This document shows positions 1 to 64,000 of a stretch of 64,000 nt of DNA, in pieces. The notes under the pieces were generated by a model that saw nothing but the letters and a program-made list of their open reading frames with translations, made no database searches and was not told where the DNA came from. Numbering within the stretch: position 1 is the stretch's first letter; each line of letters opens with the position of its first letter. This DNA comes from Microlunatus sagamiharensis (GTDB lineage: Bacteria > Actinomycetota > Actinomycetes > Propionibacteriales > Propionibacteriaceae). The DNA lies in contig NZ_LT629799.1 of the NCBI RefSeq assembly GCF_900105785.1, positions 3,720,001 through 3,784,000 on the forward strand, given 5' to 3'. The position numbers were made by a program, and so were the translations under genes.

Positions 1-45
1 CACCGCCGGGTCGGCGACCTCCGCCCGGGCGTCGGGGCGGGGCAT
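1..45 (-). CDS. 5' end of a CDS cut by the window edge, by context a copper P-type ATPase
   Basis: An ATG on the minus strand at 45 opens a frame that runs off the left edge (15 codons, beginning MPRPDARAEV). It starts two bases after the copZ stop, so the genes are probably translationally coupled. A copper-exporting P1B ATPase (CopA) is the usual third gene of a csoR-copZ operon. That identity is inferred from position only, since no ATPase motif is inside the window. Confidence 0.45.
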   Translation of the reverse strand, partial: MPRPDARAEVADPAV

Positions 46-46
46 C

Positions 47-259
47 TCAGCGGCTGCCGAGGGTGTAGCCGGCCTCGTCGACGGCGGCGCTCAGCGCGTC
101 GAAGTCGATCGGGTCCTCGCTCGTCACGGTCATCGTGCCGCCGTCGAGGTGGACGGTGACCTCACGGACGCCGGGGACCGCGAGCACCTCCTCGCTGACG
201 GCCTGGGTGCAGTGCTCGCAGGTCATGCCGGCGACGACGTAGTCCTGGGTGGTGGTCAT
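47..259 (-). CDS. copZ: Copper chaperone CopZ-like, heavy-metal-associated domain
   Basis: This 70-residue protein is a single HMA ferredoxin-like domain. The copper-binding loop is GMTCEHC at residues 11-17, with Cys14 and Cys17 as ligands, followed by the usual pattern ending DEAGY. Family members carry Cu(I) in the cytosol and deliver it to a P-type exporter or to CsoR. The start was set at 259 because the frame upstream encodes a Pro/Arg-rich shadow and the HMA fold begins within ten residues of this ATG. The gene lies 82 bases after csoR and just ahead of a probable copA, all leftward, so it is very likely co-regulated from the CsoR site at 664-678. Confidence 0.93.
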   Translation of the reverse strand: MTTTQDYVVAGMTCEHCTQAVSEEVLAVPGVREVTVHLDGGTMTVTSEDPIDFDALSAAVDEAGYTLGSR

Positions 260-341
260 GCGGGGCTCCTGGTGCGGGTGGGGTGGGGACGGCTGACGTG
301 GGTGGGCGACGGGGTGGCTGTGGACGACCGGAAACGCGTCC

Positions 342-644
342 TCAGGAACGGACCAGCCGGGCGATGGCGTCCGCGGCCTCCTTGACCTTGGCGTCCGCCT
401 CGGGCCCACCCGTGCGGGCGGCCTCCACGACGCAGTGGCCGAGGTGGTCGTTGACGAGGCCGAGCGCGACCGACTGGAGGGCGCTGGTCATGGCCGACAC
501 CTGGGTGAGGATGTCGATGCAGTACTTGTCGTCCTCGACCATCTTCTGCAGGCCGCGCGCCTGCCCCTCGATGCGCCGCAGCCGGCGGAGGTAGTCCTCC
601 TTGCCGCCCGCGTAACCCCTGGTCGGCGCAGCTGCCCCGGTCAT
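342..644 (-). CDS. csoR: Copper-sensing transcriptional repressor CsoR
   Basis: This 100-residue all-helical protein of the CsoR/RcnR (DUF156) family contains YLRRLRRIEGQARG near residues 18-31. The Cu(I) ligands Cys42, His67 and Cys71 have the 25 and 4 residue spacing of the Mycobacterium CsoR triad, so copper rather than nickel or formaldehyde is the likely signal. The ATG at 644 is preceded by an AGGAG ribosome site; the longer frame to 758 is Pro/Arg-rich and has no such support. It is the first gene of a leftward operon with copZ. A GC-rich palindrome at 664-678, just upstream, is the expected operator, implying autoregulation and derepression by Cu(I). Confidence 0.94.
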   Translation of the reverse strand: MTGAAAPTRGYAGGKEDYLRRLRRIEGQARGLQKMVEDDKYCIDILTQVSAMTSALQSVALGLVNDHLGHCVVEAARTGGPEADAKVKEAADAIARLVRS

Positions 645-663
645 CGTCGCTCCTGTCGTCTGG

Positions 664-678
664 TACCCCCCCAGGGTA
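664..678. promoter_or_regulatory. CsoR-type operator
   Basis: The pseudo-palindrome TACCCCCCCAGGGTA matches the known CsoR operator form (TA, C-run, G-run, TA) and lies 20 bases upstream of the csoR start. Binding here would block transcription of csoR-copZ(-copA). The match is read directly; function is inferred from the family. Confidence 0.8.
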
Positions 679-955
679 TGCCCCGGCTCAAGCGGGCCGC
701 GCCGGGACACCTGCCGGGTCGGGGTGCGGCGTCGTCCGGACAAAGCTCCGGGGCCCACCCGGCGCGCCGGTGTCGGTGCCGGTCGGCGCGTGCCGGAGAT
801 CCCTCGACGACCGGTGCGGAGCCGGTGCGTGCGCCTGACCCCTACCTGAACGTGTTCTCAGGAAGTGCGGCCCGACGGTGGAAAACGTGTGGGGACGACG
901 GGGTCCGTAGCGCCTCGTCGGTGCCGTGTCAACGTCAGGTAGCGGTCATGCCGGT

Positions 956-1023
956 CCTGGTCAGACGCGGGTCAGGAACTTTTCCTCCACGGCCTGGTCA
1001 TAACGTCTTCCCTGGTCAGACGG
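956..1023 (+). repeat. Three CCTGGTCA direct repeats upstream of dnaB
   Basis: CCTGGTCAGACG occurs at 956-967, CCTGGTCATAACG at 993-1005 and CCTGGTCAGACGG at 1011-1023. The first and third copies share 12 bases. The spacing (37 and 18 bases) is not uniform. They could be a protein-binding cluster; no known factor is recognised. Confidence 0.6.
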
Positions 1024-1058
1024 CACTTGTCTGCCTCGTCCCCCGGTGATCCCCAGGC

Positions 1059-1135
1059 TTGTCCCCAAGCTGTGCACACGCTCTCAGCGTGTCCTGCACA
1101 GGGGCCACCCGGTTGTCCACAGAGGTTGGGGACAA
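1059..1135. promoter_or_regulatory. DnaA-box-like cluster upstream of dnaB
   Basis: TTGTCCACA at 1113-1121 matches the actinobacterial DnaA box consensus exactly. TTGTCCCCA at 1059-1067 and its reverse complement TGGGGACAA at 1127-1135 each differ from it by one base. The 1113 and 1127 sites face each other five bases apart. They may let DnaA tune dnaB expression or be part of an origin-like element. No AT-rich unwinding segment is seen, so a complete origin is not claimed. Confidence 0.5.
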
Positions 1136-1391
1136 GCGTGTGGTCCTCACAGGCGCAGGCGCGTACGTTCTGCTGATCCCCCGCCGCGGCGGGTCGGCCA
1201 GGAGTGGTCGGGACAGCGCGCTGTGTCGGTGCCGGGGTCCTCCTGACGGAGCGGGAAAACTGTCAGCGGGGCCTCCTACCGTCGTCCCGTCTGCACGTGG
1301 AGACCCGTCGGCGGAGCCGTGCGCAGACGTCGGCCCGGGGGCAGCAGCCCTGCGGGTCGTGGGGCGTGACGAGGATGAAGGAGCGTGGCCG

Positions 1392-2753
1392 GTGAGCCTG
1401 GCCGAGGTGATGCCGCCGTACTCGGAGACGAGCCGGCCCAACGACCGCACCCCGCCCCAGGACATGGACGCCGAGCAGAGCGTGCTCGGAGCGATGCTCT
1501 CCAGCAAGGACGCGATCGCCGACGTCGTCGAGGTGGTGCGCGGCGTCGACTTCTACCGCCCCGCCCACGAGCTCGTCTACGACGCGATCCTCGACCTCTA
1601 CGGCCGCGGCGACCCCGCCGACGCCGTCACCGTCGCCGACGAGCTGACCAAGCGCGGCCAGATCGCCCGCGTCGGGGGCGCCGGCTACCTCGTCGACCTC
1701 ATCGGCTCGGTCACGGTCGTGGCCAACGCGAGCTGGTACGCCACCATCGTCCGCGAGAAGGCGGTGCTGCGGCGGCTGGTCGACGCCTCGGTGCGGATCA
1801 ACCAGATGGGCTACGCCGGCGAGGGCGACGTCGACGAGATCGTCGACCGCGCGCAGGCCGAGGTGTACGCGGTCACGGACCGCCGGGCGTCGGAGGACTA
1901 CAAGTCCCTCTCGGAGCTGATGCAGCCGACGATGGACGAGATGGAGGCCATCGAGAACCGGGGGGCCGGTCTCGCCGGGATCTCCACCGGCTTCGCCGAC
2001 CTCGACGAGCTGACCAACGGCCTGCACGGCGGCCAGCTGATCATCGTCGCCGCCCGCCCGGGTTGCGGGAAGTCGACGCTCGCCCTCGACCTCGCCCGCT
2101 CGTGCTCGATCAAGCAGGGGCTGACCTCGGCCATCTTCAGCCTGGAGATGAGCCAGATCGAGATCACCATGCGCCTGCTGTCGGCCGAGGCAAGCGTCCC
2201 GCTCGGCCACATCCGCGGCGGCCGGATGAACGACGACGACTGGCAGCGCGTCGCGCAGAAGATGGGCCAGGTCGAGTCGGCCCCGCTCTTCATCGACGAC
2301 TCGCCCAACCTCACGATGATGGAGATCCGGGCCAAGGCGCGCCGGCTCAAGCAGCGCCACGACCTGCGCCTGATCTGCATCGACTACATCCAGCTGATGA
2401 CCTCGGGCAAGAAGGTCGAGTCGCGCCAGCTGGAGGTCTCCGAGTTCTCCCGGCAGCTCAAGCTGCTGGCCAAGGAGCTCCAGGTGCCGGTCGTCGCGCT
2501 CTCCCAGCTCAACCGTGGCCCCGAGCAGCGCACGGACAAGAAGCCGATGCTGTCCGACCTGCGCGAGTCCGGCTCGCTGGAGCAGGACGCCGACATGGTC
2601 ATGCTGCTCTCGCGCCCCGACCTCTACGACAAGGAGTCCGAGCGCGCCGGCGAGGCCGACTTCGACGTCGCCAAGCACCGCAACGGCCCGACCCGCACCC
2701 TGACGGTGGCCTTCCAGGGCCACTACTCGCGGTTCGTCGACATGGCCCGCTGA
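1392..2753 (+). CDS. dnaB: Replicative DNA helicase DnaB
   Basis: This is the hexameric replicative helicase that unwinds DNA ahead of the fork and contacts primase. The 453-residue protein has the N-terminal domain (PQDMDAEQSVLGAML near residue 21), a linker helix, and a RecA-like core with Walker A ARPGCGKST near residues 220-230. Walker B LICIDYIQLM follows near residue 325, then ALSQLNRGPEQR and DLRESGSLEQDAD. The GTG at 1392 follows GAAGGAG by eight bases; the open frame extends to 1059 but the extra part is low-complexity. No intein interrupts the Walker A site, unlike several mycobacterial DnaB proteins. The ribosomal-protein genes that usually precede it are absent. Confidence 0.96.
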   Translation: MSLAEVMPPYSETSRPNDRTPPQDMDAEQSVLGAMLSSKDAIADVVEVVRGVDFYRPAHELVYDAILDLYGRGDPADAVTVADELTKRGQIARVGGAGYLVDLIGSVTVVANASWYATIVREKAVLRRLVDASVRINQMGYAGEGDVDEIVDRAQAEVYAVTDRRASEDYKSLSELMQPTMDEMEAIENRGAGLAGISTGFADLDELTNGLHGGQLIIVAARPGCGKSTLALDLARSCSIKQGLTSAIFSLEMSQIEITMRLLSAEASVPLGHIRGGRMNDDDWQRVAQKMGQVESAPLFIDDSPNLTMMEIRAKARRLKQRHDLRLICIDYIQLMTSGKKVESRQLEVSEFSRQLKLLAKELQVPVVALSQLNRGPEQRTDKKPMLSDLRESGSLEQDADMVMLLSRPDLYDKESERAGEADFDVAKHRNGPTRTLTVAFQGHYSRFVDMAR

Positions 2754-2811
2754 CCCCTCGTCCTCCGAGATCCCTGCCGTCGCGCTAGGGAATCTCGTAC
2801 GCTCGGTCCCC

Positions 2812-3942
2812 GTGCCCCTGACGTTCGACTGGTTCCTGCCCACGACCGGCGACAGCCGCTCCCTGGTCGGGGGCGGGCACAGCGTCCCGGCCGACCTCGG
2901 ACGGGCCGGGGGCGCGCTCGACACGGCCGGACGGTTCCGGGAGCCGGACCTGCGCTACCTGGCCCACGTGGCGCGGACGGCCGAGGACCTGGGCTTCGAC
3001 GCGGTGCTGACGCCGACCGGCACGCCCTGCGAGGACGCCTGGGTCATCACCTCGGCGCTGATCACGCAGACGGAGCGGCTCAAGTTCCTCGTGGCGCTGC
3101 GTCCCGGGCTCATCACCCCGACGCTGCTGGCGCAGATGGCCTCGACCTTCCAGCGCGTCTCGGGCAACCGGCTGCTGCTCAACGTCGTCGTCGGCGGCGA
3201 CCGTGACGAGCAGCTGCGGTTCGGCGACCGGGTCGCGAAGGACGACCGCTACGCCCGGGCGGCGGAGTTCCTCCAGGTCTTCCGCGGCGCCTTCACCGCC
3301 GAGGGGACGAGCTTCAGCGGCGACTGGTACGACGTGACCGACGCGCGGACCCGCCAGCCGGCTCAGGTCCCGGAGATCTACCTCGGCGGATCGTCGCCGG
3401 CCGCGGGGCCGGTGACCGCCGAGCACACCGACGTCTACCTGACGTGGGGCGAGCCGCCGGCGGCCGTCGCGGAGAAGATCGCCTGGATCCGCGGTCTGGC
3501 CGAGAACGTCGGGCGGACGATCCGCTTCGGGGTCCGGCTGCACACGATCAGCCGGGACCGCACCGAGGAGGCCTGGCGGGTGGCCGACGACATGCTCGCC
3601 CAGCTCGACCCGGCCGAGGTGGCCAAGGCGCAGGCCGCGCTCGCGACCAGCGAGTCGGAGGGCCAGCGCCGGATGCGTGCGCTGCACCGGGGCGCCGCGT
3701 CGTACGCCGACGCCCGTGAGCTCGAGGTGCACCCGGCCCTGTGGTCGGGCATCGGGCTGATGCGCAGCGGTGCGGGCACCGCGCTGGTCGGCAGCCACTC
3801 CGAGGTCGCCGACCTGATCGGGGAGTACGCCGCCGTCGGCGTCGAGGAGTTCGTGCTGTCGGGCTACCCGCACGTCGAGGAGGCGTACTGGTTCGCCGAG
3901 GGCGTCCTCCCGGTCCTGCGTCGCCGCGGCCTGCTCGCCTGA
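2812..3942 (+). CDS. FMNH2-dependent alkanesulfonate monooxygenase SsuD-like
   Basis: This 376-residue luciferase-like TIM-barrel protein closely follows the SsuD pattern: LTFDWFLPTTGDSR at the start, DAVLTPTGTPCEDAWV, a VALRPG segment, LLLNVVVGGD and an EIYLGGSSPAA segment. SsuD (about 380 residues) uses reduced flavin and oxygen to release sulfite from alkanesulfonates. No flavin reductase or ABC uptake genes adjoin it, so it probably borrows a reductase from elsewhere. The GTG start has no clear ribosome site and lies close behind a possible -10 element (TACGCT near 2797), so the message may be nearly leaderless. An alternative is another sulfonate or sulfone monooxygenase of the same subfamily. 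Confidence 0.85.
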   Translation: MPLTFDWFLPTTGDSRSLVGGGHSVPADLGRAGGALDTAGRFREPDLRYLAHVARTAEDLGFDAVLTPTGTPCEDAWVITSALITQTERLKFLVALRPGLITPTLLAQMASTFQRVSGNRLLLNVVVGGDRDEQLRFGDRVAKDDRYARAAEFLQVFRGAFTAEGTSFSGDWYDVTDARTRQPAQVPEIYLGGSSPAAGPVTAEHTDVYLTWGEPPAAVAEKIAWIRGLAENVGRTIRFGVRLHTISRDRTEEAWRVADDMLAQLDPAEVAKAQAALATSESEGQRRMRALHRGAASYADARELEVHPALWSGIGLMRSGAGTALVGSHSEVADLIGEYAAVGVEEFVLSGYPHVEEAYWFAEGVLPVLRRRGLLA

Positions 3943-4005
3943 CCATTACGCCTGACCCGTCCACCTGACCCCGCGTCCCACCCGCGTCCCACCCGGTCCG
4001 CCCCT

Positions 4006-4101
4006 TGTCGGGAACCTGTGCGCGCACAGGTTGCCGACACCGAGCCCAGGTTGCAGCCCGGGCGCAGTGCGGGAGACCTGTGCGCGCACAGGTTCCCGAC
4101 A
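4006..4101. repeat. Bipartite inverted repeat with internal palindromes
   Basis: Two 26-base arms, 4006-4031 and 4076-4101, are perfect reverse complements separated by 44 bases. Each arm contains the palindrome ACCTGTGCGCGCACAGGT. There is no protein-coding signal between the flanking genes. The same outer-arm-plus-palindrome design recurs elsewhere in the window with other sequences. Confidence 0.9.
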
Positions 4102-4185
4102 CCACGGCGGGGCCACCCGCGGCTGCCTCGGCTGCGAACCCCTCGTCGACGGCGCCCGGACGGGCGTCGCGGAAGGAGCCCGACC

Positions 4186-5097
4186 GTGAGCCCGACGCCG
4201 CTGCGACTGAGCCGCCGTCACCTCCTCGCGACCTCGGCCCTCGGTCTGCTGGCGGCCGCGGGCTGCTCGGTGGGAGCCGGGCGGTCGGGCCCGGGGGGCG
4301 GGTCGCAGGATGAGGGGGTGCAGACCCTCCGCTACGGCGACCACCCGTCCCAGTACGTCGAGCTCAGCCTCCCCTCCGGCACGAGCGTGGTGCCGGTCGT
4401 CGTCGTGGTCCACGGCGGCTTCTGGCGCGACGCGTACGGCGCCGACCTCGGCCGGCCGCTCGCCGCCGACCTCGTGAACCGCGGCTGGGCGGCCCTGAAC
4501 GTCGAGTACCGCCGGGTGGGCGACAGCCCGACCGACGGCGGTGGCGGGTGGCCCGCGACATGCCTCGACGTCGCCGCGGCGGTGGACACCCTGGCCACCG
4601 AGGGCCAGCGCGTCGCCGGCGGACGGCTCGACCTGTCCCGCGTCGTCGCCCTCGGCCACTCCGCGGGCGGCCACCTCGCCGGCTGGCTCGCGAGCCGGAC
4701 GGGGCAGGAGAGCGGTGCCCCGGGGGCCGACCCGCAGGTCACCCTGTCGGGCGCGGTGATCCAGGCCGGCGTGGTCGACCTGGTCGGCGGCTACGGCGCC
4801 GACCTCGGCGGGGGCGCCGTGCCCGGCTTCCTCGGCGGCAGCCCCGAGGAGCTGCCCGACGTGTACGCCCAGGCCTCGCCGACCGCCCGGGTGCCCCTGG
4901 GCGTGCCGACCGTCTGCGTCCACGGCCGCTCCGACGACGTGGTCCCGATCGAGCAGTCGGAGACCTTCGTCGCGGCGGCGACGAAGGCCGGCGACTCCGC
5001 CGAGCTGCAGGCCTTCGACGGCGACCACATGGACGTCGTCGACGTCGAGCACCCCGGCTACGCGCTCTGCGTCGCGGCGCTGGAGCGGCTGCTGTGA
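4186..5097 (+). CDS. Tat-type lipoprotein alpha/beta hydrolase (esterase)
   Basis: This 303-residue exported serine hydrolase has the N-terminus SRRHLLATSALGLLAAAGC, which combines a twin-arginine signal (Arg10-Arg11) with a lipobox at Cys27, so the enzyme should be anchored outside the membrane. The core has the oxyanion motif HGGFW (76-80), nucleophile elbow GHSAGG (Ser159), an acid in GRSDDVVP (Asp250 or Asp251) and GDHMDV (His281). This fits the BD-FAE/arylformamidase-like esterase group. GTG 4186 follows GGAAGGAG by seven bases. It overlaps the fucosidase by four bases (GTGA), suggesting a joint role, for example deacetylating glycans before fucose removal; that link is inferred. Confidence 0.85.
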   Translation: MSPTPLRLSRRHLLATSALGLLAAAGCSVGAGRSGPGGGSQDEGVQTLRYGDHPSQYVELSLPSGTSVVPVVVVVHGGFWRDAYGADLGRPLAADLVNRGWAALNVEYRRVGDSPTDGGGGWPATCLDVAAAVDTLATEGQRVAGGRLDLSRVVALGHSAGGHLAGWLASRTGQESGAPGADPQVTLSGAVIQAGVVDLVGGYGADLGGGAVPGFLGGSPEELPDVYAQASPTARVPLGVPTVCVHGRSDDVVPIEQSETFVAAATKAGDSAELQAFDGDHMDVVDVEHPGYALCVAALERLL

Positions 5098-6473
5098 GCG
5101 CCGGGGCACCGACCGGCTCCGCCTTCGTCCCCAGCACGACGGTCGAGCAGGGCGACAGCCCCGAGCTCTGGGCGAGCCTGCGGCGCCCGCTGCCCGACTG
5201 GTACGCCGGCGCGAAGCTCGGGATCTTCGTGCACTGGGGCCCGTACTCGGTGCCCGCGTGGGCCGAGCCGGTCGGCGCGCTCGGCGCGGTGCCGGAGGAC
5301 GAGTGGTTCCTCCACAACGCGTACGCCGAGTGGTACTGGAACACGATCCGCATCGAGGGCAGCCCCGCACAGCGCCACCACGCCGAGGTGCACGGCGGTG
5401 CGCCGTACGACGAGTTCCTCGACGCCTGGACCGCGCCGGACTTCGACCCGGCGGCGTGGGCGCGCCTGTTCGCCGCGGCCGGTGCGGAGTACGTCGTGCC
5501 GACGACCAAGCACCACGACGGCGTCGCCCTCTGGGACGCGCCGGGTACGGGCGCCCGCAACACCGTGCACCGCGGCCCGCGCCGCGACCTCGTCGGCGAG
5601 ATCGCCGAGGCCGTGCGCGCCGAGGGGATGCGCTTCGGCGTCTACTACTCCGGCGGCCTCGACTGGTCGGTGACCGACCTCCCGCCGCACACCACCTTCG
5701 ACGAGGTCTCCTCGCTGCGCCCGACCGACGCCGCGTACAACCTGTACGCCGGCGCGCACGTCGCCGACCTCGTGCGCCGCTACGCCCCGAGCGTGCTCTG
5801 GAACGACATCGACTGGCCCGACAGCGGCAAGTGCGGCGGCCCGGGCTCGCTGCACGCGCTCTTCGAGGCCTACTACGCGGCCGTGCCCGAGGGCGTGGTC
5901 AACGACCGCTGGGGCGACACCCACCACGACTTCGTGACCAGCGAGTACGAGCACAAGCGCGAGCACGAGGGCGACGAGCCGTGGGAGCACAACCGCGGCA
6001 TCGGCTGGTCCTTCGGCCACAACCGGGTGGAGGACGAGAGCCAGTCGCTCGACGCCCGCGCGCTCGCCCGGCACCTGACCGACGTGGTCTCGCGCGGCGG
6101 GCGGCTCCTGCTCAACGTCGGCCCGACGGCCGAGGGCACCCTGCCGCCCGTGCAGCAGCGGGCCCTCGAGGGCCTGGGTCGATGGATGGCCGGGGCGAAG
6201 GAGCTGCTGCGCATGTCGACCCCGGTCCCGGTCGGGACCGCCCGTTCCGGCGAGGAGCCCTGGACGCGCTGGCTCGCCGTGCCCGGCGCGCTGGTCGCGG
6301 TCCTCGACGCCGACGGCACCGTCCCCCTCGACGTCGACCCCTCGGCCGTGGCTGCCGGCGACCTGAGCGTCGCGAACGGCAGCGCTGACGTCGCCCTCGA
6401 GGAGGGCCGTCTCGTCGCCCGGGTCACGCATTCGCCGGACGGCCCGGCCCTGCTGCGGCTGCCCGTCCGCTGA
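5094..6473 (+). CDS. Alpha-L-fucosidase, GH29
   Basis: This 459-residue glycoside hydrolase of family 29 has family motifs AKLGIFVHWGPYSVPAWAEP near residue 42, the TTKHHDGVALWD segment and FGVYYSGGLDWS. VLWNDIDWP contains the probable nucleophile Asp238. RGGRLLLNVGPTAEGTLP follows before a small C-terminal beta domain. The enzyme releases terminal L-fucose from glycans. No signal peptide is seen, so it is probably cytosolic, acting on imported oligosaccharides, although its partner esterase is a lipoprotein. The GTG at 5094 overlaps the esterase stop (GTGA), so translation is coupled. Confidence 0.93.
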   Translation: MSAGAPTGSAFVPSTTVEQGDSPELWASLRRPLPDWYAGAKLGIFVHWGPYSVPAWAEPVGALGAVPEDEWFLHNAYAEWYWNTIRIEGSPAQRHHAEVHGGAPYDEFLDAWTAPDFDPAAWARLFAAAGAEYVVPTTKHHDGVALWDAPGTGARNTVHRGPRRDLVGEIAEAVRAEGMRFGVYYSGGLDWSVTDLPPHTTFDEVSSLRPTDAAYNLYAGAHVADLVRRYAPSVLWNDIDWPDSGKCGGPGSLHALFEAYYAAVPEGVVNDRWGDTHHDFVTSEYEHKREHEGDEPWEHNRGIGWSFGHNRVEDESQSLDARALARHLTDVVSRGGRLLLNVGPTAEGTLPPVQQRALEGLGRWMAGAKELLRMSTPVPVGTARSGEEPWTRWLAVPGALVAVLDADGTVPLDVDPSAVAAGDLSVANGSADVALEEGRLVARVTHSPDGPALLRLPVR

Positions 6474-6597
6474 GCCGTCCTCGGCGCTCATCTGAGCGTG
6501 TTCAGGTACGCAGAGGAGTGGACGTGAGGTGCGTCGAGGGGGTCGTTCGCCTACGGTGAGCGGGTCGGGACCGTCCCGGCGGTGATAGGAGCGTGGC

Positions 6598-7365
6598 ATG
6601 CCTGTTCTGGACCGTTTCCGTCTCGACGACAAGGTCGCCGTCGTCACCGGGGGGACCCGTGGCCTCGGCCGCGGCTTCGCCACGGCGCTGGGCGAGGCGG
6701 GGGCCAAGGTCGTCGTCGTCGGCCGTGACGACGCCCTGGGCGACGAGGTCGTGGCCGACCTCGAGGGTCGCGGCGTCGAGTCGATCTACGTGCACGCCGA
6801 CATCACCGTCCCCAGCGAGGTCGAGCGGGTCCTCGAGCGGACGCTGGAGAAGTTCGGCAAGGTCGACATCCTCGTGAACAACGCGGGCACCTGCGTCCAC
6901 GCGCCGGCGCTCGAGGTCACGGCCGAGGACTGGAAGTCGGTCATGACGACCAACGTCGACGCCCTGTGGACCTGCTCGCGGGTCTTCGGCCAGCAGCTCG
7001 TCGAGCAGGGTGGCGGCACCATCGTCAACATCGGCTCGATCTCGGCCATGATCGTCAACCGCCCGCAGTGGCAGCCCGGCTACAACGCCTCCAAGGCCGC
7101 CGTGCACCAGCTGACCAAGAGCCTCGCCGCCGAGTGGGCCCCGCACAACATCCGCGTCAACGCGCTGGCCCCCGGCTACGTGAAGACCGAGATGGCGCCG
7201 GTCGACGAGCCGCAGTACCGCCGGCAGTGGATCGAGGACGCCGCGATGCAGCGCTACGCCACCGTCGAGGAGATCGCTCCGCTCGTGGTCTTCCTGGCCA
7301 GCGACGCCGCCTCGTTCATGACCGGCAGCGTGCTCGTCGCCGACGGCGGCTACACGCTCTTCTGA
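6598..7365 (+). CDS. SDR-family NAD(P)-dependent oxidoreductase
   Basis: This 255-residue classical short-chain dehydrogenase has a cofactor motif TGGTRGLG (17-24), NNAG, an active-site serine in GSISAMIV, and YNASK (Tyr162, Lys166). The C-terminus is GSVLVADGGYTLF. The PGYVKTEM segment and overall length resemble sugar or polyol dehydrogenases of the gluconate 5-dehydrogenase/2-deoxygluconate dehydrogenase group. It follows the fucosidase with 124 bases between and has its own AGGAG site, so a role in fucose oxidation is possible but unproven. Substrate cannot be read from the sequence. Confidence 0.85.
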   Translation: MPVLDRFRLDDKVAVVTGGTRGLGRGFATALGEAGAKVVVVGRDDALGDEVVADLEGRGVESIYVHADITVPSEVERVLERTLEKFGKVDILVNNAGTCVHAPALEVTAEDWKSVMTTNVDALWTCSRVFGQQLVEQGGGTIVNIGSISAMIVNRPQWQPGYNASKAAVHQLTKSLAAEWAPHNIRVNALAPGYVKTEMAPVDEPQYRRQWIEDAAMQRYATVEEIAPLVVFLASDAASFMTGSVLVADGGYTLF

Positions 7366-7711
7366 GTCGCACCCGGTCGTGCCGCCGTCCGCGGCGGCGC
7401 GGCCGCGCGGGTGACGCGTACGAGAGCTGGGATGGGTGACCCGCCGTCGAGCTCCCCGGGACTCGTCCAGCGGGTCACCCCCGGACGGCCGGCGGGAGCA
7501 ACGGCCCCCCGCGGGACGCTCCCCCAACGGTGGGTCCAGCCTCCCTGCTCCTGCTCGGCAGGACGACGTTAGGCCGTGCACCGCCACACTGTCAGCAGAT
7601 CAGGGTTTTCTGGGTGGAACCTCAGCCCAGGACCAGTGCCCGGGCCCCGTGGGTCACCTGCTCCACCCGGCTACCGTTGAAGGTCTCCACCTCGACTCCC
7701 AGGAGCGTCCG
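7366..7711. other. Intergenic region before a 46-residue gene
   Basis: There are 346 bases with no supported gene. A weak hairpin (GCCGCC at 7381-7386 against GGCGGC at 7393-7398) may end the SDR transcript. AGGAG at 7701-7705 is the ribosome site of the next gene. A relatively AT-rich patch near 7590-7615 could be promoter DNA, but no clear -35/-10 pair is assigned. Confidence 0.5.
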
Positions 7712-7852
7712 ATGAGCATGATCAAGTCGATTCTCAAGACCGCCGTGGCGGCCAAGGCCGTGCAGCTCGTCTCGCGCGAGCTGCAGAAGCCGGAGAACCA
7801 GCGCAAGCTCAAGGAGGGCCTGAGCAAGCTGGCCAAGCAGCGCCGCCGCTGA
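7712..7852 (+). CDS. Small basic protein of unknown function
   Basis: This 46-residue protein begins MSMIKSILKTAVAAKAVQLV and ends in a Lys/Arg-rich helix with KLAKQRRR. The ATG follows AGGAG by six bases and a strong terminator lies 13 bases after the stop, which supports a real short gene. Predicted as an amphipathic helix followed by a charged helix, it could be a small membrane- or nucleic-acid-associated protein. No family is recognised. Confidence 0.65.
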   Translation: MSMIKSILKTAVAAKAVQLVSRELQKPENQRKLKEGLSKLAKQRRR

Positions 7853-7865
7853 CCTTCGTACGCAC

Positions 7866-7899
7866 CGGAGCCCGGACGCCTGACGGCGTCCGGGCTCCG
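7866..7899. terminator. Bidirectional hairpin terminator
   Basis: A perfect 15-base stem (7866-7880 with 7885-7899) closes on the tetraloop TGAC. It lies between the convergent small gene and the 7927-8418 gene and can serve both. No long T-run follows, which is common in high-GC actinobacteria. Confidence 0.8.
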
Positions 7900-7926
7900 T
7901 CGTCCCCGGGACCGTCCGCAGCGCCT

Positions 7927-8418
7927 TCAGCTGCTGCCGACGGCGAAGAGTCCGATCATCAGCAGCACGACGCCGAGCATCAGCACCCCGACGAGGCTCA
8001 GCACGACCGCGGTCACGACCTTGTTGGGACGTCCGCCCACGACCACGACGGTCGAGCCCGTCGTGAGGTTCTGCACCGTGGCGACGTTCCAGCGGTTCGT
8101 CGCGTCGGCCGGACCGGCCAGCTCGATCCAGTCCCCGTCACGGACCGTCCCGGACAGCGAACGGCCCCGCATCAGCACGTCCAGCGGCTGCGGGTTGCCG
8201 GGCTCGGCCAGCCGGAACTCGAGCACGGTCAGCCCGAGGGTCTGCTGGTTGCTGCCCACCTGCGACTCCTGACGTACCAGGACCCCGTACGCCCGCCCGG
8301 CCCGGGCACCGGGGCTCACCGGGCGCGGGGGCAGCTCGGAGACGGGCAGGAGCGGCTGGCCGGCCGGCTCGGGCCGGCGGTCCTCGGGACCGGGGGACCC
8401 GTACGGGGAGAAGCTCAT
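7927..8418 (-). CDS. Membrane-anchored protein of unknown function with C-terminal helix
   Basis: This 163-residue protein has a Pro-rich N-terminus and a beta-rich middle (residues about 40-125, including LTVLEFRLAE and GTVRDGDWIEL) that could be an OB-like or FHA-like small fold. The single transmembrane helix VVTAVVLSLVGVLMLGVVLL is near the end. The C-terminus would face outward or stay very short. The ATG at 8418 has GGCAGG nine bases upstream; another ATG lies nine bases earlier. It is convergent with the small gene at 7712. No function is assigned. Confidence 0.6.
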   Translation of the reverse strand: MSFSPYGSPGPEDRRPEPAGQPLLPVSELPPRPVSPGARAGRAYGVLVRQESQVGSNQQTLGLTVLEFRLAEPGNPQPLDVLMRGRSLSGTVRDGDWIELAGPADATNRWNVATVQNLTTGSTVVVVGGRPNKVVTAVVLSLVGVLMLGVVLLMIGLFAVGSS

Positions 8419-8646
8419 GCGCGGCATCCTGCCGCGTCCGCGGGTCGTCCGCAGGGCTTGACGGGTCCTGCGGGCCACGCGTCGGTCACGGTCGCGTCAC
8501 GCCGGGACGGCGACCGCGCGGGGGTCGGCGCGAGGTCACGGGGTGGGAACTGTTCACCCGCGAGAGGGTGACGTCGGCGCCCGTGTGAATTAGCGTGACG
8601 CGGACGACGTGGCCGGACGGCGGTCGCGGCAACGCTGGGGGACGAC

Positions 8647-9789
8647 GTGCGGACACACCCACGCAGCACCGCGAGGGCGGGCTGGGTCGGCGGCCTGGCC
8701 GCTGCCGCCCTGGTGCTGGCCGGTTGCGGAACCGTCCCGGCCGGGCCCGTCGGCGCGGCCGAGACGCAGCCGCCGGCTGCGACCGAGGCCCCGACCAGCG
8801 CCACGGCGACGCCCGGTGCGACGCCGACGGAGGCGGGCCCATCGACCCCCAGCGCGAGCCCGACCACGAAGCCCGCGTCCGACAAGGCGGCGAGCACCAG
8901 GCCCGCGCTCCTGCTGGAGAAGGGCGACAAGGGCGAGAAGGTCCGCGACCTGCAGGTCCGGCTGCGCGACCTCGACTGGTACTCCGGCTCGATCACCGGG
9001 ACGTACGCCGCGAGCACGGTCACCGGGGTGAAGGGGTTCCAGGGCAAGCGCGGGCTGAAGAAGACGGGTTCGGTCGACGCGACGACCTGGAAGCAGCTGA
9101 CCAAGCGCACGTCGGCCTCGACGAAGGACGAGCGCCACAACGTGCTGCGCCCCGGCAAGGCGATCTACCGGCAGGGCTCGAGCGGCGACAAGGTGCGCGA
9201 CCTGCAGGCGCGGCTCAAGCAGATCGGCTGGTTCTCCGGCTCGGTGACCGGGACCTACGGCAGGGCGACGGCCAGCGGCGTGAAGGGGTTCCAGGGCAAG
9301 CGGGCCATCCCCGTCACCGGCGACGTCGACGCCCGGACCTGGAGCCGCCTCACCGCGATGACGCGCACGCCGACCGAGGACGCCAAGCACAACCGCACGC
9401 CGAAGCCGTCGAAGGCCGGGCTCGACAGCCGGTGCCTGACCGGCCGGGCGATCTGCATCAGCAAGAGCAGCAACTCGCTCACCTGGGTGGTCGACGGCAA
9501 GCCGCAGCTGCGCATGGACGTGCGGTTCGGCGCGGTCGGCACGCCGACGCGGGAGGGGACCTTCAGCATCCAGCGCAAGGAGCGCGACTGGACCTCGACG
9601 ATCTACCACTCGAAGATGCCGTACTCGATGTTCTTCTCGGGCGGCCAGGCCGTGCACTACAGCTCCGACTTCGCCGCCCGCGGCTACGCCGGCGCCTCGC
9701 ACGGCTGCGTGAACGTCCGCAACCTTCCCGCCCTCCAGACCCTGTTCGCCCAGGCCCGGACCGGTGACAAGGTCATCGTCTACCGCTGA
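8647..9789 (+). CDS. L,D-transpeptidase lipoprotein with two peptidoglycan-binding domains
   Basis: This 380-residue cell-wall enzyme has a signal peptide with lipobox LVLAGC near residue 27 and a Thr/Pro/Ala-rich linker. Two PG_binding_1 repeats follow (each with KVRDLQxRL, GSxTGTY and VKGFQGKR) near residues 95-160 and 180-240. The YkuD catalytic domain carries SHGCVNV, with Cys354 as nucleophile and His352. Such enzymes form 3-3 cross-links in peptidoglycan or attach proteins. The two binding repeats are close copies of each other at DNA level, with VKGFQGKR encoded almost identically, suggesting recent duplication. The stop lies inside the left arm of an inverted repeat. Confidence 0.92.
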   Translation: MRTHPRSTARAGWVGGLAAAALVLAGCGTVPAGPVGAAETQPPAATEAPTSATATPGATPTEAGPSTPSASPTTKPASDKAASTRPALLLEKGDKGEKVRDLQVRLRDLDWYSGSITGTYAASTVTGVKGFQGKRGLKKTGSVDATTWKQLTKRTSASTKDERHNVLRPGKAIYRQGSSGDKVRDLQARLKQIGWFSGSVTGTYGRATASGVKGFQGKRAIPVTGDVDARTWSRLTAMTRTPTEDAKHNRTPKPSKAGLDSRCLTGRAICISKSSNSLTWVVDGKPQLRMDVRFGAVGTPTREGTFSIQRKERDWTSTIYHSKMPYSMFFSGGQAVHYSSDFAARGYAGASHGCVNVRNLPALQTLFAQARTGDKVIVYR

Positions 9790-9842
9790 GAACTTCTCGC
9801 CCTGGAAGCACCGTCACGGTTCACCAGTGGCGAGAAGTTCTC
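9788..9842. repeat. Inverted repeat at the 3' end of the broken nuclease gene
   Basis: The arms GAGAACTTCTCGCC (9788-9801) and GGCGAGAAGTTCTC (9829-9842) are perfect complements. The left arm overlaps the stop of the L,D-transpeptidase gene and the right arm overlaps the last codons of the leftward nuclease gene. Bases 9808-9841 are also 28/34 identical, in direct orientation, to 10793-10826 on the other side of that gene. Confidence 0.9.
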
Positions 9843-10718
9843 TGACCGTCGCGACGAAGCCCTCGGGGTCGCCGAGGAGGTCGTCCCAGCAGAAACGTCT
9901 GATCGTCCAGCCGTCGCGCATCAAGGCGTTGGATCGCCGCAGGTCCGAGCGGAACGCGACTGCCCCGGAGTGGAAGGCGTAACCGTCGAGCTCGATGGCC
10001 AGTCTTCTGTCCGGGAACGCGATGTCGATCTCCACCGACCGGCCGCTGCTCAGCCTGACGACGAGGTTCGGCTCGAAACCAGTGATGCCGGCGTCCCTGA
10101 GCAGCGAGACAGCCAGCCGCTCGAGCTCGGAATGAGCGCGGCCGCCCGTGCGGGCCAGCAGGTCCGCATGGTTGAGCTGCCCCAGCATCCGGGATGGCGT
10201 GCCAGTGCGCGCTCGAGGTCGATCTGACGAACAGCGCGGGTCTGCTTGGCCCGATCGATCAGGGCGACGCCGGCTCCGGCGCGTCGGCGCTCGATGAGGG
10301 CGCTGGTACGCAGCACTGCGAGCGGCCGGCTCATCGTCAGGAGCGAGCGGTGACGCCAGCGGTCCTGCGGGTCGACGAAGGCCGCGCTCAGCTGCACCCG
10401 ATCAGTGCTTCGGCAGCGCGTCGGGCCGACGAACGACCAGCGGATCGGTGGGTCCTCGAGCACGCCCCACCACCAGGCGGCCGTCTCGTCCGCGAGCAGG
10501 ACATCGGGTCCGAGCCACAGCCTGGCCGCCCACAGGCCGGTCTCCACGAGGGGGACGGCGGCGTGCAGCCGGAAGACTCCGGGGTGCTCCCTGATCCACT
10601 CCTGCCGGGCGAGCAGCCCGGCGATCTCCCGGTCCGAGAGCCCGGCTTCCCGGGCCTGTGCGCGCGACACCGTCCCGGCCTGACGGAGGAGGTGCTGACG
10701 GACGAGTGCGTTCTCCAC
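9814..10718 (-). pseudogene. Frameshifted AbiEi-like/DUF559 endonuclease-domain gene
   Basis: Two overlapping leftward frames together make one protein of about 300 residues. The first (from GTG 10718) carries the AbiEi-type winged helix (RAQAREAGLSDREIAGLLA) and the middle region. The second (9814 to about 10188) carries the DUF559/Vsr-like nuclease core with VEIDIAFPDRRLAIELDGY. At 10188-10190 the frame shifts so that HPG should run on into MLGQLNHADLL; one missing base would explain it. The catalytic D...ExD pattern is intact in the second part. It is related in layout to the genes at 16542 and 48283. A sequencing error is the main alternative to a true pseudogene. Confidence 0.75.
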
Positions 10719-10792
10719 GTCCGGGTCATCAGGACCTGAGCCCCGGTCGTGCCGGGCCTGGCCGGATCTGTGCACAACTTCTTGCCGTCAGC

Positions 10793-10826
10793 GCACCGTG
10801 ACGGTGCACCGAGGGCGAGAACTTCT
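10793..10826. repeat. Direct-repeat partner flanking the broken nuclease gene
   Basis: This 34-base segment matches 9808-9841 at 28 positions in the same orientation. It begins with the palindrome GCACCGTGACGGTGC and ends in GGCGAGAACTTCT, overlapping the map stop codon. The two copies bracket the nuclease gene like cassette ends. Confidence 0.75.
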
Positions 10827-11592
10827 AGCCGCGCGAGGTGAGGACGAGCGGACCGTCCTCGGTGATGGCGATCGTGTGCTCGGAGTGGGCGCCGCGGGAG
10901 CCGTCGCGGCTGCGCAGCGTCCAGCCGTCGGCGTCGGTGTAGATCTTGTCCGTGCTCTCGCAGAACCAGGGCTCGATGGCGATGACCAGGCCCGGCTTGA
11001 GCGTGAGGCCGCGGCCGCGGCGGCCGTCGTTGGCGACGTGCGGGTCGCCGTGCATGGTGCGGCCGACGCCGTGGCCGCCGAAGTCGGTGTTGATCTTGTA
11101 CCCCGCGTGGTTGGCCACCCGGGCGATGGCGAAGGAGATGTCGCCGACCCGCGCGCCGGCCTGGGCGGCCTCGATGCCCGCGGCGAGCGCCTCCTGCGTG
11201 GTGTCGATCAGCCGCTGGTCCTGCTCGCGCACCTGCCCGACGACCACGCTGACCGCGGAGTCGGAGACCCAGCCGTCGACCGACGCGGCGAAGTCCACGC
11301 TCAGCAGGTCGCCGTCGGCGAGGACGTAGTCGTGGGGGAGGCCGTGCAGGACGGCGTCGTTGACCGAGGTGCACAGCACCTTGCCGAAGGGGCTGGCGCC
11401 GAAGGACGGGTGGTAGTCGATGTAGCAGGACTCCGCGCCGCGCTCGACGATCATCTCGTGGGCCAGCCGGTCGAGCTCGAGCAGGTTCACCCCGACGTCG
11501 GCCTTGGCGACCAGCGCCGTCAGCACGTCGGCGACGAACCGTCCGGCGGGGCGCATCTGCTCGATCTCGGCGGGGGTGCGGTACTCGATCAC
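10825..11592 (-). CDS. map: Methionine aminopeptidase, type I
   Basis: This 255-residue enzyme removes N-terminal methionine from new proteins in the cytosol. The five metal ligands are visible: Asp in LLSVDFAAS, Asp in SDSAVSV, His in GGHGVGRTMH, Glu in VIAIEPWF and Glu in AHSEHTIAI. The early His in CYIDYHPSFGASPFG is also kept. Length and absence of an SH3-like N-terminal extension fit the short type Ia form. The GTG start encodes MIEYRTPAEIEQMRPAGRFV, a typical beginning. Actinobacteria often carry two map genes; this copy is not in the ribosomal adk-map-infA cluster, so it is probably the stand-alone paralogue. Confidence 0.95.
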   Translation of the reverse strand: MIEYRTPAEIEQMRPAGRFVADVLTALVAKADVGVNLLELDRLAHEMIVERGAESCYIDYHPSFGASPFGKVLCTSVNDAVLHGLPHDYVLADGDLLSVDFAASVDGWVSDSAVSVVVGQVREQDQRLIDTTQEALAAGIEAAQAGARVGDISFAIARVANHAGYKINTDFGGHGVGRTMHGDPHVANDGRRGRGLTLKPGLVIAIEPWFCESTDKIYTDADGWTLRSRDGSRGAHSEHTIAITEDGPLVLTSRG

Positions 11593-11635
11593 GCCCGTGA
11601 TTCTGCCCCAGCGGCCAAGGTCCGAGCGCCGGCCG

Positions 11636-12331
11636 TCACGCCCAGATCGCCGCGCTCAGCCCGTACGGCACGCGCTGCGGCGGGTCCGGCAGGCTGACGG
11701 CCTCGCCGCGGAGCAGGCGGAGCGCGGTCCAGGCGACCGCCGCGGCGTCGACCACGTCGTCCGGTCCCGCCGACCCCGTGTCGCCGGTGAGGCGGGTGAG
11801 GTCGACGCCCGCGGCGGCCAGGAGGGCCACGCGCTCCTGCTGCCCGGCCCACGTCTTCTTCGCGTGCTGCGCCGGCCGGCCGGCCATCGTCGCGAACGTG
11901 ACCTCGGGGTGAACCTCGGCGACCCGGTCCTCCCCGCCACGGACCAGCTCGTCGACCTCCAGCACCTTGCCCCGCAGCCCCCAGGCCTGGATCGAGAACC
12001 CGCCCCCGCTGCGCTTCCGGCTCACTGCCACGCCCGTCGCGTGGTCGGCCACCTCGAGCGCCGCGCGGACGGGAGTGGTGAAGATCGACGAGCGTCGCCG
12101 CCCGAGCACCGCGGCCGCGAGGCGGTCGGCGTCGCGCCAGCCCTCGTCGAGCAGGCCGATCGGGATGTCGACGCCGACCCGCGCCACCGACCCGTCACGG
12201 TCGGCCAGCGCGAGCAGCGTGCGCAGGTCGGGTGCTGCGTAGGCCCGGGGTCCGTCGGGGTCCGGGGCCACGCCGACCCAGCCGTCGCGGCAGCCGTCGA
12301 CCCCCAGCACGCGCGTCGCTGTCACCGTCAC
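11636..12331 (-). CDS. DUF429 family protein
   Basis: This 231-residue protein of the DUF429 family is predicted to have an RNase H-like fold. Visible family signatures are VLGVDGCRDGWVGV at the start, VGVDIPIGLLDEG near residue 55, and the HPEVTFATMAG and DDVVDAAAVAWTA segments. The Asp residues in these motifs sit where nuclease-fold metal ligands would be, but activity is not established for the family. It runs leftward, 43 bases upstream of map and divergent from the monooxygenase at 12384. Confidence 0.8.
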   Translation of the reverse strand: MTVTATRVLGVDGCRDGWVGVAPDPDGPRAYAAPDLRTLLALADRDGSVARVGVDIPIGLLDEGWRDADRLAAAVLGRRRSSIFTTPVRAALEVADHATGVAVSRKRSGGGFSIQAWGLRGKVLEVDELVRGGEDRVAEVHPEVTFATMAGRPAQHAKKTWAGQQERVALLAAAGVDLTRLTGDTGSAGPDDVVDAAAVAWTALRLLRGEAVSLPDPPQRVPYGLSAAIWA

Positions 12332-12383
12332 CGCGCCGGTCTACCACCGGAATGACGGGCGGACGGACCGGGTTGCACCTGGC

Positions 12384-13436
12384 ATGAGCATCCGCCGGCT
12401 GTCCGTCCTCGACCTCATCCCCGTCCGCGACGGGCAGACCACGGGCCAGGCGCTGGCCGCGAGCGTGGCGCTGGCGAGGCGGGCGGAGTCGGCCGGCTTC
12501 CACCGCTACTGGGTCGCCGAGCACCACAACATGCCGGCCGTCGCCTCGACGAACCCGCCCGTCCTCATCGCCATGCTCGCCGGCGCGACCGAGCAGCTGC
12601 GGGTGGGCTCGGGCGGCATGATGCTGCCGAACCACGCCCCGCTCGTCGTCGCCGAGCAGTTTGCGCTGCTCGAGGCCGCGTACCCCGGTCGGATCGACCT
12701 CGGCATCGGCCGTGCGCCCGGCAGCGACCCGGTCACGAGCTGGGCCCTGCGCCACGGCGGCCCGCAGACCGGAGACGCCGACCGCTTCGGAGAGCACGTC
12801 GACAACCTCATCGCGATGATGGAGCCGGCCGGCGTCGGCCTCAGCCTCCAGGGCCGCTCGTACGGCCTGCGCGCCACGCCGCAGGCGGTCGGCCGCCCGA
12901 CCCCGTGGCTGCTCGGCTCGTCGGACTACTCCGCGCGGCTCGCCGCCGAGAAGGGGCTGCCGTACGTCTTCGCGCACCACTTCTCCGGCGACAGCACCGC
13001 CGAGGTGCTCGACCTCTACCGCAGCGCCTTCCGCCCCTCCGACGTCAGCCCGGCGCCGCAGACCTTCCTCACCGTCAACGTCGTCGTCGCCCCCACCCAG
13101 GAGGAGGCCGACCGGCTGGCCAAGCCGTACGTCCTGGCGATGGTCGCGCTGCGCACCGGCGGGGAGCTGCGCCCGCAGATCAGCGTCGAGGACGCCGCCG
13201 ACGTGCGGCTCCCGGAGTCCCACGCCGCGCTCGCCGCGCAGATGAGCGAGCGCTGGGTCGTCGGCACGCCCGAGACCGCGGCCCGCCAGCTCGAGGAGCT
13301 GGCCGACCACTTCGGCGTCGACGAGGTGATGGTCCACCCGGTCGCCGGCGCCTCGAACAGCGACCCGTTCGACCGCAACCCGGCCCGCGAGGAGAGCCTC
13401 GACCTGCTCGCCTCGGCGGTGTTCGCGACCGCCTGA
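12384..13436 (+). CDS. LLM-class flavin-dependent oxidoreductase, MsnO8-like
   Basis: This 350-residue luciferase-like monooxygenase has diagnostic strings SVLDLIPVRDGQT at the start, FHRYWVAEHHNMPAVASTNP, LRVGSGGMMLPNHAP and RIDLGIGRAPGSDP. These place it in the MsnO8/YtmO-like group whose natural substrates are mostly unknown. The ATG at 12384 follows a GC-rich region with only a weak ribosome site. The gene stands alone between a divergent DUF429 gene and a repeat element. It is a separate subfamily from the SsuD-like gene at 2812. Confidence 0.88.
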   Translation: MSIRRLSVLDLIPVRDGQTTGQALAASVALARRAESAGFHRYWVAEHHNMPAVASTNPPVLIAMLAGATEQLRVGSGGMMLPNHAPLVVAEQFALLEAAYPGRIDLGIGRAPGSDPVTSWALRHGGPQTGDADRFGEHVDNLIAMMEPAGVGLSLQGRSYGLRATPQAVGRPTPWLLGSSDYSARLAAEKGLPYVFAHHFSGDSTAEVLDLYRSAFRPSDVSPAPQTFLTVNVVVAPTQEEADRLAKPYVLAMVALRTGGELRPQISVEDAADVRLPESHAALAAQMSERWVVGTPETAARQLEELADHFGVDEVMVHPVAGASNSDPFDRNPAREESLDLLASAVFATA

Positions 13437-13443
13437 GCGGGCT

Positions 13444-13543
13444 GACGCTCCCTGAGCCTGTCGAAGGGCCTCGAAGAGGTCGGCGCTGTCCTAGGGAAGA
13501 ACGTCAACCCGTTCCGGGCCCTTCGACAGGCTCAGGGAGCGTC
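13444..13543. repeat. 27-base inverted repeat, also present alone at 54011
   Basis: Arms 13444-13470 and 13517-13543 are perfect reverse complements. The core is CCCTTCGACAGGCTCAGGG, a string I recognise as recurring in many high-GC bacterial genomes. A partial further copy (GGTTCAGGGAGCG) lies at 13559-13571, overlapping the xth stop. The element sits between convergent genes and may double as a terminator. Confidence 0.9.
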
Positions 13544-13560
13544 CTCGCACTTCTCGAGGT

Positions 13561-14325
13561 TCAGGGAGCGCTGGGCAGGGTCAGGTCGACCACCACCGGC
13601 GCGTGGTCGGAGGGCCCGGTGCCCTTGCGGGCCTCGCGGTCGACGTACGCGTCCTGGACCGTGACCGACGGGCTCAGCAGGACGTAGTCGATCCGCATGC
13701 CCAGGTCCTTGTGGAACATCCCGGCGCGGTAGTCCCAGTAGGTGAAGGGCCGGTCGTTCTTGCCCGGGCGCGCGGTGACGTCGACCAGGCCCCAGTCGAT
13801 CAGCGACTCGAGCGCCTCCCGCTCCGGCGGGGTCACGTGCGTGCTGCCCGAGAACTTGGCGATGTCCCACACGTCGGCGTCGGTGCGCGCGACGTTGAAG
13901 TCGCCCATGATCACCAGCGGCTGCGCCGGGTCCTGCTCGTCGAGGGTGGCGCGCAGCTGGGCGAACCACTCCAGCTTGTACGCGTAGTGCGGGTCGTCGA
14001 CCGAGCGCCCGTTGGGCACGTAGACGCTGACGGTCCGCAGCCCGCCGCAGTCCGCGGCGGCGTAGCGGGGCTCCTCCATCCCGGGCAGCTGCCGCGAGAC
14101 GGGCTCGAGGCCCACCCGGGAGAGGACGGCGACGCCGTTCCAGCGGCCGTCGCCGACGTGCATCACCTCGTAGCCGAGCTCGGCGACCTCCGCGGTCGGG
14201 AAGCCGGCCTCGTTGGTCTTGGTCTCCTGCAGCGCGACGACGTCGGGCTCGCGGGTCTGCAGCCAGTCGAGGAGGCGCGGGAGCCGCGCCCCGACCGAGT
14301 TCACGTTCCAGGTCGCGATGCGCAC
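13561..14325 (-). CDS. xth: Exodeoxyribonuclease III
   Basis: This 254-residue endonuclease/exonuclease/phosphatase-fold enzyme cleaves at abasic sites in base excision repair. Motifs run in order: IATWNVNSVGARLPRLLDWL, VVALQETKT (metal-binding Glu), the VYVPNG segment, VIMGDFNVARTDADVWD, RIDYVLLS and GPSDHAPVVVDL (catalytic His). The start is GTG at 14325 because IATWNVNS begins at residue 3; the open frame upstream is a shadow of the next gene. It is convergent with the gene at 12384 and 32 bases downstream of the molybdopterin oxidoreductase. Confidence 0.95.
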   Translation of the reverse strand: MRIATWNVNSVGARLPRLLDWLQTREPDVVALQETKTNEAGFPTAEVAELGYEVMHVGDGRWNGVAVLSRVGLEPVSRQLPGMEEPRYAAADCGGLRTVSVYVPNGRSVDDPHYAYKLEWFAQLRATLDEQDPAQPLVIMGDFNVARTDADVWDIAKFSGSTHVTPPEREALESLIDWGLVDVTARPGKNDRPFTYWDYRAGMFHKDLGMRIDYVLLSPSVTVQDAYVDREARKGTGPSDHAPVVVDLTLPSAP

Positions 14326-14357
14326 GCGCCCATCCTGCCCGGTCCGGGCAGGGTCGC

Positions 14358-15947
14358 TCAGCGGACGGTGACGCGTACGGAGTGGTAGCCGGTGGCGCCG
14401 TCCGGGGCGGGCGGCGCCTCGTCGGCGACCTGCAGCTCGCCCTTCGCGTCCGTCGCGCGGACGGTCAGCCGGTGGTCGCCGGGCGTCGCGTCCCAGGCGT
14501 AGCGCCACTGGCGCCACGTGTCGGGTCCGGTGACCTCGGCCAGCTCGGCGCGCGCCCACGGTCCGTCGTCCACCTGGACCTCGACCTGCCCGATACCGGT
14601 GTGCTGCGCCCAGGCGACGCCGGCGACCGCGACCGTCCCGGCACCGACGCTGCTGCCCGGCACGTCGATGCGGGAGGCGAGCTTGATCGGCCCGCGCTCC
14701 GACCAGCCGAGCGGGGTCCAGTAGCCGGCGTCCTCGGCGAAGGTGGTCACCTTCAGCTCGACCACCCACTTGGTCGCGGACACGTAGCCGTACAGGCCGG
14801 GCACGACCATGCGTACGGGGAAGCCGTGCTCGAGGGGGAGGGGTTCGCCGTTCATCCCGACGGCCAGCAGGCAGGCGCGCCCGGTGTCCTGCAGGACGTC
14901 GAGCGGCGTGCTCGCCGTGAACCCGTCCTCGCTCGTCGAGAGCACCATGTCGGCCCCGGCCTGCGGGCGTGCCCGGGCCAGGAGCTCCCGGATCGGGAAG
15001 CCGAGCCAGCGCGCGTTGCCGACGAGGTTGCCGCCGATCTCGTTCGAGACGCAGGTCAGGGTGGTCACGTGCTCCTCGAGGGGCTCGGCGAGCAGCTCGT
15101 CGAAGGTCATCGTGACCTCCTCCTCGACCATCCCGGTGACCGTGATGCTCCACTTCTCCGGGTCGATCACCGGCACCTGGAGGGCGGTGTCGATGCGGTA
15201 GAAGTCGTCGTTCGGGGTGATGTACGGGCTGAGGTCGGCGATCCCGAGGTCGGCACCGGCCGGCACCGCGGGAGCGGGGGTCGTGGGCGTCGGGAGGCGG
15301 AGGTTCGCCCGGGCGTCGCTGATCCGGTTCGCTGCGCCGACGAGCAGGCGCCCACCGACGGCGGCCACGGCGGCCGCCCCGCCCCAGAGGGCGGTGGCCA
15401 CCAGGAAACGCCGGCGCGACGGGTCGCTCGCGTCGTCCGGGCCGGGGAGGACGCGGGCCGGGTGCCACTGCCGGAGCCTCGTCAGGAGGCTGCTGAGCAG
15501 GATGGCGGCCAGCAGCATCCCGACGAGGGTGGGGACGTAGGCCTTGACGTCGGTGCCCGAGCCGAGCGCGACCCCGACGAGCCCGATCGCGGCGACGAGG
15601 GCGAAGACCGCCGTGCCACGGCCCTTGCGCCGGAGCTCGGCGACGCCGCCGAACGCGCAGAGCGCCAGGACGCCGACGGCGATGATGACCAGCAGCACCG
15701 GCTTGTCGGCGCCGCCCAGGAAGTCCTTGCCGAAGTTCACCATCCCGGCGGGCAGCAGGTCGATGATCACGCTGCCGACCGCCGCGAGCGGGGAGCCGGC
15801 CGGGGTGACCAGCCGGGCGGCGAGGTCGGAGACACCGATGCCGGCGAGCCCGGCGATGACACCGCAGAGCGCGGCCCACCGGGTCTGCAGACGGGACGGG
15901 AGCGGGCGCAGCACCTGTCCATGGTCCGTCGCGCACGACGCGCTCAC
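14358..15947 (-). CDS. Membrane-anchored molybdopterin-dependent oxidoreductase (sulfite oxidase family)
   Basis: This 529-residue protein has an N-terminal membrane region with about four or five helices (residues 25-175). A short DPSRRRFLVATALWGG segment follows, reminiscent of an internal twin-arginine/anchor helix. Next come an oxidoreductase molybdopterin domain (about 235-400) and a C-terminal Mo-co dimerisation domain of immunoglobulin type (about 410-525). The molybdenum ligand is the Cys in TLTCVSNEIGGNLVGNA. The catalytic part should face outside. Related proteins reduce methionine sulfoxide or act on sulfite; the substrate here is not determined. No partner cytochrome gene is adjacent. 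Confidence 0.88.
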   Translation of the reverse strand: MSASCATDHGQVLRPLPSRLQTRWAALCGVIAGLAGIGVSDLAARLVTPAGSPLAAVGSVIIDLLPAGMVNFGKDFLGGADKPVLLVIIAVGVLALCAFGGVAELRRKGRGTAVFALVAAIGLVGVALGSGTDVKAYVPTLVGMLLAAILLSSLLTRLRQWHPARVLPGPDDASDPSRRRFLVATALWGGAAAVAAVGGRLLVGAANRISDARANLRLPTPTTPAPAVPAGADLGIADLSPYITPNDDFYRIDTALQVPVIDPEKWSITVTGMVEEEVTMTFDELLAEPLEEHVTTLTCVSNEIGGNLVGNARWLGFPIRELLARARPQAGADMVLSTSEDGFTASTPLDVLQDTGRACLLAVGMNGEPLPLEHGFPVRMVVPGLYGYVSATKWVVELKVTTFAEDAGYWTPLGWSERGPIKLASRIDVPGSSVGAGTVAVAGVAWAQHTGIGQVEVQVDDGPWARAELAEVTGPDTWRQWRYAWDATPGDHRLTVRATDAKGELQVADEAPPAPDGATGYHSVRVTVR

Positions 15948-16000
15948 AACGTCTACGCAGAACTGACCCCGGACGGCCTCCCCGGGGCTAGCGTGCCGCC

Positions 16001-16471
16001 ATGAGGCTGAGGTGCTCGTCCCTGCAGGCGTGCGCGCCCGACCGGCTCGCCGCCGAGCTCTCCCGACCCGTGCTGCTGTGCCGGATCGCGTGGCCGCTGC
16101 TCACCTTCACCCCGGTCGACCCGCCCGTGCTCGAGGAGCGGTGGACGACCAAGCCGTACGTCTTCGCGCTGCGCCTGGGCGGCCGGCTCGGGCTGGGGGA
16201 GCACACGATCGAGCCGCGCACCCCGACCCGGCCCGACGAGGTGTGGCACGACGCCGGGCACAGCGACCTCGTGCACGTCTGGGACCACCGGGTCGACCTC
16301 GCGGAGTTCTACGGGATGACCCGGTACACCGACGTCGTCGAGGTGCGCGCCGGGGCGCTGACGCCGGTGGCCTGGCTCTTCGCCCAGGTCTTCTACCGCC
16401 ACCGCCAGCGCCGCCTCAACCGCCTCGTGGCCCGCGGCCTGCTCGAGCGCCGGGAGCCCGCCGCACTCTGA
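16001..16471 (+). CDS. Conserved protein of unknown function
   Basis: This 156-residue protein begins MRLRCSSLQACAPDRLAAEL. Aromatic and beta-rich segments (HTIEPRTPTRPDEVWHDAGH, VWDHRVDLAEFYGMTRYTDV) and a C-terminal basic helix after WLFAQVFYRHRQRRLNRLV suggest a compact soluble fold, possibly of the START/SRPBCC type. No family is recognised with confidence. It is divergent from the molybdopterin oxidoreductase (53 bases between starts). Coding character and length support a real gene. Confidence 0.6.
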   Translation: MRLRCSSLQACAPDRLAAELSRPVLLCRIAWPLLTFTPVDPPVLEERWTTKPYVFALRLGGRLGLGEHTIEPRTPTRPDEVWHDAGHSDLVHVWDHRVDLAEFYGMTRYTDVVEVRAGALTPVAWLFAQVFYRHRQRRLNRLVARGLLERREPAAL

Positions 16472-16541
16472 GCCCGCGCCGACACCACAGGCGGGTTCTC
16501 GGACGACACCCCCGACAACACCCGCGTGACTTCATGGTGCC

Positions 16542-17420
16542 GTGCGCCTTCAGGACGAGGTTCGAGACGTCGTACGACGCGAGGGAGTCATCGCGCGGAA
16601 GGACCACCCCGAGCTGGCCGGGGCCATCAAGACGTTGGTGGGCCGTGGTGACCTGGTGCCGGTGCTGCCCGGGGTGTACGCCCGGCCAGAGGCCCACGAC
16701 CTCGGGACGAGGGTGCGGGCTCTGGTGCTGAAGGAGCCCAACGCAGTCGTGACGGGCGACGCCGCAGCCCGTCTGGTCTTCTGGCCGGAGCTGGCCGGGT
16801 CGACCGTCGAGGCCGCGGTGCCGTGGCAGCGTGTCGACCCGCCGGGCTTTCGCTTCTCGCGCCGGAAGGTCCCGGCCGAGCTGGTCGTGCAGCGCGGGCC
16901 GCTCAGACTCACCGATCCGGCTCTGACGGCGCTGGACCTGTGCGCCTCGCGCGGTGGAGACGGTATCGACCGGGCGCTGCGGGCGCGGGCGACGACGCTC
17001 GCCCGGATGCGTCGCGCCCTGGATCTGGCGCCGGGTCGAGCGGGCAACCGGGACCGTCGCTGGTTCCTGGTGGACTCGCGGGACGAGCCCTGGTCGGCGG
17101 CAGAGCGGCGGTGCCACCGCCTGCTGCGGCAGGCCCGGATCACGGGGTGGAGGAGCAACCTCCCGGTAGACGTGCGCGGCCGGCGCTACTACCTCGACGT
17201 CGCCTTCCCGCGGTTGCGCCTCGTCCTGGAGATCGACGGGCGCCTGCACGAGGACGAGCGCGAGGTCTTCGAGAACGACCGCCGGCGTCAGAACGACCTC
17301 GTCCTCGAGGGCTGGACCGTCCTGCGCTTCACCTGGCGCATGCTCGACGAACAACCACAGCTCGTGCTCGACCTCGTTCTGGAGGCCGTCGCTGCGCTTT
17401 CTAGCGCCAGTCGGGCGTAA
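16542..17420 (+). CDS. AbiEi-like / DUF559 endonuclease-domain protein
   Basis: This 292-residue protein has an N-terminal winged-helix-like region (about 1-90, with the AGAIKTLVGRGDLVPVLPGV segment typical of AbiEi-type domains). A variable middle leads to a C-terminal DUF559/Vsr-like nuclease core (about 195-285). The catalytic pattern is intact: LDVAFPRLRLVLEIDGRLHE supplies D...ExD, then FENDRRRQNDLVLEGWTVLRFTW. Members are annotated variously as AbiEi antitoxin-like or VSR-like proteins; biological activity is unproven. The GTG at 16542 is followed directly by the domain. The last codons form the left arm of an 18-base inverted repeat. It is the second of three such genes in the window and the best preserved. 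Confidence 0.75.
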   Translation: MRLQDEVRDVVRREGVIARKDHPELAGAIKTLVGRGDLVPVLPGVYARPEAHDLGTRVRALVLKEPNAVVTGDAAARLVFWPELAGSTVEAAVPWQRVDPPGFRFSRRKVPAELVVQRGPLRLTDPALTALDLCASRGGDGIDRALRARATTLARMRRALDLAPGRAGNRDRRWFLVDSRDEPWSAAERRCHRLLRQARITGWRSNLPVDVRGRRYYLDVAFPRLRLVLEIDGRLHEDEREVFENDRRRQNDLVLEGWTVLRFTWRMLDEQPQLVLDLVLEAVAALSSASRA

Positions 17421-17473
17421 GCCGCCACGCTGAGCGCTTGCCGCAGCCCAGAGGTCCGACTGGCGCTAGAAAG
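17397..17473. repeat. Inverted repeat overlapping the nuclease gene stop
   Basis: Arms 17397-17414 (CTTTCTAGCGCCAGTCGG) and 17456-17473 are perfect complements 41 bases apart. The left arm encodes the last residues of the nuclease gene (ending SSASRA) and the right arm ends nine bases from the convergent ABC-transporter stop. It probably also terminates both transcripts. Confidence 0.9.
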
Positions 17474-17481
17474 TGCAGTCG

Positions 17482-19368
17482 CTACTCGACGGCCGCGGCG
17501 AACTGGGCCTCGTAGAGGCGCCAGTAGGCGCCGCGGCGCTCGAGCAGCTGCTCGTGGCTGCCCTGCTCGACGATCGCCCCGGCCTCCATCACCAGGATCA
17601 CGTCGGCGTCGCGGATGGTGGAGAGGCGGTGGGCGATGACGAAGCTCGTCCGCTCCGAGCGCAGCGCAGCCATCGCCTGCTGCACCAGCACCTCGGTGCG
17701 GGTGTCGACCGAGCTGGTCGCCTCGTCGAGGATCAGCAGGGTCGGGTCGGCCAGGAAGGCCCGCGCGATGGTGATGAGCTGCCGCTCGCCCGCGCTGACG
17801 TTGCTGCCCTCCTCGTCGATGACCGTGGCGTAGCCGTCGGGCAGCGACCGGACGAACCGGTCGACGTAGGTGGCCTCGGCCGCGGCGAGGATGTCGGCCT
17901 CGCTCGCGTCGGGGCGGCCGTAGGCGATGTTGTCGTGGATCGAGCCGTGGAAGAGCCAGGTGTCCTGCAGCACCATCCCGACCTCCGAGCGCAGCGCCGC
18001 GCGCGGCACCGTGGCCACGTCGACCCCGTCCAGCAGGATCCGCCCCGACTGTGGGTCGTAGAAGCGCATCAGCAGGTTGACCAGCGTGGTCTTGCCCGCA
18101 CCGGTCGGGCCGACGATGGCCACCGTCTGCCCGGGCTCGGCGGTGAGCGACAGGCCCTCGATGAGGGGCTGGTCCTCGACGTAGGAGAAGGACACGTCGT
18201 CGAACTCCACGCGCCCCCGCACGACGGGCAGACCGGCGCCACCGTCGACCGTCTGCTCCTCGGCGTCGAGCACCTCGAACACCCGCTCCGCCGACGCGAC
18301 GCCGGACTGCAGCAGGTTGGCCATCGACGCCACCTGGGTCAGCGGCTGGGTGAACTGCCGGCTGTACTGGATGAACGCCTGCACGTCGCCCAGCGACAAC
18401 GTCCCGCTCGCCACGCGGAGCCCGCCGACGACGGCGATGACGACGTAGTTGAGGTTCCCGATGAAGAACATCGACGGCATGATCAGCCCCGAGATGAACT
18501 GCGCCCCGAAGCTCGCCCGGTAGACGGCATCGTTCCGCTCGGCGAAGACCTGCTCCACCTCGCGCTGGCGCCCGAACACCTTGACCAGCGACTGCCCGGT
18601 GAAGGCCTCCTCGATGTGGGAGTTCAGCTCGCCGGTCGAGCGCCACTGGGCCACGAACATCCGCTGCGCGCGCTTGCCGATCACCGTGGTCAGCAGCACC
18701 GAGACCGGGATGGTCACCAGCGCGATGACCGCCAGCACCGGCGAGACCACGAACATCATCACGGTCACGCCGATCACCGTCAGCAGCGAGGTGAGCAGCT
18801 GGCTCAGCGTCTGCTGCAGCGACTGGGCCACGTTGTCGATGTCGTTGGTGACGCGGCTGAGGAGCTCGCCGCGGGTCTGCCGGTCGAAGTACGACAGCGG
18901 CAGCCGGTTGATCTTGGTCTCCACGCCGTCGCGGAGCCGCCGCACCGAGCGCTGCACGGCCCCGTTGAGCAGGTAGCCCTGCAGCAGCAGCGCCAGCGAG
19001 CTGACCAGGTAGAGCCCGAGCGCGAGCAGCAGGGTGTCGCCCAGCGCCCGGAAGTCGACCGGCCCCCGCCCGGTCACGCCGGCGAAGATGATGTCGGTCG
19101 CGTGCCCGAGGATCCGCGGGCCGAGGACGCTCATGACGATGCCGGCGACGGCCAGCACGATGGCCCCGACCAGCACGCCGCGCTCGGGCCGCAGCTGCTG
19201 CAGGAGCCGGCGCAGCGAGGGCAGGAAGTTCAGCGACTTCTCCTGCACCCGGCCCCCGAACGGTCCGCCGCCGGGACCGCCCCGGGCCTGGGCGGCGTAC
19301 GCGGGACGCTCGGGCGCCTTGGCCGCCGGGCCGGCGGGGGCGGGGCGCGGGGTGGTGGGCGTGCTCAC
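17482..19368 (-). CDS. ABC exporter half-subunit, canonical ATPase site
   Basis: This 628-residue fusion of a six-helix type IV exporter membrane domain (about 65-345) and an ATPase domain (about 380-620) has an Ala/Pro-rich N-terminal tail. Motifs: Walker A GPTGAGKTT, signature NVSAGERQ, Walker B with catalytic Glu in LILDEATSSVD, and the H-loop AHRLSTI. It is the downstream half of a pair: GTG 19368 overlaps the partner stop by four bases. The partner has a degenerate catalytic site, so the two should form an asymmetric heterodimer of the LmrCD/TM287-288 type exporting drugs or lipids. The open frame beyond 19368 is a shadow of the partner gene. Confidence 0.93.
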   Translation of the reverse strand: MSTPTTPRPAPAGPAAKAPERPAYAAQARGGPGGGPFGGRVQEKSLNFLPSLRRLLQQLRPERGVLVGAIVLAVAGIVMSVLGPRILGHATDIIFAGVTGRGPVDFRALGDTLLLALGLYLVSSLALLLQGYLLNGAVQRSVRRLRDGVETKINRLPLSYFDRQTRGELLSRVTNDIDNVAQSLQQTLSQLLTSLLTVIGVTVMMFVVSPVLAVIALVTIPVSVLLTTVIGKRAQRMFVAQWRSTGELNSHIEEAFTGQSLVKVFGRQREVEQVFAERNDAVYRASFGAQFISGLIMPSMFFIGNLNYVVIAVVGGLRVASGTLSLGDVQAFIQYSRQFTQPLTQVASMANLLQSGVASAERVFEVLDAEEQTVDGGAGLPVVRGRVEFDDVSFSYVEDQPLIEGLSLTAEPGQTVAIVGPTGAGKTTLVNLLMRFYDPQSGRILLDGVDVATVPRAALRSEVGMVLQDTWLFHGSIHDNIAYGRPDASEADILAAAEATYVDRFVRSLPDGYATVIDEEGSNVSAGERQLITIARAFLADPTLLILDEATSSVDTRTEVLVQQAMAALRSERTSFVIAHRLSTIRDADVILVMEAGAIVEQGSHEQLLERRGAYWRLYEAQFAAAVE

Positions 19369-21104
19369 GCGAGGACCTCCTGGGCGCTGCGCTGGGAGTC
19401 GACGATCTCGGCGTACGTGGGGCAGCCCTCGAGGAGCTCGGTGTGCGTGCCCTGGCCGACCACCCGGCCGTCCTCGAGGACGACGATCAGGTCCGCCTCG
19501 CGGATGGTGGCCACGCGCTGGCCGACGATGATCACGCAGGCCCCGGCGGTCTCCCGCGCGAGCGCCGTACGCAGCCGGGCGTCGGTCGCGACGTCGAGGG
19601 CGGAGAAGGCGTCGTCGAAGACGTAGACCTCGGGCCGCTTGACCAGGGCTCGGGCGATGGCGAGCCGCTGGCGCTGGCCGCCGGAGACGTTCGTGCCGCC
19701 CTGGGAGACCGGCGCCTCCAGGCCCTCGGGCATCGCGCGGACGAAGTCCTCGGCCTGGGCCGTGCGCAGGGCCGCCCAGAGCTCGTCGTCGGTCGCGTCG
19801 GGGTTGCCGTAGCGCAGGTTGCTCGCGACCGTCCCGCTGAACAGGAACGCCCGCTGCGGCACCAGCCCGATCCGGCTCCACAGCGCCTCGGGCTCGAGGT
19901 CGCGCACGTCCACGCCGTCGACCTCGACCCGCCCCGTGGTGGCGTCGAACAGCCGCGGCGCGAGCGAGACCAGCGTCGTCTTCCCCGAACCGGTGGACCC
20001 GATGATCGCCGTGGTCTGACCGGCCTGCGCCGTGAACGTCACGTCGTGCAGCACCGGGGAGTCGGCGCCGGGGTAGGTGAAGCCGACGTGGTCGAAGCGG
20101 ACCTGGGCGGTCGTGGTGCCCGAGGTGAGGCCCTCTGCGGGCGGCACGACGGAGGACTCGGTGGCCAGGACCTCGCCGATGCGCTCGGCGCAGACCGCGG
20201 CGCGCGGGGCGATCATGAGCAGGAACGTCGCCATCAGCACCGACATGAGGATCTGCACCAGGTAGGTGAGGAAGGCGGTGAGCGCACCGATCTGCATCTC
20301 CCCGGCGTCGATGCGCCGCGCGCCGAACCACAGCACGGCGACGCTGGAGAGGTTGAGCACGAGCATGACGATCGGGAACATCGCCGCCTGGTAGCGCCCG
20401 ACGGAGGTCTGGGTGGCGGTCAGCTCGGCGTTCGCACGGCCGAAGCGGTCGGCCTCGAAGGGCTCCCGGACGAACGCCCGTACCACCCGGATGCCGGTGA
20501 TCTGCTCGCGCAGCACGCGGTTGACCGTGTCGATCCGGGTCTGCACGACGCGGAACAGCGGCCGCATCTTCCAGATCAGCAGGCCGATCGAGACGACCAG
20601 CAGCGGCACGGCGACGATGATCAGCCAGCTGAGCACGACGTCCTCGCGCAGCGCCATGACGACTCCGCCGACCATGGTGATCGGGGCGGCGACGAAGACG
20701 GTGGAGGAGAGCAGGGCGAGCAGCTGGACCTGCTGGACGTCGTTGGTCGTCCGGGTGATCAGGGAGGGCGCGCCGAAGTGGTTGACCTCGCGGGCGGAGA
20801 AGGACAGCACGCGGTCGAACACCGCCGCGCGGACGTCGCGGCCGAAGCCCATCGCGGCCCGGGCGCCCAGGTAGGTCGCGGCCGCGGCGCAGACGATCTG
20901 CACGACGCTGACGGCGAGCATGACCCTCCCGGTGCGCCAGATGAAGGCGGTGTCGCCGCGCACGACGCCCTGGTCGATGATCGCGGCGTTGAGGCTGGGC
21001 AGGTAGAGCGAGGCCAGCGTGCCGACGAGCTGCAGGACGAGCACGCCCAGCAGCAGGCGGCCGTACGGGGCCAGCAGGCGCTCGCGGAGGAGCTTGATCA
21101 GCAC
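19365..21104 (-). CDS. ABC exporter half-subunit with degenerate catalytic site
   Basis: This 579-residue subunit has an N-terminal membrane domain (six helices, about 15-310) and an ATPase domain (about 335-575). Walker A is GSTGSGKTT and the signature is NVSGGQRQRLAIARAL. The residue after Walker B is Asp instead of Glu (YVFDDAFSALD), and the H-loop His is replaced (VGQRVATI). These changes are characteristic of the non-catalytic half of heterodimeric exporters. GTG 21104 follows AGGAGA and overlaps the end of the tetR gene by seven bases, so the TetR regulator, this half and the next half are one coupled operon. Confidence 0.93.
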   Translation of the reverse strand: MLIKLLRERLLAPYGRLLLGVLVLQLVGTLASLYLPSLNAAIIDQGVVRGDTAFIWRTGRVMLAVSVVQIVCAAAATYLGARAAMGFGRDVRAAVFDRVLSFSAREVNHFGAPSLITRTTNDVQQVQLLALLSSTVFVAAPITMVGGVVMALREDVVLSWLIIVAVPLLVVSIGLLIWKMRPLFRVVQTRIDTVNRVLREQITGIRVVRAFVREPFEADRFGRANAELTATQTSVGRYQAAMFPIVMLVLNLSSVAVLWFGARRIDAGEMQIGALTAFLTYLVQILMSVLMATFLLMIAPRAAVCAERIGEVLATESSVVPPAEGLTSGTTTAQVRFDHVGFTYPGADSPVLHDVTFTAQAGQTTAIIGSTGSGKTTLVSLAPRLFDATTGRVEVDGVDVRDLEPEALWSRIGLVPQRAFLFSGTVASNLRYGNPDATDDELWAALRTAQAEDFVRAMPEGLEAPVSQGGTNVSGGQRQRLAIARALVKRPEVYVFDDAFSALDVATDARLRTALARETAGACVIIVGQRVATIREADLIVVLEDGRVVGQGTHTELLEGCPTYAEIVDSQRSAQEVLA

Positions 21105-21751
21105 GGGGTCTCCTGGGTTCGGCAGGGGTGCGCGGGGGTGCGGGCGATCCCGTGCAGCACGAGGTCGACGATGCGGTCGGGCCGGGCGAGGGACTCGTCG
21201 CCGAGCAGCGGGTGGGTGAGGGAGAAGACGGCGGCCCGCAGCGCGGTGACGGCCTCGGCGGTCGTGAACCGCAGCTGGTCGGTGTCGGGGCCGATGAGGT
21301 CGGCGAGCACGAGCTCGAGCTGCTCGCGGTCGTGCTGCTGCTTCGCGTGCAGCGACTCGTGCGCGGGCGGCTCCTCGCCGTCCTCGCGCGCCCAGCCCGG
21401 GCGCAGCCGCAGCGCGTGGAAGAGGGCGAAGACCCGGCGGGTCCGGTCCTGCAGGATCGTGACCGCCCTCACCAGCCGTACGGGCAGGGGCAGGTCCCGG
21501 TCGATGGCCAGGATCGCGTCGCGGGACCGCTGCTCGTCGAAGACCTCCTCGATGACGGCGTCGATCAGCTCGTCCTTGGTCGCGAAGGCGCGGAAGATCG
21601 TCCCCTCCGCGACGCCGGCCGCCTCGGCGATCTGACGGGTGCTGATGTCGCGGCCGTAGCGCTCGAGGAGGGGTTCGGTGGCGCTGATGAGCGCCGAGCG
21701 GCGGTCCTCCAGCGGCAGGGGGGCAGCACGGGGTGGCACGACGAAGACCAT
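21098..21751 (-). CDS. TetR-family regulator of the ABC exporter
   Basis: This 217-residue protein has an N-terminal helix-turn-helix (about residues 15-60: LISATEPLLERYG, STRQIAEAAGVAEGTIFRAF, TKDELIDAVI) and a variable ligand-binding C-terminal part. It heads the leftward operon with the two exporter halves, overlapping the next gene. A perfect palindrome abuts its start codon, so it most likely represses its own operon until a ligand (perhaps an exported drug) binds. ATG 21751 was chosen over the GTG at 21763 because the latter lies inside the operator. Confidence 0.9.
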   Translation of the reverse strand: MVFVVPPRAAPLPLEDRRSALISATEPLLERYGRDISTRQIAEAAGVAEGTIFRAFATKDELIDAVIEEVFDEQRSRDAILAIDRDLPLPVRLVRAVTILQDRTRRVFALFHALRLRPGWAREDGEEPPAHESLHAKQQHDREQLELVLADLIGPDTDQLRFTTAEAVTALRAAVFSLTHPLLGDESLARPDRIVDLVLHGIARTPAHPCRTQETPC

Positions 21752-21752
21752 A

Positions 21753-21770
21753 TGAGTGAGCACTCACTCA
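21753..21770. promoter_or_regulatory. TetR operator palindrome
   Basis: TGAGTGAGCACTCACTCA is a perfect 8+2+8 palindrome directly before the tetR ATG. It resembles operators of several TetR-family efflux regulators. It also lies about 140 bases upstream of the divergent HAD gene and could affect it. Confidence 0.8.
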
Positions 21771-21912
21771 CGCAAGGGCTCTGTCGGAGCAGCCGCCCGC
21801 TCGGGGGTGGTTCCAGGGTCAGGGGTTTGGGCGCGACACGGGGGAGCGGCACCGGGTGGGCGAGGATGGGGGCCTCGCCGGCCAGCAGGCCGGCCCGGGC
21901 GGAGGAGTGGGT

Positions 21913-22581
21913 GTGGGGCTGAACGGGCTCGAGGACAAGGTCTTCGACGCGGTCCTGTTCGACATGGACGGCACGCTGGTCGACTCGACGGCGGCGGTCT
22001 ACCGCGCCTGGGCCGCCTGGGCGGTGGAGCACGGCATCTCGGAGGAGCAGATGCGCGGCCACGACGGGATCCCCGCCGCGAGCATCGTGGCCAAGTTCCT
22101 GCCCGAGGCCGAGCGCGAGGCCGGGGTGCTCCGCATCAACGAGCTCGAGCTGAACGACACCGGCGGCCTGCTGGTGCTGCCCGGTGCCTCGGAAGCCCTC
22201 GCCGCGCTGGTCGGCGCGCCGAACGCCATCGCCACGTCCTGCACGATGCCGCTGGCAAAGGCCCGGATCGCCTCGTCGGGGCTGGCCGCGCCGAGCGTCC
22301 TCGTGACCGCCGACCAGACCGAGCACGGCAAGCCGGCGCCCGACCCCTACCTGCTCGCCGCCGAGCGCCTCGGGGTCGACCCGACGCTCTGCCTGGTCGT
22401 GGAGGACGCCCCGCTCGGCCTCCAGGCCGCGAAGGCGGCCGGCTGCGCGACGCTCGCCGTCGTCACCACGACCGCGCGCGAGAAGCTCGACGCCGACGCC
22501 GTGGTCACGAACCTCGCCGAGGTCCGCTTCGAGGCCGGGCCCGACGGCATCCGCGTGCGCCCCGCCCCCGTCGAGGCCTGA
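21913..22581 (+). CDS. HAD-superfamily phosphatase, sugar-phosphatase type
   Basis: This 222-residue enzyme of HAD subfamily IA has motif I in FDMDGTLVDST (nucleophile Asp near residue 16), motif II in IATSCTMPLA, motif III Lys in HGKPAPDPYLLAAERLG and motif IV in VVEDAPLGLQAAKAAG. These match beta-phosphoglucomutase-like/sugar-phosphatase (YfbT/HxpA) proteins. The GTG at 21913 has GGAGGAG five bases upstream, which decides between it and in-frame GTGs at 21856 and 21907. Substrate is unknown. Confidence 0.87.
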   Translation: MGLNGLEDKVFDAVLFDMDGTLVDSTAAVYRAWAAWAVEHGISEEQMRGHDGIPAASIVAKFLPEAEREAGVLRINELELNDTGGLLVLPGASEALAALVGAPNAIATSCTMPLAKARIASSGLAAPSVLVTADQTEHGKPAPDPYLLAAERLGVDPTLCLVVEDAPLGLQAAKAAGCATLAVVTTTAREKLDADAVVTNLAEVRFEAGPDGIRVRPAPVEA

Positions 22582-22605
22582 GGACCGGGGCGACCGAGAC
22601 CGTTC

Positions 22606-23163
22606 TCAGAAGGACGACGTGGGCGCGGCCTGCTCCGCGCCCGCGTCCGCCACGGGGGCGAGCGTCACCGCGGTGCCGTACGCGACGACCTCGCTGAGCG
22701 ACTGCGTGATCTCGCTGCAGTCGAACCGCAGCCCGACGATCGCGTCGGCCCCCGCCTCCCGGGCCATGTCGACGACCTTGGCGATCGCGTCCTGGCGGGA
22801 GTCGGTCAGCATCGCGGTGTAGCCCTCGACGACGCCGGCGTTGCGCAGGTCCGGACGCAGCTCGCGGGTGCGGGCCACGACCGAGACGACCGGGCCGAGT
22901 ACGTCCGCGGTCTCGCGGCCGGGCACGACGTCCATCGTCACGACGGGCATCCCGAACCGCCGCAGCGACGGGCGCGCGGGCGGCGGCGGGGACCACTGCT
23001 GCTGGCCGTACTGCCCGTAGCCCTGCTGCGGGGCCTGGCCGTAGCCCTGCTGGCCGTAGCCCTGCGGCTGCGGCTGGCCGTAGGGCTGCTGGGGCTGGCC
23101 GTACGGGTTCGGCTGGCGGCCCGGCTGCCCGTAGGGGGGCTGCTGGCCGTACGGGTTGCTCAT
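22606..23163 (-). CDS. YbjQ-family protein with PYGQ-rich N-terminal tail
   Basis: This 185-residue protein has a C-terminal YbjQ (DUF74) domain of about 105 residues (ARTRELRPDLRNAG, then REAGADAIVGLRFDCSEI, AYGTAVTL), a small pentameric beta-rich family of unknown role. It is preceded by about 65 residues of low-complexity Pro/Tyr/Gly/Gln repeats built on PYGQ and GYGQ. The tail is encoded by imperfect tandem DNA repeats at 22985-23155. Standard YbjQ proteins lack this tail. The tail could drive self-association. It is convergent with the HAD gene. Confidence 0.85.
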   Translation of the reverse strand: MSNPYGQQPPYGQPGRQPNPYGQPQQPYGQPQPQGYGQQGYGQAPQQGYGQYGQQQWSPPPPARPSLRRFGMPVVTMDVVPGRETADVLGPVVSVVARTRELRPDLRNAGVVEGYTAMLTDSRQDAIAKVVDMAREAGADAIVGLRFDCSEITQSLSEVVAYGTAVTLAPVADAGAEQAAPTSSF

Positions 23164-23252
23164 GGCCTCAAGATATCCGGCGCCAGGAGCGCGCGGCAGG
23201 CGATCCGGCGCCCTCCGACGGCGGTGTCGCGCCGTAGGGGGACCCGTCCGGC

Positions 23253-24107
23253 TCAGCCGAGCTCGGTCATCGACACGGTCACGAACATCTCCGACGAACC
23301 GCCCGAGTACGTCCCCCGCAGCGGGGCGACGTCGCCGTAGTCGCGGCCCTGCCCGACACGCACGTAGCGGTCGGTGAGGCGCCGGCCCTGGGTCGGGTCG
23401 TAGGAGACCCACGACCCGCACCACCACTCGACCCACGAGTGGCTCTCGCCCACGACCGTGCTGCCCACCGAGCCGTCGCGCCCCGGGTGGAGGTAGCCCG
23501 AGACGTAGCGCGCCGGGAGCCCGATCGAGCGCAGCGCGCCCAGGGCCACGTGGGTGTAGTCCTGGCACACGCCGGTGCCCAGCTCCCAGACCTCGGCGGC
23601 GGTGCTGTTCACCGTGGTCGAGCCTCGGCGGTAGGAGAGCCGGTCGTGCACGATCCGGCAGACGTCGAGCCCGGCGAGGCGCGGCGGCTGCTGCGCCACC
23701 TCGGCGACCCGGGCGGTGAGCTCGGGCGGCGGCGCCGTGCGGGTGGTCACGGTGAGGAAGTCGGTCATCGGGTCGATGACGCCGCGGTCGCGCAGGGCCG
23801 GCCAGCCGAGGTCGTTGCGGGCCGGGCGGCGCTCGGTGTCCCAGGCGATCTCGTCGCCTCGGGTGTCGACGACGGCCTGGGAGTGCACGGTCAAGCGCTC
23901 GTGCGGCTCGTGGAGCTCGAAGGTGGTGACGTTCGTGCCCCAGTAGTCGACGTAGCTGAAGCTCCAGGCCGTCGGCTCGATGGTGATCCGGCTGGTCCAG
24001 ACCGTCTGCCCGTCGCGGGTCTGCGGCGCCATCCGCGCCTCGTTGTACGACGAGCGCACCGGTGAGTCGTAGCGGAAGCCGGTCTGGTGGTCGATCGACA
24101 GCCTCAT
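23253..24107 (-). CDS. Transglutaminase-like cysteine-protease-fold protein
   Basis: This 284-residue protein has a beta-rich N-terminal domain (about 1-85; RLSIDHQTGFRYDSPV) and a transglutaminase core with the triad Cys in TGVCQDYTHVALGALR, His in GESHSWVEWW and Asp in WVSYDPTQGR. These bacterial proteins probably act as peptidases or amide-transfer enzymes. It is the last gene of a coupled operon with a circularly permuted ATP-grasp enzyme and an alpha-E protein, a neighbourhood described by Iyer and colleagues as a predicted peptide-tagging or peptide-synthesis system. ATG 24107 overlaps the upstream stop (ATGA). Confidence 0.92.
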   Translation of the reverse strand: MRLSIDHQTGFRYDSPVRSSYNEARMAPQTRDGQTVWTSRITIEPTAWSFSYVDYWGTNVTTFELHEPHERLTVHSQAVVDTRGDEIAWDTERRPARNDLGWPALRDRGVIDPMTDFLTVTTRTAPPPELTARVAEVAQQPPRLAGLDVCRIVHDRLSYRRGSTTVNSTAAEVWELGTGVCQDYTHVALGALRSIGLPARYVSGYLHPGRDGSVGSTVVGESHSWVEWWCGSWVSYDPTQGRRLTDRYVRVGQGRDYGDVAPLRGTYSGGSSEMFVTVSMTELG

Positions 24108-25033
24108 CGCGTCCCCTCCGTCACCCACGCGTGTTGGTCCTCCGCGGCGAAGTACTGCCGCGTCACGAGCTCGGTCACCGCGGCGGTGACGTCCTGCACC
24201 GCGCCCATCTCCTCGTCGAGGTGGGCCACCAGGTGGTGCATGTCGGCGTACTCGAGGCGGGCCCGCAGCTGGCCGAGCTGGCGCCGGGCCTGCGAGGCGC
24301 GTCCGGAGCCGGTCGGGTCGTCTACCGCGAGCTTGGCCAGGCAGTCGGAGGCGGCGTTGAGCCCGTGCATGATCGAGCGCGGGAAGCGGGCGTCGAGGAT
24401 GAGGAACTCGGCCGCCGACACGTCGTCGTGCACCCCGCGGTAGGTGCGCAGGAAGGCGTCGTGGCCGCCGCAGCCGCGCAGCACCGACGGCCACTGGGCC
24501 GCGCCGCCGGAGACCGACGCCGAGGCCACCAGGCGCGAGGTCATGTCGGCCTGCTCCAGGCAGCGGCCCAGCGACAGGAACTGCCACCCGTCGTCGCGGA
24601 CCATCGTGCCGCGGGCGATGCCGCCGAACATCGCGCTGCGCTCGCGGGCCCAGTTCAGGAAGCTGTTGGCGCGCGCCACCCCGAAGCCGCCGGAGGGCAG
24701 CTGGTGCCAGGTGGTGTTGATGCACTCCCACAGGTCGAGGGGGATGACCTCGCGGGCCCGCCGGGCGTTGTCCCGGGCGGCCGCCCAGCAGGAGAAGATC
24801 GAACTCGGCTCGCGGCGGTCGTACGCGAGCAGGCGCAGCAGGTCGAGGTGGGTCGGTTCCTCGACCCCCTCGACGCTCATCAGCGCGAGCAGGTTGGCGC
24901 TGGTCTGGATCTCGCTGGAGCTGTCCTCCACGAGCAGGCGCAGGTGGGTCTGCAGGAGCCGGGCCGTGTCCTCGGCCCGCTCGACGTAGCGCCCGATCCA
25001 GAACATCGACTCCGCGATGCGGCTGAGGATCAT
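24104..25033 (-). CDS. Alpha-E domain protein
   Basis: This 309-residue all-helical protein of the alpha-E (DUF403) family opens with MILSRIAESMFWIGRYVERA and contains DTARLLQTHLRLLVE and FLSLGRCLEQADMTSRLV segments. The biochemical role is unknown, but it nearly always accompanies circularly permuted ATP-grasp and transglutaminase genes. Here it is translationally coupled to both (ATGA overlaps at 25030-25033 and 24104-24107). It is likely a scaffold or partner enzyme of that system. Confidence 0.92.
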   Translation of the reverse strand: MILSRIAESMFWIGRYVERAEDTARLLQTHLRLLVEDSSSEIQTSANLLALMSVEGVEEPTHLDLLRLLAYDRREPSSIFSCWAAARDNARRAREVIPLDLWECINTTWHQLPSGGFGVARANSFLNWARERSAMFGGIARGTMVRDDGWQFLSLGRCLEQADMTSRLVASASVSGGAAQWPSVLRGCGGHDAFLRTYRGVHDDVSAAEFLILDARFPRSIMHGLNAASDCLAKLAVDDPTGSGRASQARRQLGQLRARLEYADMHHLVAHLDEEMGAVQDVTAAVTELVTRQYFAAEDQHAWVTEGTR

Positions 25034-26724
25034 CGGGCCACCTCCCCGGCGTCCGGCCCCGCGTCGGGACCGGCCTGCTGCTGCTGCTCCTCCTGCTGGC
25101 GGTGCCCGGCGCCGCGCGGCTCGACGTCGACCCGCCGGCGCCCGACCAGCAGCGGCACCACGGGGCGCGGGAGCACCCGCTCGGCCGGGACCTCGGCGTC
25201 CGGCGCCGTCTGCACGGCCGCGGCCTCCTCCGGGGCCTGCTCCTCGGCCCGCAGCTCGGCCTCGACCGCGTCGGCGGTCTCCAGCAGGCGGGGGAGCGAC
25301 GGGCTGATCACCCAGGTGTCCTTGCTGCCGCCGCCCTGGCTGCTGTTGACGACCAGCTCGCCCTCGGGGAGGGCGACGCGGGTGAGGCCGCCGGGCAGGA
25401 CGTAGATGCCGTCGCCGCTGTTCACCGCGAAGGGGCGCAGGTCGACGTGGCGAGGCCGCAGGCTGTCGTCGATCAGCGTCGGCACGGTCGAGAGCTGCAC
25501 GACCGGCTGCGCGATCCAGCCGCGCGGGTCGGCGACCACCCGGGCGCGCAGCGCGTCGAGCTCCTCGCGCGTCGCCCGCGGGCCGATGACGATGCCCTTG
25601 CCGCCGGAACCGTCGACGGGCTTGACCACCAGCTCGTCGAGGCGGTCGAGGACCTCCTCGCGGGCCTCGTCCTCCTCCAGGCGCCAGGTGTCGACGTTGC
25701 GGACGACCGGCTCCTCGTGGAGGTAGTAGCGGATGAGGTCGGGCACGTAGGTGTAGATCAGCTTGTCGTCGGCCACGCCGTTGCCGATGGCGTTGGCCAG
25801 CGCGACGCCGCCGGTGCGCACGGCGTTGGTGAGCCCGGGCACGCCGAGCATCGAGTCGCTGCGGAAGAAGACCGGGTCGAGGAAGTCGTCGTCGAGGCGG
25901 CGGTAGATCACGTCGACCCGGCGCAGGCCGGCCGTGGTGCGCATGTAGACCTTGCCGCGGCGGCACTCGAGGTCGCGGCCCTCGACGAGCTCCACGCCCA
26001 TCGTGCGGGCGAGCAGGGTGTGCTCGAAGTAGGCGGAGTTGTAGACGCCGGGGGTGAGCACGACGACGTTGGGGTCGTCGGTCGACGGCGAGGCCTTGCG
26101 CAGCGCCTGGAGCAGCCGGGCCGGGTAGTCCCCGACGCCGCGGATCCGCTGGTGGGCGAAGGCGTCGGGCAGCGCCGTGACCATGGCCGTGCGGTTCGTC
26201 ATCACGTACGAGACGCCGCTCGGCACCCGGAAGTTGTCCTCCAGCACGCGCACGTCGCCCTCGGGCGTCCGGATGAGGTCGACGCCGGAGACGTGGATGC
26301 GGACGCCGTTCGGCGGGCGCACGCCCCACACCACGCGGTGGTAGTGCGAGGAGGAGGTGATGAGCTGGCTGGGGATGACGCCGTCGGAGATGACCTTGGC
26401 GTCGGAGTAGACGTCGTCGAGGAAGAGCTCCATCGCCCGGACCCGCTGGGCGACGCCGGCCTCGATCGTGTCCCACTCGGCCGCGGCGATGACGCGCGGC
26501 ACCAGGTCGAGCGGGAAGGGCCGCTCGACGCCGCCGACGTCGAAGGTGACGCCGGCCTGCGTGTAGTTGCTGGCCAGCGACTCCGCGATCGCCTTGAGCT
26601 CCGCGGGCGTCGACTGCGCGAGCGAGGCGTGGACGGCGCGATAGCTCGGCCGCACGTTGCCGTCCGGGTCGACCATCTCGTCGAACGCCGCGCCCGGGCG
26701 GTACTCGGACAGGACGTCGCGCAT
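25030..26724 (-). CDS. Circularly permuted ATP-grasp protein
   Basis: This 564-residue protein is the first gene of the ATP-grasp/alpha-E/transglutaminase operon. Recognisable parts are an N-terminal YRPGAAFDEMVDPDGNVRPS stretch and FPLDLVPRVIAAAEWDTIE. RVLEDNFRVPSGVSYVMTNR and the nucleotide-binding LVVKPVDGSGGKGIVIGP segment follow, with a late VNSSQGGGSKDTWV segment. The enzyme should ligate an amine to a carboxylate using ATP, probably building or attaching a peptide; the substrate is unknown. The last 85 residues are an Ala/Pro/Gln-rich tail (including EEQQQQAGPDAG) not needed for the fold. ATG 26724 was chosen as the first start ahead of the conserved region. Confidence 0.9.
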   Translation of the reverse strand: MRDVLSEYRPGAAFDEMVDPDGNVRPSYRAVHASLAQSTPAELKAIAESLASNYTQAGVTFDVGGVERPFPLDLVPRVIAAAEWDTIEAGVAQRVRAMELFLDDVYSDAKVISDGVIPSQLITSSSHYHRVVWGVRPPNGVRIHVSGVDLIRTPEGDVRVLEDNFRVPSGVSYVMTNRTAMVTALPDAFAHQRIRGVGDYPARLLQALRKASPSTDDPNVVVLTPGVYNSAYFEHTLLARTMGVELVEGRDLECRRGKVYMRTTAGLRRVDVIYRRLDDDFLDPVFFRSDSMLGVPGLTNAVRTGGVALANAIGNGVADDKLIYTYVPDLIRYYLHEEPVVRNVDTWRLEEDEAREEVLDRLDELVVKPVDGSGGKGIVIGPRATREELDALRARVVADPRGWIAQPVVQLSTVPTLIDDSLRPRHVDLRPFAVNSGDGIYVLPGGLTRVALPEGELVVNSSQGGGSKDTWVISPSLPRLLETADAVEAELRAEEQAPEEAAAVQTAPDAEVPAERVLPRPVVPLLVGRRRVDVEPRGAGHRQQEEQQQQAGPDAGPDAGEVAR

Positions 26725-26809
26725 GGCGCTGACCCTACTCAGCGTGCCCGGCCTCACACGCAGGGTGCTCCGGGTGCCTCCAGGGTGTGAGTTCGCTGCT
26801 CGGGCGGGC

Positions 26810-27385
26810 TCAGGCGTTGCCGGCGATCCCGGCGACGACGGCGAGGAGCACGAGCAGGACGACGAAGACCATGAGCCCGATGAAGAGGCCCCAGCCCGGC
26901 CGCTTCTGCGGCTCGGTGCCCATCCGGCCACCCATGCCGAACGTGAACATCGGGCCGGTGTAGTAGACCTCCGCGGTGCGTCCGGGCTCGACCGGGACCG
27001 TCATCGAGGCCCGCCCGTACGTCCACAGGTAGGTCTGCGCGACGTCGACGCGCCGTACGCCGGCCGGTGCCGGGAAGGAGTTGCGGCCCCAGGAGGCGGT
27101 CGCGGTGTAGCCGTCGATGGTCACCAGCGGCGTGATCATGCCCATCGCGCCGAAGGGCTTCTGCAGGTGGAGCACGAGCTCGCCGGTGGGACCGCCGCCG
27201 TACGCCGGCGCCTGCGGGCGGGACGCGAAGCCCTCGGCGTCGTAGCCCTGCTGGCCCTGGTCGTGCTGGCCCTGGGGCTGGTAGCCCTGCGGGGCCTGCG
27301 GGGGGACGGGGTAGCCCTGGGGCGCCTGCGGGGGGACGGGGTAGCCCTGCGGTCCGTAGCCCTGCGGCGGCTGAGGAGACGACAT
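26810..27385 (-). CDS. Membrane-anchored protein with PQGY-repeat N-terminus
   Basis: This 191-residue protein has about 65 residues of Pro/Gln/Gly/Tyr repeats (tandem QAPQGYPVPP units). A beta-rich domain follows (GELVLHLQKPFGAMG, then an ASMTVPVEPGRTAEVYYTGP segment). A single C-terminal transmembrane helix ends it (LFIGLMVFVVLLVLLAVVAG). The middle may be an immunoglobulin-like or carboxypeptidase-regulatory-like fold; no family is recognised. It resembles 22606-23163 only in the style of its tail. ATG 27385 has AGGA eight bases upstream; an ATG nine bases earlier is less well placed. It is divergent from the lysyl-tRNA synthetase gene. Confidence 0.65.
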   Translation of the reverse strand: MSSPQPPQGYGPQGYPVPPQAPQGYPVPPQAPQGYQPQGQHDQGQQGYDAEGFASRPQAPAYGGGPTGELVLHLQKPFGAMGMITPLVTIDGYTATASWGRNSFPAPAGVRRVDVAQTYLWTYGRASMTVPVEPGRTAEVYYTGPMFTFGMGGRMGTEPQKRPGWGLFIGLMVFVVLLVLLAVVAGIAGNA

Positions 27386-27467
27386 GGCCGACATCCTGGC
27401 AGCCGGAGGGTCCCCGCGAGGCCGGAACGCGAGTTCTCCACAGGCCTTCGACAACTAGATTGAGCGG

Positions 27468-28991
27468 GTGCCAGACCAGCCGAACGTCCCGCCGACCGAG
27501 GCCGAGGTCTCCGAGCAGCGCCGCGTCCGGCAGGACAAGCGGGCCCGGCTGCTGGCGGAGGGCCGGCAGGCGTACCCCGTCTCCGTGCCCCGTACGCACG
27601 CGCTCCGCGAGGTGCGCAGCCGCTGGGCGAGCCTGGGGACCGGGGAGGAGACGCAGGACGTCGTCTCCGTCGCGGGCCGCGTGGTCTTCCTGCGCAACAC
27701 CGGCAAGCTCTGCTTCGCCACGCTGCAGGAGGGCCTGTCGACTCACGACACCGGCACCCGCCTGCAGGTGATGCTCTCCCTGGCCGAGGTCGGCCAGGAG
27801 GCGCTCGACTCCTGGAAGGCCGACGTCGACCTCGGCGACTTCGTCAGCGTCACCGGCCGGGTGGTCTCCTCGCGCCGCGGCGAGCTGAGCGTGATGGCGG
27901 GCGACTGGGTGCTGGCGTCCAAGGCGCTGCGCCCGCTGCCGAACCTGTACGCCGACGCCGGGCTCTCCGAGGAGACCCGCGTGCGCCAGCGCTACGCCGA
28001 CCTGACGGTCCGCGAGGAGGCGCGCCAGATGGTGCTCGACCGCGCCCGGGTGACGCGGAGCATCCGGGACACGCTGCACCGCCACGACTTCGTCGAGGTC
28101 GAGTCGCCGGTCCTGCAGCTGGTGCACGGCGGGGCGCACGCGCGGCCCTTCCCGACCCACCTCAACGCCTTCGACATCGACATGACGCTCCGCATCGCCC
28201 TGGAGCTCTTCCTCAAGCGCGCGGTCGTCGGCGGCGTCGACCGCGTCTACGAGATGGGGCGGATCTTCCGCAACGAGGGCGTCGACTCCACGCACAGCCC
28301 CGAGTTCACGATGCTCGAGTTCTACGAGGCGTGGGGCGACCAGCGGAGCGTCGCCGAACTGACGCGGCAGATCGTCCTCGACGTCGCCGACGTCCTCGGC
28401 TCGCGGCAGGTCGAGACGCCCGCCGGGACGATCGACCTGGACGGCGAGTGGCGCTGGCTCGGCGTCTACCCCGGCCTGTCGGAGGTCCTCGGCGAGGAGG
28501 TCACGCCGGAGACGTCGCTGGACGACCTGCGGGCGCTGGCCGCCGCTCGTGAGGTCACCCTCGACCCGGCGTGGGGCGCGGAGAAGGTCGTGCTCGAGCT
28601 CTTCGCCGAGCTCGTCGAGCCGACCCTGCTGCAGCCGACCTTCGTCTGCGACTACCCGCCCAGCGCGCAGCCGCTGGCCCGGCCGCACCGCAGCGACCCC
28701 GCGCTCATCGAGGCGTGGGACCTCTTCATCGGCGGCGTCGAGCGCGGCACCGGCTTCTCCGAGCTGATCGACCCGGTCGTGCAGCGCGAGCGTCTCACCG
28801 CGCAGTCGCTCGAGGCGGCCGCGGGCGACCCCGAGGCGATGCAGCTCGACGACGACTTCCTCGACGCGCTCGAGTTCGGCGCGCCGCCGATGGGCGGCGT
28901 CGGCCTCGGCCTGGACCGGCTGATCATGCTCTTCAGCGGCGCGGGCATCCGCGAGACGATCCTCTTCCCGCTGCTGCGCCCGGGCTCGTGA
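27468..28991 (+). CDS. lysS: Class II lysyl-tRNA synthetase homologue (LysX-like C-terminus)
   Basis: This 507-residue protein has an OB-fold anticodon domain (about 60-165), motif 2 in RVYEMGRIFRNEGVDSTHSPEFTMLEFY and motif 3 in GGVGLGLDRLIMLFSG. It should charge tRNA with lysine. The region ERGTGFSELIDPVVQRERL is closer to the synthetase part of mycobacterial LysX than to ordinary LysS, where the segment reads approximately ANGFSELNDPEDQ; the Asn before GFSEL is Thr here. No membrane MprF-like domain is present, so it is not a full LysX. It may be the housekeeping enzyme or a second paralogue. GTG 27468 is used. The next gene overlaps its stop (GTGA). Confidence 0.85.
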   Translation: MPDQPNVPPTEAEVSEQRRVRQDKRARLLAEGRQAYPVSVPRTHALREVRSRWASLGTGEETQDVVSVAGRVVFLRNTGKLCFATLQEGLSTHDTGTRLQVMLSLAEVGQEALDSWKADVDLGDFVSVTGRVVSSRRGELSVMAGDWVLASKALRPLPNLYADAGLSEETRVRQRYADLTVREEARQMVLDRARVTRSIRDTLHRHDFVEVESPVLQLVHGGAHARPFPTHLNAFDIDMTLRIALELFLKRAVVGGVDRVYEMGRIFRNEGVDSTHSPEFTMLEFYEAWGDQRSVAELTRQIVLDVADVLGSRQVETPAGTIDLDGEWRWLGVYPGLSEVLGEEVTPETSLDDLRALAAAREVTLDPAWGAEKVVLELFAELVEPTLLQPTFVCDYPPSAQPLARPHRSDPALIEAWDLFIGGVERGTGFSELIDPVVQRERLTAQSLEAAAGDPEAMQLDDDFLDALEFGAPPMGGVGLGLDRLIMLFSGAGIRETILFPLLRPGS

Positions 28992-29422
28992 GCGGGGCGG
29001 TGCCCGAGGGCGGCCCCGGCAGCGAGGTCCCGACGGGCGACGACCCCGTCGAGCTGGCCCACTGGCTCCTCGACCGGGCCCGGTTCGGCGAGGCCGAGCG
29101 CCTCGCCGCGTACGCCGACCACGGCATGCCGGTCGACCTGACCGACGCGCGCGGCAACACGCTGCTCCTGCTCGGGGCGTACCACGGCCACGCCGAGGTG
29201 GTCCAGGTGCTGGCGGCCCGCGGGGCGGACGTCGACGTGGTGAACGACCGCGGCCAGACCCCGCTCGCCGGCGCCGTGTTCAAGGGCTACGCCGACGTCG
29301 TCCGCACGCTCGTCGAGCTCGGCGCCAACCCGGACCTGGGTTCGCCGACCGCTCGCGCGACGGCGGCCTTCTTCGAGCGGCCCGACCTCGCGGCCCTGCT
29401 TCCCGACCCGCGCCAGGGCTGA
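28988..29422 (+). CDS. Ankyrin-repeat protein
   Basis: This 144-residue protein is made mainly of ankyrin repeats (GNTLLLLGAYHGHAEVVQVL, then GQTPLAGAVFKGYADVVRTL with the linker RGADVDVVNDR), three to four in all. Such repeats bind other proteins. It is coupled to the lysyl-tRNA synthetase gene through a GTGA overlap, an arrangement I cannot connect to a function. Short bacterial ankyrin proteins of this type are cytosolic. Confidence 0.85.
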   Translation: MSGAVPEGGPGSEVPTGDDPVELAHWLLDRARFGEAERLAAYADHGMPVDLTDARGNTLLLLGAYHGHAEVVQVLAARGADVDVVNDRGQTPLAGAVFKGYADVVRTLVELGANPDLGSPTARATAAFFERPDLAALLPDPRQG

Positions 29423-29481
29423 TCCCTGCCGACCCGCCGCGCCTCGCTCAGCGCCGCGCCGCGCCACGAACTGCCCCTCGA

Positions 29482-29548
29482 TCCGCCGAGAGGTAGGTTG
29501 CCGCGCGAATCCGGCCTCGAAAGTCGCGGCAACCTACCGCTCGGCGGA
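29482..29548. repeat. 24-base inverted repeat
   Basis: Arms 29482-29505 and 29525-29548 are complementary at 23 of 24 positions with a 19-base spacer. The core is GGTAGGTTGCCGCG. It lies between the convergent ankyrin and YibE/F genes and may terminate both. The design matches other paired repeats in this window. Confidence 0.88.
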
Positions 29549-29578
29549 CGTCCGGGGCTCGGTAGGAGTCGGCGCGGG

Positions 29579-31225
29579 TCAGCGGCTGCGGCGCGGGGAC
29601 GGTTCGTCGGGGTCGCGGAGGTCGGAGAAGTCGCCGAAGTCGTCGTCGGAGCGGCGACGCTTGCGCCGCGACGTCCGCTCGGTGGCGTCGGAGACCACGT
29701 CGGCGACCGGGTCCTTGGTCGCCGGGGGAGTCGCCGGCGGGGTCGTCGGTGCTGCCTCGGCCCCCCGGTCGGACGCCGCGCGGGAGCCGCGTACGGCGGG
29801 CAGGACCTGGGTCTCGACGTCGCCGTCCTCGTCCCGGGAGGCGGGCGCCGACGCGTCGGGCGTGACCTCCGGCGCCGTACGCCGCTTCGACCGCGCCCGG
29901 CGCTCGGACGGGACCAGCGCGGCCCCCTCGGCGTCGTCCCCGGCTCCCTCGGCCGCGGGCCGGACCCGTCCGGCGCGGACGACGGCCACCCCGACGGCGG
30001 TGGTCAGCGGGACGGCCAGCACGAGGCCGATCGAGCCCACGAGCGTCCGGACGATCTCGTCGCTGAACTGCTCGGTCTGCAGGACCTGCAGCAGCGGGCG
30101 GTCGTAGACGGCGATGAGCAGCAGGACCGAGAGCGAGGCGCCGGCCGTGGCGAAGGCGATGGTGTAGACGGTCGAGGCGATGTGGTCGCGGCCGATGCGC
30201 ATGGCCCGGGCGAAGAGGTCGCGGTTGCGCAGGCGCAGCGCCTTGCCGTTCTCGTCGAGGTAGTGGCCGTCGGCCAGCTCCCACACCGCGGAGGCCTGGG
30301 TGATCGTGACGTCGTTCAGCACGCCGAGACCGGCCACGATGATCCCGCAGATCACCACCGACGTCAGCCGCAGGTCGGGCGTGGAGGCCGCGAGGAGGTA
30401 GTCGTCCTCGCTCGCCACCCCGGTGAGGTGCGCCCAGCGCGTGGCGCCGTAGCCGAGGGCGGCGCTGAGGATCAGCCCGAACAGGGTCCCCACCAGGGCG
30501 GTCGTCGTCCGGGTGTTGAAGCCGTGCGCCGCGTAGAGGACCACGAACATGATCGCCGACGACCCGATCAGGCCGACGACGACGGGGTTCTGCCCGGCGA
30601 CCAGCGCCGGGAACATGAACTTCACCAGGATCAGCCCGGCGAACCCCAGCCCGATCAGCGAGGCCAGACCGCGCCAGCGGGCGACCGCGACGACGACGAG
30701 GGCGAAGACGGCGGTCAGGATGAGCAGCGGCGCGCGGCGGTCGAAGTCGGAGAACTGGTACGACGCCGGCTGGCCGTCGCCCGGCGGCACGCGGATCAGG
30801 GTCACGCCGTCGCCGACCTCCGCGCCCGAGGCGTAGACGGCCTGCGTGAGCGGGACGCTCGCGACGTCGCCCTTGCCGTCGCCGTCGTTGACGGTGGCGG
30901 TCATGTTGGCGCACGCGTTCACGCCGGCCTGGCCCGGGGTCGAGCCCGGCAGGCCGTCGCAGGAGATCGGCTCGACGGCGGTGATCGTCGCGTGGGGGTA
31001 GGTCACGCCGGGGACGCTGTAGCCGCCCGCGTCGGCGTTGACGTGCTCGGACACGTCGCCGGGCCAGAGGGCGACCAGGCCGACCAGCGTCCAGATCCCC
31101 AGCGGGATCAGCACCACGATGAGGATGCGCAGCGCACGGCGGTGGCGGTAGAGCTCGGCGCCGGTGACCTGGTGGCCGCCGCCCTCGTGAAGGGCGCCTG
31201 CGGCGTTGCTGTGCGAGTGCGCCAC
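29579..31225 (-). CDS. YibE/F-family membrane protein
   Basis: This 548-residue protein has one N-terminal helix (about 33-55) and an extracytoplasmic beta domain (about 60-165). Seven to eight transmembrane helices follow (about 165-440) with the family strings GLGVLNDVTITQASAVWEL, then RIGRDHIASTVYTIAFATAG. A 110-residue charged, disordered cytosolic tail rich in Arg/Asp/Ser ends the protein. YibE/F proteins are multi-pass membrane proteins of unknown transport role. The GTG start lies 24 bases from the divergent DUF3152 gene, so promoters overlap. Confidence 0.9.
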   Translation of the reverse strand: MAHSHSNAAGALHEGGGHQVTGAELYRHRRALRILIVVLIPLGIWTLVGLVALWPGDVSEHVNADAGGYSVPGVTYPHATITAVEPISCDGLPGSTPGQAGVNACANMTATVNDGDGKGDVASVPLTQAVYASGAEVGDGVTLIRVPPGDGQPASYQFSDFDRRAPLLILTAVFALVVVAVARWRGLASLIGLGFAGLILVKFMFPALVAGQNPVVVGLIGSSAIMFVVLYAAHGFNTRTTTALVGTLFGLILSAALGYGATRWAHLTGVASEDDYLLAASTPDLRLTSVVICGIIVAGLGVLNDVTITQASAVWELADGHYLDENGKALRLRNRDLFARAMRIGRDHIASTVYTIAFATAGASLSVLLLIAVYDRPLLQVLQTEQFSDEIVRTLVGSIGLVLAVPLTTAVGVAVVRAGRVRPAAEGAGDDAEGAALVPSERRARSKRRTAPEVTPDASAPASRDEDGDVETQVLPAVRGSRAASDRGAEAAPTTPPATPPATKDPVADVVSDATERTSRRKRRRSDDDFGDFSDLRDPDEPSPRRSR

Positions 31226-31248
31226 GTGGTCCGCCTAGTCTCTTGGCC

Positions 31249-32172
31249 GTGAGCCGGTCGTCGGAGGGGCGGCGGACCCACGTCCCCCACGAAGATCCAC
31301 GTCCCGCGCGGGTGCGCCGCGTCGGCGGACAATCTAACCCAGCGCGGCGACCGCGCCGCCGTCCCGCGCGGCCGTCGGGACGTCCGCCGGGGTCGGGGGC
31401 GATGCTCCTCTGCGTCGTCGTGGGGCTGCTCCTCCTCGTCGTCGGCGCGTCGACGCTGACGCGGCCGGCGGCGCCCGTCGCGGCCCAGGTCCGCCCCGAC
31501 GCTCCCACCACGAGCGCGCCCGGCCCCGCCCCGCCGGGCGCCGCACCCTCCGCGGGGGCGGGCCCGACCGCGACGGCCGACCCGTCGCGGAAGGTCGTCG
31601 AGGGGCGCCTCGACGGGGTGTTCGTGGCCGACCGCGGACCGGGCTCGTACGCGGGCGCCGACGTCTCGGTCCCCACGAGCGCGGACTCCGGCCGGCTCTA
31701 CCGCGTCGACGTGCGCGTCGAGGACGGCCTCGGGCTCGACCCCGACGTGGTCGCCCGGGCGATCGGGCGGACCCTGGACGACCCCCGCAGCTGGCGCTCG
31801 ACCGGGCGCGCCCGCTTCTCCGTCGTCCCGCTGGGGCAGCGGGCCGACCTGCACGCGTACGTGGTCACGCCGGGCACGACCGACCGGCTCTGCGCCCCGC
31901 TCCTGACCCGGGGCGAGGTGTCCTGCCGCGCCGGCGACAAGGTCGTCCTGAACGCCAAGCGCTGGGTCCTCGGCGCCGACGCCTACGGCTCGGACGTCGA
32001 CGAGGTGGCCGCCTACCGCGAGTACCTGGTCAACCACGAGTTCGGCCACGCGCTCGGGCGCTCGCACGTGGGCTGCCCGGCCCGGGGCCGCCCGGCGCCG
32101 GTGATGCTGCAGCAGACGAAGGGCCTGCAGGGCTGCACCGCGAACCCCTGGCCGTCGGTCACCCGGGGATGA
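31249..32172 (+). CDS. DUF3152 protein with metzincin-like zinc motif
   Basis: This 307-residue exported protein has a basic N-terminus, one membrane helix (about 50-75, LLCVVVGLLLLVVGAS), a Thr/Pro/Ala-rich linker and a C-terminal DUF3152 domain. The domain ends in HEFGHALGRSHVGCPARG, which fits the HExxHxxGxxH zinc-protease signature, followed by a methionine in APVMLQQ that could form a Met-turn. Extracellular proteolysis is therefore plausible, although the family is uncharacterised. GTG 31249 lacks a ribosome site and sits just after TAGTCT (31236), suggesting a leaderless message. It overlaps the following GNAT gene by ATGA. Confidence 0.8.
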   Translation: MSRSSEGRRTHVPHEDPRPARVRRVGGQSNPARRPRRRPARPSGRPPGSGAMLLCVVVGLLLLVVGASTLTRPAAPVAAQVRPDAPTTSAPGPAPPGAAPSAGAGPTATADPSRKVVEGRLDGVFVADRGPGSYAGADVSVPTSADSGRLYRVDVRVEDGLGLDPDVVARAIGRTLDDPRSWRSTGRARFSVVPLGQRADLHAYVVTPGTTDRLCAPLLTRGEVSCRAGDKVVLNAKRWVLGADAYGSDVDEVAAYREYLVNHEFGHALGRSHVGCPARGRPAPVMLQQTKGLQGCTANPWPSVTRG

Positions 32173-32735
32173 GCCCGATGACCCCCGGCCCGTCGGGCCC
32201 GCTCGCGCCCGACGCCGTACGGCTGGAGCGCCTGCCGGTCGCGCTCGTGCGCGCCCTGGTCGACGGCGGGCTCCAGCGTCCGGAGGGCTGGGACCCCGGC
32301 TTCCCCACCGCCGACACCTTCAGCGCCGCGCGGATGCTGCTCGGCGCGTACGACGCGCTCGGCCTCGACCCGACGAGCAGCCCCTGGTGGGTCTTCGCCA
32401 TGGTGGTCGGGGACCGCGTCGTCGGGGACGCCGGCTTCCACTCCCCACCGGCCGACGACGGTCCGGCCGAGGTCGAGATCGGCTACCAGGTCGTGCCCGG
32501 TGCGCGGCGCCGCGGTGTCGCGACGCGGGCCTGCGGCCTGCTCCTCGAGCACGCCTGGCGCCACGGGGCCGACGTCGTGCGGGCCGAGGTGGAGCCGGGC
32601 CCGTACGCCGACGCCTCCCGCGCCGTGCTCACGGCGAACGGCTTCCGGGAGGTCCGGGCCGGGGCGACCGGGGGCGACCCGGGGTCGGAGGTGTCGAGGT
32701 TCGTCGTCGAGCGTCCTGTCGGTCCCCGGACGTAG
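32169..32735 (+). CDS. GNAT-family N-acetyltransferase
   Basis: This 188-residue protein has the RimJ/RimL-like GNAT layout: AEVEIGYQVVPGARRRGVAT (acetyl-CoA loop, with the GARRRGVAT part as the pyrophosphate-binding turn), then LLLEHAWRHGADVVRAEV, and a SRAVLTANGFREV segment near the end. The acceptor is unknown. The ATG overlaps the DUF3152 stop (ATGA at 32169-32172), so the two are cotranslated. Confidence 0.85.
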   Translation: MSPMTPGPSGPLAPDAVRLERLPVALVRALVDGGLQRPEGWDPGFPTADTFSAARMLLGAYDALGLDPTSSPWWVFAMVVGDRVVGDAGFHSPPADDGPAEVEIGYQVVPGARRRGVATRACGLLLEHAWRHGADVVRAEVEPGPYADASRAVLTANGFREVRAGATGGDPGSEVSRFVVERPVGPRT

Positions 32736-32747
32736 CATCGGCGGGCG

Positions 32748-33701
32748 ATGAGCACACCCGCGGCCGGCCTGACGCGGCGGCTGGTCCTGGACCGGCCGCC
32801 GATGCTGGGTGCCGTCTTCGGGCTGCACCGGCGCGGCACCGGCGACCCGACGCACCGCGTCCTCGGTGGCATCCACCTGCGCACCACCCGGACGCCGTGC
32901 GGCACCGCCCTGCTCAAGGTGGTCGCCCAGGGCGGTGAGGTGTCGGCGCGGGCCTGGGGCGACGGAGCCGAGTGGGTGCTCGACCACCTGCCGCGCCTGG
33001 TCGGCGAGCACGACGACCTGGACGGGTTCGTGCCGCACCACGCGATCGTCGCCGAGGCGCACCACCGCTACGGCCACTTCCGGGTCGGGCGCAGCGATGC
33101 GGTGTTCGAGGCGCTCGCGCCGGCCTGCCTCGAGCAGGTCGTGACCGGCAAGGAGGCCTTCCGGGCCTTCCGGCTGCTGGTGCGCGAGTTCGGCGAACCG
33201 GCCCCGGGCCCGACGCGCGAGGTGGGATCGGCGGCGTACGGGATGTACGTCGCGCCGACGCCGGAGCAGTGGGCGCGGGTGCCGAGCTGGCGCTTCCTCG
33301 CCGCGGGCGTGGAGGAGCGCCGCAGCCGCACGCTGGTGCGGACGGCCCAGCGTGCCGTGGCGCTGGAGCGGACGCTCCTCGGCACCCACGAGGCCGCCGA
33401 CCTGGCGCTGCGGAGCCTGCCCGGCGTGGGGCCGTGGACCTCGGCCGAGGTCCGGCAGCGCGCGCACGGCGACGCCGACGCGTGGAGCATCGGCGACTAC
33501 CACGTCGGCAAGAACATCACCTGGGCCCTGACCGGCGAGGTCCTCGACGACGCCGCGGCCACCGAGCTGCTCGAGCCCTACCGCGGCCACCGCTACCGCG
33601 TCCAGGTCCTGCTGATGATGGTCGCCGGCGGCCGCCCGCGCCGCGCGCCGCGCATGACCCTGCCGACCCACACCCCGTACGCGACCCGCGGCCGGTCCTG
33701 A
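32748..33701 (+). CDS. AlkA-type DNA-3-methyladenine glycosylase
   Basis: This 317-residue base-excision repair enzyme is of the HhH-GPD superfamily. The hairpin-helix-hairpin is LRSLPGVGPWTSAEVR (about 222-237) and the catalytic Asp lies in SIGDYHVGKN. It removes alkylated bases from DNA. An N-terminal beta-rich portion (about 1-110) corresponds to the AlkA N-domain but is less typical. It starts 12 bases after the GNAT gene and probably shares its transcript. A strong double hairpin follows. Confidence 0.88.
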   Translation: MSTPAAGLTRRLVLDRPPMLGAVFGLHRRGTGDPTHRVLGGIHLRTTRTPCGTALLKVVAQGGEVSARAWGDGAEWVLDHLPRLVGEHDDLDGFVPHHAIVAEAHHRYGHFRVGRSDAVFEALAPACLEQVVTGKEAFRAFRLLVREFGEPAPGPTREVGSAAYGMYVAPTPEQWARVPSWRFLAAGVEERRSRTLVRTAQRAVALERTLLGTHEAADLALRSLPGVGPWTSAEVRQRAHGDADAWSIGDYHVGKNITWALTGEVLDDAAATELLEPYRGHRYRVQVLLMMVAGGRPRRAPRMTLPTHTPYATRGRS

Positions 33702-33709
33702 CGTGAGAA

Positions 33710-33779
33710 GGCCCGGGACGACGCGCGTCGCCCCGGGCCGGAGACCTCACGAGCCCCGGAGGGGGCTCAGGTCGTGAGG
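33710..33779. terminator. Double hairpin terminator between convergent genes
   Basis: The first hairpin is 33710-33717 with 33732-33739 (GGCCCGGG/CCCGGGCC plus an inner palindrome). The second is 33745-33752 with 33772-33779 (CCTCACGA/TCGTGAGG, inner GAGCCCC/GGGGCTC). It separates the glycosylase gene from the leftward ferritin-like gene. Confidence 0.85.
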
Positions 33780-33780
33780 A

Positions 33781-34725
33781 TCAGGCGTTGTTGTTGCTGG
33801 TGTTGACGGCACCGTTCACGCCGGCCGGGAAGAACCCGCCCTTCGTCGCCTCGCTCGGGGTGAGGTAGACGATGTTCAGCACGTTCGCCGGGGTGCGGCT
33901 GAACGCGATGCTGTTCGAGTCGGTCGGCACGATGTTCGCGTGCTTGCCGCTGCTGCGCAGGTTCTGGTCGTCGTCCGACGAGCCGTCCACCGCGTCTCGG
34001 AGCGCCGAGATCTTCTTGACCTCGGCGAAGAGACCCTTCTGGTAGAGCGCCGAGCGGACGATGCCCGCGTGGTACGCCTCCACCGCGAGGATGCCGGCGG
34101 CCGCCTCGAGGTAGGTCTTGTTGGTGATGAGCGGGGCCGCGCCCTTGTAGGCCGTGACGCCGACGTCCTCGAAGATGAACGCGCCCAGGAGGAAGTTGTT
34201 CTCGTTCGCGAACGGGTCGAACGTCTGGTTGCTCTTGATCAGCCCGGCCGCACGGGCGGCCGCGGTGAAGCTGGTCTTGAGGTCGATCGCGGGCTGCGAC
34301 ACCTGCTGCCCGTCGAGCGCGTTCCGCAGGAACTTGACGTGGTTGCGCTCGTCCATGGCGATCTCGCGGGCGTACTCGCGGATGGCCTTGGACTTGAAGT
34401 GCACCTTCTTGCCGCCGGTGACCTTGCCCTGCGTGCCGGTACCGGTCACGTCGGTCGAGTCGAGCCCCTCGCCCCAGTAGGCGTAGGAGTAGAACTGCGC
34501 CTCGAGGTACTCGAGGTTCAGCGCGAAGTTGAGGATCGCGCTGTCGCTCGGTCCCCCGTCGCTGCTGGGTGCCGCAGAGGCGGACTCGGTACCGGCACCG
34601 GCCAGGGCCACGGCCCCGACGGTCCCGAGGCCGGCCACACCGGCGGCGCGGAGGAACGAGCGGCGGTCGTGCTCGTTCTCGGCGCTGCGGCTGATCATGT
34701 CAGCCACGACTTTCTTTCCGAACAT
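33781..34725 (-). CDS. Tat-exported ferritin-like domain protein
   Basis: This 314-residue protein has a twin-arginine signal (DRRSFLRAAGVAGLGTVGAVAL, Arg21-Arg22). A ferritin-like four-helix domain of the PF13668 type follows: LNFALNLEYLEAQFYSYA, AMDERNHVKFLRNAL and ILAVEAYHAGIVRSAL carry the Glu and ExxH residues expected for a di-iron site. The C-terminal extension is Asn/Gly/Ser-rich. Related proteins occur in desiccation- and stress-related exported ferritins; function is not established. ATG 34725 follows AAGGAG by six bases. Export would place iron or peroxide chemistry outside the membrane. Confidence 0.88.
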   Translation of the reverse strand: MFGKKVVADMISRSAENEHDRRSFLRAAGVAGLGTVGAVALAGAGTESASAAPSSDGGPSDSAILNFALNLEYLEAQFYSYAYWGEGLDSTDVTGTGTQGKVTGGKKVHFKSKAIREYAREIAMDERNHVKFLRNALDGQQVSQPAIDLKTSFTAAARAAGLIKSNQTFDPFANENNFLLGAFIFEDVGVTAYKGAAPLITNKTYLEAAAGILAVEAYHAGIVRSALYQKGLFAEVKKISALRDAVDGSSDDDQNLRSSGKHANIVPTDSNSIAFSRTPANVLNIVYLTPSEATKGGFFPAGVNGAVNTSNNNA

Positions 34726-34994
34726 CTTGCTCCTTCGCAGAGGCTCCGAGTGGTGCCACAGCGGTGCCCTCCCGTCCGCGGAGCGCGGTCCCGGGTGGCC
34801 ACGGAGACGTCTCCGGCGGATCACCCGCCGAACCCGTACCGCTGTGGTCGCGAGCGGGCCCAGGGCTCTCCGGCCCCGCGCGGGGCCGGTGGGCGAGCAG
34901 TCCGTTCGAGGCTGCTTCGTCGCTGCCTCGACGGGGGTTTGGTGGTTCTTCAGGAACTTTTCGCCACGATCTGCGTACGTCGTGTCAAGAACCG

Positions 34995-36470
34995 TCAGGA
35001 GCGGGCGGGCTGCTCGAGCGCCTCGGAGGACCGGGCGCCGGGCAGCACCATCGTGAACTCCGCCCCGCCCTGCGCCGAGCGCCCCGCGCGGACGACGCCG
35101 CCGTGCTGGTGCACGACCTGGGCGACGATCGACAGCCCGAGACCGGTGCCGGGGGTGGTCCGCGCGGTGTCGGCGCGGAAGAAGCGGTCGAAGACGTGCG
35201 GCAGGTCCGCCTCGGCGATGCCGGGCCCCTCGTCGGCGACGCGCAGCCGGTTGCCCTCGAGCTGCACGCGGACCGTCCCGCCGGGCGGGCTCCACTTGAC
35301 GGCGTTGTCGAGGAGGTTGGTCACCGCGCGCTCCAGGTCGGCCGAGACCCCCACCACGAAGAAGGGGTCGAGCTCGACGTCGAAGTCCAGGCTCGGCCCG
35401 CGACGGCGCGCCCGCTCGAGGGCCGCGGTGACGACGTGGCGGAAGTCGAGGGGCTCGGGGGTCGCCTCGCCCTCGTCGCGCGCGAGCTGGACGAGGTCAC
35501 CCACCAGCTTGGTGAACTCACCGAGCTGGCCCTGGACGTCGCCGAGGATGGCGAGCCGGTCGCCCTCCTTGAGCATGCTGGTGCGCGCGTCGATGATCAG
35601 CAGGTCGACGTTGGTCCGCAGGCTCGTGAGCGGCGTGCGCAGCTCGTGCCCGGCGTCGGCGATGAGGCGTCGCTGCCGTTCGCGCGAGGCGGCCAGCGAG
35701 TCGACCATGTCGTTGAAGGACCGGGCGAGCACGGCGACGTCGGCCGCCCCGGACACGTCGACGGGCCGGAGGTCCTTGGTCTCGGCGATCCGCTCGACCT
35801 CGCCGGAGAGCTGTCGCACCGGACGCAGGCCCGAGCGGGCGACGGCCAGGCCGGTGCCGGCCGCGAGCGCCACGCCCACCAGGCCGGTCGTGGCCACCAC
35901 GACCAGCAGCGAGGTGAGCACCGCGGCCGTCCCGCCCAGCGGGCGACCCACGACCAGGGCGACCCCGCCCAGCTCCGGCACGGGGATGGCGACGATCCGG
36001 TACACGGCCCCGTCGGAGGTCTCGCCCGAGCGCGCCGAGTGGCCGAAGTGCAGCCGCGCGACGGCGAGCTCCTCCGGCCCGAGCACCAGGTGCTCGCGCT
36101 CGTCGGGGACGTAGTAGACGCGGCCGTCGGCCCGCACCGCGGCGACGCTGATGTTGCCGGCGCGCAGCGTGCGCTCGGTCAGGCCGCCGAGGTTGCTGAG
36201 GTCCTGCGCGGTCGGGGCCGTGAGGCTGGAGGCGACCTCGACCAGCTCCTCGTCGAGGGAGGAGTAGAGGGAGGCCCGCACGCTCACCCAGCCGGCGAGG
36301 CTGCTCACGGCCACCGCCAGGGCGACGGCCGTCGTGGTCAGGTAGCTGACGCGCCGCTGCAGGGGGAGCGTCGAGAGCCACTCACGGAACCGCTGGTACA
36401 GGCCCGGCCGCCGCTGCCGGACGGGGTCCCCGTGGGCCCGGGCCGGTGCCCGGCGGGCACGCCGCTGCAC
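34995..36470 (-). CDS. mprB: Sensor histidine kinase MprB-like
   Basis: This 491-residue membrane kinase has two transmembrane helices (about 45-65 and 175-205) framing an extracytoplasmic sensor, then a HAMP domain (about 200-255). The phosphoacceptor His275 lies in AGHELRTPLTSLRTNVDLL, and an ATPase domain follows with NLLDNAVKWSPPGG, VADEGPGIAE and GTGLGLSIV. In mycobacteria MprAB senses envelope stress. GTG 36470 lies 123 bases after the response regulator, same strand. The longer linker between the two genes is unusual but the pair is clear. Confidence 0.9.
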   Translation of the reverse strand: MQRRARRAPARAHGDPVRQRRPGLYQRFREWLSTLPLQRRVSYLTTTAVALAVAVSSLAGWVSVRASLYSSLDEELVEVASSLTAPTAQDLSNLGGLTERTLRAGNISVAAVRADGRVYYVPDEREHLVLGPEELAVARLHFGHSARSGETSDGAVYRIVAIPVPELGGVALVVGRPLGGTAAVLTSLLVVVATTGLVGVALAAGTGLAVARSGLRPVRQLSGEVERIAETKDLRPVDVSGAADVAVLARSFNDMVDSLAASRERQRRLIADAGHELRTPLTSLRTNVDLLIIDARTSMLKEGDRLAILGDVQGQLGEFTKLVGDLVQLARDEGEATPEPLDFRHVVTAALERARRRGPSLDFDVELDPFFVVGVSADLERAVTNLLDNAVKWSPPGGTVRVQLEGNRLRVADEGPGIAEADLPHVFDRFFRADTARTTPGTGLGLSIVAQVVHQHGGVVRAGRSAQGGAEFTMVLPGARSSEALEQPARS

Positions 36471-36593
36471 CGCGGCCTAACCTGCCGCGCTCGTACGCAC
36501 CGCAGCCGTACGCACCTGCGACGACCTCCTCGCGTCCCGGGGGCCAGCCCCGGGTGGACCGCCGCTCGCCGTCGACCGACCTCGCGGGTCGAC

Positions 36594-37289
36594 CTACGGA
36601 GGGGTCTCCCGCAGCACGTAGCCCACCCCACGCACAGTGTGGATGAGCCTCGGCTCGCCGTCGACCTCGGTCTTGCGCCGCAGGTAGCCGATGTAGACCT
36701 CGAGCGAGTTGGCCGTGGTCGGGAAGTCGAAGCCCCACACCTCGTTGAGCAGCCAGCTGCGCTCGAGCACGCGGCGCGGGTGCTGCATGAAGGCCTCGAG
36801 CAGGGCGAACTCGGTGCGCGTCAGGCTGATCTGGCGGGCGCCCCGCAGCACCTCGCGCGTCTGGGTGTTGAGCACCAGGTCGCCGAAGGCGAGGCTCTGC
36901 GTGGACGGGTCGTTCGAGTCGGCCGTGGTGCCCGAGCGCCGCACCAGCGCCCGGAGCCGCGCGAGCAGCTCGTCGAGCGCGAAGGGCTTGGCCATGTAGT
37001 CGTCGCCGCCCGCGTCCAGGCCGTCGACCCGGTCGCCGACCGCGTCGCGCGCGGTGAGGACGAGGATCGGGACGTCGTTGCCGGCCGAGCGCAGCATCCG
37101 CGTGGTCTCGAGCCCGTCGAGGCGCGGCATCATCACGTCCATGATGACGGCGTCCGGGCGGTGCGCGGCCAGCTTGGCCAGCGCCTCGACGCCGTCCTCG
37201 GCCGTGCTGACCTCGTAGTCGTTGTACTCCAGGGAGCGCGCGAGCGAGTCCCGGACGGCCTGGTCGTCGTCCACGACGAGGATGTGCAT
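36594..37289 (-). CDS. mprA: Response regulator MprA
   Basis: This 231-residue OmpR-type regulator has a receiver with phospho-Asp51 ([15 protein letters not shown]) and a winged-helix domain ending [18 protein letters not shown], as I recall for mycobacterial MprA. The [20 protein letters not shown] and [12 protein letters not shown] segments are also characteristic. It is likely to regulate envelope-stress genes with MprB downstream. It starts 13 bases after the stop of the TetR gene on the same strand, so the three may be cotranscribed. Confidence 0.92.
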
Positions 37290-37302
37290 GCGGTGGAGTC
37301 TG

Positions 37303-37989
37303 TCAGACGGTCCCGGCGTCGTGGTGCACCGCTCGTGGAGTGCGCGGGCGTGTCAAGTTCATGATCAACGCGTGCATGGCCGTCGGGTCGAGCCGACCGG
37401 TGAAGAGCGCGCGCTGGTGCATGTGGTCGTGGGCCGCCATCAGCAGGTCGAGCGCGAGCTCGACGGGCATCGTGAACTCGAGCTCGGCGAACTCGAGCGC
37501 GTCGGCCACGAGCGCGTGCACCTGCGCCCGGCACGCGTCCACGAAGGCCTCGTACGGAGCGCGCAGGTCGGCCACCCGCGCGGCGTAGAGGAGCAGCTCC
37601 TGCTGCGCGAGCAGGCTGGTCCGGTCCCCGTCGCCGCCGAGGTTGAGGCGACCGAGGACCCGGGAGACTGCCTCGGTCGGCGCGAGGCCCTCGTCCTGCG
37701 CCTTGAGCTCCGCCACGGCCCGCTCCGCCGCCGCGTACTCCTCGGCGATGCCCTGCTCGATCAGCGCGAGCACGAGCGCGTCCTTGTCGGCGAAGTTGGA
37801 GTAGAAGGCGCCGCGGGTGAAGCCGGCGGCCTCGCAGATCTCCTCCACGCTGGCCCCGATCACGCCCCGCTCGGCGAACACGGCGACGGCGGCGGCCATC
37901 AGGCGCTGGCGCGTACGGGTCCGGCGCGCGCTGAGCGCGGGGACCGGCGTCGTCGTCGGTGCGGCGGCCGCCTCGGGGAGCGACGTCAT
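37303..37989 (-). CDS. TetR-family regulator divergent to MMPL transporter
   Basis: This 228-residue protein has an N-terminal HTH (about residues 22-70: [18 protein letters not shown], then [30 protein letters not shown]). It is divergent from the MMPL-YhgE/Pip genes with a palindrome between, so it most likely represses them and itself. ATG 37989 has AAGGTGA five bases upstream; the extension to 38019 runs into the operator. It is followed closely by mprA, an arrangement that could tie envelope stress signalling to the transporter switch. Confidence 0.9.
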
Positions 37990-38013
37990 GGGGATCACCT
38001 TAGCGCTCGTTGC

Positions 38014-38044
38014 ATACACACCTGTATCGCATACAGTCGTGTAT
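38014..38044. promoter_or_regulatory. Imperfect TetR operator between tetR and MMPL genes
   Basis: A 31-base inverted repeat has matching outer ATACAC/GTGTAT and inner CTGTAT/ATACAG blocks around a CGC centre. It is one of the few AT-rich spots in the region and ends five bases before the MMPL start codon. Confidence 0.8.
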
Positions 38045-38048
38045 CGAG

Positions 38049-40898
38049 ATGAGTTCCTTCCTGTACGGCCTCGGCCGCTCCTCGTACCGGCACCGCCTGC
38101 GCGTCGTGCTGATCTGGCTCGCGGTCCTCGCCGTGCTCGGCGGCTCCTCGGTCGCCGTCAGCAAGGGGTTCGACGAGAACTTCTCGCTGCCGGGCACCGA
38201 GTCGCAGACCGCCCTCGACTCGCTGAACCGCACCTTTCCCCAGGCCGGTGGCACCACCGCCCAGGTCGTCGTCGTCCCCCGCGAGGGCGAGTCGGTGCGG
38301 TCCTCCGCGGCGCGGAAGGCCATCGATGCGAGCGCCGAGCGGCTGCGCGACGTGAGCCAGGTCGACACCGTGTCCGGGCCCTTCGACGAGTACGCGAAGG
38401 GCCAGGTCGCCGGGGACGACTCGGCCGCGATCATCAACGTCACCTTCGCGGTGCCCGCCGTCGACATCGGCGAGGCCACCTTCGACGAGCTGGCCCAGCA
38501 GCGCGCGGAGCTGCAGGCCGCGCTGCCGGGTTCGGAGGTCTCGGCGGGCGGCGACGCGTACACCGGCGGCACCCCGGGCGTGAGCTGGGTCGAGGGCATC
38601 GGCGTGCTGGTGGCGCTGATCGTGCTGTGGCTGACGCTCGGCTCGCTCCGCGCGGCGGGCATGCCGCTGCTGACCGCGCTGCTCGGCGTCGGGCTGACCG
38701 TCGCCCTCATCTTCGGCGCGACCGGCTTCGCCACGGTCTCCTCGACCACCCCGCTGCTGGCCCTGATGCTCGGGCTGGCCGTGGGCATCGACTACGCGCT
38801 GTTCATCACCTCGCGCCACCGCGACCAGCTGCGCGACGGCATGGACCCCGAGGAGTCGGTGGCGCGCGCCGTGGCCACGGCGGGCTCGGCGGTGGTCTTC
38901 GCCGGGATGACGGTGATGATCGCACTGGTCGGCCTGTCGGTGGCCGGCATCCCCTTCCTCAGCATCATGGGCGTCGCGGCCGCGGTCGGCGTAGCCATCG
39001 CGGTCATGATCGCCCTCACCCTGCTGCCCGCCCTGCTCGGCTTCCTCGGCGACCGGCTGCGGCCCAAGGCCAAGGAGCCCCGCACCTCGAAGGCCCGGGC
39101 GAAGGCGGCCGCCGAGCCGCAGCGCCGCCCGCGCGTCGGCCTCGGCCGGCGCTGGGTGCGCCTGGTGACGCGCGCCCCGGTCGTCACCGTGGTGCTCGTG
39201 CTCGTCGCGCTCGGCGCGATGGCCTACCCCGCCAAGGACCTCCGCATCGCCCTGCCGAGCAACGGCACGGCCGAGGAGGGCACCCCGGCGCGCGTCACGT
39301 ACGACCTCGTCGCCGAGCACTTCGGCCAGGGCTACAACGGGCCGCTGATCGTCACCGCGACCATCGTCGGTTCCGACGACCCGCTCGGGGTCATGGACGG
39401 CATGGCCGACGAGCTGCGGGACCTCCCCGGCGTGGCCAGCGTGCCGCTCGCGACGCCCAACGAGGACGCCGACACCGGCATCATCCAGGTCATCCCCGAG
39501 GGTGCTCCGGACAGCGAGGAGACCAAGCAGCTGGTCCGCGACATCCGCGCGCTCCAGCCGCACTTCGAGGACGAGTACGGGGTGGCCACCGCCGTCACCG
39601 GCTTCACCGCCGTCGGCATCGACATCTCCGACCGGCTGGGCGCGGCCCTGGTGCCCTTCGGGATCCTCGTCGTCGGCCTGTCCCTGGTGCTGCTGACGAT
39701 GGTCTTCCGCTCGGTCTGGGTGCCGGTCAAGGCGACCGTCGGCTTCCTGCTGAGCGTGGGTGCGGCCTTCGGCGCCACCGCCATGGTCTTCGAGTACGGC
39801 TGGTTCGGCTCGGTCTTCAACGTCCACCAGACCTCTCCGGTGATCAGCTTCCTGCCGATCCTGCTGATGGGCATCCTCTTCGGGCTGGCCATGGACTACG
39901 AGGTCTTCCTCGTCTCCCGGATGCGCGAGGAGTACGTCCACGGGGTGAACGCTGCCTCTGAGGGGGGACGACCCCCCACACCCCCCGCAGGGGTTCCACT
40001 CGCTGGCGCTCGCGAAACCCGCGCCGGCGGCCCGTCCAAGGCGGTGGCCCGGGCGGCCGTGGAGAACGGGTTCGTCGCCTCGTCGCGCGTCGTCGTCGCG
40101 GCCGCGGTGATCATGCTGTCGGTGTTCGGCGGCTTCGTCCCCGACGGCGAGGGCCCGATCAAGACCATCGGCTTCGGGCTCGCGGTCGGCGTGTTCGTCG
40201 ACGCGTTCATCGTGCGCATGACGCTCGTCCCCGCAGTGCTCACGCTGCTCGGCACGAAGGCCTGGTGGCTGCCGCGCTGGATCGACCGCCGCCTGCCGTC
40301 CTTCGACGTGGAGGGCGAGGGCCTGCACCACCAGGTCTCCCTGGCCGCCTGGCCGTCGGCCGACGACACCCACCTCGTGCTCGCCGACGGGCTCCGCGTC
40401 GGCGGCTGGGACGTCAGCACCGCCCTGCCCCCGGGGGAGGTGCTCGTGGTCGAGGGCCCGGCCGGCCCCGGCCGTAGCGCGCTGCTGCTCACGCTGTCCG
40501 GGCGCATGCGGCTGCCCGAGGCCGAGCCCGGCGAGCACGGCGGACACGTCTCCCGCGTCAAGGTCGCGGGGTTCGTGCTGCCCGAGCAGGCCGGCCGCGT
40601 CCGGCGGCGGACGGCGTACGTCGATCTCGCCGGGACGACCGACCTGCCCCGCGAGCTGGCCTCCGTGGCCCGCGCGAAGCCGGACGTGCTGTTCCTCGAC
40701 CACGTCGAGGCGCTGACCGACCCGGGGGCCGACCCCGACGCCCGGGCCGCGCTGGCCCGGACGCTCGACGAGGTCGTCGCCGGTCGCACCACGGCGGCCG
40801 TCCTCGCGGTGACCGACCGCTCCGGGCTCGACACCCTCCTGCGCGGCCCCAGCCGCGTTCTGGACCTGCGCCCCCGCCCGGCGCTCGCCCAGGCCTGA
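38049..40898 (+). CDS. MMPL/RND transporter fused to a degenerate ATPase-like domain
   Basis: This 949-residue protein's first about 740 residues are an MmpL-type transporter: 11-12 helices with two extracytoplasmic loops, family strings LALMLGLAVGIDYALFITSRHR and ILLMGILFGLAMDYEVFLVSRMR. After a short linker, residues about 755-949 look like an ABC-type nucleotide-binding domain. It has GPAGPGRSALLLTLSGR (803-819) in place of Walker A (Arg for the Lys) and DVLFLDHVEAL (879-889) like Walker B; no LSGGQ motif is visible. Residues about 637-657 are an insertion from a DNA repeat. It probably exports lipids or drugs together with the YhgE/Pip protein. The ATG lies just after the operator and lacks a strong ribosome site. 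Confidence 0.88.
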   Translation: MSSFLYGLGRSSYRHRLRVVLIWLAVLAVLGGSSVAVSKGFDENFSLPGTESQTALDSLNRTFPQAGGTTAQVVVVPREGESVRSSAARKAIDASAERLRDVSQVDTVSGPFDEYAKGQVAGDDSAAIINVTFAVPAVDIGEATFDELAQQRAELQAALPGSEVSAGGDAYTGGTPGVSWVEGIGVLVALIVLWLTLGSLRAAGMPLLTALLGVGLTVALIFGATGFATVSSTTPLLALMLGLAVGIDYALFITSRHRDQLRDGMDPEESVARAVATAGSAVVFAGMTVMIALVGLSVAGIPFLSIMGVAAAVGVAIAVMIALTLLPALLGFLGDRLRPKAKEPRTSKARAKAAAEPQRRPRVGLGRRWVRLVTRAPVVTVVLVLVALGAMAYPAKDLRIALPSNGTAEEGTPARVTYDLVAEHFGQGYNGPLIVTATIVGSDDPLGVMDGMADELRDLPGVASVPLATPNEDADTGIIQVIPEGAPDSEETKQLVRDIRALQPHFEDEYGVATAVTGFTAVGIDISDRLGAALVPFGILVVGLSLVLLTMVFRSVWVPVKATVGFLLSVGAAFGATAMVFEYGWFGSVFNVHQTSPVISFLPILLMGILFGLAMDYEVFLVSRMREEYVHGVNAASEGGRPPTPPAGVPLAGARETRAGGPSKAVARAAVENGFVASSRVVVAAAVIMLSVFGGFVPDGEGPIKTIGFGLAVGVFVDAFIVRMTLVPAVLTLLGTKAWWLPRWIDRRLPSFDVEGEGLHHQVSLAAWPSADDTHLVLADGLRVGGWDVSTALPPGEVLVVEGPAGPGRSALLLTLSGRMRLPEAEPGEHGGHVSRVKVAGFVLPEQAGRVRRRTAYVDLAGTTDLPRELASVARAKPDVLFLDHVEALTDPGADPDARAALARTLDEVVAGRTTAAVLAVTDRSGLDTLLRGPSRVLDLRPRPALAQA
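39957..40020. repeat. Repeat-like insertion inside the MMPL gene
   Basis: The segment includes a GGGGGG-ACGA-CCCCCC hairpin (39962-39977), a second C-run and an imperfect palindrome GGGTTCCACTCGC...GCTCGCGAAACCC. It encodes a Pro/Gly-rich stretch between two conserved MMPL blocks where relatives have only a few residues. Its composition is unlike the flanking coding DNA and typical of an intergenic repeat. Confidence 0.6.
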
Positions 40899-40932
40899 CT
40901 CCTCCCGCACGACCTCTGACAAGGGACTTCGC

Positions 40933-43236
40933 ATGTTCTCGCTGGAACGCGCCGACGGCAGCCGCCGGGTCGGCCTCGCCTCGCTGATCGGGCTCCTGCT
41001 CGTGCCGCTGGTGCTGGCCGGCGGCTTCCTGGCCGCCACCTGGAAGTCGACCGACCGCCTCGACCGCGTCCAGGCGGCGGTCGTCAACCTCGACGAGCCG
41101 GTCAAGATCGACAAGCAGACGGTGCCGCTCGGGCGGCAGCTCGCAGGTGGGCTGGTCGACGGCAAGACGGGGGACGGCGACGGGGCCGAGCGGGCCGCGG
41201 ACACGAACTTCTCGTGGGTCCTCACCGACGCCGACGACGCCCGCAGCGGTCTCGACTCCGGCCGCTACGCCGCGGTGGTCACCATCCCCAAGGACTTCTC
41301 GGCGCGCGCCACGTCGTACAGCGACCAGTCCGGCGACTCCGCCGAGCAGGCCGTGCTCGACGTCCAGACCTCGCCGGTCAGCGGCGTCACCGACCCCGTC
41401 GTCGGCCAGGCCATCGCGAGCACGGCGACGCGCGTGCTCAACAACACCCTGACCGAGCAGTACGTCCAGAACGTGTTCGTCGGCTTCAACGACACCAAGA
41501 AGCAGTTCAGCAAGGTCGCCGACGCCGCCGGCCAGCTCGACGACGGCACGAAGCAGCTCGCCGACGGGCTCGACCAGACCTCCGAGGGCACGACCAAGCT
41601 CTCCGACGGCCTCGACCAGCTCGCCGACGGCGGCCCGCAGCTCGCGAGCGGGACCAAGCAGCTCAGCAGCGGCCTCGACCAGCTCGCGGCCGGCGGGCCC
41701 AAGCTGGCCAGCGGCACCAAGCAGCTCGCGAGCGGGCTCGACCAGTACGCCGACGGCGTCGGCACGCTCGCGGACAAGACCGCCGCGCTGCCCAAGGGCG
41801 GGCGGCAGATCGCGGACGGCGTCGCCGGGATCGAGGGCGGGCTGAAGCAGTACCAGAAGGCCCTGCGTGAGCAGGCGGACCAGGCGGCCTCGCTCCCGCA
41901 GCCGACGCCACCCACGGAGGCGGAGATCGCGGCGGCGATCCAGAAGGCCTCGCCGGCAGCGCCCACCTGCGCCCAGCTCAACCGGGGCTTCGCCGCGGCC
42001 GGTGCCACCGAGCTCGACGCGGCGCAGTGCGCGGTCGTGCTCAACCTGCTCACGCAGGCCGGCACCGACGCGACGACCACAGCGCTGACGGTGGCGGGCG
42101 AGCAGACCGCCCCCTTCACGCAGGCGCTGGCCACCTACTCGGGCAGCCAGGGCGCGGCGAAGGCGCTCGACGGCGCGGCCGCCGGGCTCAGCACCAAGGA
42201 TCCCGAGACCGGCCAGAGCATCATCTCGGGCACCGCCGCGCTCGCCGACGGCGCGGACCAGCTCGCCGACGGCCTCACGCCGCTCGCCGCCGGGATCAAG
42301 CAGCTCGACACCGGCGCTCAGGGACTGGCCTCGGGGGCGGGCGAGCTCAGCAGCGGGGTCGGCCAGTACACCGGCGGCGTCACCAAGATCGCCGACGGCG
42401 CCGGCACCCTCAGCACCGGCGTCGAGCAGTACACGGGCGGCGTCACCGGCGTGGCCGACGGTGCGCGGCAGCTGAGCACCGGTCTGGTCAAGCTCTCGGC
42501 CGGGGCGGACCAGCTCGCCGACGGGACCGGCCAGCTGGCCGATGGGCTCAAGGACGGCGCCAAGCAGATCCCGACGTACGACAAGCAGGCGCGCGAGCGC
42601 CTCTCGACCGTCGTCGCCGCGCCGGTCGCGTCGTCCGACGTCACCTCGGTCTTCTCGAACGTCGCCACCACGACCCTGCTCGCCGTCCTGGCGCTCTGGG
42701 TCGGCGGCCTCGCGAGCTACCTCGTGCTGCGCGCGGTGTCGGCCAAGGCGCTGGCGAGCATGAAGTCGTCGTGGCGCCTCAGCCTGGAGAGCCTGCTGCC
42801 GGCCGCGGTCGTCGCCGCCGTGCAGTCGGTGGTCCTGACCGTGCTGATGACCGCGCTGCTCGACCTCGGCGCCGGCCAGGTCGTCCGGCTCCTCGGGCTG
42901 AGCCTGCTGGCGGGGCTGGTGTTCGTCGCCCTGAACCACGCGCTGGTCGCCTGGTTCGGCGGGGTCGGGCGCTTCGTCTCGGTCGTGCTCGTCGTGCTCA
43001 CCGCGGCCGCCGCGCTGACGTCGGCCGTGCCGGAGGTCTTCGACTCGGTCACGCCGCTGCTCCCGCTGACCCCGGCGCTCCAGGGGATGCGGGCCGTGGT
43101 CACCGGCAACGGCGGGGGGGCCCAGGCCGCGCTGCTGCTGGCCTGGCTCGTCGTCGGGCTCGCCGCGGGCGTGCTCGCGACGGCCCGGCACCGCACGGTG
43201 CGCTCGAACGCGCTGGTCGCCGCCCCCGCCCGCTGA
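40933..43236 (+). CDS. YhgE/Pip-domain membrane protein
   Basis: This 767-residue protein has one N-terminal helix (about 12-35) and a Pip-like extracytoplasmic N-domain. A long region of hydrophilic heptad-like repeats follows (about 200-290 and 430-560; units like ADGLDQ and ASGTKQL), then about five to six C-terminal helices (about 575-755). This is the ABC-2-like YhgE/Pip layout, related to phage infection protein and type VII accessory EsaA-like proteins. Role unknown; such proteins often pair with ATPases or MMPL transporters. It starts 34 bases after the MMPL gene with AAGGGA as ribosome site, in the same operon under the TetR operator. Confidence 0.92.
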   Translation: MFSLERADGSRRVGLASLIGLLLVPLVLAGGFLAATWKSTDRLDRVQAAVVNLDEPVKIDKQTVPLGRQLAGGLVDGKTGDGDGAERAADTNFSWVLTDADDARSGLDSGRYAAVVTIPKDFSARATSYSDQSGDSAEQAVLDVQTSPVSGVTDPVVGQAIASTATRVLNNTLTEQYVQNVFVGFNDTKKQFSKVADAAGQLDDGTKQLADGLDQTSEGTTKLSDGLDQLADGGPQLASGTKQLSSGLDQLAAGGPKLASGTKQLASGLDQYADGVGTLADKTAALPKGGRQIADGVAGIEGGLKQYQKALREQADQAASLPQPTPPTEAEIAAAIQKASPAAPTCAQLNRGFAAAGATELDAAQCAVVLNLLTQAGTDATTTALTVAGEQTAPFTQALATYSGSQGAAKALDGAAAGLSTKDPETGQSIISGTAALADGADQLADGLTPLAAGIKQLDTGAQGLASGAGELSSGVGQYTGGVTKIADGAGTLSTGVEQYTGGVTGVADGARQLSTGLVKLSAGADQLADGTGQLADGLKDGAKQIPTYDKQARERLSTVVAAPVASSDVTSVFSNVATTTLLAVLALWVGGLASYLVLRAVSAKALASMKSSWRLSLESLLPAAVVAAVQSVVLTVLMTALLDLGAGQVVRLLGLSLLAGLVFVALNHALVAWFGGVGRFVSVVLVVLTAAAALTSAVPEVFDSVTPLLPLTPALQGMRAVVTGNGGGAQAALLLAWLVVGLAAGVLATARHRTVRSNALVAAPAR

Positions 43237-43258
43237 GCGCTGGCGGGGTGGGGCCCGG

Positions 43259-44182
43259 TCAGACCAGGGCGCGGGAGCACTGGGCGAGCTCGCCCAGCGC
43301 GTCGGTGAGCGGGACCCGCGGCGCCCAGCCCCAGCCGCGGGCGCGGCCGGTCTCCAGCTGGCCGGTCCAGGCCGGCCCGTCCTCCCAGACCGGCTCGACG
43401 CCGACCGCGTCGGCGACCGTCTGCAGGTAGTCGCGCTGCGTGGCCGGCTCGCCCGCGACGTTGACGGCGGTGCACCCGCCCGCGACGGGACCGTGCGCGA
43501 CGTCGGCCTCGGCGCCGATCCGCCCGGTGGCGACGTCGGCGAGCAGGTCCACGAGGTCGTCGACGTGCACCCAGGCGAAGGTCGCGTCCGCGACGCGGTG
43601 CCGCTCGGCCTCGTCGTCGCGGATCCCGGTCGGGCGCAGGGTGTTCCAGACCGAGCTGTCGCCCGCCCCGAGGATGGCCGGCGGGCGCACGAGCACCCGG
43701 GTGAGGCCGTCGACCTCGGCGAGCGCGAGGTCGACGTCGCGCTTGGTCGCCCCGTACGCGTCCGCGTCGTCGCCCACGAGCGCGGACGACTCGTCGACGT
43801 CGCCCACGCCGGGGCTGCGGTCGTAGACGGCGGCGGTCGAGACGTGCACGAGCCGGGCGACGCCGGCGTCGCGCGCGGCCTGCGCCAGGCGCACCGTGTC
43901 CTCGACGCCGACGCGCTGCTGCACGTCCAGCGCGGAGCCCATCGGGTGGACCGTGGTGACCACCGCGTCCGCGCCCTCCACGACCTGCGCGGCGAAGGCG
44001 GCGTCACCGAAGTCGCCGACGTGCTCCTCGAGACCCTCCTGCGCCCGCGCGGTGCCCGGGCGCCGGACGACCGCCCGCACCGTCGCCCCGCGGCGTACGA
44101 GGGCGTCGCTCACGCGCGCACCGACGAACCCGTTCGCACCGGTCACCACCACGACGGGGCCGGGCCCCTGCTCTGACGTCAT
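43259..44182 (-). CDS. NAD-dependent epimerase/dehydratase-like protein
   Basis: This 307-residue extended SDR has the cofactor motif VTGANGFVGARV (near residues 13-24), VSTAAVYDRSP with the active-site Ser/Thr region, and YGATK (catalytic Tyr and Lys). It is most like 3-beta-hydroxysteroid-dehydrogenase/isomerase or dihydroflavonol reductase-type proteins that act on small alcohols or sugars; substrate unknown. It is convergent with the YhgE/Pip gene (22 bases between stops) and follows the 44245 membrane gene on the same strand. Confidence 0.83.
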   Translation of the reverse strand: MTSEQGPGPVVVVTGANGFVGARVSDALVRRGATVRAVVRRPGTARAQEGLEEHVGDFGDAAFAAQVVEGADAVVTTVHPMGSALDVQQRVGVEDTVRLAQAARDAGVARLVHVSTAAVYDRSPGVGDVDESSALVGDDADAYGATKRDVDLALAEVDGLTRVLVRPPAILGAGDSSVWNTLRPTGIRDDEAERHRVADATFAWVHVDDLVDLLADVATGRIGAEADVAHGPVAGGCTAVNVAGEPATQRDYLQTVADAVGVEPVWEDGPAWTGQLETGRARGWGWAPRVPLTDALGELAQCSRALV

Positions 44183-44244
44183 GACGCCAGCCTGGCACCT
44201 GCGTCCGAGCCCTCCCTGGGCCGTACGCCGGTCGGGACCGTCGC

Positions 44245-44565
44245 TCAGCCGCCCTGGACCTCGCGGCGCTCGTCCAGGGCGCTGCGCCAGGCGCGGAGGT
44301 CGCGCGGCACGTCGACCGCGAGCCGCCAGGTGATCATGCCGAGCACGACGGCGGCCGGAGCGCCGACGACGAGGCCCACGACGTCGGCTGTGAGCGGCCG
44401 GCCCGGCTCGCCCTCACCGAGGATGCCGACGAGGCCGGACGCGGCCAGGCCGAGCGCGCCGAGCGCCACGAGCCCGCTCAGCACGGCGCCGGGCAGCCAG
44501 CAGGTCGACAGGACCTGGAGGCGCCGCGCGGGCACCGGCGTGCGGGGCGACGTGGTCGTGGTCAC
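44245..44565 (-). CDS. Small membrane protein of unknown function
   Basis: This 106-residue protein has two predicted transmembrane helices (about 24-50 and 62-83) and charged ends; the C-terminus is DERREVQGG. No family is recognised. It lies between the broken HIT gene and the epimerase, same strand. The start is GTG at 44565. Confidence 0.6.
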   Translation of the reverse strand: MTTTTSPRTPVPARRLQVLSTCWLPGAVLSGLVALGALGLAASGLVGILGEGEPGRPLTADVVGLVVGAPAAVVLGMITWRLAVDVPRDLRAWRSALDERREVQGG

Positions 44566-44606
44566 GACGGGAGCGTAGGCCCGGACGGGTCCACCCGCGC
44601 CAGGGC

Positions 44607-44953
44607 TCAGCGCAGCGGTGCGCCCGAGGTGACGTGGACGTGCAGGTGCTCTAGTCCTGGTAGGCCCCGAGGTTGGTCAGGACGGCGGCTGCGCCCTCGC
44701 GCTCCTCGACCTCGCGGGCGAGCCGCTGGACCACGCCGAGCAGCGCGCGCACGTCGGCCTCGTCCTCGTCGACGAGCGTGGTCAGCGAGGCCAGGTGGCG
44801 CTTGGGCACGACGACCAGGTGCACCGGCCAGGAGGGCCGGGTGTGGTGGAAGGCGAGCACGCGGTCGTCCTCGTGGACGACGTCCAGCTCCTGGCGCCGC
44901 GGGATCGCGACGTCGCAGGAGAAGTCGGAGCCCTCGGACGCCGCCTCGCCCAC
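44607..44953 (-). pseudogene. HIT-family gene frameshifted at the catalytic triad
   Basis: From 44953 the frame encodes a normal HIT fold (DVAIPRRQELDVVHEDDRVLAF, HLVVVPKRHLASL) and ends at a TAG (44651-44653) straight after LTNLGAYQD. In another frame the next codons read EHLHVHVTSGAPLR to a TGA at 44607. That is the catalytic HxHxH motif and normal C-terminus. A single missing base near 44650 explains the break. The intact protein would hydrolyse nucleoside phosphoramidates (HINT-like). A sequencing error or a true mutation are both possible. Confidence 0.8.
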
Positions 44954-44985
44954 GACGCCGATGCTAGGCCGAGGGGCCCGGCGGT

Positions 44986-45495
44986 TCAGCGCGTGCGGGC
45001 GCCCAGCCTGCGCACCTCGTCGAGCACGCCGGGGACGGCGGCCTCGACCGCGGCGAGCGTCTCCTCGAAGCCCTCCGGCCCGCCGTACCAGGGGTCCGGG
45101 AGCCCGGAACCCTCCGGCGCCTGCGGGTCGAAGTCGCTCAGCAGCGACAGGTTGTCGGCGTCCGGGGCGATCCGCAGCATCCGGTCGACGTGGATCGGCT
45201 CGGCGGCGATCACCAGGTCGGCGCCCGCGATCTCGTCCGCGGTGACCTGGTGCGCCGCGTGGTCGTCCGCGCGGTAGCCGTGCGCGCTCAGCACGCGCCG
45301 GGCCCGGGGGTCGATGGGCGCCCCGATCTCCTCGCGGCTGGTCGCGGCGCTGGTGAACTCCACGCCCTCGAGGCCCGCGTCCGCCGCCATCCGCTCGGCG
45401 ACGCGCTCGGCGATGGGGGAGCGGCAGATGTTGCCCCAGCAGACGAAGACGACCCGGACCGGCCCGGACCCCGTGGAACCGCTCGAGGCGGTCAC
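44986..45495 (-). CDS. Low-molecular-weight protein-tyrosine phosphatase
   Basis: This 169-residue enzyme has the P-loop VCWGNICRSP with nucleophile Cys19 and Arg25, and the catalytic acid Asp in LPDPWYGGPEGFEETL. It dephosphorylates protein tyrosines. An N-terminal Ser/Gly-rich 11-residue extension precedes the fold. GTG 45495 overlaps the upstream membrane-protein stop (GTGA). It is followed by the broken HIT gene. Confidence 0.93.
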   Translation of the reverse strand: MTASSGSTGSGPVRVVFVCWGNICRSPIAERVAERMAADAGLEGVEFTSAATSREEIGAPIDPRARRVLSAHGYRADDHAAHQVTADEIAGADLVIAAEPIHVDRMLRIAPDADNLSLLSDFDPQAPEGSGLPDPWYGGPEGFEETLAAVEAAVPGVLDEVRRLGARTR

Positions 45496-45899
45496 GCCCG
45501 GGTGCCGCGCAGGCGGCGCGGCGGCTGGTTGCGGTCGGGCAGGAAGGCGTTCAGCACGAAGCTCACGACCGACACGATGATCGCGCCCAGCAGCGCGGTC
45601 CAGAAGCCGTCGACGTACCAGCCGATGCCGATCTGGCCGGCCACCCACGACGTGAGCAGCAGCATCAGCGCGTTGATGACGAGCAGGAAGAGCCCGAGCG
45701 TCAGCAGCACGATGCAGGCGGTGACCGCGGTGAAGACGGGCTTCACGACCGCGTTGACCACGCCGAAGATCAGAGCGACGACGAGCAGGACGAGCACCTT
45801 GTCACCGGTGCCGGACGCCGTCAGCTGGATGCCGGCGAGGAGCCAGGTGGCGACGGCGAGGGCGGCCGCGTTGGCGACGAGCCGGAGGAGGAAGCGCAC
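45492..45899 (-). CDS. Phage-holin-IV-superfamily-like membrane protein
   Basis: This 135-residue protein has four predicted transmembrane helices, and an IFGVVNAVVKPVFTAVT segment is typical of the Phage_holin_4_2 (YvlD) family. In bacteria these are membrane proteins of unknown role, not necessarily phage-derived. It ends DRNQPPRRLRGTRA and overlaps the phosphatase gene by GTGA. GTG 45899 has GGAAG nine bases before it. Confidence 0.88.
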   Translation of the reverse strand: MRFLLRLVANAAALAVATWLLAGIQLTASGTGDKVLVLLVVALIFGVVNAVVKPVFTAVTACIVLLTLGLFLLVINALMLLLTSWVAGQIGIGWYVDGFWTALLGAIIVSVVSFVLNAFLPDRNQPPRRLRGTRA

Positions 45900-46279
45900 G
45901 CGACCATTCTTCCAGCCCTGCCCGTCGCCGGACCGGCGTCGTCGCCGTGCTGGACGAGGGTGTCCGAGGCCCCGCGGCGGCCCGCCGCGACCGTGAGGTC
46001 GGACGGGCCACCGGGTCTCTCGGCCCCGGCCGGGTCGACTCGGCGTCCCCCGACGCGCGCCTGTCGCCAGGCTGGGGCAGCTCCGTGGACCGAGGTGAAG
46101 CAGCGAGACGCTCGTCAACGTACGCGAACCGTGACCGCGAGGGGCGCTTCTCGGGGCGCGTCTCGTCGGAGGGCCTGAATTCACACTTCCCTGCCCCCGC
46201 TGGGATCCAGGGCACCGCGGGGGAGCGGTGCAGGACCGTGGGAGCAGCCGCCAGGGGGCCGAGGCCTAGGGTCGAGGGC
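45900..46279. other. Intergenic region between divergent genes
   Basis: There are 380 bases with no supported gene; open frames across it have shadow composition. It must hold divergent promoters. TAGGGT at 46267-46272, eight bases before the ATG at 46280, could be a -10 for a near-leaderless message. I see no repeat or clear operator. Confidence 0.5.
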
Positions 46280-47146
46280 ATGCACATCGTCGTCACGGGT
46301 GGGTCCGGCAAGCTCGGCGGGGTCGTGGTGGAGCACCTGCTCTCCCTCGGCCACCAGGTCACGAACGTCGACGCGAAGCCGGTGCCCGACGGGGGCCTCG
46401 GCGCGGGCGCGCGGTTCCTGCGGATCGACCTGACCGACTACGGCCAGGTCGTCGAGGCGCTCACCGGGATCGACGACGCGTACACGTCCGTGGACGCCGT
46501 CGTCCACCTCGCCGCGATCCCGGCGCCGGGGCTGACGGCCAACGCCGCGACGTTCGGCAACAACGTGCCCTCGACGTTCCACGTCTTCCAGGCCGCCAAG
46601 CTGGCGGGCATCCACAAGGTCGTCTGGGCCTCGAGCGAGACGGTGCTCGGGCTGCCCTTCGACGCCCCGCCCGCGTACGTGCCCGTCGACGAGGCCGTGC
46701 ACGAGCCCAACTCGACCTACTCGCTCGGCAAGGTCGTCGAGGAGGCGATGGCGGCGCAGTTCTGCCGCTGGGACCCGGGGCTGTCGATGGTCGGGCTGCG
46801 TTTCTCCAACGTCATGCGCGTCGAGGACTACGCCGACTTCGGCGGCTACACCGCCGACCAGCGCCGGTTCAACCTCTGGTCCTACATCGACGCGCGCGAC
46901 GCGGCCCAGGCCGTCGAGCTCGCGCTCGCGTACGAGCCGCGGGGCATGGAGGTCTTCGTCATCGCCTCGCCCGACGTGGTGCCGCACGTGCCGGTCGAGC
47001 AGCTGCTCCGGGAGCGGTTCGGGGAGGTCGAGCACACCCGCGAGCTCGGCGAGTACGAGTCGCCGCTGAGCATCGACAAGGCCCGTTCCCTGCTCGGCTA
47101 CGACCCCCAGCACAGCTGGCGCGACCACACGGAGCAGGGAGCCTGA
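46280..47146 (+). CDS. NAD-dependent epimerase/dehydratase-family protein
   Basis: This 288-residue extended SDR has VTGGSGKLGGVVVEHLL at the N-terminus, a VVHLAAIPAPG segment near residue 75, active-site Ser in VWASSETVLGL and YSLGK as the YxxxK motif. The family includes sugar-nucleotide epimerases and uronate dehydrogenases; the early GGSGKLG form and length are close to uronate-dehydrogenase-like proteins. Substrate is not determined. It stands upstream of the aldo/keto reductase with 46 bases between. Confidence 0.86.
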   Translation: MHIVVTGGSGKLGGVVVEHLLSLGHQVTNVDAKPVPDGGLGAGARFLRIDLTDYGQVVEALTGIDDAYTSVDAVVHLAAIPAPGLTANAATFGNNVPSTFHVFQAAKLAGIHKVVWASSETVLGLPFDAPPAYVPVDEAVHEPNSTYSLGKVVEEAMAAQFCRWDPGLSMVGLRFSNVMRVEDYADFGGYTADQRRFNLWSYIDARDAAQAVELALAYEPRGMEVFVIASPDVVPHVPVEQLLRERFGEVEHTRELGEYESPLSIDKARSLLGYDPQHSWRDHTEQGA

Positions 47147-47192
47147 CGAGGGCGCTCCGCAGGTGGTCCGCCGCGTGAGGTAGGCAGGAGCC

Positions 47193-48167
47193 ATGGACTA
47201 CGTGAAGCTCGGCAGCACCGGCCTGGACGTCTCCCCGATCTGCCTCGGCTGCATGACGTACGGCGACCCCGCCCGCGGCAACCACGCCTGGTCGCTGCCC
47301 GAGGACCAGTCGCGCCCGTTCTTCGAGCGGGCCGTCGAGGCGGGGATCAACTTCTTCGACACCGCCGACGCCTACTCCGACGGCTCCAGCGAGGAGATCA
47401 CCGGACGCGCGCTGAAGAAGCTCATCCCGCGCGAGGACCTCGTGCTCGCGACGAAGGTCTTCAACCCGATGCGCCCCGGCCGACCTAACGGCCGCGGCCT
47501 GTCGCGCAAGGCGATCCTCACGGGCATCGACGCCTCGCTGACCCGGCTCGGCATGGACCACGTGGACCTCTACCAGATCCACCGCTGGGACTACGGCACG
47601 CCGATCGAGGAGACGATGGAGGCCCTCCACGACGTCGTGAAGTCGGGCAAGGCCCGCTACATCGGCGCCTCCTCGATGTACGCGTGGCAGTTCCAGAAGG
47701 CCCAGAACATCGCGCTCACCAACGGCTGGACGCCCTTCGTGACGATGCAGGACCACTACAACCTCCTCGCCCGCGAGGAGGAGCGCGAGATGCTGCCGTA
47801 CTGCCTCGACTCCGGCGTCGGCGTCATCCCCTGGAGCCCGCTGGCCCGCGGCAAGCTCACCCGCGCCTGGGACTCCGAGACGAGCCGCAGCGAGACCGAC
47901 GAGTTCGGCAAGACGCTCTACGCCGACACCGACCGCGAGATCGTCCAGGCCGTGCTCGACGTGGCGCAGGCCCGCGGCGCGGCCCCGGCGAGCGTCGCCC
48001 TCGCCTGGGTCATGCGCCACCCGGCGGTGTCCTCGCCCATCGTCGGCGCCTCCAAGCCTCACCACCTCGACGACGCCCTCGCCGCGATCGACCTCGAGCT
48101 CACCGACGACGAGGTCGCGACCCTCGAGGCCTCCTACACCCCGCGCGACAACTCCGGGTTCCAGTGA
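47193..48167 (+). CDS. Aldo/keto reductase
   Basis: This 324-residue TIM-barrel NADPH oxidoreductase has the catalytic tetrad Asp and Tyr in FFDTADAYSDG, Lys in LATKVFNP and His in YQIHRWD. The group with MTYGDPARGNHAWSLPED near residue 26 (YhdN/YajO-like) reduces sugar-like aldehydes. It likely shares a transcript with the epimerase-like gene. A strong hairpin repeat lies 14 bases after its stop. Confidence 0.93.
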   Translation: MDYVKLGSTGLDVSPICLGCMTYGDPARGNHAWSLPEDQSRPFFERAVEAGINFFDTADAYSDGSSEEITGRALKKLIPREDLVLATKVFNPMRPGRPNGRGLSRKAILTGIDASLTRLGMDHVDLYQIHRWDYGTPIEETMEALHDVVKSGKARYIGASSMYAWQFQKAQNIALTNGWTPFVTMQDHYNLLAREEEREMLPYCLDSGVGVIPWSPLARGKLTRAWDSETSRSETDEFGKTLYADTDREIVQAVLDVAQARGAAPASVALAWVMRHPAVSSPIVGASKPHHLDDALAAIDLELTDDEVATLEASYTPRDNSGFQ

Positions 48168-48180
48168 GCCGCTGAGCCCG

Positions 48181-48269
48181 GACCTCGCACCCCTTCTCGC
48201 TCCTCGCACCCTTTCCGGCTCTTCGCACCGGGTCTGCCCGGTGCGAAGAGCGACAAGGGGTGCGAGGTC
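48181..48269. repeat. Nested inverted repeats at the 3' end of the third nuclease gene
   Basis: Outer arms are 48181-48195 (GACCTCGCACCCCTT) and 48255-48269. Inner arms are 48218-48232 (GCTCTTCGCACCGGG) and 48237-48251 with a four-base loop, all perfectly complementary. It lies between the aldo/keto reductase stop and the leftward nuclease stop, and its right half is nearly repeated at 49324-49375. Confidence 0.92.
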
Positions 48270-48282
48270 GCGTGACACGGGG

Positions 48283-49194
48283 TCAGGCCATCGGACGGCC
48301 GATCGCGAACGCGGCTCGCAGCCGCTGGGCCAACCTCTCCGGGTGATCCAGGTCCATCCAGGTCCAGCGCACGACGACCCAGCCGAGGCGTCGGATCGCG
48401 TCCTCGCGGAGCTTCTCCGACCACAGCACCTCCTCCAGGTCGGCCTTCGCGCCGAGCGCGCGCCCGTACTTGACCCGTCCGTCGAACTCGCCCACCACGC
48501 CGAGCGCCGCCCAGCCGAGGTCGACGCGCGCGACGAAGGCGCCGGCAGCGTCGTGGAGCACGAGCTGCGGCTCCGGAGCAGGGACGCCGACCTGCGCCAG
48601 GAGGACCCGGCTCACCGACTCGCCAGGGCTCTCCGACCTGGCGTCGAGGAAGGCGAGGGCCCGCCGGGCCGCCGCGACGCCGTGGCGTCCTGCCGCGTGC
48701 TCGACGGCCCCGACGAGGGCGGCGAGCGGTACGCCCGTGCGGAGGACCGCGTCCCCGAGCGTGACGTTCGTCGTCATCGGATGCGCCCGCGCGACGTCGA
48801 CGAATGTCCGAGGCACCGTCGTCAACGTGATGCCGTCACGGCTGGTGACCTCGTTCGGGGCCAGGGGCGTGCCGTGGACCTGCACCCAGCGTCGAGCGCG
48901 TCCGCCGCCTTCACGGTCGCGCGTCACGTGGACGCGCGAGAGGTCCGCGTACGGGACCGGGAGACCGTGGACGACCGCCGCTGACACGTGGCTGACCACA
49001 GCGCCAGCGCCGATCTGGCCGGTCGTCGCCTCGACGAGCCGTCGGTGGGCGGCGGTGCGGTCGAGCTCAACAGCGGACGAGACGTAGGCGCCCCGCCGTA
49101 CGGGCACGAGCGCCCCGGCACGCCGGAGCCGACGGATCTCGTCAGCCGCGAAGCCGTTCCGAAGGAGCTGGGCGTGGGTCTTGACCTCGGTCAC
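48283..49194 (-). CDS. AbiEi-like / DUF559 endonuclease-domain protein
   Basis: This 303-residue protein has an N-terminal winged helix (HAQLLRNGFAADEIRRLRRA, VPVRRGAYV) and a middle domain typical of AbiEi-like proteins. The C-terminal DUF559/Vsr-like core has VARVDLGWAALGVVGEFDG (D...ExD), then SEKLREDAIRRLGWVVVRWTW. It is intact and the third such gene in the window, but only distantly similar to the others. Start GTG 49194. It is bracketed by two copies of the same palindromic repeat (48218-48267 and 49326-49375). Function unproven: restriction-like nuclease, antitoxin-like regulator or selfish endonuclease are options. Confidence 0.78.
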   Translation of the reverse strand: MTEVKTHAQLLRNGFAADEIRRLRRAGALVPVRRGAYVSSAVELDRTAAHRRLVEATTGQIGAGAVVSHVSAAVVHGLPVPYADLSRVHVTRDREGGGRARRWVQVHGTPLAPNEVTSRDGITLTTVPRTFVDVARAHPMTTNVTLGDAVLRTGVPLAALVGAVEHAAGRHGVAAARRALAFLDARSESPGESVSRVLLAQVGVPAPEPQLVLHDAAGAFVARVDLGWAALGVVGEFDGRVKYGRALGAKADLEEVLWSEKLREDAIRRLGWVVVRWTWMDLDHPERLAQRLRAAFAIGRPMA

Positions 49195-49323
49195 GCGCCG
49201 AGCCGACCACGCTTCTCGCTCCTCCGCACCACCCGGAACCGCGACCTGTGGACAAGCCCGGCCCGTTCATCGACCTGTGGATGGCCGGCCGCCGCGCCCT
49301 GATCCGGTCGTTGCACCTCTTCT

Positions 49324-49375
49324 CGCTCTTCGCACCGTGCAGACCCGGTGCGAAGAGCGATAGAGGGTGCGAGGA
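49324..49375. repeat. Palindromic repeat upstream of the third nuclease gene
   Basis: The arms CGCTCTTCGCACCG (49324-49337) and CGGTGCGAAGAGCG (49346-49359) are perfect complements. The segment through GGGTGCGAGG is a close direct copy of 48218-48267. A weaker related string, CTTCTCGCTCCTCCGCACC, lies at 49210-49228. Confidence 0.88.
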
Positions 49376-49406
49376 CCGAGAGGGGGTCCGAGGGGTGCGG
49401 AACCCG

Positions 49407-50009
49407 TCACACGTTCGCGCGCTCGGCGCCGAGCGTGGTGTCGTCGCCGTGGCCGGTCTTGACGACGGTGTCGTCGGGGAGGGCGAAGAGGCGCTCGCGG
49501 ATGGACGCGACCAGCACGTCCTTGTCGCTGAACGAGCGGCCTGTCGCCCCCGGGCCGCCGTTGAACAGCGTGTCGCCGGTGAAGAGCACGCCGAGGTCGC
49601 GGGCGTAGAGGCAGACGCCGCCGGGGGAGTGCCCCGGCGTGGCGATCACCTGGAGCGAGGTGCCCGCGACCGCGATCGTCTGGCCGTCGACGAGCTCGCC
49701 GTCCGGGTCCTGGTCGTGGGTGAGGTGCCAGACCTCGGACTCGGCGGGGTTCAGCAGGACGGGCGCCCCGGTGACGTGCCCGAGGTCCGGGGCGAACCGC
49801 ACGTGGTCGTCGTGGCCGTGCGTGCAGACGATCGCCACGACGCGGCGCGTGCCGACCACGCCGAGGATCGCCTCGACGTCGTGCGGCGCGTCGATCACGA
49901 CGCACTCGGCGTCGTCGCCGACGACCCAGACGTTGTTGTCGACGTCGTAGGTCTGCCCGTCGAGGCTGAAGGTCCCCGACGTCACGGTGTGGTCGACGCG
50001 CGCGGTCAC
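49407..50009 (-). CDS. MBL-fold hydrolase partner of the mycothiol dehydrogenase
   Basis: This 200-residue metallo-beta-lactamase-fold protein has zinc motif THGHDDH (near residue 65), further ligands in [17 protein letters not shown] and KTGHGDDT. It overlaps the stop of the mycothiol-dependent formaldehyde dehydrogenase (GTGA at 50006-50009), matching the Rv2259-Rv2260 arrangement of mycobacteria. By that context it probably hydrolyses the S-formylmycothiol made by the dehydrogenase, the glyoxalase-II-like step; this is inferred. Confidence 0.9.
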
Positions 50010-51157
50010 GCCCCCACCTCGTCGGTGGCCGGGGAGTTCGTCCGGCCGCCGATCGCGACGGGCGAGGTGTCGTCGAGCACGACCACCGAGCGGAGCACGT
50101 CGCCGGTCTTCATCCGCAGGAAGGCCTCGTCGACGTCGTCGATCCCGATCTCCTCGGTCACGAAGGTGTCGAGCGGGAGCCGGCCCTGCAGGTAGAGGTC
50201 GATGAGCATCGGGAAGTCGCGGTCGGGCAGGCAGTCGCCGTACCAGCTCGACTTCAGCGAACCGCCACGCCCGAAGACGTCGAGCAGCGGCAGCTCGAGC
50301 TTCATGTCCGGCGTCGGAACCCCGACGAGCACGACGGTCCCGGCGAGGTCGCGGCCGTAGAAGGCCTGGAGCCAGGTCTCGGGCCGGCCGACCGCGTCGA
50401 TGACGACGTCAGGACCGAACCCGCCGGTCAGCGCCTGCATCGCCTCGACTGCGTCGGCGTCCTTCGCGTTCACCGCCTCGGTCGCACCCAGCGCACGGGC
50501 GACGGCGAGCTTCCGCTCGTCCACGTCGATCGCGATGATCGTCCCCGCGCCGGCCAGGCTGGCGCCGGCGATGGCCGCGGCCCCCACGCCGCCGCAGCCG
50601 ATCACCGCGACCGAGTCGCCGCGGGTCACGCCGCCGGTGTTGATCGCCGCGCCCAGGCCGGCCATCACGCCGCAGCCGAGCAGCCCGGCGGCCGCGGGAC
50701 GGGCCCGCGGGTCGACCTTGGTGCACTGGCCCGCGGCGACGAGCGTCTTGTCGATGAACGCGCCGATGCCGAGCGCCGGGGACAGCTCGGTGCCGTCCTC
50801 CAGCGTCATCTTCTGCGTCGCGTTGAAGGTGTTGAAGCAGTACCAGGGCCGACCGCGCCGGCAGGCCCGGCAGGTGCCGCAGACGGCCCGCCAGTTGAGG
50901 ATGACGTAGTCGCCGGGCTCGAGGTCGCGCACGTCGTCGCCGACCTGCTCGACGATGCCGGCGGCCTCGTGACCGAGCAGGTACGGGTAGTCGTCGCCGA
51001 TCCCGCCCTCGCGGTAGTGCAGGTCGGTGTGGCACACCCCGCACGTCAGGACGCGGACGACGGCCTCGCCCGGGCCCGCGTCGGGCACGTTGATGGTCAC
51101 CTTCTCGACCGGCGCACCCTTGCTCCGCGCGATGATCCCCTGCACCTGCTGAGGCAC
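50006..51157 (-). CDS. mscR: S-(hydroxymethyl)mycothiol dehydrogenase
   Basis: This 383-residue zinc alcohol dehydrogenase has catalytic zinc ligands in [14 protein letters not shown] and [14 protein letters not shown]. The structural zinc cluster [15 protein letters not shown] and nucleotide-binding [13 protein letters not shown] follow. Together with [10 protein letters not shown] and TQKMTLEDG this fits the mycothiol-dependent formaldehyde dehydrogenase/nitrosothiol reductase of actinobacteria. It detoxifies formaldehyde and S-nitrosomycothiol. GTG 51157 follows a purine-rich GGAGGGAGAGG. An MBL-fold gene overlaps its end. Confidence 0.93.
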
Positions 51158-51330
51158 GTGACCTCTCCCTCCGCTGCCGAACCGTCCGGTCATCGTAGGG
51201 CGAGGGCCCGGCCGGCCCACGGCGCGCGTGATCCGGTCGAGCACCGAGCGAACCCCGCCGTACGGGTCCGGGCGGACCCCGCGTCCCTTACCTTGGTGCC
51301 CCGTTCGCCGGTCGAGGGTCGAGGAGGGCA

Positions 51331-52755
51331 GTGCGCACCGACCACCCGTTCGCGCGCGCCGGCTCGGCCTTCCTGGGCGACGTCGTCGTCCTCGTCCGCG
51401 ACACGCTCACCGTCTTCTGGCGGCTGTTCCCGCAGATCATGGCCGTCTTCCTGCTCGGCTGGCTCGGGGACGCGGTCGCCGTCCGGGTCGCCGCGATCGT
51501 CGGCGACACCAGCGGCTGGGCCGCGGTGGTCGTCTTCTCGTCGAGCTTCCTCTTCACCCTCGTCGCGGTCGTGGTCATCCTGCGGCTCTGCGGCGAGGAG
51601 CTCGGCATCCGGGCACTCGTGCCCCGCACCGCCGACGGGGGTGAGGAGGACGACGGACGCGACCGCAGCCTGAGCCGGCTCGTGGCGGTGACGCTGCTGC
51701 CCTTCCTCGGCCTCTACTCCGCCTTCGGCCTCGTCAACGACAAGGCCGGCCAGCTCGCCAACGAGCAGACCTTCCGCGGCGGCGTGCTGAACGGCGGCCC
51801 CTCGGTGCTCTCGTCCGTACGCGGCCTGGCGACGGAGCACCCGTGGTGGATGGTCGCCCTGCTCGTCGGCCTCTACGTGCTGCGCCGCGTCGTCGACCAC
51901 CTGCACGAGCGCACCGGGGTCGGCCTGCTCGGCATCCTCACCGCCGTCGTCGAGTCGTTCTTCATCCTCGTCGTGATCTTCGGCGGCTTCGTGCTGCTCG
52001 CCCGGCCGCGCCGCTGGCTCGAGGACCGCGCGGTGGCGGCCTGGTGGTCCGAGCTCGGACGGACGGTGGAGAACGCCCTGGCCGCGCTCCACCTCGAGCT
52101 GCCCGCGCTGCTCGAGCGGCTCGGCGGCTTCCTCGCCCGCGAGGCCTGGCCCGTCTTCTGGACCGTGGTCTCGCAGCCGATCATCTGGCTGGCCGTCGCC
52201 GCCCTGGTCTACGGGTCGCGGGTCCTCTCGCTCGCCGACCTGTGGCGCCGCGGCCAGCCCGCGGCCGCCCGCGTGGTCGGGGCGTCGCGCTTCGACCGGC
52301 GCAGCGACAAGCGCGCGCTCCGCCCGGCGGCCCCGCCCGGGGTGGCCCGCGTCGGCAGCGAGGTGCGCGAGGCGTTCCTCGGCGACATCGACGACAAGTA
52401 CCTGCCGACCTTCCACTCGATCTGGCTGGTGCTGCGCGCCGGCGTGCGCTTCCTCGGCGCGTTCGTGCTCGTCTACACCGCGGTCCTCGTCGCGCAGAAC
52501 ACCGTGCGCCGCATCTACCTGTCGGTCCTCGGCGGCCACGACATCGACTTCTGGTACCGCCTCGGCCCGGTCCTCGACCTCGTCGACGACGTGCCCTGGG
52601 AGCCGCTGCGCCTCTGCCTGCTCGCCGTCGCCTTCCGCCGGTGCCTCGAGCTCTTCCACCAGCGCAGCGACGCGGAGGCGGCGGGTCCGGCCGCGGTCGC
52701 GCCCGCGGCACCGGCACCTACCAGCACCGTTGCCCCGGCAGGAGCGGGCGCATGA
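51331..52755 (+). CDS. Multi-pass membrane protein of unknown function
   Basis: This 474-residue protein has about seven transmembrane helices (residues about 28-50, 65-92, 115-135, 172-192, 205-230, 275-300 and 375-400) and an Ala/Pro-rich tail. No known domain is recognised. It is the first gene of a coupled trio (ATGA overlap with 52752) followed by a convergent similar-style gene, together just upstream of gyrB. The GTG at 51331 follows GAGGAGG. Confidence 0.8.
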
Positions 52756-53381
52756 GCGCGACCCCCGCGTCCCCCCGTACGGGCCCCCGCACCGTCGGGC
52801 GCTCCCGCGTCGTCGGGGTCGTGCTCGCGATCCTCCTCGTCACCCTCGCCGCCGTCGCCTACCGCCTGAGCGACCCCGGCGCCTCGGAGCAGTACGCCTC
52901 CTCCGACCTCGTGCGCGCCCCGCTCGACGTCGCCACGGGCTACCAGTCGGGCCGCGTCGTGGTCAGCGACGTGCGAGTCGCCTCCGAGCTCACGGAGGGT
53001 GACGACACCTTCCGCACGGAGGGGCTCTTCGTCGTCGTCCACCTGGCCGTGCAGGCGCCCGGCCGCGACGAGGTCACGGTCTCGGGCAGCCGGCTGCTGA
53101 GCCGCGAGGGGACCACCTACCGGCCGGCCTTCTCCCTCGGCACCATCACCAAGGCCGAGCCCGGCTTCGAGACCTCCCGCGACCTGGTCTTCGAGGTCGA
53201 CCCCGCCCGCATCGACGGCCTCACCCTCGAGCTGTGGGACCAGGGCCTCACCTACCGCTACTTCGACCGGACCCAGACCCCGCTCGGCATCACCGCGGCC
53301 AACGCCGCGCAGTGGCGCGAGGCCGGGACCGGCCGCACGGTCGAGGTGCTCCGCGACGACCTCGTGCAGGCGCTCGCGTGA
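52752..53381 (+). CDS. Single-pass membrane protein with DUF4352-like domain
   Basis: This 209-residue protein has one helix (about 18-42, RVVGVVLAILLVTLAAVAY) then an extracytoplasmic beta domain. A segment TEGLFVVVHLAVQAPGRDEV followed by SGSRLLSREGTTYRPAF resembles DUF4352/telokin-like immunoglobulin folds. Function unknown. It overlaps both neighbours (ATGA at 52752, GTGA at 53378). Confidence 0.75.
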   Translation: MSATPASPRTGPRTVGRSRVVGVVLAILLVTLAAVAYRLSDPGASEQYASSDLVRAPLDVATGYQSGRVVVSDVRVASELTEGDDTFRTEGLFVVVHLAVQAPGRDEVTVSGSRLLSREGTTYRPAFSLGTITKAEPGFETSRDLVFEVDPARIDGLTLELWDQGLTYRYFDRTQTPLGITAANAAQWREAGTGRTVEVLRDDLVQALA

Positions 53382-53962
53382 GCGGCCCTGCGGCCGCGCC
53401 GGCTCCCCACTCGTCCGCCGCGCCGCGCGCGGTGCCCGACGAGGGCCGGGCCCGGGCCTGGCTGAGTGCGGCAGGAGCGTTCCTGCTCGTCCTGCTCTTC
53501 GTCGTCGTCGAGCTGACCTACTCCTCGACGCACCTGCCGCCGCCGCGCTACCGACCGGTCGCCGCCGGCGCGGTCGCCGAGGGCCCGCACGCCGACTTCC
53601 GGCTGCTGAGCCTGCGGCAGACCGAGCGCTGGGGGACCGAGAGCGGCGCGCCGGGCTCGCCCGAGCCCGGGGCGGTCTGGGTCGTGGCGCAGCTCGAGGT
53701 CACCCCGCGCGAGAAGCAGGACTACCTGCTCTGCACCATGACGCTCGTGTCGGCCTCGGGTCGTGCCTGGGAGCCCGTCGGGATCGGACCGACCCACGAG
53801 GGCGAGTCGTGCGCGCCCGAGCCGGAGGCCGCGGTGGTCGGCACGACGTACCCCTTCGTGCTCGGCTTCGAGGTCCCCGCCGCCGATGCCGACGACCTGG
53901 CCGGGCTGGCGCTGGAGACCTACAGCTGGCGGGCCTCGCCGCTGCTGCGGCCGCCGGCCTGA
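53378..53962 (+). CDS. Single-pass membrane protein, paralogous layout to the previous gene
   Basis: This 194-residue protein has one helix (about 28-50, LSAAGAFLLVLLFVVVELTY) and an outer beta domain (VWVVAQLEVTPREKQDYLL, TMTLVSASGRAWEPVG) of the same general DUF4352-like type as 52752. Two Cys residues (in LLCTMT and GESCAPEPE) could form a disulfide outside the cell. It is coupled to the previous gene by GTGA. No function can be assigned. Confidence 0.72.
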   Translation: MSGPAAAPAPHSSAAPRAVPDEGRARAWLSAAGAFLLVLLFVVVELTYSSTHLPPPRYRPVAAGAVAEGPHADFRLLSLRQTERWGTESGAPGSPEPGAVWVVAQLEVTPREKQDYLLCTMTLVSASGRAWEPVGIGPTHEGESCAPEPEAAVVGTTYPFVLGFEVPAADADDLAGLALETYSWRASPLLRPPA

Positions 53963-54010
53963 GGTCGGCAGGACTCCGCTGCGGCGGTGCGGGGACGCCA
54001 ACCCCTTCGG

Positions 54011-54037
54011 GGCCCTTCGACAGGCTCAGGGAGCGTC
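54011..54037. repeat. Solo copy of the 13444 repeat arm
   Basis: These 27 bases are identical to 13517-13543 (core CCCTTCGACAGGCTCAGGG). A decayed second copy follows at 54047-54070. It lies between the convergent 53378 and 54080 genes. Confidence 0.9.
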
Positions 54038-54079
54038 AGCCCCGTTGCCCTGCGACGGGCTCGGGGGCGTCCAGCGGGC

Positions 54080-54748
54080 TCAGTACTCGGTGTCGGGGAG
54101 CCGCTCGAGCGGCACGGTCATGGTCGAGGCCTCCGCCGTCGCACGCCAGCCGAGCTCGTCGCTGAAGAGGTAGGGCGTCGTGTACTCCTGCTGGAAGACC
54201 GCGAGCAGGATGCTGTCGCCCGGCTCCACCGCGAAGCGGAAGGTCAGCGTCACCGGCACGGCCGGCAGGCCCGGGGTCAGGTTGGCGATCCGGTCGAACC
54301 CGCTGCCGTCGCCGATCCCGACGGACCGCACCGCCTGGGACTCGCCCGTGCCGAGGTCCTTGGCGTAGAGGAAGCCGTTGTCACCCGTGCCCGGCGCGAT
54401 GCTCGTGGTGCCGGTCGTCCGCGCGGTGCCGCGGGCGACGACGTCCCAGGTGTCCTCCGAGGTCCGGTGCTGCAGCGTCGCGGAGGTCAGGCTGATCTCG
54501 TACGGGCCGGTGGTGATCACCGAGCCCACGGCGACGGGCGTGATCAGGTCCGTGCGCCGCTCGAACCCGCCGAGCAGGGCGACGACGGCCACGACGACGA
54601 CCAGCACGGCGGCGACGCCGGCGGTGATCAACCGCCCTCGCCGCAGCCGCGCGCGGGCCTCGTCGGCCTCGCGCTCGGCGTCCACCGTCCCCTCGCCCGG
54701 GGCGCCGGCGTCGGGACCGACGTCACGCTGCGGCACCGGGTGGGTCAC
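54080..54748 (-). CDS. Single-pass membrane protein of unknown function
   Basis: This 222-residue protein has a charged N-terminal region, one helix (about 42-62, ITAGVAAVLVVVVAVVALLG) and a beta-rich outer domain (ITTGPYEISLTSATLQHR, then a VTLTFRFAVEPGDSILLAVF segment) ending LPDTEY. Its layout resembles the two single-pass proteins convergent to it, so the four genes likely serve one envelope process. Start GTG 54748. Confidence 0.75.
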   Translation of the reverse strand: MTHPVPQRDVGPDAGAPGEGTVDAEREADEARARLRRGRLITAGVAAVLVVVVAVVALLGGFERRTDLITPVAVGSVITTGPYEISLTSATLQHRTSEDTWDVVARGTARTTGTTSIAPGTGDNGFLYAKDLGTGESQAVRSVGIGDGSGFDRIANLTPGLPAVPVTLTFRFAVEPGDSILLAVFQQEYTTPYLFSDELGWRATAEASTMTVPLERLPDTEY

Positions 54749-57301
<2,553 letters not shown>

Positions 57302-57334
57302 GCTCGCGGCGCTGGGTCTCTCGGTTGGGTTGCC

Positions 57335-57438
57335 GCCGGGTCGTGGGGCCCCCGTCCCGCCCTCGCCGCTCTGCTCCGCGAGCGCTCCGCAGGGCGGCAA
57401 ACGCCCGACCAACCCGGACGGGGGCCCCACGACCCGGC
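57335..57438. repeat. 23-base inverted repeat between gyrB and gyrA
   Basis: Arms 57335-57357 and 57416-57438 are perfectly complementary (core TCGTGGGGCCCCCGTCC), separated by 58 bases containing a smaller CGCCCT/AGGGCG pair. There is no coding signal. A hairpin this strong could act as a partial terminator within the operon. Confidence 0.92.
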
Positions 57439-57493
57439 TTCCCGTTTCGCCCCGCTTGCTCTCCAACGCAGCCGTGGTCGGTCCGGGTTTGTC

Positions 57494-57554
57494 GTCGAGT
57501 GCGCGCAGATCGCGGCGACACGCCGGCGTGTCGCTCGATAAGAGCGCACTCGAC
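57494..57554. repeat. Nested palindrome between gyrB and gyrA
   Basis: Outer arms GTCGAGTGCGC (57494-57504) and GCGCACTCGAC (57544-57554) surround the perfect 20-base palindrome GCGACACGCCGGCGTGTCGC (57515-57534). The outer/inner design matches the repeat at 48181-48269. Confidence 0.9.
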
Positions 57555-57709
57555 TTCGGACGCCGCCCTCGCGCCGGCACGGACCTGCCCCGTTGCTGCG
57601 CATTTCTCCCGACCGCGGACCAGGCGCACCTCGCGTTCCCCCCAGGGGTAGCACCGGACCCGCGCGCCCCCCGTACGCACACCGCCGTCACGACCCGAGG
57701 AGCTAGCCG

Positions 57710-60379
57710 ATGACCGAGACGCCGCAGGTGTTCGACCGGCGGGAGCCGGTGGACCTCCAGGACGAGATCCAGAAGTCCTACCTCGACTACGCGATGAGCG
57801 TCATCGTCGGGCGCGCGCTGCCGGACGTGCGGGACGGGCTCAAGCCCGTGCACCGCCGGATCCTCTACGGGATGTACGACGGCGGCTACCGGCCCGACCG
57901 CGGGTGGAACAAGTGCGCCCGCATCGTCGGCGAGGTCATGGGGCAGTACCACCCGCACGGCGACGGCGCGATCTACGACACCCTCGTGCGCCTCGCGCAG
58001 CCGTGGGTGATGCGCTACCCGCTCGTGCTCGGGCAGGGAAACTTCGGCTCCGCGGGCAACGACAAGGCCGCGGCCATGCGCTACACGGAGTGCCGGATGG
58101 CGCCGCTGGCCATGGAGATGGTCCGCGACATCAACGAGAACACGGTCGACTTCAAGCCCAACTACGACGGCCGCGCGCAGGAGCCGGTCGTCCTGCCGAG
58201 CCGCTTCCCCAACCTGCTCGTCAACGGCTCGACCGGCATCGCGGTCGGCATGGCGACGAACATCCCCACGCACAACCTGCGCGAGGTCGGCGCGGCCGTG
58301 CAGTGGGCGCTCGAGCACCCCGAGGCGACCGCGGAGGAGCTGCTCGAGGCCGCGATCGAGCGGGTCAAGGGCCCGGACTTCCCGAACGGCGCCCTGATCG
58401 TCGGGCGCCGGGGCATCGAGGACGCGTACCGCACGGGGCGTGGTTCGGTGATCATGCGGGCGGTCGTGAGCATCGAGGAGGAGCGCAACGGGCGCACCTC
58501 GCTCGTCGTCACCGAGCTGCCGCACATGGTCAACCCGGACAACCTCTCGCTCAAGATCGCCGAGCTGGTCAACACCGGCCGCCTGAATGGCATCGCCGAC
58601 ATCCGCGACGACACCTCGGCGCGTACGGGTCAGCGGCTCGTCATCGTGCTCAAGCGCGACGCGCAGCCGCGGGTGGTGCTGAACAACCTCTACAAGCACA
58701 CCCAGCTGCAGGACTCGTTCGGCTGCAACATGCTCGCGCTCGTCGACGACGTGCCGCGCACGCTGCGCCTCGACCAGTTCATCTCCTACTGGATCACCCA
58801 CCAGATCGAGGTGATCAAGCGCCGTACGCAGCACCGCCTGGAGGACGCCGAGGCGCGGGCGCACATCTACCGCGGCCTGGTCAAGGCGCTCGACGCGCTC
58901 GACGAGGTCATCGCCCTGATCCGGCGCAGCCCGAGCACCGAGGAGGCGCGCGAGGGCCTCAAGACGCTGCTCGACATCGACGACCTGCAGGCCACCGCGA
59001 TCCTGGACATGCAGCTGCGCCGCCTGGCCGCGCTGGAGCGTCAGCGGATCGTGGACCAGCTGGCCGAGTTCGAGCGAATCATCGCCGACCTCGAGGACAT
59101 CCTCGCCAAGCCCGAGCGGCAGCGCACGATCGTCGGCGAGGAGCTCGCCGAGATCATCGAGCGCTACGGCGACGAGCGGCGTACGCAGATCATCGCGGCC
59201 GACGGCGACCTGTCCGACGAGGACCTGATCCCCGACGTGCCGGTGGTCGTCACGATCAGCCGGGGCGGCTACGCCAAGCGCACGACGACCGACCAGTACC
59301 GCGTGCAGAAGCGTGGCGGGACGGGAGTGCGCGGGGCGTCGCTGCGCGCGGACGACGAGGTCGGCCACCTCTTCGTGACGACCAACCACCACTGGATCCT
59401 GTTCTTCACCAACAAGGGCCGGGTCTACCGCGCGAAGGCCTGGCAGCTGCCGGAGGCCGGGCGCGACGCCCGCGGCGGGCACGTGGCCGGGCTGCTGTCG
59501 TTCCTGCCGGACGAGGACATCGCCCAGGTGCTCGCCGTCCGCGACTACGGGGCGTCGGAGTACCTGCTCCTCGCCACGCGGCGCGGCCTGGTGAAGAAGA
59601 CCGAGCTGAGCCTGTACGACTCGCCGCGCCAGGCCGGCATCATCGCCGTGAACTTCCGCGACGAGGACGACGAGCTCATCGGCGCCGACCTCTGCGGCCC
59701 GACCGACGAGGTGCTGCTCATCTCGACCAAGGGGCAGGCGATCCGCTTCCCGGCGAGCGACGAGGAGCTGCGCCCGATGGGTCGCGCGACCTCCGGCGTC
59801 ACCGGGATGAAGTTCCGTCCGGGCGACGAGCTGCTGTCGATGTCGGTCATCCGGACGGGCGAGTCGGAGGACGACCGCTACGTCTTCACGGTCACCGACG
59901 GCGGCTTCGCCAAGCGGACGGCCGTCTCGGAGTACCGCCAGCAGGGCCGTGGCGGTCTCGGCATCAAGGCGATGAAGCTCGCCGAGGAGCGCGGCTCGAT
60001 CGTCGGCGGTGTCGTGGTCAGCGAGGGCGACGAGCTCATCGCGCTCAAGGCCAGCGGCCAGATCACCCGGAGCCCCGTCTCCGAGGTCGCGGTCAAGGGC
60101 CGCGACACGATGGGCGTGAAGTTCGTCGGCGTCCGCGACGGCGACTCCGTCGTGGCCATCGCGCTCTACCCCGAGGTCACCGAGGCCGACGTCGAGGCCG
60201 TCGAGGCCGAGGTCGAGGCGGTGAGCGGCGACCCGGACGTGGTCACCGAGGCCGCCGAGACCGGCGTCCCCGAGCAGGTGCTCGAGGCCGAGGAGAGCCA
60301 GGTCGGTGACCAGGCCGGCGAGTCGGCGCTGCCCGACGAGGTCGGCGACGACCCGGCTGAGGACGACTCGATCGAGTAG
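57710..60379 (+). CDS. gyrA: DNA gyrase subunit A
   Basis: This 889-residue breakage-reunion subunit has active-site Tyr125 in [10 protein letters not shown]. The quinolone-determining region is [19 protein letters not shown], where the position of E. coli Ser83 is Gly86 and Asp87 is Asp90. The C-terminal beta-pinwheel contains a GyrA box QKRGGTG. An acidic tail of about 70 residues (rich in Glu/Asp/Val) follows. ATG 57710 has GAGGAG eight bases upstream. It is separated from gyrB by 408 bases of repeat DNA, so it may have its own promoter. A clear terminator follows. Confidence 0.97.
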
Positions 60380-60407
60380 TCCGTAGGTCGACGTCTTCTA
60401 CGACCCT

Positions 60408-60433
60408 GGGCCGGACCTGAGCAGGTCCGGCCC
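60408..60433 (+). terminator. Terminator after gyrA
   Basis: An 11-base perfect stem (GGGCCGGACCT, 60408-60418, with 60423-60433) has a GAGC loop and is followed by GGTTTCGTTT. It is the most classical rho-independent form in the window. Confidence 0.9.
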
Positions 60434-60673
60434 GGTTTCGTTTGGAGGGGTTGCCCGTGTACCGGACAATAGGAGGACCGGACGCCCAGCAGGGGCGTAC
60501 GGCAGGGTCGGGTGCCGCGCGGTTCCGGACCTGGGCCGCGGCGTCGTGCCACGATGGGTGAAGCACGGCAGGACCGGCCATCGCCGACCTCACCGGAGGG
60601 GTCGACGGAGCAGCCGACAACACGGTCCTCGCGACGCCGACGGGCGCAGCGCGGGGCCAGGAGGATGGTCAGC

Positions 60674-62242
60674 GTGAGCGAAGGCACGCCGGGACGCGGT
60701 CCCGACGCCGACACTCGGACCGACGCGGGGGCAGGGCAGGGCGCGGCCAACGGCCGCCCGCCGGCACCGCCGGTGCGCTACGGCCCCCGCAACGGCAACG
60801 CCCGCACCGAGACGACGGCGCCGGGCGGTACCAACGGACGACCCGCGGGCCGTACCGTCCCCGCCTCGCCGCAGCAGTACCGCGCCCCGCAGCCGGGCAC
60901 GAACGGCAACGGGTCCAACGGCAACGGCGCGAACGGGTCCAACGGCAACGGCACGAGCGGTGCCCCCCCGCAGGCGAAGAGCCCCGAGGCACCCCAGCCC
61001 GACGGCCGTGGCCCCGCGTCCTACAGCCGTCCCCGCCCGGGCGCCCAGCCCGCGGGCAACGGTCGGCCGAGCGAGCAGGACCGCGCCGTCGCCGACGCGC
61101 GCACGGCCGCCGCGGCCCGCAACGCCAGCGTCGCCAAGGGTCGGAACGGCTCGTCGGCCACCGCCGCACCGGCTCCCGCGGCCGTCGACGACACGGCCGT
61201 GATCCCCAAGGTCGAGACAGCGCCCACCGAGGACCGTGCCGAGACCGCTCCGGCTGACGCCCCGGCCTCCGGTCCGGCGACCACGGAGACGCCGAAGTCC
61301 CCGGGCCTGCGCAACCTCCTGCGCGACCGTCGGCCGAAGAGCTCCTCGTCCGCCCCGACCGCTGCGGCCGGTGGCGCGGGGGTGGCCGCCGCCGCGTCGT
61401 CCGAGACCGCTCGCGACACCTCGACCCCGGACTCCTCCGCTCCCACCTCGACCGACGAGAGCTCCTCGGAGCCGACCAGCCCCACCGACACGGTCGAGAG
61501 CACGCAGGAGCGGACGCTGACGTGGCGCGACCGCCTCGGCCTGCCGCCCAAGGCGCCGAAGCCGCAGCCCGTCGACGTCCCCGCCAGCGGACCCGGCGTG
61601 CCGACCGCCGCCGCGGCGGCCGCCGTCGCCGCCACGGTCGCGGCCGGCTCCGCCGCACCGGAGACCAAGGCGTCGCCGACCGGCCCGACCACGGCGCCCG
61701 ACCAGACCGCGCTCCGTGCGCCGGTGACCCCGGCGTCGCCCGCGCCGGTCTCGACCGACACCGCCGTCATCCCCGCCGTCGACGCCGGCGAGGTCGCGCC
61801 GGCGTCCCCGGCCGCCGCGGCGACGACGCAGGCCCTGGTGGCCGCCAAGCCGAAGGTGGGCCTGGCCCGCCGGACGCGCAAGGCGCGCCTGCGGCTCTCG
61901 CGCGTCGACCCGTGGTCGGTCATGAAGACCGCGTTCCTGTTCTCGATCGCGGCGGGCATCATCCTCGTCGTCGCGACGTACGGCGTGTGGTCGGTGCTGA
62001 ACGCCTCGGGGCTCTTCGACGCCGTCAACGACATGGTCAAGAGCGTCGTCTCGACGCCGGGCGACACCACGCCGTTCCGGATCGAGGAGTACGTCAACAC
62101 CCAGAAGGTGCTCGGCCTCGCCGCGATCCTCGCGGTGATCGACGTGCTCATCTTCACCGCGCTCGCGACGCTCGGCTCCTTCCTCTACAACCTCGCGGCC
62201 ACCGTCCTCGGCGGCCTCGAGGTCACGCTCGCGGAGGACTGA
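60674..62242 (+). CDS. DUF3566 membrane protein with long disordered N-terminus
   Basis: This 522-residue protein's first about 390 residues are low-complexity Ala/Pro/Thr/Ser/Gly with Asn-Gly repeats (SNGNGANGSNGNGTSG). The C-terminal about 130 residues are DUF3566: RLSRVDPWSVMKTAFLFSIA, two membrane helices, and a GSFLYNLAATVLGGLEVTL end. Genes of this family follow gyrA in most actinobacteria (Rv0007 in Mycobacterium) and are linked to envelope/division functions. AGGAGG abuts the ATG at 60665 with no spacer, but lies nine bases ahead of the in-frame GTG at 60674, which is taken as the start. Confidence 0.9.
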   Translation: MSEGTPGRGPDADTRTDAGAGQGAANGRPPAPPVRYGPRNGNARTETTAPGGTNGRPAGRTVPASPQQYRAPQPGTNGNGSNGNGANGSNGNGTSGAPPQAKSPEAPQPDGRGPASYSRPRPGAQPAGNGRPSEQDRAVADARTAAAARNASVAKGRNGSSATAAPAPAAVDDTAVIPKVETAPTEDRAETAPADAPASGPATTETPKSPGLRNLLRDRRPKSSSSAPTAAAGGAGVAAAASSETARDTSTPDSSAPTSTDESSSEPTSPTDTVESTQERTLTWRDRLGLPPKAPKPQPVDVPASGPGVPTAAAAAAVAATVAAGSAAPETKASPTGPTTAPDQTALRAPVTPASPAPVSTDTAVIPAVDAGEVAPASPAAAATTQALVAAKPKVGLARRTRKARLRLSRVDPWSVMKTAFLFSIAAGIILVVATYGVWSVLNASGLFDAVNDMVKSVVSTPGDTTPFRIEEYVNTQKVLGLAAILAVIDVLIFTALATLGSFLYNLAATVLGGLEVTLAED

Positions 62243-62360
62243 GCCGACCGGCCCGGCGGCAGCCGCCGCCGGGTCCGGCCGTCCGGCGTCCAGGAGTTGG
62301 GCGCAGGGCCGTGATCCGCTAACGTTGTCCCTCGTGCGCGGCTCGTCCGTCACACCCCTC

Positions 62361-62434
62361 GGGCCTATAGCTCAGTCGGTTAGAGCGCTGCCCTGATAAG
62401 GCAGAGGTCAGTGGTTCAAGTCCACTTAGGCCCA
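62361..62434 (+). tRNA. tRNA-Ile (GAT)
   Basis: A 74-base cloverleaf can be drawn: acceptor GGGCCTA with TAGGCCC, D arm GCTC/GAGC, anticodon stem CTGCC/GGCAG with loop CTGATAA (anticodon GAT at 62395-62397), and T arm AGTGG TTCAAGT CCACT. The discriminator is A62434 and CCA is not encoded. tRNA-Ile after gyrA-DUF3566 is the normal actinobacterial order; the tRNA-Ala that commonly follows is not present. Confidence 0.97.
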
Positions 62435-62456
62435 CCCATCAGCAACACCCACCGGC

Positions 62457-62483
62457 AACCCCTGCGGCTCGGTCGCAGGGGTT
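62457..62483 (+). terminator. Terminator after tRNA-Ile
   Basis: A ten-base perfect stem AACCCCTGCG (62457-62466) with CGCAGGGGTT (62474-62483), loop GCTCGGT, is followed by CTCTGTCT. Confidence 0.85.
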
Positions 62484-62806
62484 CTCTGTCTAGGTGGTCC
62501 GGCCAGTGCGAGGTCGAGCCGGCACGGCGCGCGCGGCGTCGTCCCGTGCTCGCACCACGAGGACCGTCGTCCGGCCGTCCCGCACACCCGGGCGGTGCCC
62601 GCGCTCCGTCCGCGGCACCAGAACCAGGTCGAGAGAGCGCGTCCTCCGCTTCCCCCAAACCCGACGGGCGTCTGCTCGGGCTGCCTGAGGTGTCGGTGCA
62701 GATGGCGCGACGAGGGGCAGGAGCCGAGTGACGTCCGGCTCGGAGGACGCGGCACGGGCGGTGCCGCATCACGGGTGGGATCAGGTGCTCGTCTAGGCTC
62801 CGGCTC
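62484..62806. other. Intergenic region without visible features
   Basis: There are 323 bases between the tRNA terminator and the last gene pair. Open frames here are Arg/Ser/Pro-rich shadows. I see no repeat, RNA or operator. Confidence 0.5.
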
Positions 62807-63151
62807 ATGGGCGTCGTCGTCGCTGCCTCGGTCAGCACCGATCCGGTGCGCCAGCCCGCCCGCCGCGACAGCGTCCCCTGCCTGCTGCACGTGGTGGACG
62901 GCGTGCTCCACGTGCGGCGCCGCCTCGGGGGCCCGCTGCTGCAGGTGCCCGTCGAGCGCGTCCGCACGGCGCCGGCGACCGGAGGGGTCGCGCTCGCGCT
63001 CGATGTGGACGGTTTCCTGCTCAGGCTCGACTTCCGGCTGCCGGGGCGTCGTGCGGAAGGACCCGCACGCGTCCTGCGTCACGGGCTGGGGCTGGTCGCG
63101 GACGCCCGGGCCGTCGCCCGCCGAGGGCTCTTGAGCAGAGCGTTGCGATGA
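62807..63151 (+). CDS. Small protein of unknown function, possibly PH-like
   Basis: This 114-residue protein has alternating beta segments (CLLHVVDGVLHVRRR, then LLQVPVERVRTAP, VALALDVDGFLLRLDF) and an Arg-rich C-terminal helix, in an arrangement suggestive of a PH-like fold. No family is recognised. The stop overlaps the next start (ATGA at 63148-63151), so it is coupled to that gene. Confidence 0.6.
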   Translation: MGVVVAASVSTDPVRQPARRDSVPCLLHVVDGVLHVRRRLGGPLLQVPVERVRTAPATGGVALALDVDGFLLRLDFRLPGRRAEGPARVLRHGLGLVADARAVARRGLLSRALR

Positions 63152-63975
63152 CGGCGCACGGTCTTTTCCTCTCCCACGTCCGGTCGGCGCGGGTGGATCG
63201 CGCCTATCTCCGGCTGGTCGCGGAGACGGCCGGGCTGGTGCGCTGGCACTTCGTCCACAACCCCACCCCCGGAGCCCACCCGACGACGACCTTCTCCTAC
63301 CCCGAGCCCGCAGCGGTGATGCCGGGTCGCTACGCGTCGATGCTGGCGCACGGCGGCGTGCAGGACGGGTTTCTCGACACCGCGATCGTGCCCCTGGTGC
63401 TCGGTCTCCGGGCGCAGCACGTGTGGTGCATGGAGTACGACGTCGACTACAGCGGCAACTGGACGGAGGTGTTCGGCGAGCTCGCCAGCGACGACGCCGA
63501 CCTGCTGACCAGCACGGTCGCGACACGGGCCGAGACTCCGGACTGGTCGAAGTGGCCGCGGGCCTCCGCCCCGCCCTGGGTCGACGAGGGCTCCTTCCTG
63601 CGCGCCTTCCACCCGCTGATGCGCCTCTCGCGCTCCTTCGCCCAGTCGTACGCGCTGATGATGAGCGACCGGGACTGGCAGGGCCACTACGAGTCCACCC
63701 TCCCGACGGCGGCGCTGGCATCGGGGGCCAGGATCGCCGACATCGGTGGGCACGGCTCGTGGACCCCGGACGAGCGGCGCGGCCGGTTCTACCTGAACAC
63801 CCCGTCCGATTACCGCCTCTCGCCCGGCACGCTCGTCTGGCGGCCCCACCGGAGTCACTACTTCCACGAGCGCCCGGACGACTTCGGGCAGCAGCGCCTG
63901 CTTCACCACCCGGTCAAGGCCGACGTGGAGGCCTGGTCGACGGCGACGATGAACGCCGAGCGGCCCCCGGGCTGA
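63148..63975 (+). CDS. Protein of unknown function, possible GT-A-like glycosyltransferase
   Basis: This 275-residue cytosolic protein contains an aromatic, acidic block MEYDVDYSGNWTEVFGEL (near residue 95) that is reminiscent of the DxD region of GT-A glycosyltransferases, preceded by LVLGLRAQHVW and followed by DADLLTS. Aromatic-rich segments DYRLSPGTLVWRPHRSHYFH near the end could form an acceptor site. The assignment is tentative. It is coupled to the upstream small gene. The complete stop is inside the window. Confidence 0.65.
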   Translation: MTAHGLFLSHVRSARVDRAYLRLVAETAGLVRWHFVHNPTPGAHPTTTFSYPEPAAVMPGRYASMLAHGGVQDGFLDTAIVPLVLGLRAQHVWCMEYDVDYSGNWTEVFGELASDDADLLTSTVATRAETPDWSKWPRASAPPWVDEGSFLRAFHPLMRLSRSFAQSYALMMSDRDWQGHYESTLPTAALASGARIADIGGHGSWTPDERRGRFYLNTPSDYRLSPGTLVWRPHRSHYFHERPDDFGQQRLLHHPVKADVEAWSTATMNAERPPG

Positions 63976-64000
63976 CCAGGCCGTTCAGCCGCGCGAGGTC

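What the first reader, a model, noticed from the sequence alone, without database searches (positions are those of the whole stretch)
9788..49375. Family of nuclease genes each paired with its own palindromic repeat: candidate undescribed mobile cassette
Three genes with the same layout (AbiEi-like winged helix plus DUF559/Vsr-like nuclease core) lie at 9814, 16542 and 48283. Each has a strong, perfectly matched inverted repeat at its 3' end (9788-9842, 17397-17473, 48181-48269), and in the first two one arm overlaps the last codons. The repeats are unrelated in sequence between copies but alike in design. Copies one and three also have a second repeat copy on their 5' side. Gene-less repeats of the same design occur at 4006, 13444, 29482, 57335 and 57494. 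This would fit an element in which a nuclease recognises or spreads its own flanking palindrome and leaves solo remnants, somewhat like REP/RAYT pairs but with a Vsr-like enzyme. The link between enzyme and repeat is inference.
Basis: partly seen in the sequence, partly recalled or inferred. Interest (0 to 1): 0.72.

Follow-up and report, generated by a model that had tools for sequence, protein, structure and literature searches.

The report
Nuclease genes with private dispersed palindromes
Many actinobacteria carry a gene for a nuclease-like protein bracketed by two copies of its own palindromic DNA repeat, with further copies scattered in the same genome, which looks like a new kind of enzyme-plus-repeat selfish system resembling, but not related to, the known REP/RAYT pairs.

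Summary
The best case is copy 3 (48283-49194), an AbiEi-like winged helix fused to a Vsr-like nuclease domain. Relatives ("type B") were compared in 41 loci of its genus (Microlunatus) and family. In 37 of 41 the gene is bracketed by two matching copies of a palindrome, against 3 of 357 neighbouring genes and 2 of 684 anchors. A wider, slightly overlapping set gave 49 of 76. The palindromes differ between loci but share a skeleton, GCRCC-N14-GCRCC-N3-TR|YA and its mirror image. Searched back, all 150 listed matches (of 459) fell in the palindrome's own genome, many far from the gene. No RAYT-type transposase was found in 20 genus genomes, and no AbiEii toxin gene adjoins. The gene-less repeat at 4006 belongs to a frameshifted type-B gene elsewhere in the same genome. 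So the enzyme-repeat link is established by association; binding, cutting and copying are inferred. Copy 2's family shows a weaker, mostly 3'-only association. The searches run found no prior description.

The parts
48283..49194 (-). Type-B enzyme gene (copy 3), 303 aa: N-terminal AbiEi-like winged helix plus middle domain, C-terminal Vsr-like nuclease domain (E192, D225, E236, D238, K242, E260-E264 region invariant in the 40-member alignment)
48181..48269 (.). 3' palindrome of copy 3 (IR3); five further copies at four other places of the genome, no enzyme detected there
49305..49393 (.). 5' palindrome of copy 3 (IR3b; 33-nt arms at 49305-49378), inverted copy of IR3
48179..49405 (.). Whole unit palindrome-gene-palindrome: flanks 89% identical to Microlunatus flavus (G017) up to 48178 and from 49406; between them a 51% identical enzyme with another palindrome
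4006..4101. Solo palindrome with the type-B skeleton; its family (11 listed copies at 8 places, this one included) brackets a frameshifted type-B gene at about 1681.8-1683.0 kb of the same genome (L373)
9814..10775 (-). Copy 1: AbiEi/MTES_1575-type gene, frameshifted; the two frames overlap at 10050-10188
9788..9842 (.). 3' palindrome of copy 1
10776..10826 (.). 5' palindrome of copy 1 (76-78% identical to the 3' one)
16542..17420 (+). Copy 2: type-A DUF559 gene, 292 aa
17392..17478 (.). 3' palindrome of copy 2, overlapping the last codons; no other copy listed in the genome (40 of 304 candidates scored)
57494..57554 (.). Palindrome 77% identical over 61 nt to the one that overlaps the 3' end of another DUF559 gene of this genome (L004)
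13444..13543 (.). Palindrome of a high-copy dispersed family (CCTGAGCCTGTCGAAGGGC type); no partner enzyme found
29482..29548 (.). Palindrome of a small dispersed family (five copies seen in this genome, this one included); no partner enzyme found
57335..57438 (.). Palindrome with one listed relative in the genome (2606649); no partner enzyme found

Best explanation
Copy 3 and its relatives are two-part genetic elements: a chromosomal enzyme gene held between two copies of a palindrome, and a population of the same palindrome spread by that enzyme. Proposed working: several protomers bind GCRCC half-sites through the AbiEi-like winged helix (two half-sites 19 bp apart on each side of the centre). 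This places the Vsr-like nuclease at the TR|YA centre, where it nicks or cuts, perhaps on an extruded hairpin. Repair or copying of the cut palindrome then seeds new copies elsewhere. The enzyme stays in place, is inherited mainly vertically and diverges quickly together with its palindrome, so each genome ends up with private families. Shown: gene-palindrome pairing, own-genome dispersal, shared skeleton, invariant catalytic-type residues, no RAYT found. Inferred: binding, cutting at the centre, enzyme-driven copying, vertical inheritance (no tree was made).
For: Both-side matching repeats in 37 of 41 type-B loci vs 3 of 357 neighbouring genes and 2 of 90 convergent ones and 2 of 684 anchors; self-match ranks first against 40 other loci in 38 of 41. 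Wider set: 49 of 76 vs 1 of 210 anchors, ranking first in 45 of 76. Own-genome dispersal: 150 of 150 listed rows on the diagonal, 15.7 expected if rows were spread evenly over the query (150 of 459 matches listed, both strands counted apart). Skeleton: C at position 9 in 108 of 108 half-palindromes, G at 10 in 93%, again at 28/29 (88%, 80%); background palindromes 46% and 44% at 9/10. TRYA core in 34 of 60 centres vs 11 of 185 control centres. Enzyme identity tracks palindrome similarity, Mantel r 0.24, p 0.0006, 36 loci. Compensatory changes in the G022 family stem. Twenty-two invariant residues in 40 proteins. Fold: AbiEi antitoxin and Rv2827c (E 7e-6 to 5e-4); I-Bth0305I homing endonuclease and Vsr for the C-terminal half, not significant by E-value. 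No Y1 transposase in 20 genus genomes. No enzyme in 52 fetched solo stretches.
Against: No biochemistry; no target-site duplication or clean single insertion seen. One of four IR3 places is shared with G017, whose enzyme at the copy-3 site has another palindrome. The Mantel correlation is weak and not corrected for host relatedness. In other families the skeleton is looser (C9 72%, G10 58%, but C14 80%). Compensatory changes could come from fold-back copying rather than selection. 4 of 41 type-B loci, and 27 of 76 in the wider set, lack the flank pair at this threshold.
Confidence: 0.62

Rival explanations
1. DNA-binding regulator with many operators: the protein is an AbiEi-type autoregulator, the flanking palindromes are its operators, and the scattered copies are a regulon or chromosome-organising sites. 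The nuclease domain is secondary.
For: AbiEi and Rv2827c bind inverted repeats in their own promoters (PMC7319586, abstract read). The N-terminal fold matches. The upstream matching repeat usually lies within about 60-260 nt of the start.
Against: A matching downstream copy exists in 37 of 41 loci. Scattered copies share long sequence including much of the spacers, not just a motif. The nuclease residues are invariant. No toxin partner: no neighbour family in more than 4 of 41 loci, and none of 16 AbiEii genes in the genus lies near a type-B gene.
Confidence: 0.2
2. Homing-type selfish gene: the enzyme cuts an empty palindrome and the gene, with its two palindromes, is copied in by recombination. 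Solo palindromes are target sites.
For: C-terminal half like the Vsr-type homing endonuclease I-Bth0305I (Foldseek E 0.62, TM 0.64 on the target). The same site is filled with different enzyme/palindrome pairs in G000 versus G014/G017. G006 has three solo palindromes of its own L102 family at the enzyme-less equivalent site.
Against: Both palindromes flanking the gene are complete in many loci, so the occupied site would still be a target. No genome was seen with near-identical enzymes in several places (highest pair 68.5% among 40).
Confidence: 0.13
3. The palindromes are ordinary bidirectional terminators or generic repeats between convergent genes, and the association is coincidental.
For: All three window copies have a convergent neighbour. 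3' inverted repeats are only about twice as common as at other convergent genes (16 of 41 vs 18 of 90).
Against: Matching repeats on both sides: 37 of 41 vs 2 of 90 convergent control genes. Own-genome families, 150 of 150 listed rows. Common skeleton.
Confidence: 0.02
4. The palindromes are REP elements moved by a RAYT (Y1 HUH transposase), and the Vsr-like gene is a bystander.
For: Overall resemblance to REP families.
Against: PF01797 found in 0 of 20 genus genomes and in 5 of 14 control genomes including E. coli (some genus assemblies are 83-97% complete, and the three genomes used from other genera of the family were not searched). The bracketed gene is the Vsr-like one.
Confidence: 0.03

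Closest known systems
REP/REPIN-RAYT (TnpA-REP) systems
   Same: An enzyme gene bracketed by palindromes, non-autonomous dispersed copies in the same genome, and enzyme-repeat co-evolution (PMC3733652 passages, PMC8266576 abstract). One family per enzyme and largely vertical inheritance are recalled for RAYTs.
   Different: Protein is a winged helix plus Vsr-like domain, not a Y1 HUH transposase. Palindromes have two GCRCC half-sites 19 bp apart per arm and a TR|YA centre; no GTAG foot in the profile. Found in Actinomycetota.
AbiEi antitoxins of AbiE toxin-antitoxin systems (including Rv2827c)
   Same: N-terminal winged helix and fold; binding to inverted repeats is reported for that family (PMC7319586 abstract).
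   Different: C-terminal half is a nuclease-like domain. No adjacent toxin gene. Matching palindromes also lie downstream and elsewhere.
Vsr-fold homing endonuclease I-Bth0305I; Vsr/DUF559 endonucleases such as Caulobacter VsrA (PMC12907096 passages)
   Same: Catalytic-domain resemblance and acidic/lysine core.
   Different: No recurrent neighbour such as a cytosine methyltransferase; tied to its own dispersed palindromes.
CGTC-tagged REPs without known transposase (PMC3733652)
   Same: Dispersed palindromes whose mobilising enzyme is not a known RAYT.
   Different: Reported from Proteobacteria and four other phyla without any partner gene; different repeat design.

Membership tests
REP/RAYT (REPtron) | Y1 HUH tyrosine transposase (RAYT) is the associated enzyme | tested here: not met
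   0 of 20 genus genomes have PF01797, controls ring in 5 of 14; the bracketed protein is AbiEi plus Vsr-like
REP/RAYT (REPtron) | Enzyme gene bracketed by its palindromes | tested here: met
   37 of 41 loci; 49 of 76 in the wider, slightly overlapping set
REP/RAYT (REPtron) | Same palindrome dispersed as solo copies in the same genome | tested here: met
REP/RAYT (REPtron) | GTAG (or CGTC) tetranucleotide at one end of the palindrome | tested here: inconclusive
   No such column in the symmetric profile of 54 palindromes out to 44 nt, but element ends were not defined base by base
REP/RAYT (REPtron) | Enzyme cleaves its cognate repeat in vitro | not testable with these tools
   Needs purified protein
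AbiE toxin-antitoxin | AbiEi-like N-terminal winged helix | tested here: met
   AbiEi_4 in 23 of 40 members at E<=0.01; 1zel and 6y8q are the top fold matches
AbiE toxin-antitoxin | Adjacent AbiEii/DUF1814 toxin gene | tested here: not met
   PF08843 found in 7 of 20 genus genomes (16 places), none in the window's genome and none within 200 kb of a type-B gene listed; no recurrent neighbour family
Vsr repair endonuclease | Linked cytosine methyltransferase | tested here: not met
   No neighbour family within 3 kb in more than 4 of 41 loci; methyltransferases were not searched for by name and unlinked ones are not excluded
Homing endonuclease | Vsr/EDxHD-type catalytic fold | tested here: inconclusive
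   I-Bth0305I TM 0.64 on the target but Foldseek E 0.62
Homing endonuclease | Gene interrupts its own target; empty allele is cut | tested here: inconclusive
   Enzyme-less equivalents of the copy-3 site in G006 and G011 hold other repeats, not a clean empty palindrome
Classical insertion sequence | Target-site duplication and several copies of the gene per genome | tested here: inconclusive
   No duplication seen by eye at 16 and 9 aligned copies; highest identity between two type-B proteins 68.5% among 40

The most novel reading that the evidence does not exclude
A second, independent invention of the REP system: in Actinomycetota, proteins joining an AbiEi-like winged helix to a Vsr-like nuclease maintain and spread their own private palindrome populations, with repeat recognition re-evolving so fast that neighbouring species use different palindromes at the same chromosomal site. 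Several DUF559 subfamilies (both-side repeats in 6 of 13 non-type-A loci) appear to do the same with other repeat designs, so one nuclease superfamily may drive much of the unexplained dispersed palindromic DNA of high-GC bacteria.
Probability: 0.6. Interest if true: 0.9.

Novelty: categorically new. Interest (0 to 1): 0.85.

Why it matters
Dispersed palindromes in bacteria are commonly ascribed to RAYT transposases or left without a mover; one survey states that CGTC repeats apparently lack a dedicated transposase (PMC3733652, passages read). Here a large, functionally unassigned gene family comes with its own repeats. That gives it a testable substrate, gives some orphan repeats a candidate owner, and offers dozens of natural enzyme-site pairs of changing specificity.

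Tried and rejected
Generic terminator/convergent-gene explanation: rejected for type B by real-gene controls, though 3' inverted repeats alone are only about twofold enriched over convergent genes. The genes in that control were called by a home-made GC3 rule, and copies 1 and 2 of the window were not removed from it. RAYT explanation: not supported. AbiE toxin-antitoxin: no adjacent partner. Plasmid or phage carriage: 0 phage records and 5 plasmid records with partial, <60% identical matches. Partner for the 13444, 29482 and 57335 repeats: none beside any type-B locus checked; the 13444 repeat lies within 130 nt of two type-A genes. Clean empty sites: attempted at the copy-3 site and at solo places; they show turnover but no base-exact insertion. 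A first tally of the 'GC at 9/10' test had an indexing slip on the right half; only the symmetric per-position profile of that call is used. In one search a one-base offset spoiled protein identities; one search replaces them. One search gave no copies, apparently because BLAST did not take the scoring values; one search replaces it. The 6 of 13 used a wider upstream window and had no control of its own.

Rows dropped: L093 has no clean start and was left out of the protein set, so 40 proteins; 36 loci with flank score >=45 and a protein entered the Mantel test. 4 of 80 genome-contig loci had flanks too short. The 4 that repeat genomes of the first set stayed in the 76 and were removed; 24 palindromes were sent, but the home genome of one (L110, G003) was not among the 11 searched; 27 candidates per genome were scored and 150 of 459 matches listed. 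One search scored 40 of 304 candidates. Type A: 30 of the 54 matches came as loci and were tested, plus L048; one of these (L191) ran off its locus. Three long DUF559-bearing frames (L345-L347) were left out.

Papers: PMC3733652 and PMC12907096 passages; PMC7319586 and PMC8266576 abstract and outline; others listing only. 'Not in print' rests in the held open-access library only. Recalled, from no call: general knowledge of PD-(D/E)XK motifs, and of RAYT inheritance.
Full report
What is in the window. The window lies at 3,720,001-3,784,000 of a 4.41-Mb single-contig genome of the genus Microlunatus. Copies 1-3 exist. Copy 1 is split between two frames; copies 2 and 3 are intact. The own genome has at least ten AbiEi/DUF559-type genes, of which three are frameshifted (copy 1; L006; L373).

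The repeats are dispersed families. Searching the window's repeats (and the one beside L003) against the own genome gave 111 matches, with 40 of 304 candidates scored. The 4006 and 13444 repeats have many copies. The copy-3 repeat has five further copies at four places. The copy-1 and copy-2 repeats had none listed beyond their genes. No enzyme was detected in the twelve fetched regions around solo repeats of this genome, nor in 40 short stretches around solo repeats of three other genomes, with 40 type-B proteins and copies 1-3 as queries. Copies 1-3 as queries do miss distant DUF559 genes such as L004, so 'no enzyme' means none of these kinds.

The enzyme-repeat link. Relatives of copy 3 ('type B') occur in 42 of 57 related genomes at E<=1e-20. 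In 41 loci (40 fetched plus the window) the 350 nt before the gene were compared with the end of the gene and 310 nt after it. The two sides of the same gene match better than any other gene's flank in 38 of 41, with score >=45 in 37 of 41. Controls: 2 of 684 arbitrary anchors, 3 of 357 called genes in the same loci, 2 of 90 genes with a convergent neighbour. The simpler test, an inverted repeat downstream, is much less specific: 16 of 41 vs 37 of 357 and 18 of 90. A wider set from named genomes (Nocardia, Rhodococcus, Pseudonocardia, Geodermatophilus and others) gave 49 of 76 vs 1 of 210, ranking first in 45 of 76; four of those 76 repeat genomes of the first set.

Private to the genome. 24 such palindromes were searched back against 11 genomes. 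All 150 listed matches, of 459, fell in the palindrome's own genome; 15.7 would be expected if rows were spread evenly. The rows include the copies beside the genes and count the two strands of a palindrome apart, but many lie far from the gene. In fetched stretches one family of G006 has 62 match places including sub-arrays, one of G010 has 16, one of G022 has 9, each count including the copies beside the enzyme. Among close relatives the separation is near but not complete.

Common skeleton. Aligned on their centres, 54 palindromes from the first set have C at position 9 in all 108 halves, G at 10 in 93%, the same pair again at 28/29 (88% and 80%), mostly CC at 6-7 and 25-26, and T-R at the centre. 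This reads GCRCC-N14-GCRCC-N3-TR|YA followed by its mirror image. In 54 background palindromes C and G reach 46% and 44% at 9 and 10. TRYA lies at 34 of 60 centres vs 11 of 185 control centres. The window's 4006, 48181 and 49305 repeats have the GC pair at 9/10. In the wider set the skeleton is looser (C9 72%, G10 58%, C14 80%). Enzyme identity correlates weakly but significantly with palindrome similarity (Mantel r 0.24, p 0.0006, 36 loci; no correction for host relatedness). In the G022 family six stem pairs change on both sides and 95% of cells stay paired (nine sequences), so the hairpin symmetry is kept, by selection or by fold-back copying.

A gene-less repeat finds its gene. The 4006 family brackets, at about 1,681.8-1,683.0 kb, a gene whose two halves match type-B proteins in two different frames. 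The 57494 repeat resembles the palindrome at the 3' end of another DUF559 gene, L004 (77% over 61 nt); no matching 5' copy was found there (score 35).

The enzyme. In the 40-member alignment 22 positions are invariant, including E192, D225, E236, D238, K242, E260, K261, R263 and E264. AbiEi_4 is matched by 23 of 40. The predicted structure is confident (pLDDT 92.7). Foldseek's significant matches are Rv2827c and an AbiEi antitoxin. The nuclease half resembles I-Bth0305I and Vsr, with TM 0.45-0.64 on those chains but E-values of 0.6-1.4. A sequence-profile search of the PDB found nothing convincing.

Site history. At the copy-3 site the flanks of G017 are 89% identical, and G014 aligns at 80% across the whole region, gene included. 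Their enzymes are 51-53% identical to copy 3 and 66% to each other, and their palindromes differ from copy 3's. The break in similarity to G017 coincides with the outer edges of the two palindromes. G006 and G011 lack the enzyme there; G006 has three solo palindromes instead, which match its own L102 family and none of the other palindromes tested. Four species carry a type-B gene beside an rpoC-like frame (rpoC recognised by eye). At four solo places of the copy-3 repeat, G017 has it at one and lacks it at three. This is turnover, not proof of transposition.

How far it extends. Copy 2's family (type A): 3' inverted repeat in 8 of 31 loci, both-side match in 4 of 31. Other DUF559 genes: both-side match in 6 of 13 non-type-A loci, with a wider window and no control of its own. 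So the phenomenon is not limited to type B but is weaker or different elsewhere.

What it is not. No RAYT-type transposase was found in 20 genus genomes. No recurrent partner gene, and the AbiEii toxin family, present in 7 of 20 genus genomes but not in the window's own, is not near any listed type-B gene. No phage match and only five partial plasmid matches.

Conclusion. An enzyme-palindrome system that resembles REP/RAYT in genomic anatomy but fails its defining feature, the HUH enzyme. Pairing, dispersal and skeleton are shown. Binding, cutting and copying are inferred. I rate it categorically new because no known kind in the searches made combines this enzyme with its own repeats; a reader who groups by analogy would call it a new variant of REPtrons.

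Noticed in passing
window 13444-13543 and 53995-54037; many places in the genome: A CCTGAGCCTGTCGAAGGGC palindrome family has the most listed copies here and also occurs in other genus members, but no enzyme gene was found bracketed by it; it lies beside two type-A genes.
   Followed up: partly
L369, L351, L367, L368: Other DUF559-type genes have long repeats or arrays on both sides, e.g. repeated AACTCATCAGAACGCGAGTT around the L369 gene.
   Followed up: no
L365 and L366: Two genes related to copy 1 in different genomes share a flank motif with TATCCACA, inverted on the two sides, unlike type B where flanks are private.
   Followed up: no
L087, L091, L098, L099: A site beside an rpoC-like frame holds a type-B gene in four species, with palindromes that are not all alike, suggesting a preferred or safe site.
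   Followed up: partly
G017:C5:71170-71254: G017 keeps one copy of the copy-3 type repeat although its enzyme at the copy-3 site has another palindrome: perhaps an orphan repeat.
   Followed up: partly
copy 1 (9814-10775), L006, L373: At least three of the genome's ten or so AbiEi/DUF559 genes are frameshifted, as a gain-and-decay family would show.
   Followed up: no
type-A loci L165, L048, L193: Type-A 3' palindromes have variable arms but a loop that in these three contains GCTGAGCG or a near variant.
   Followed up: no
L374 (own genome, about 154 kb): Another AbiEi-type gene of this genome has a matching inverted repeat on both sides (score 50).
   Followed up: no
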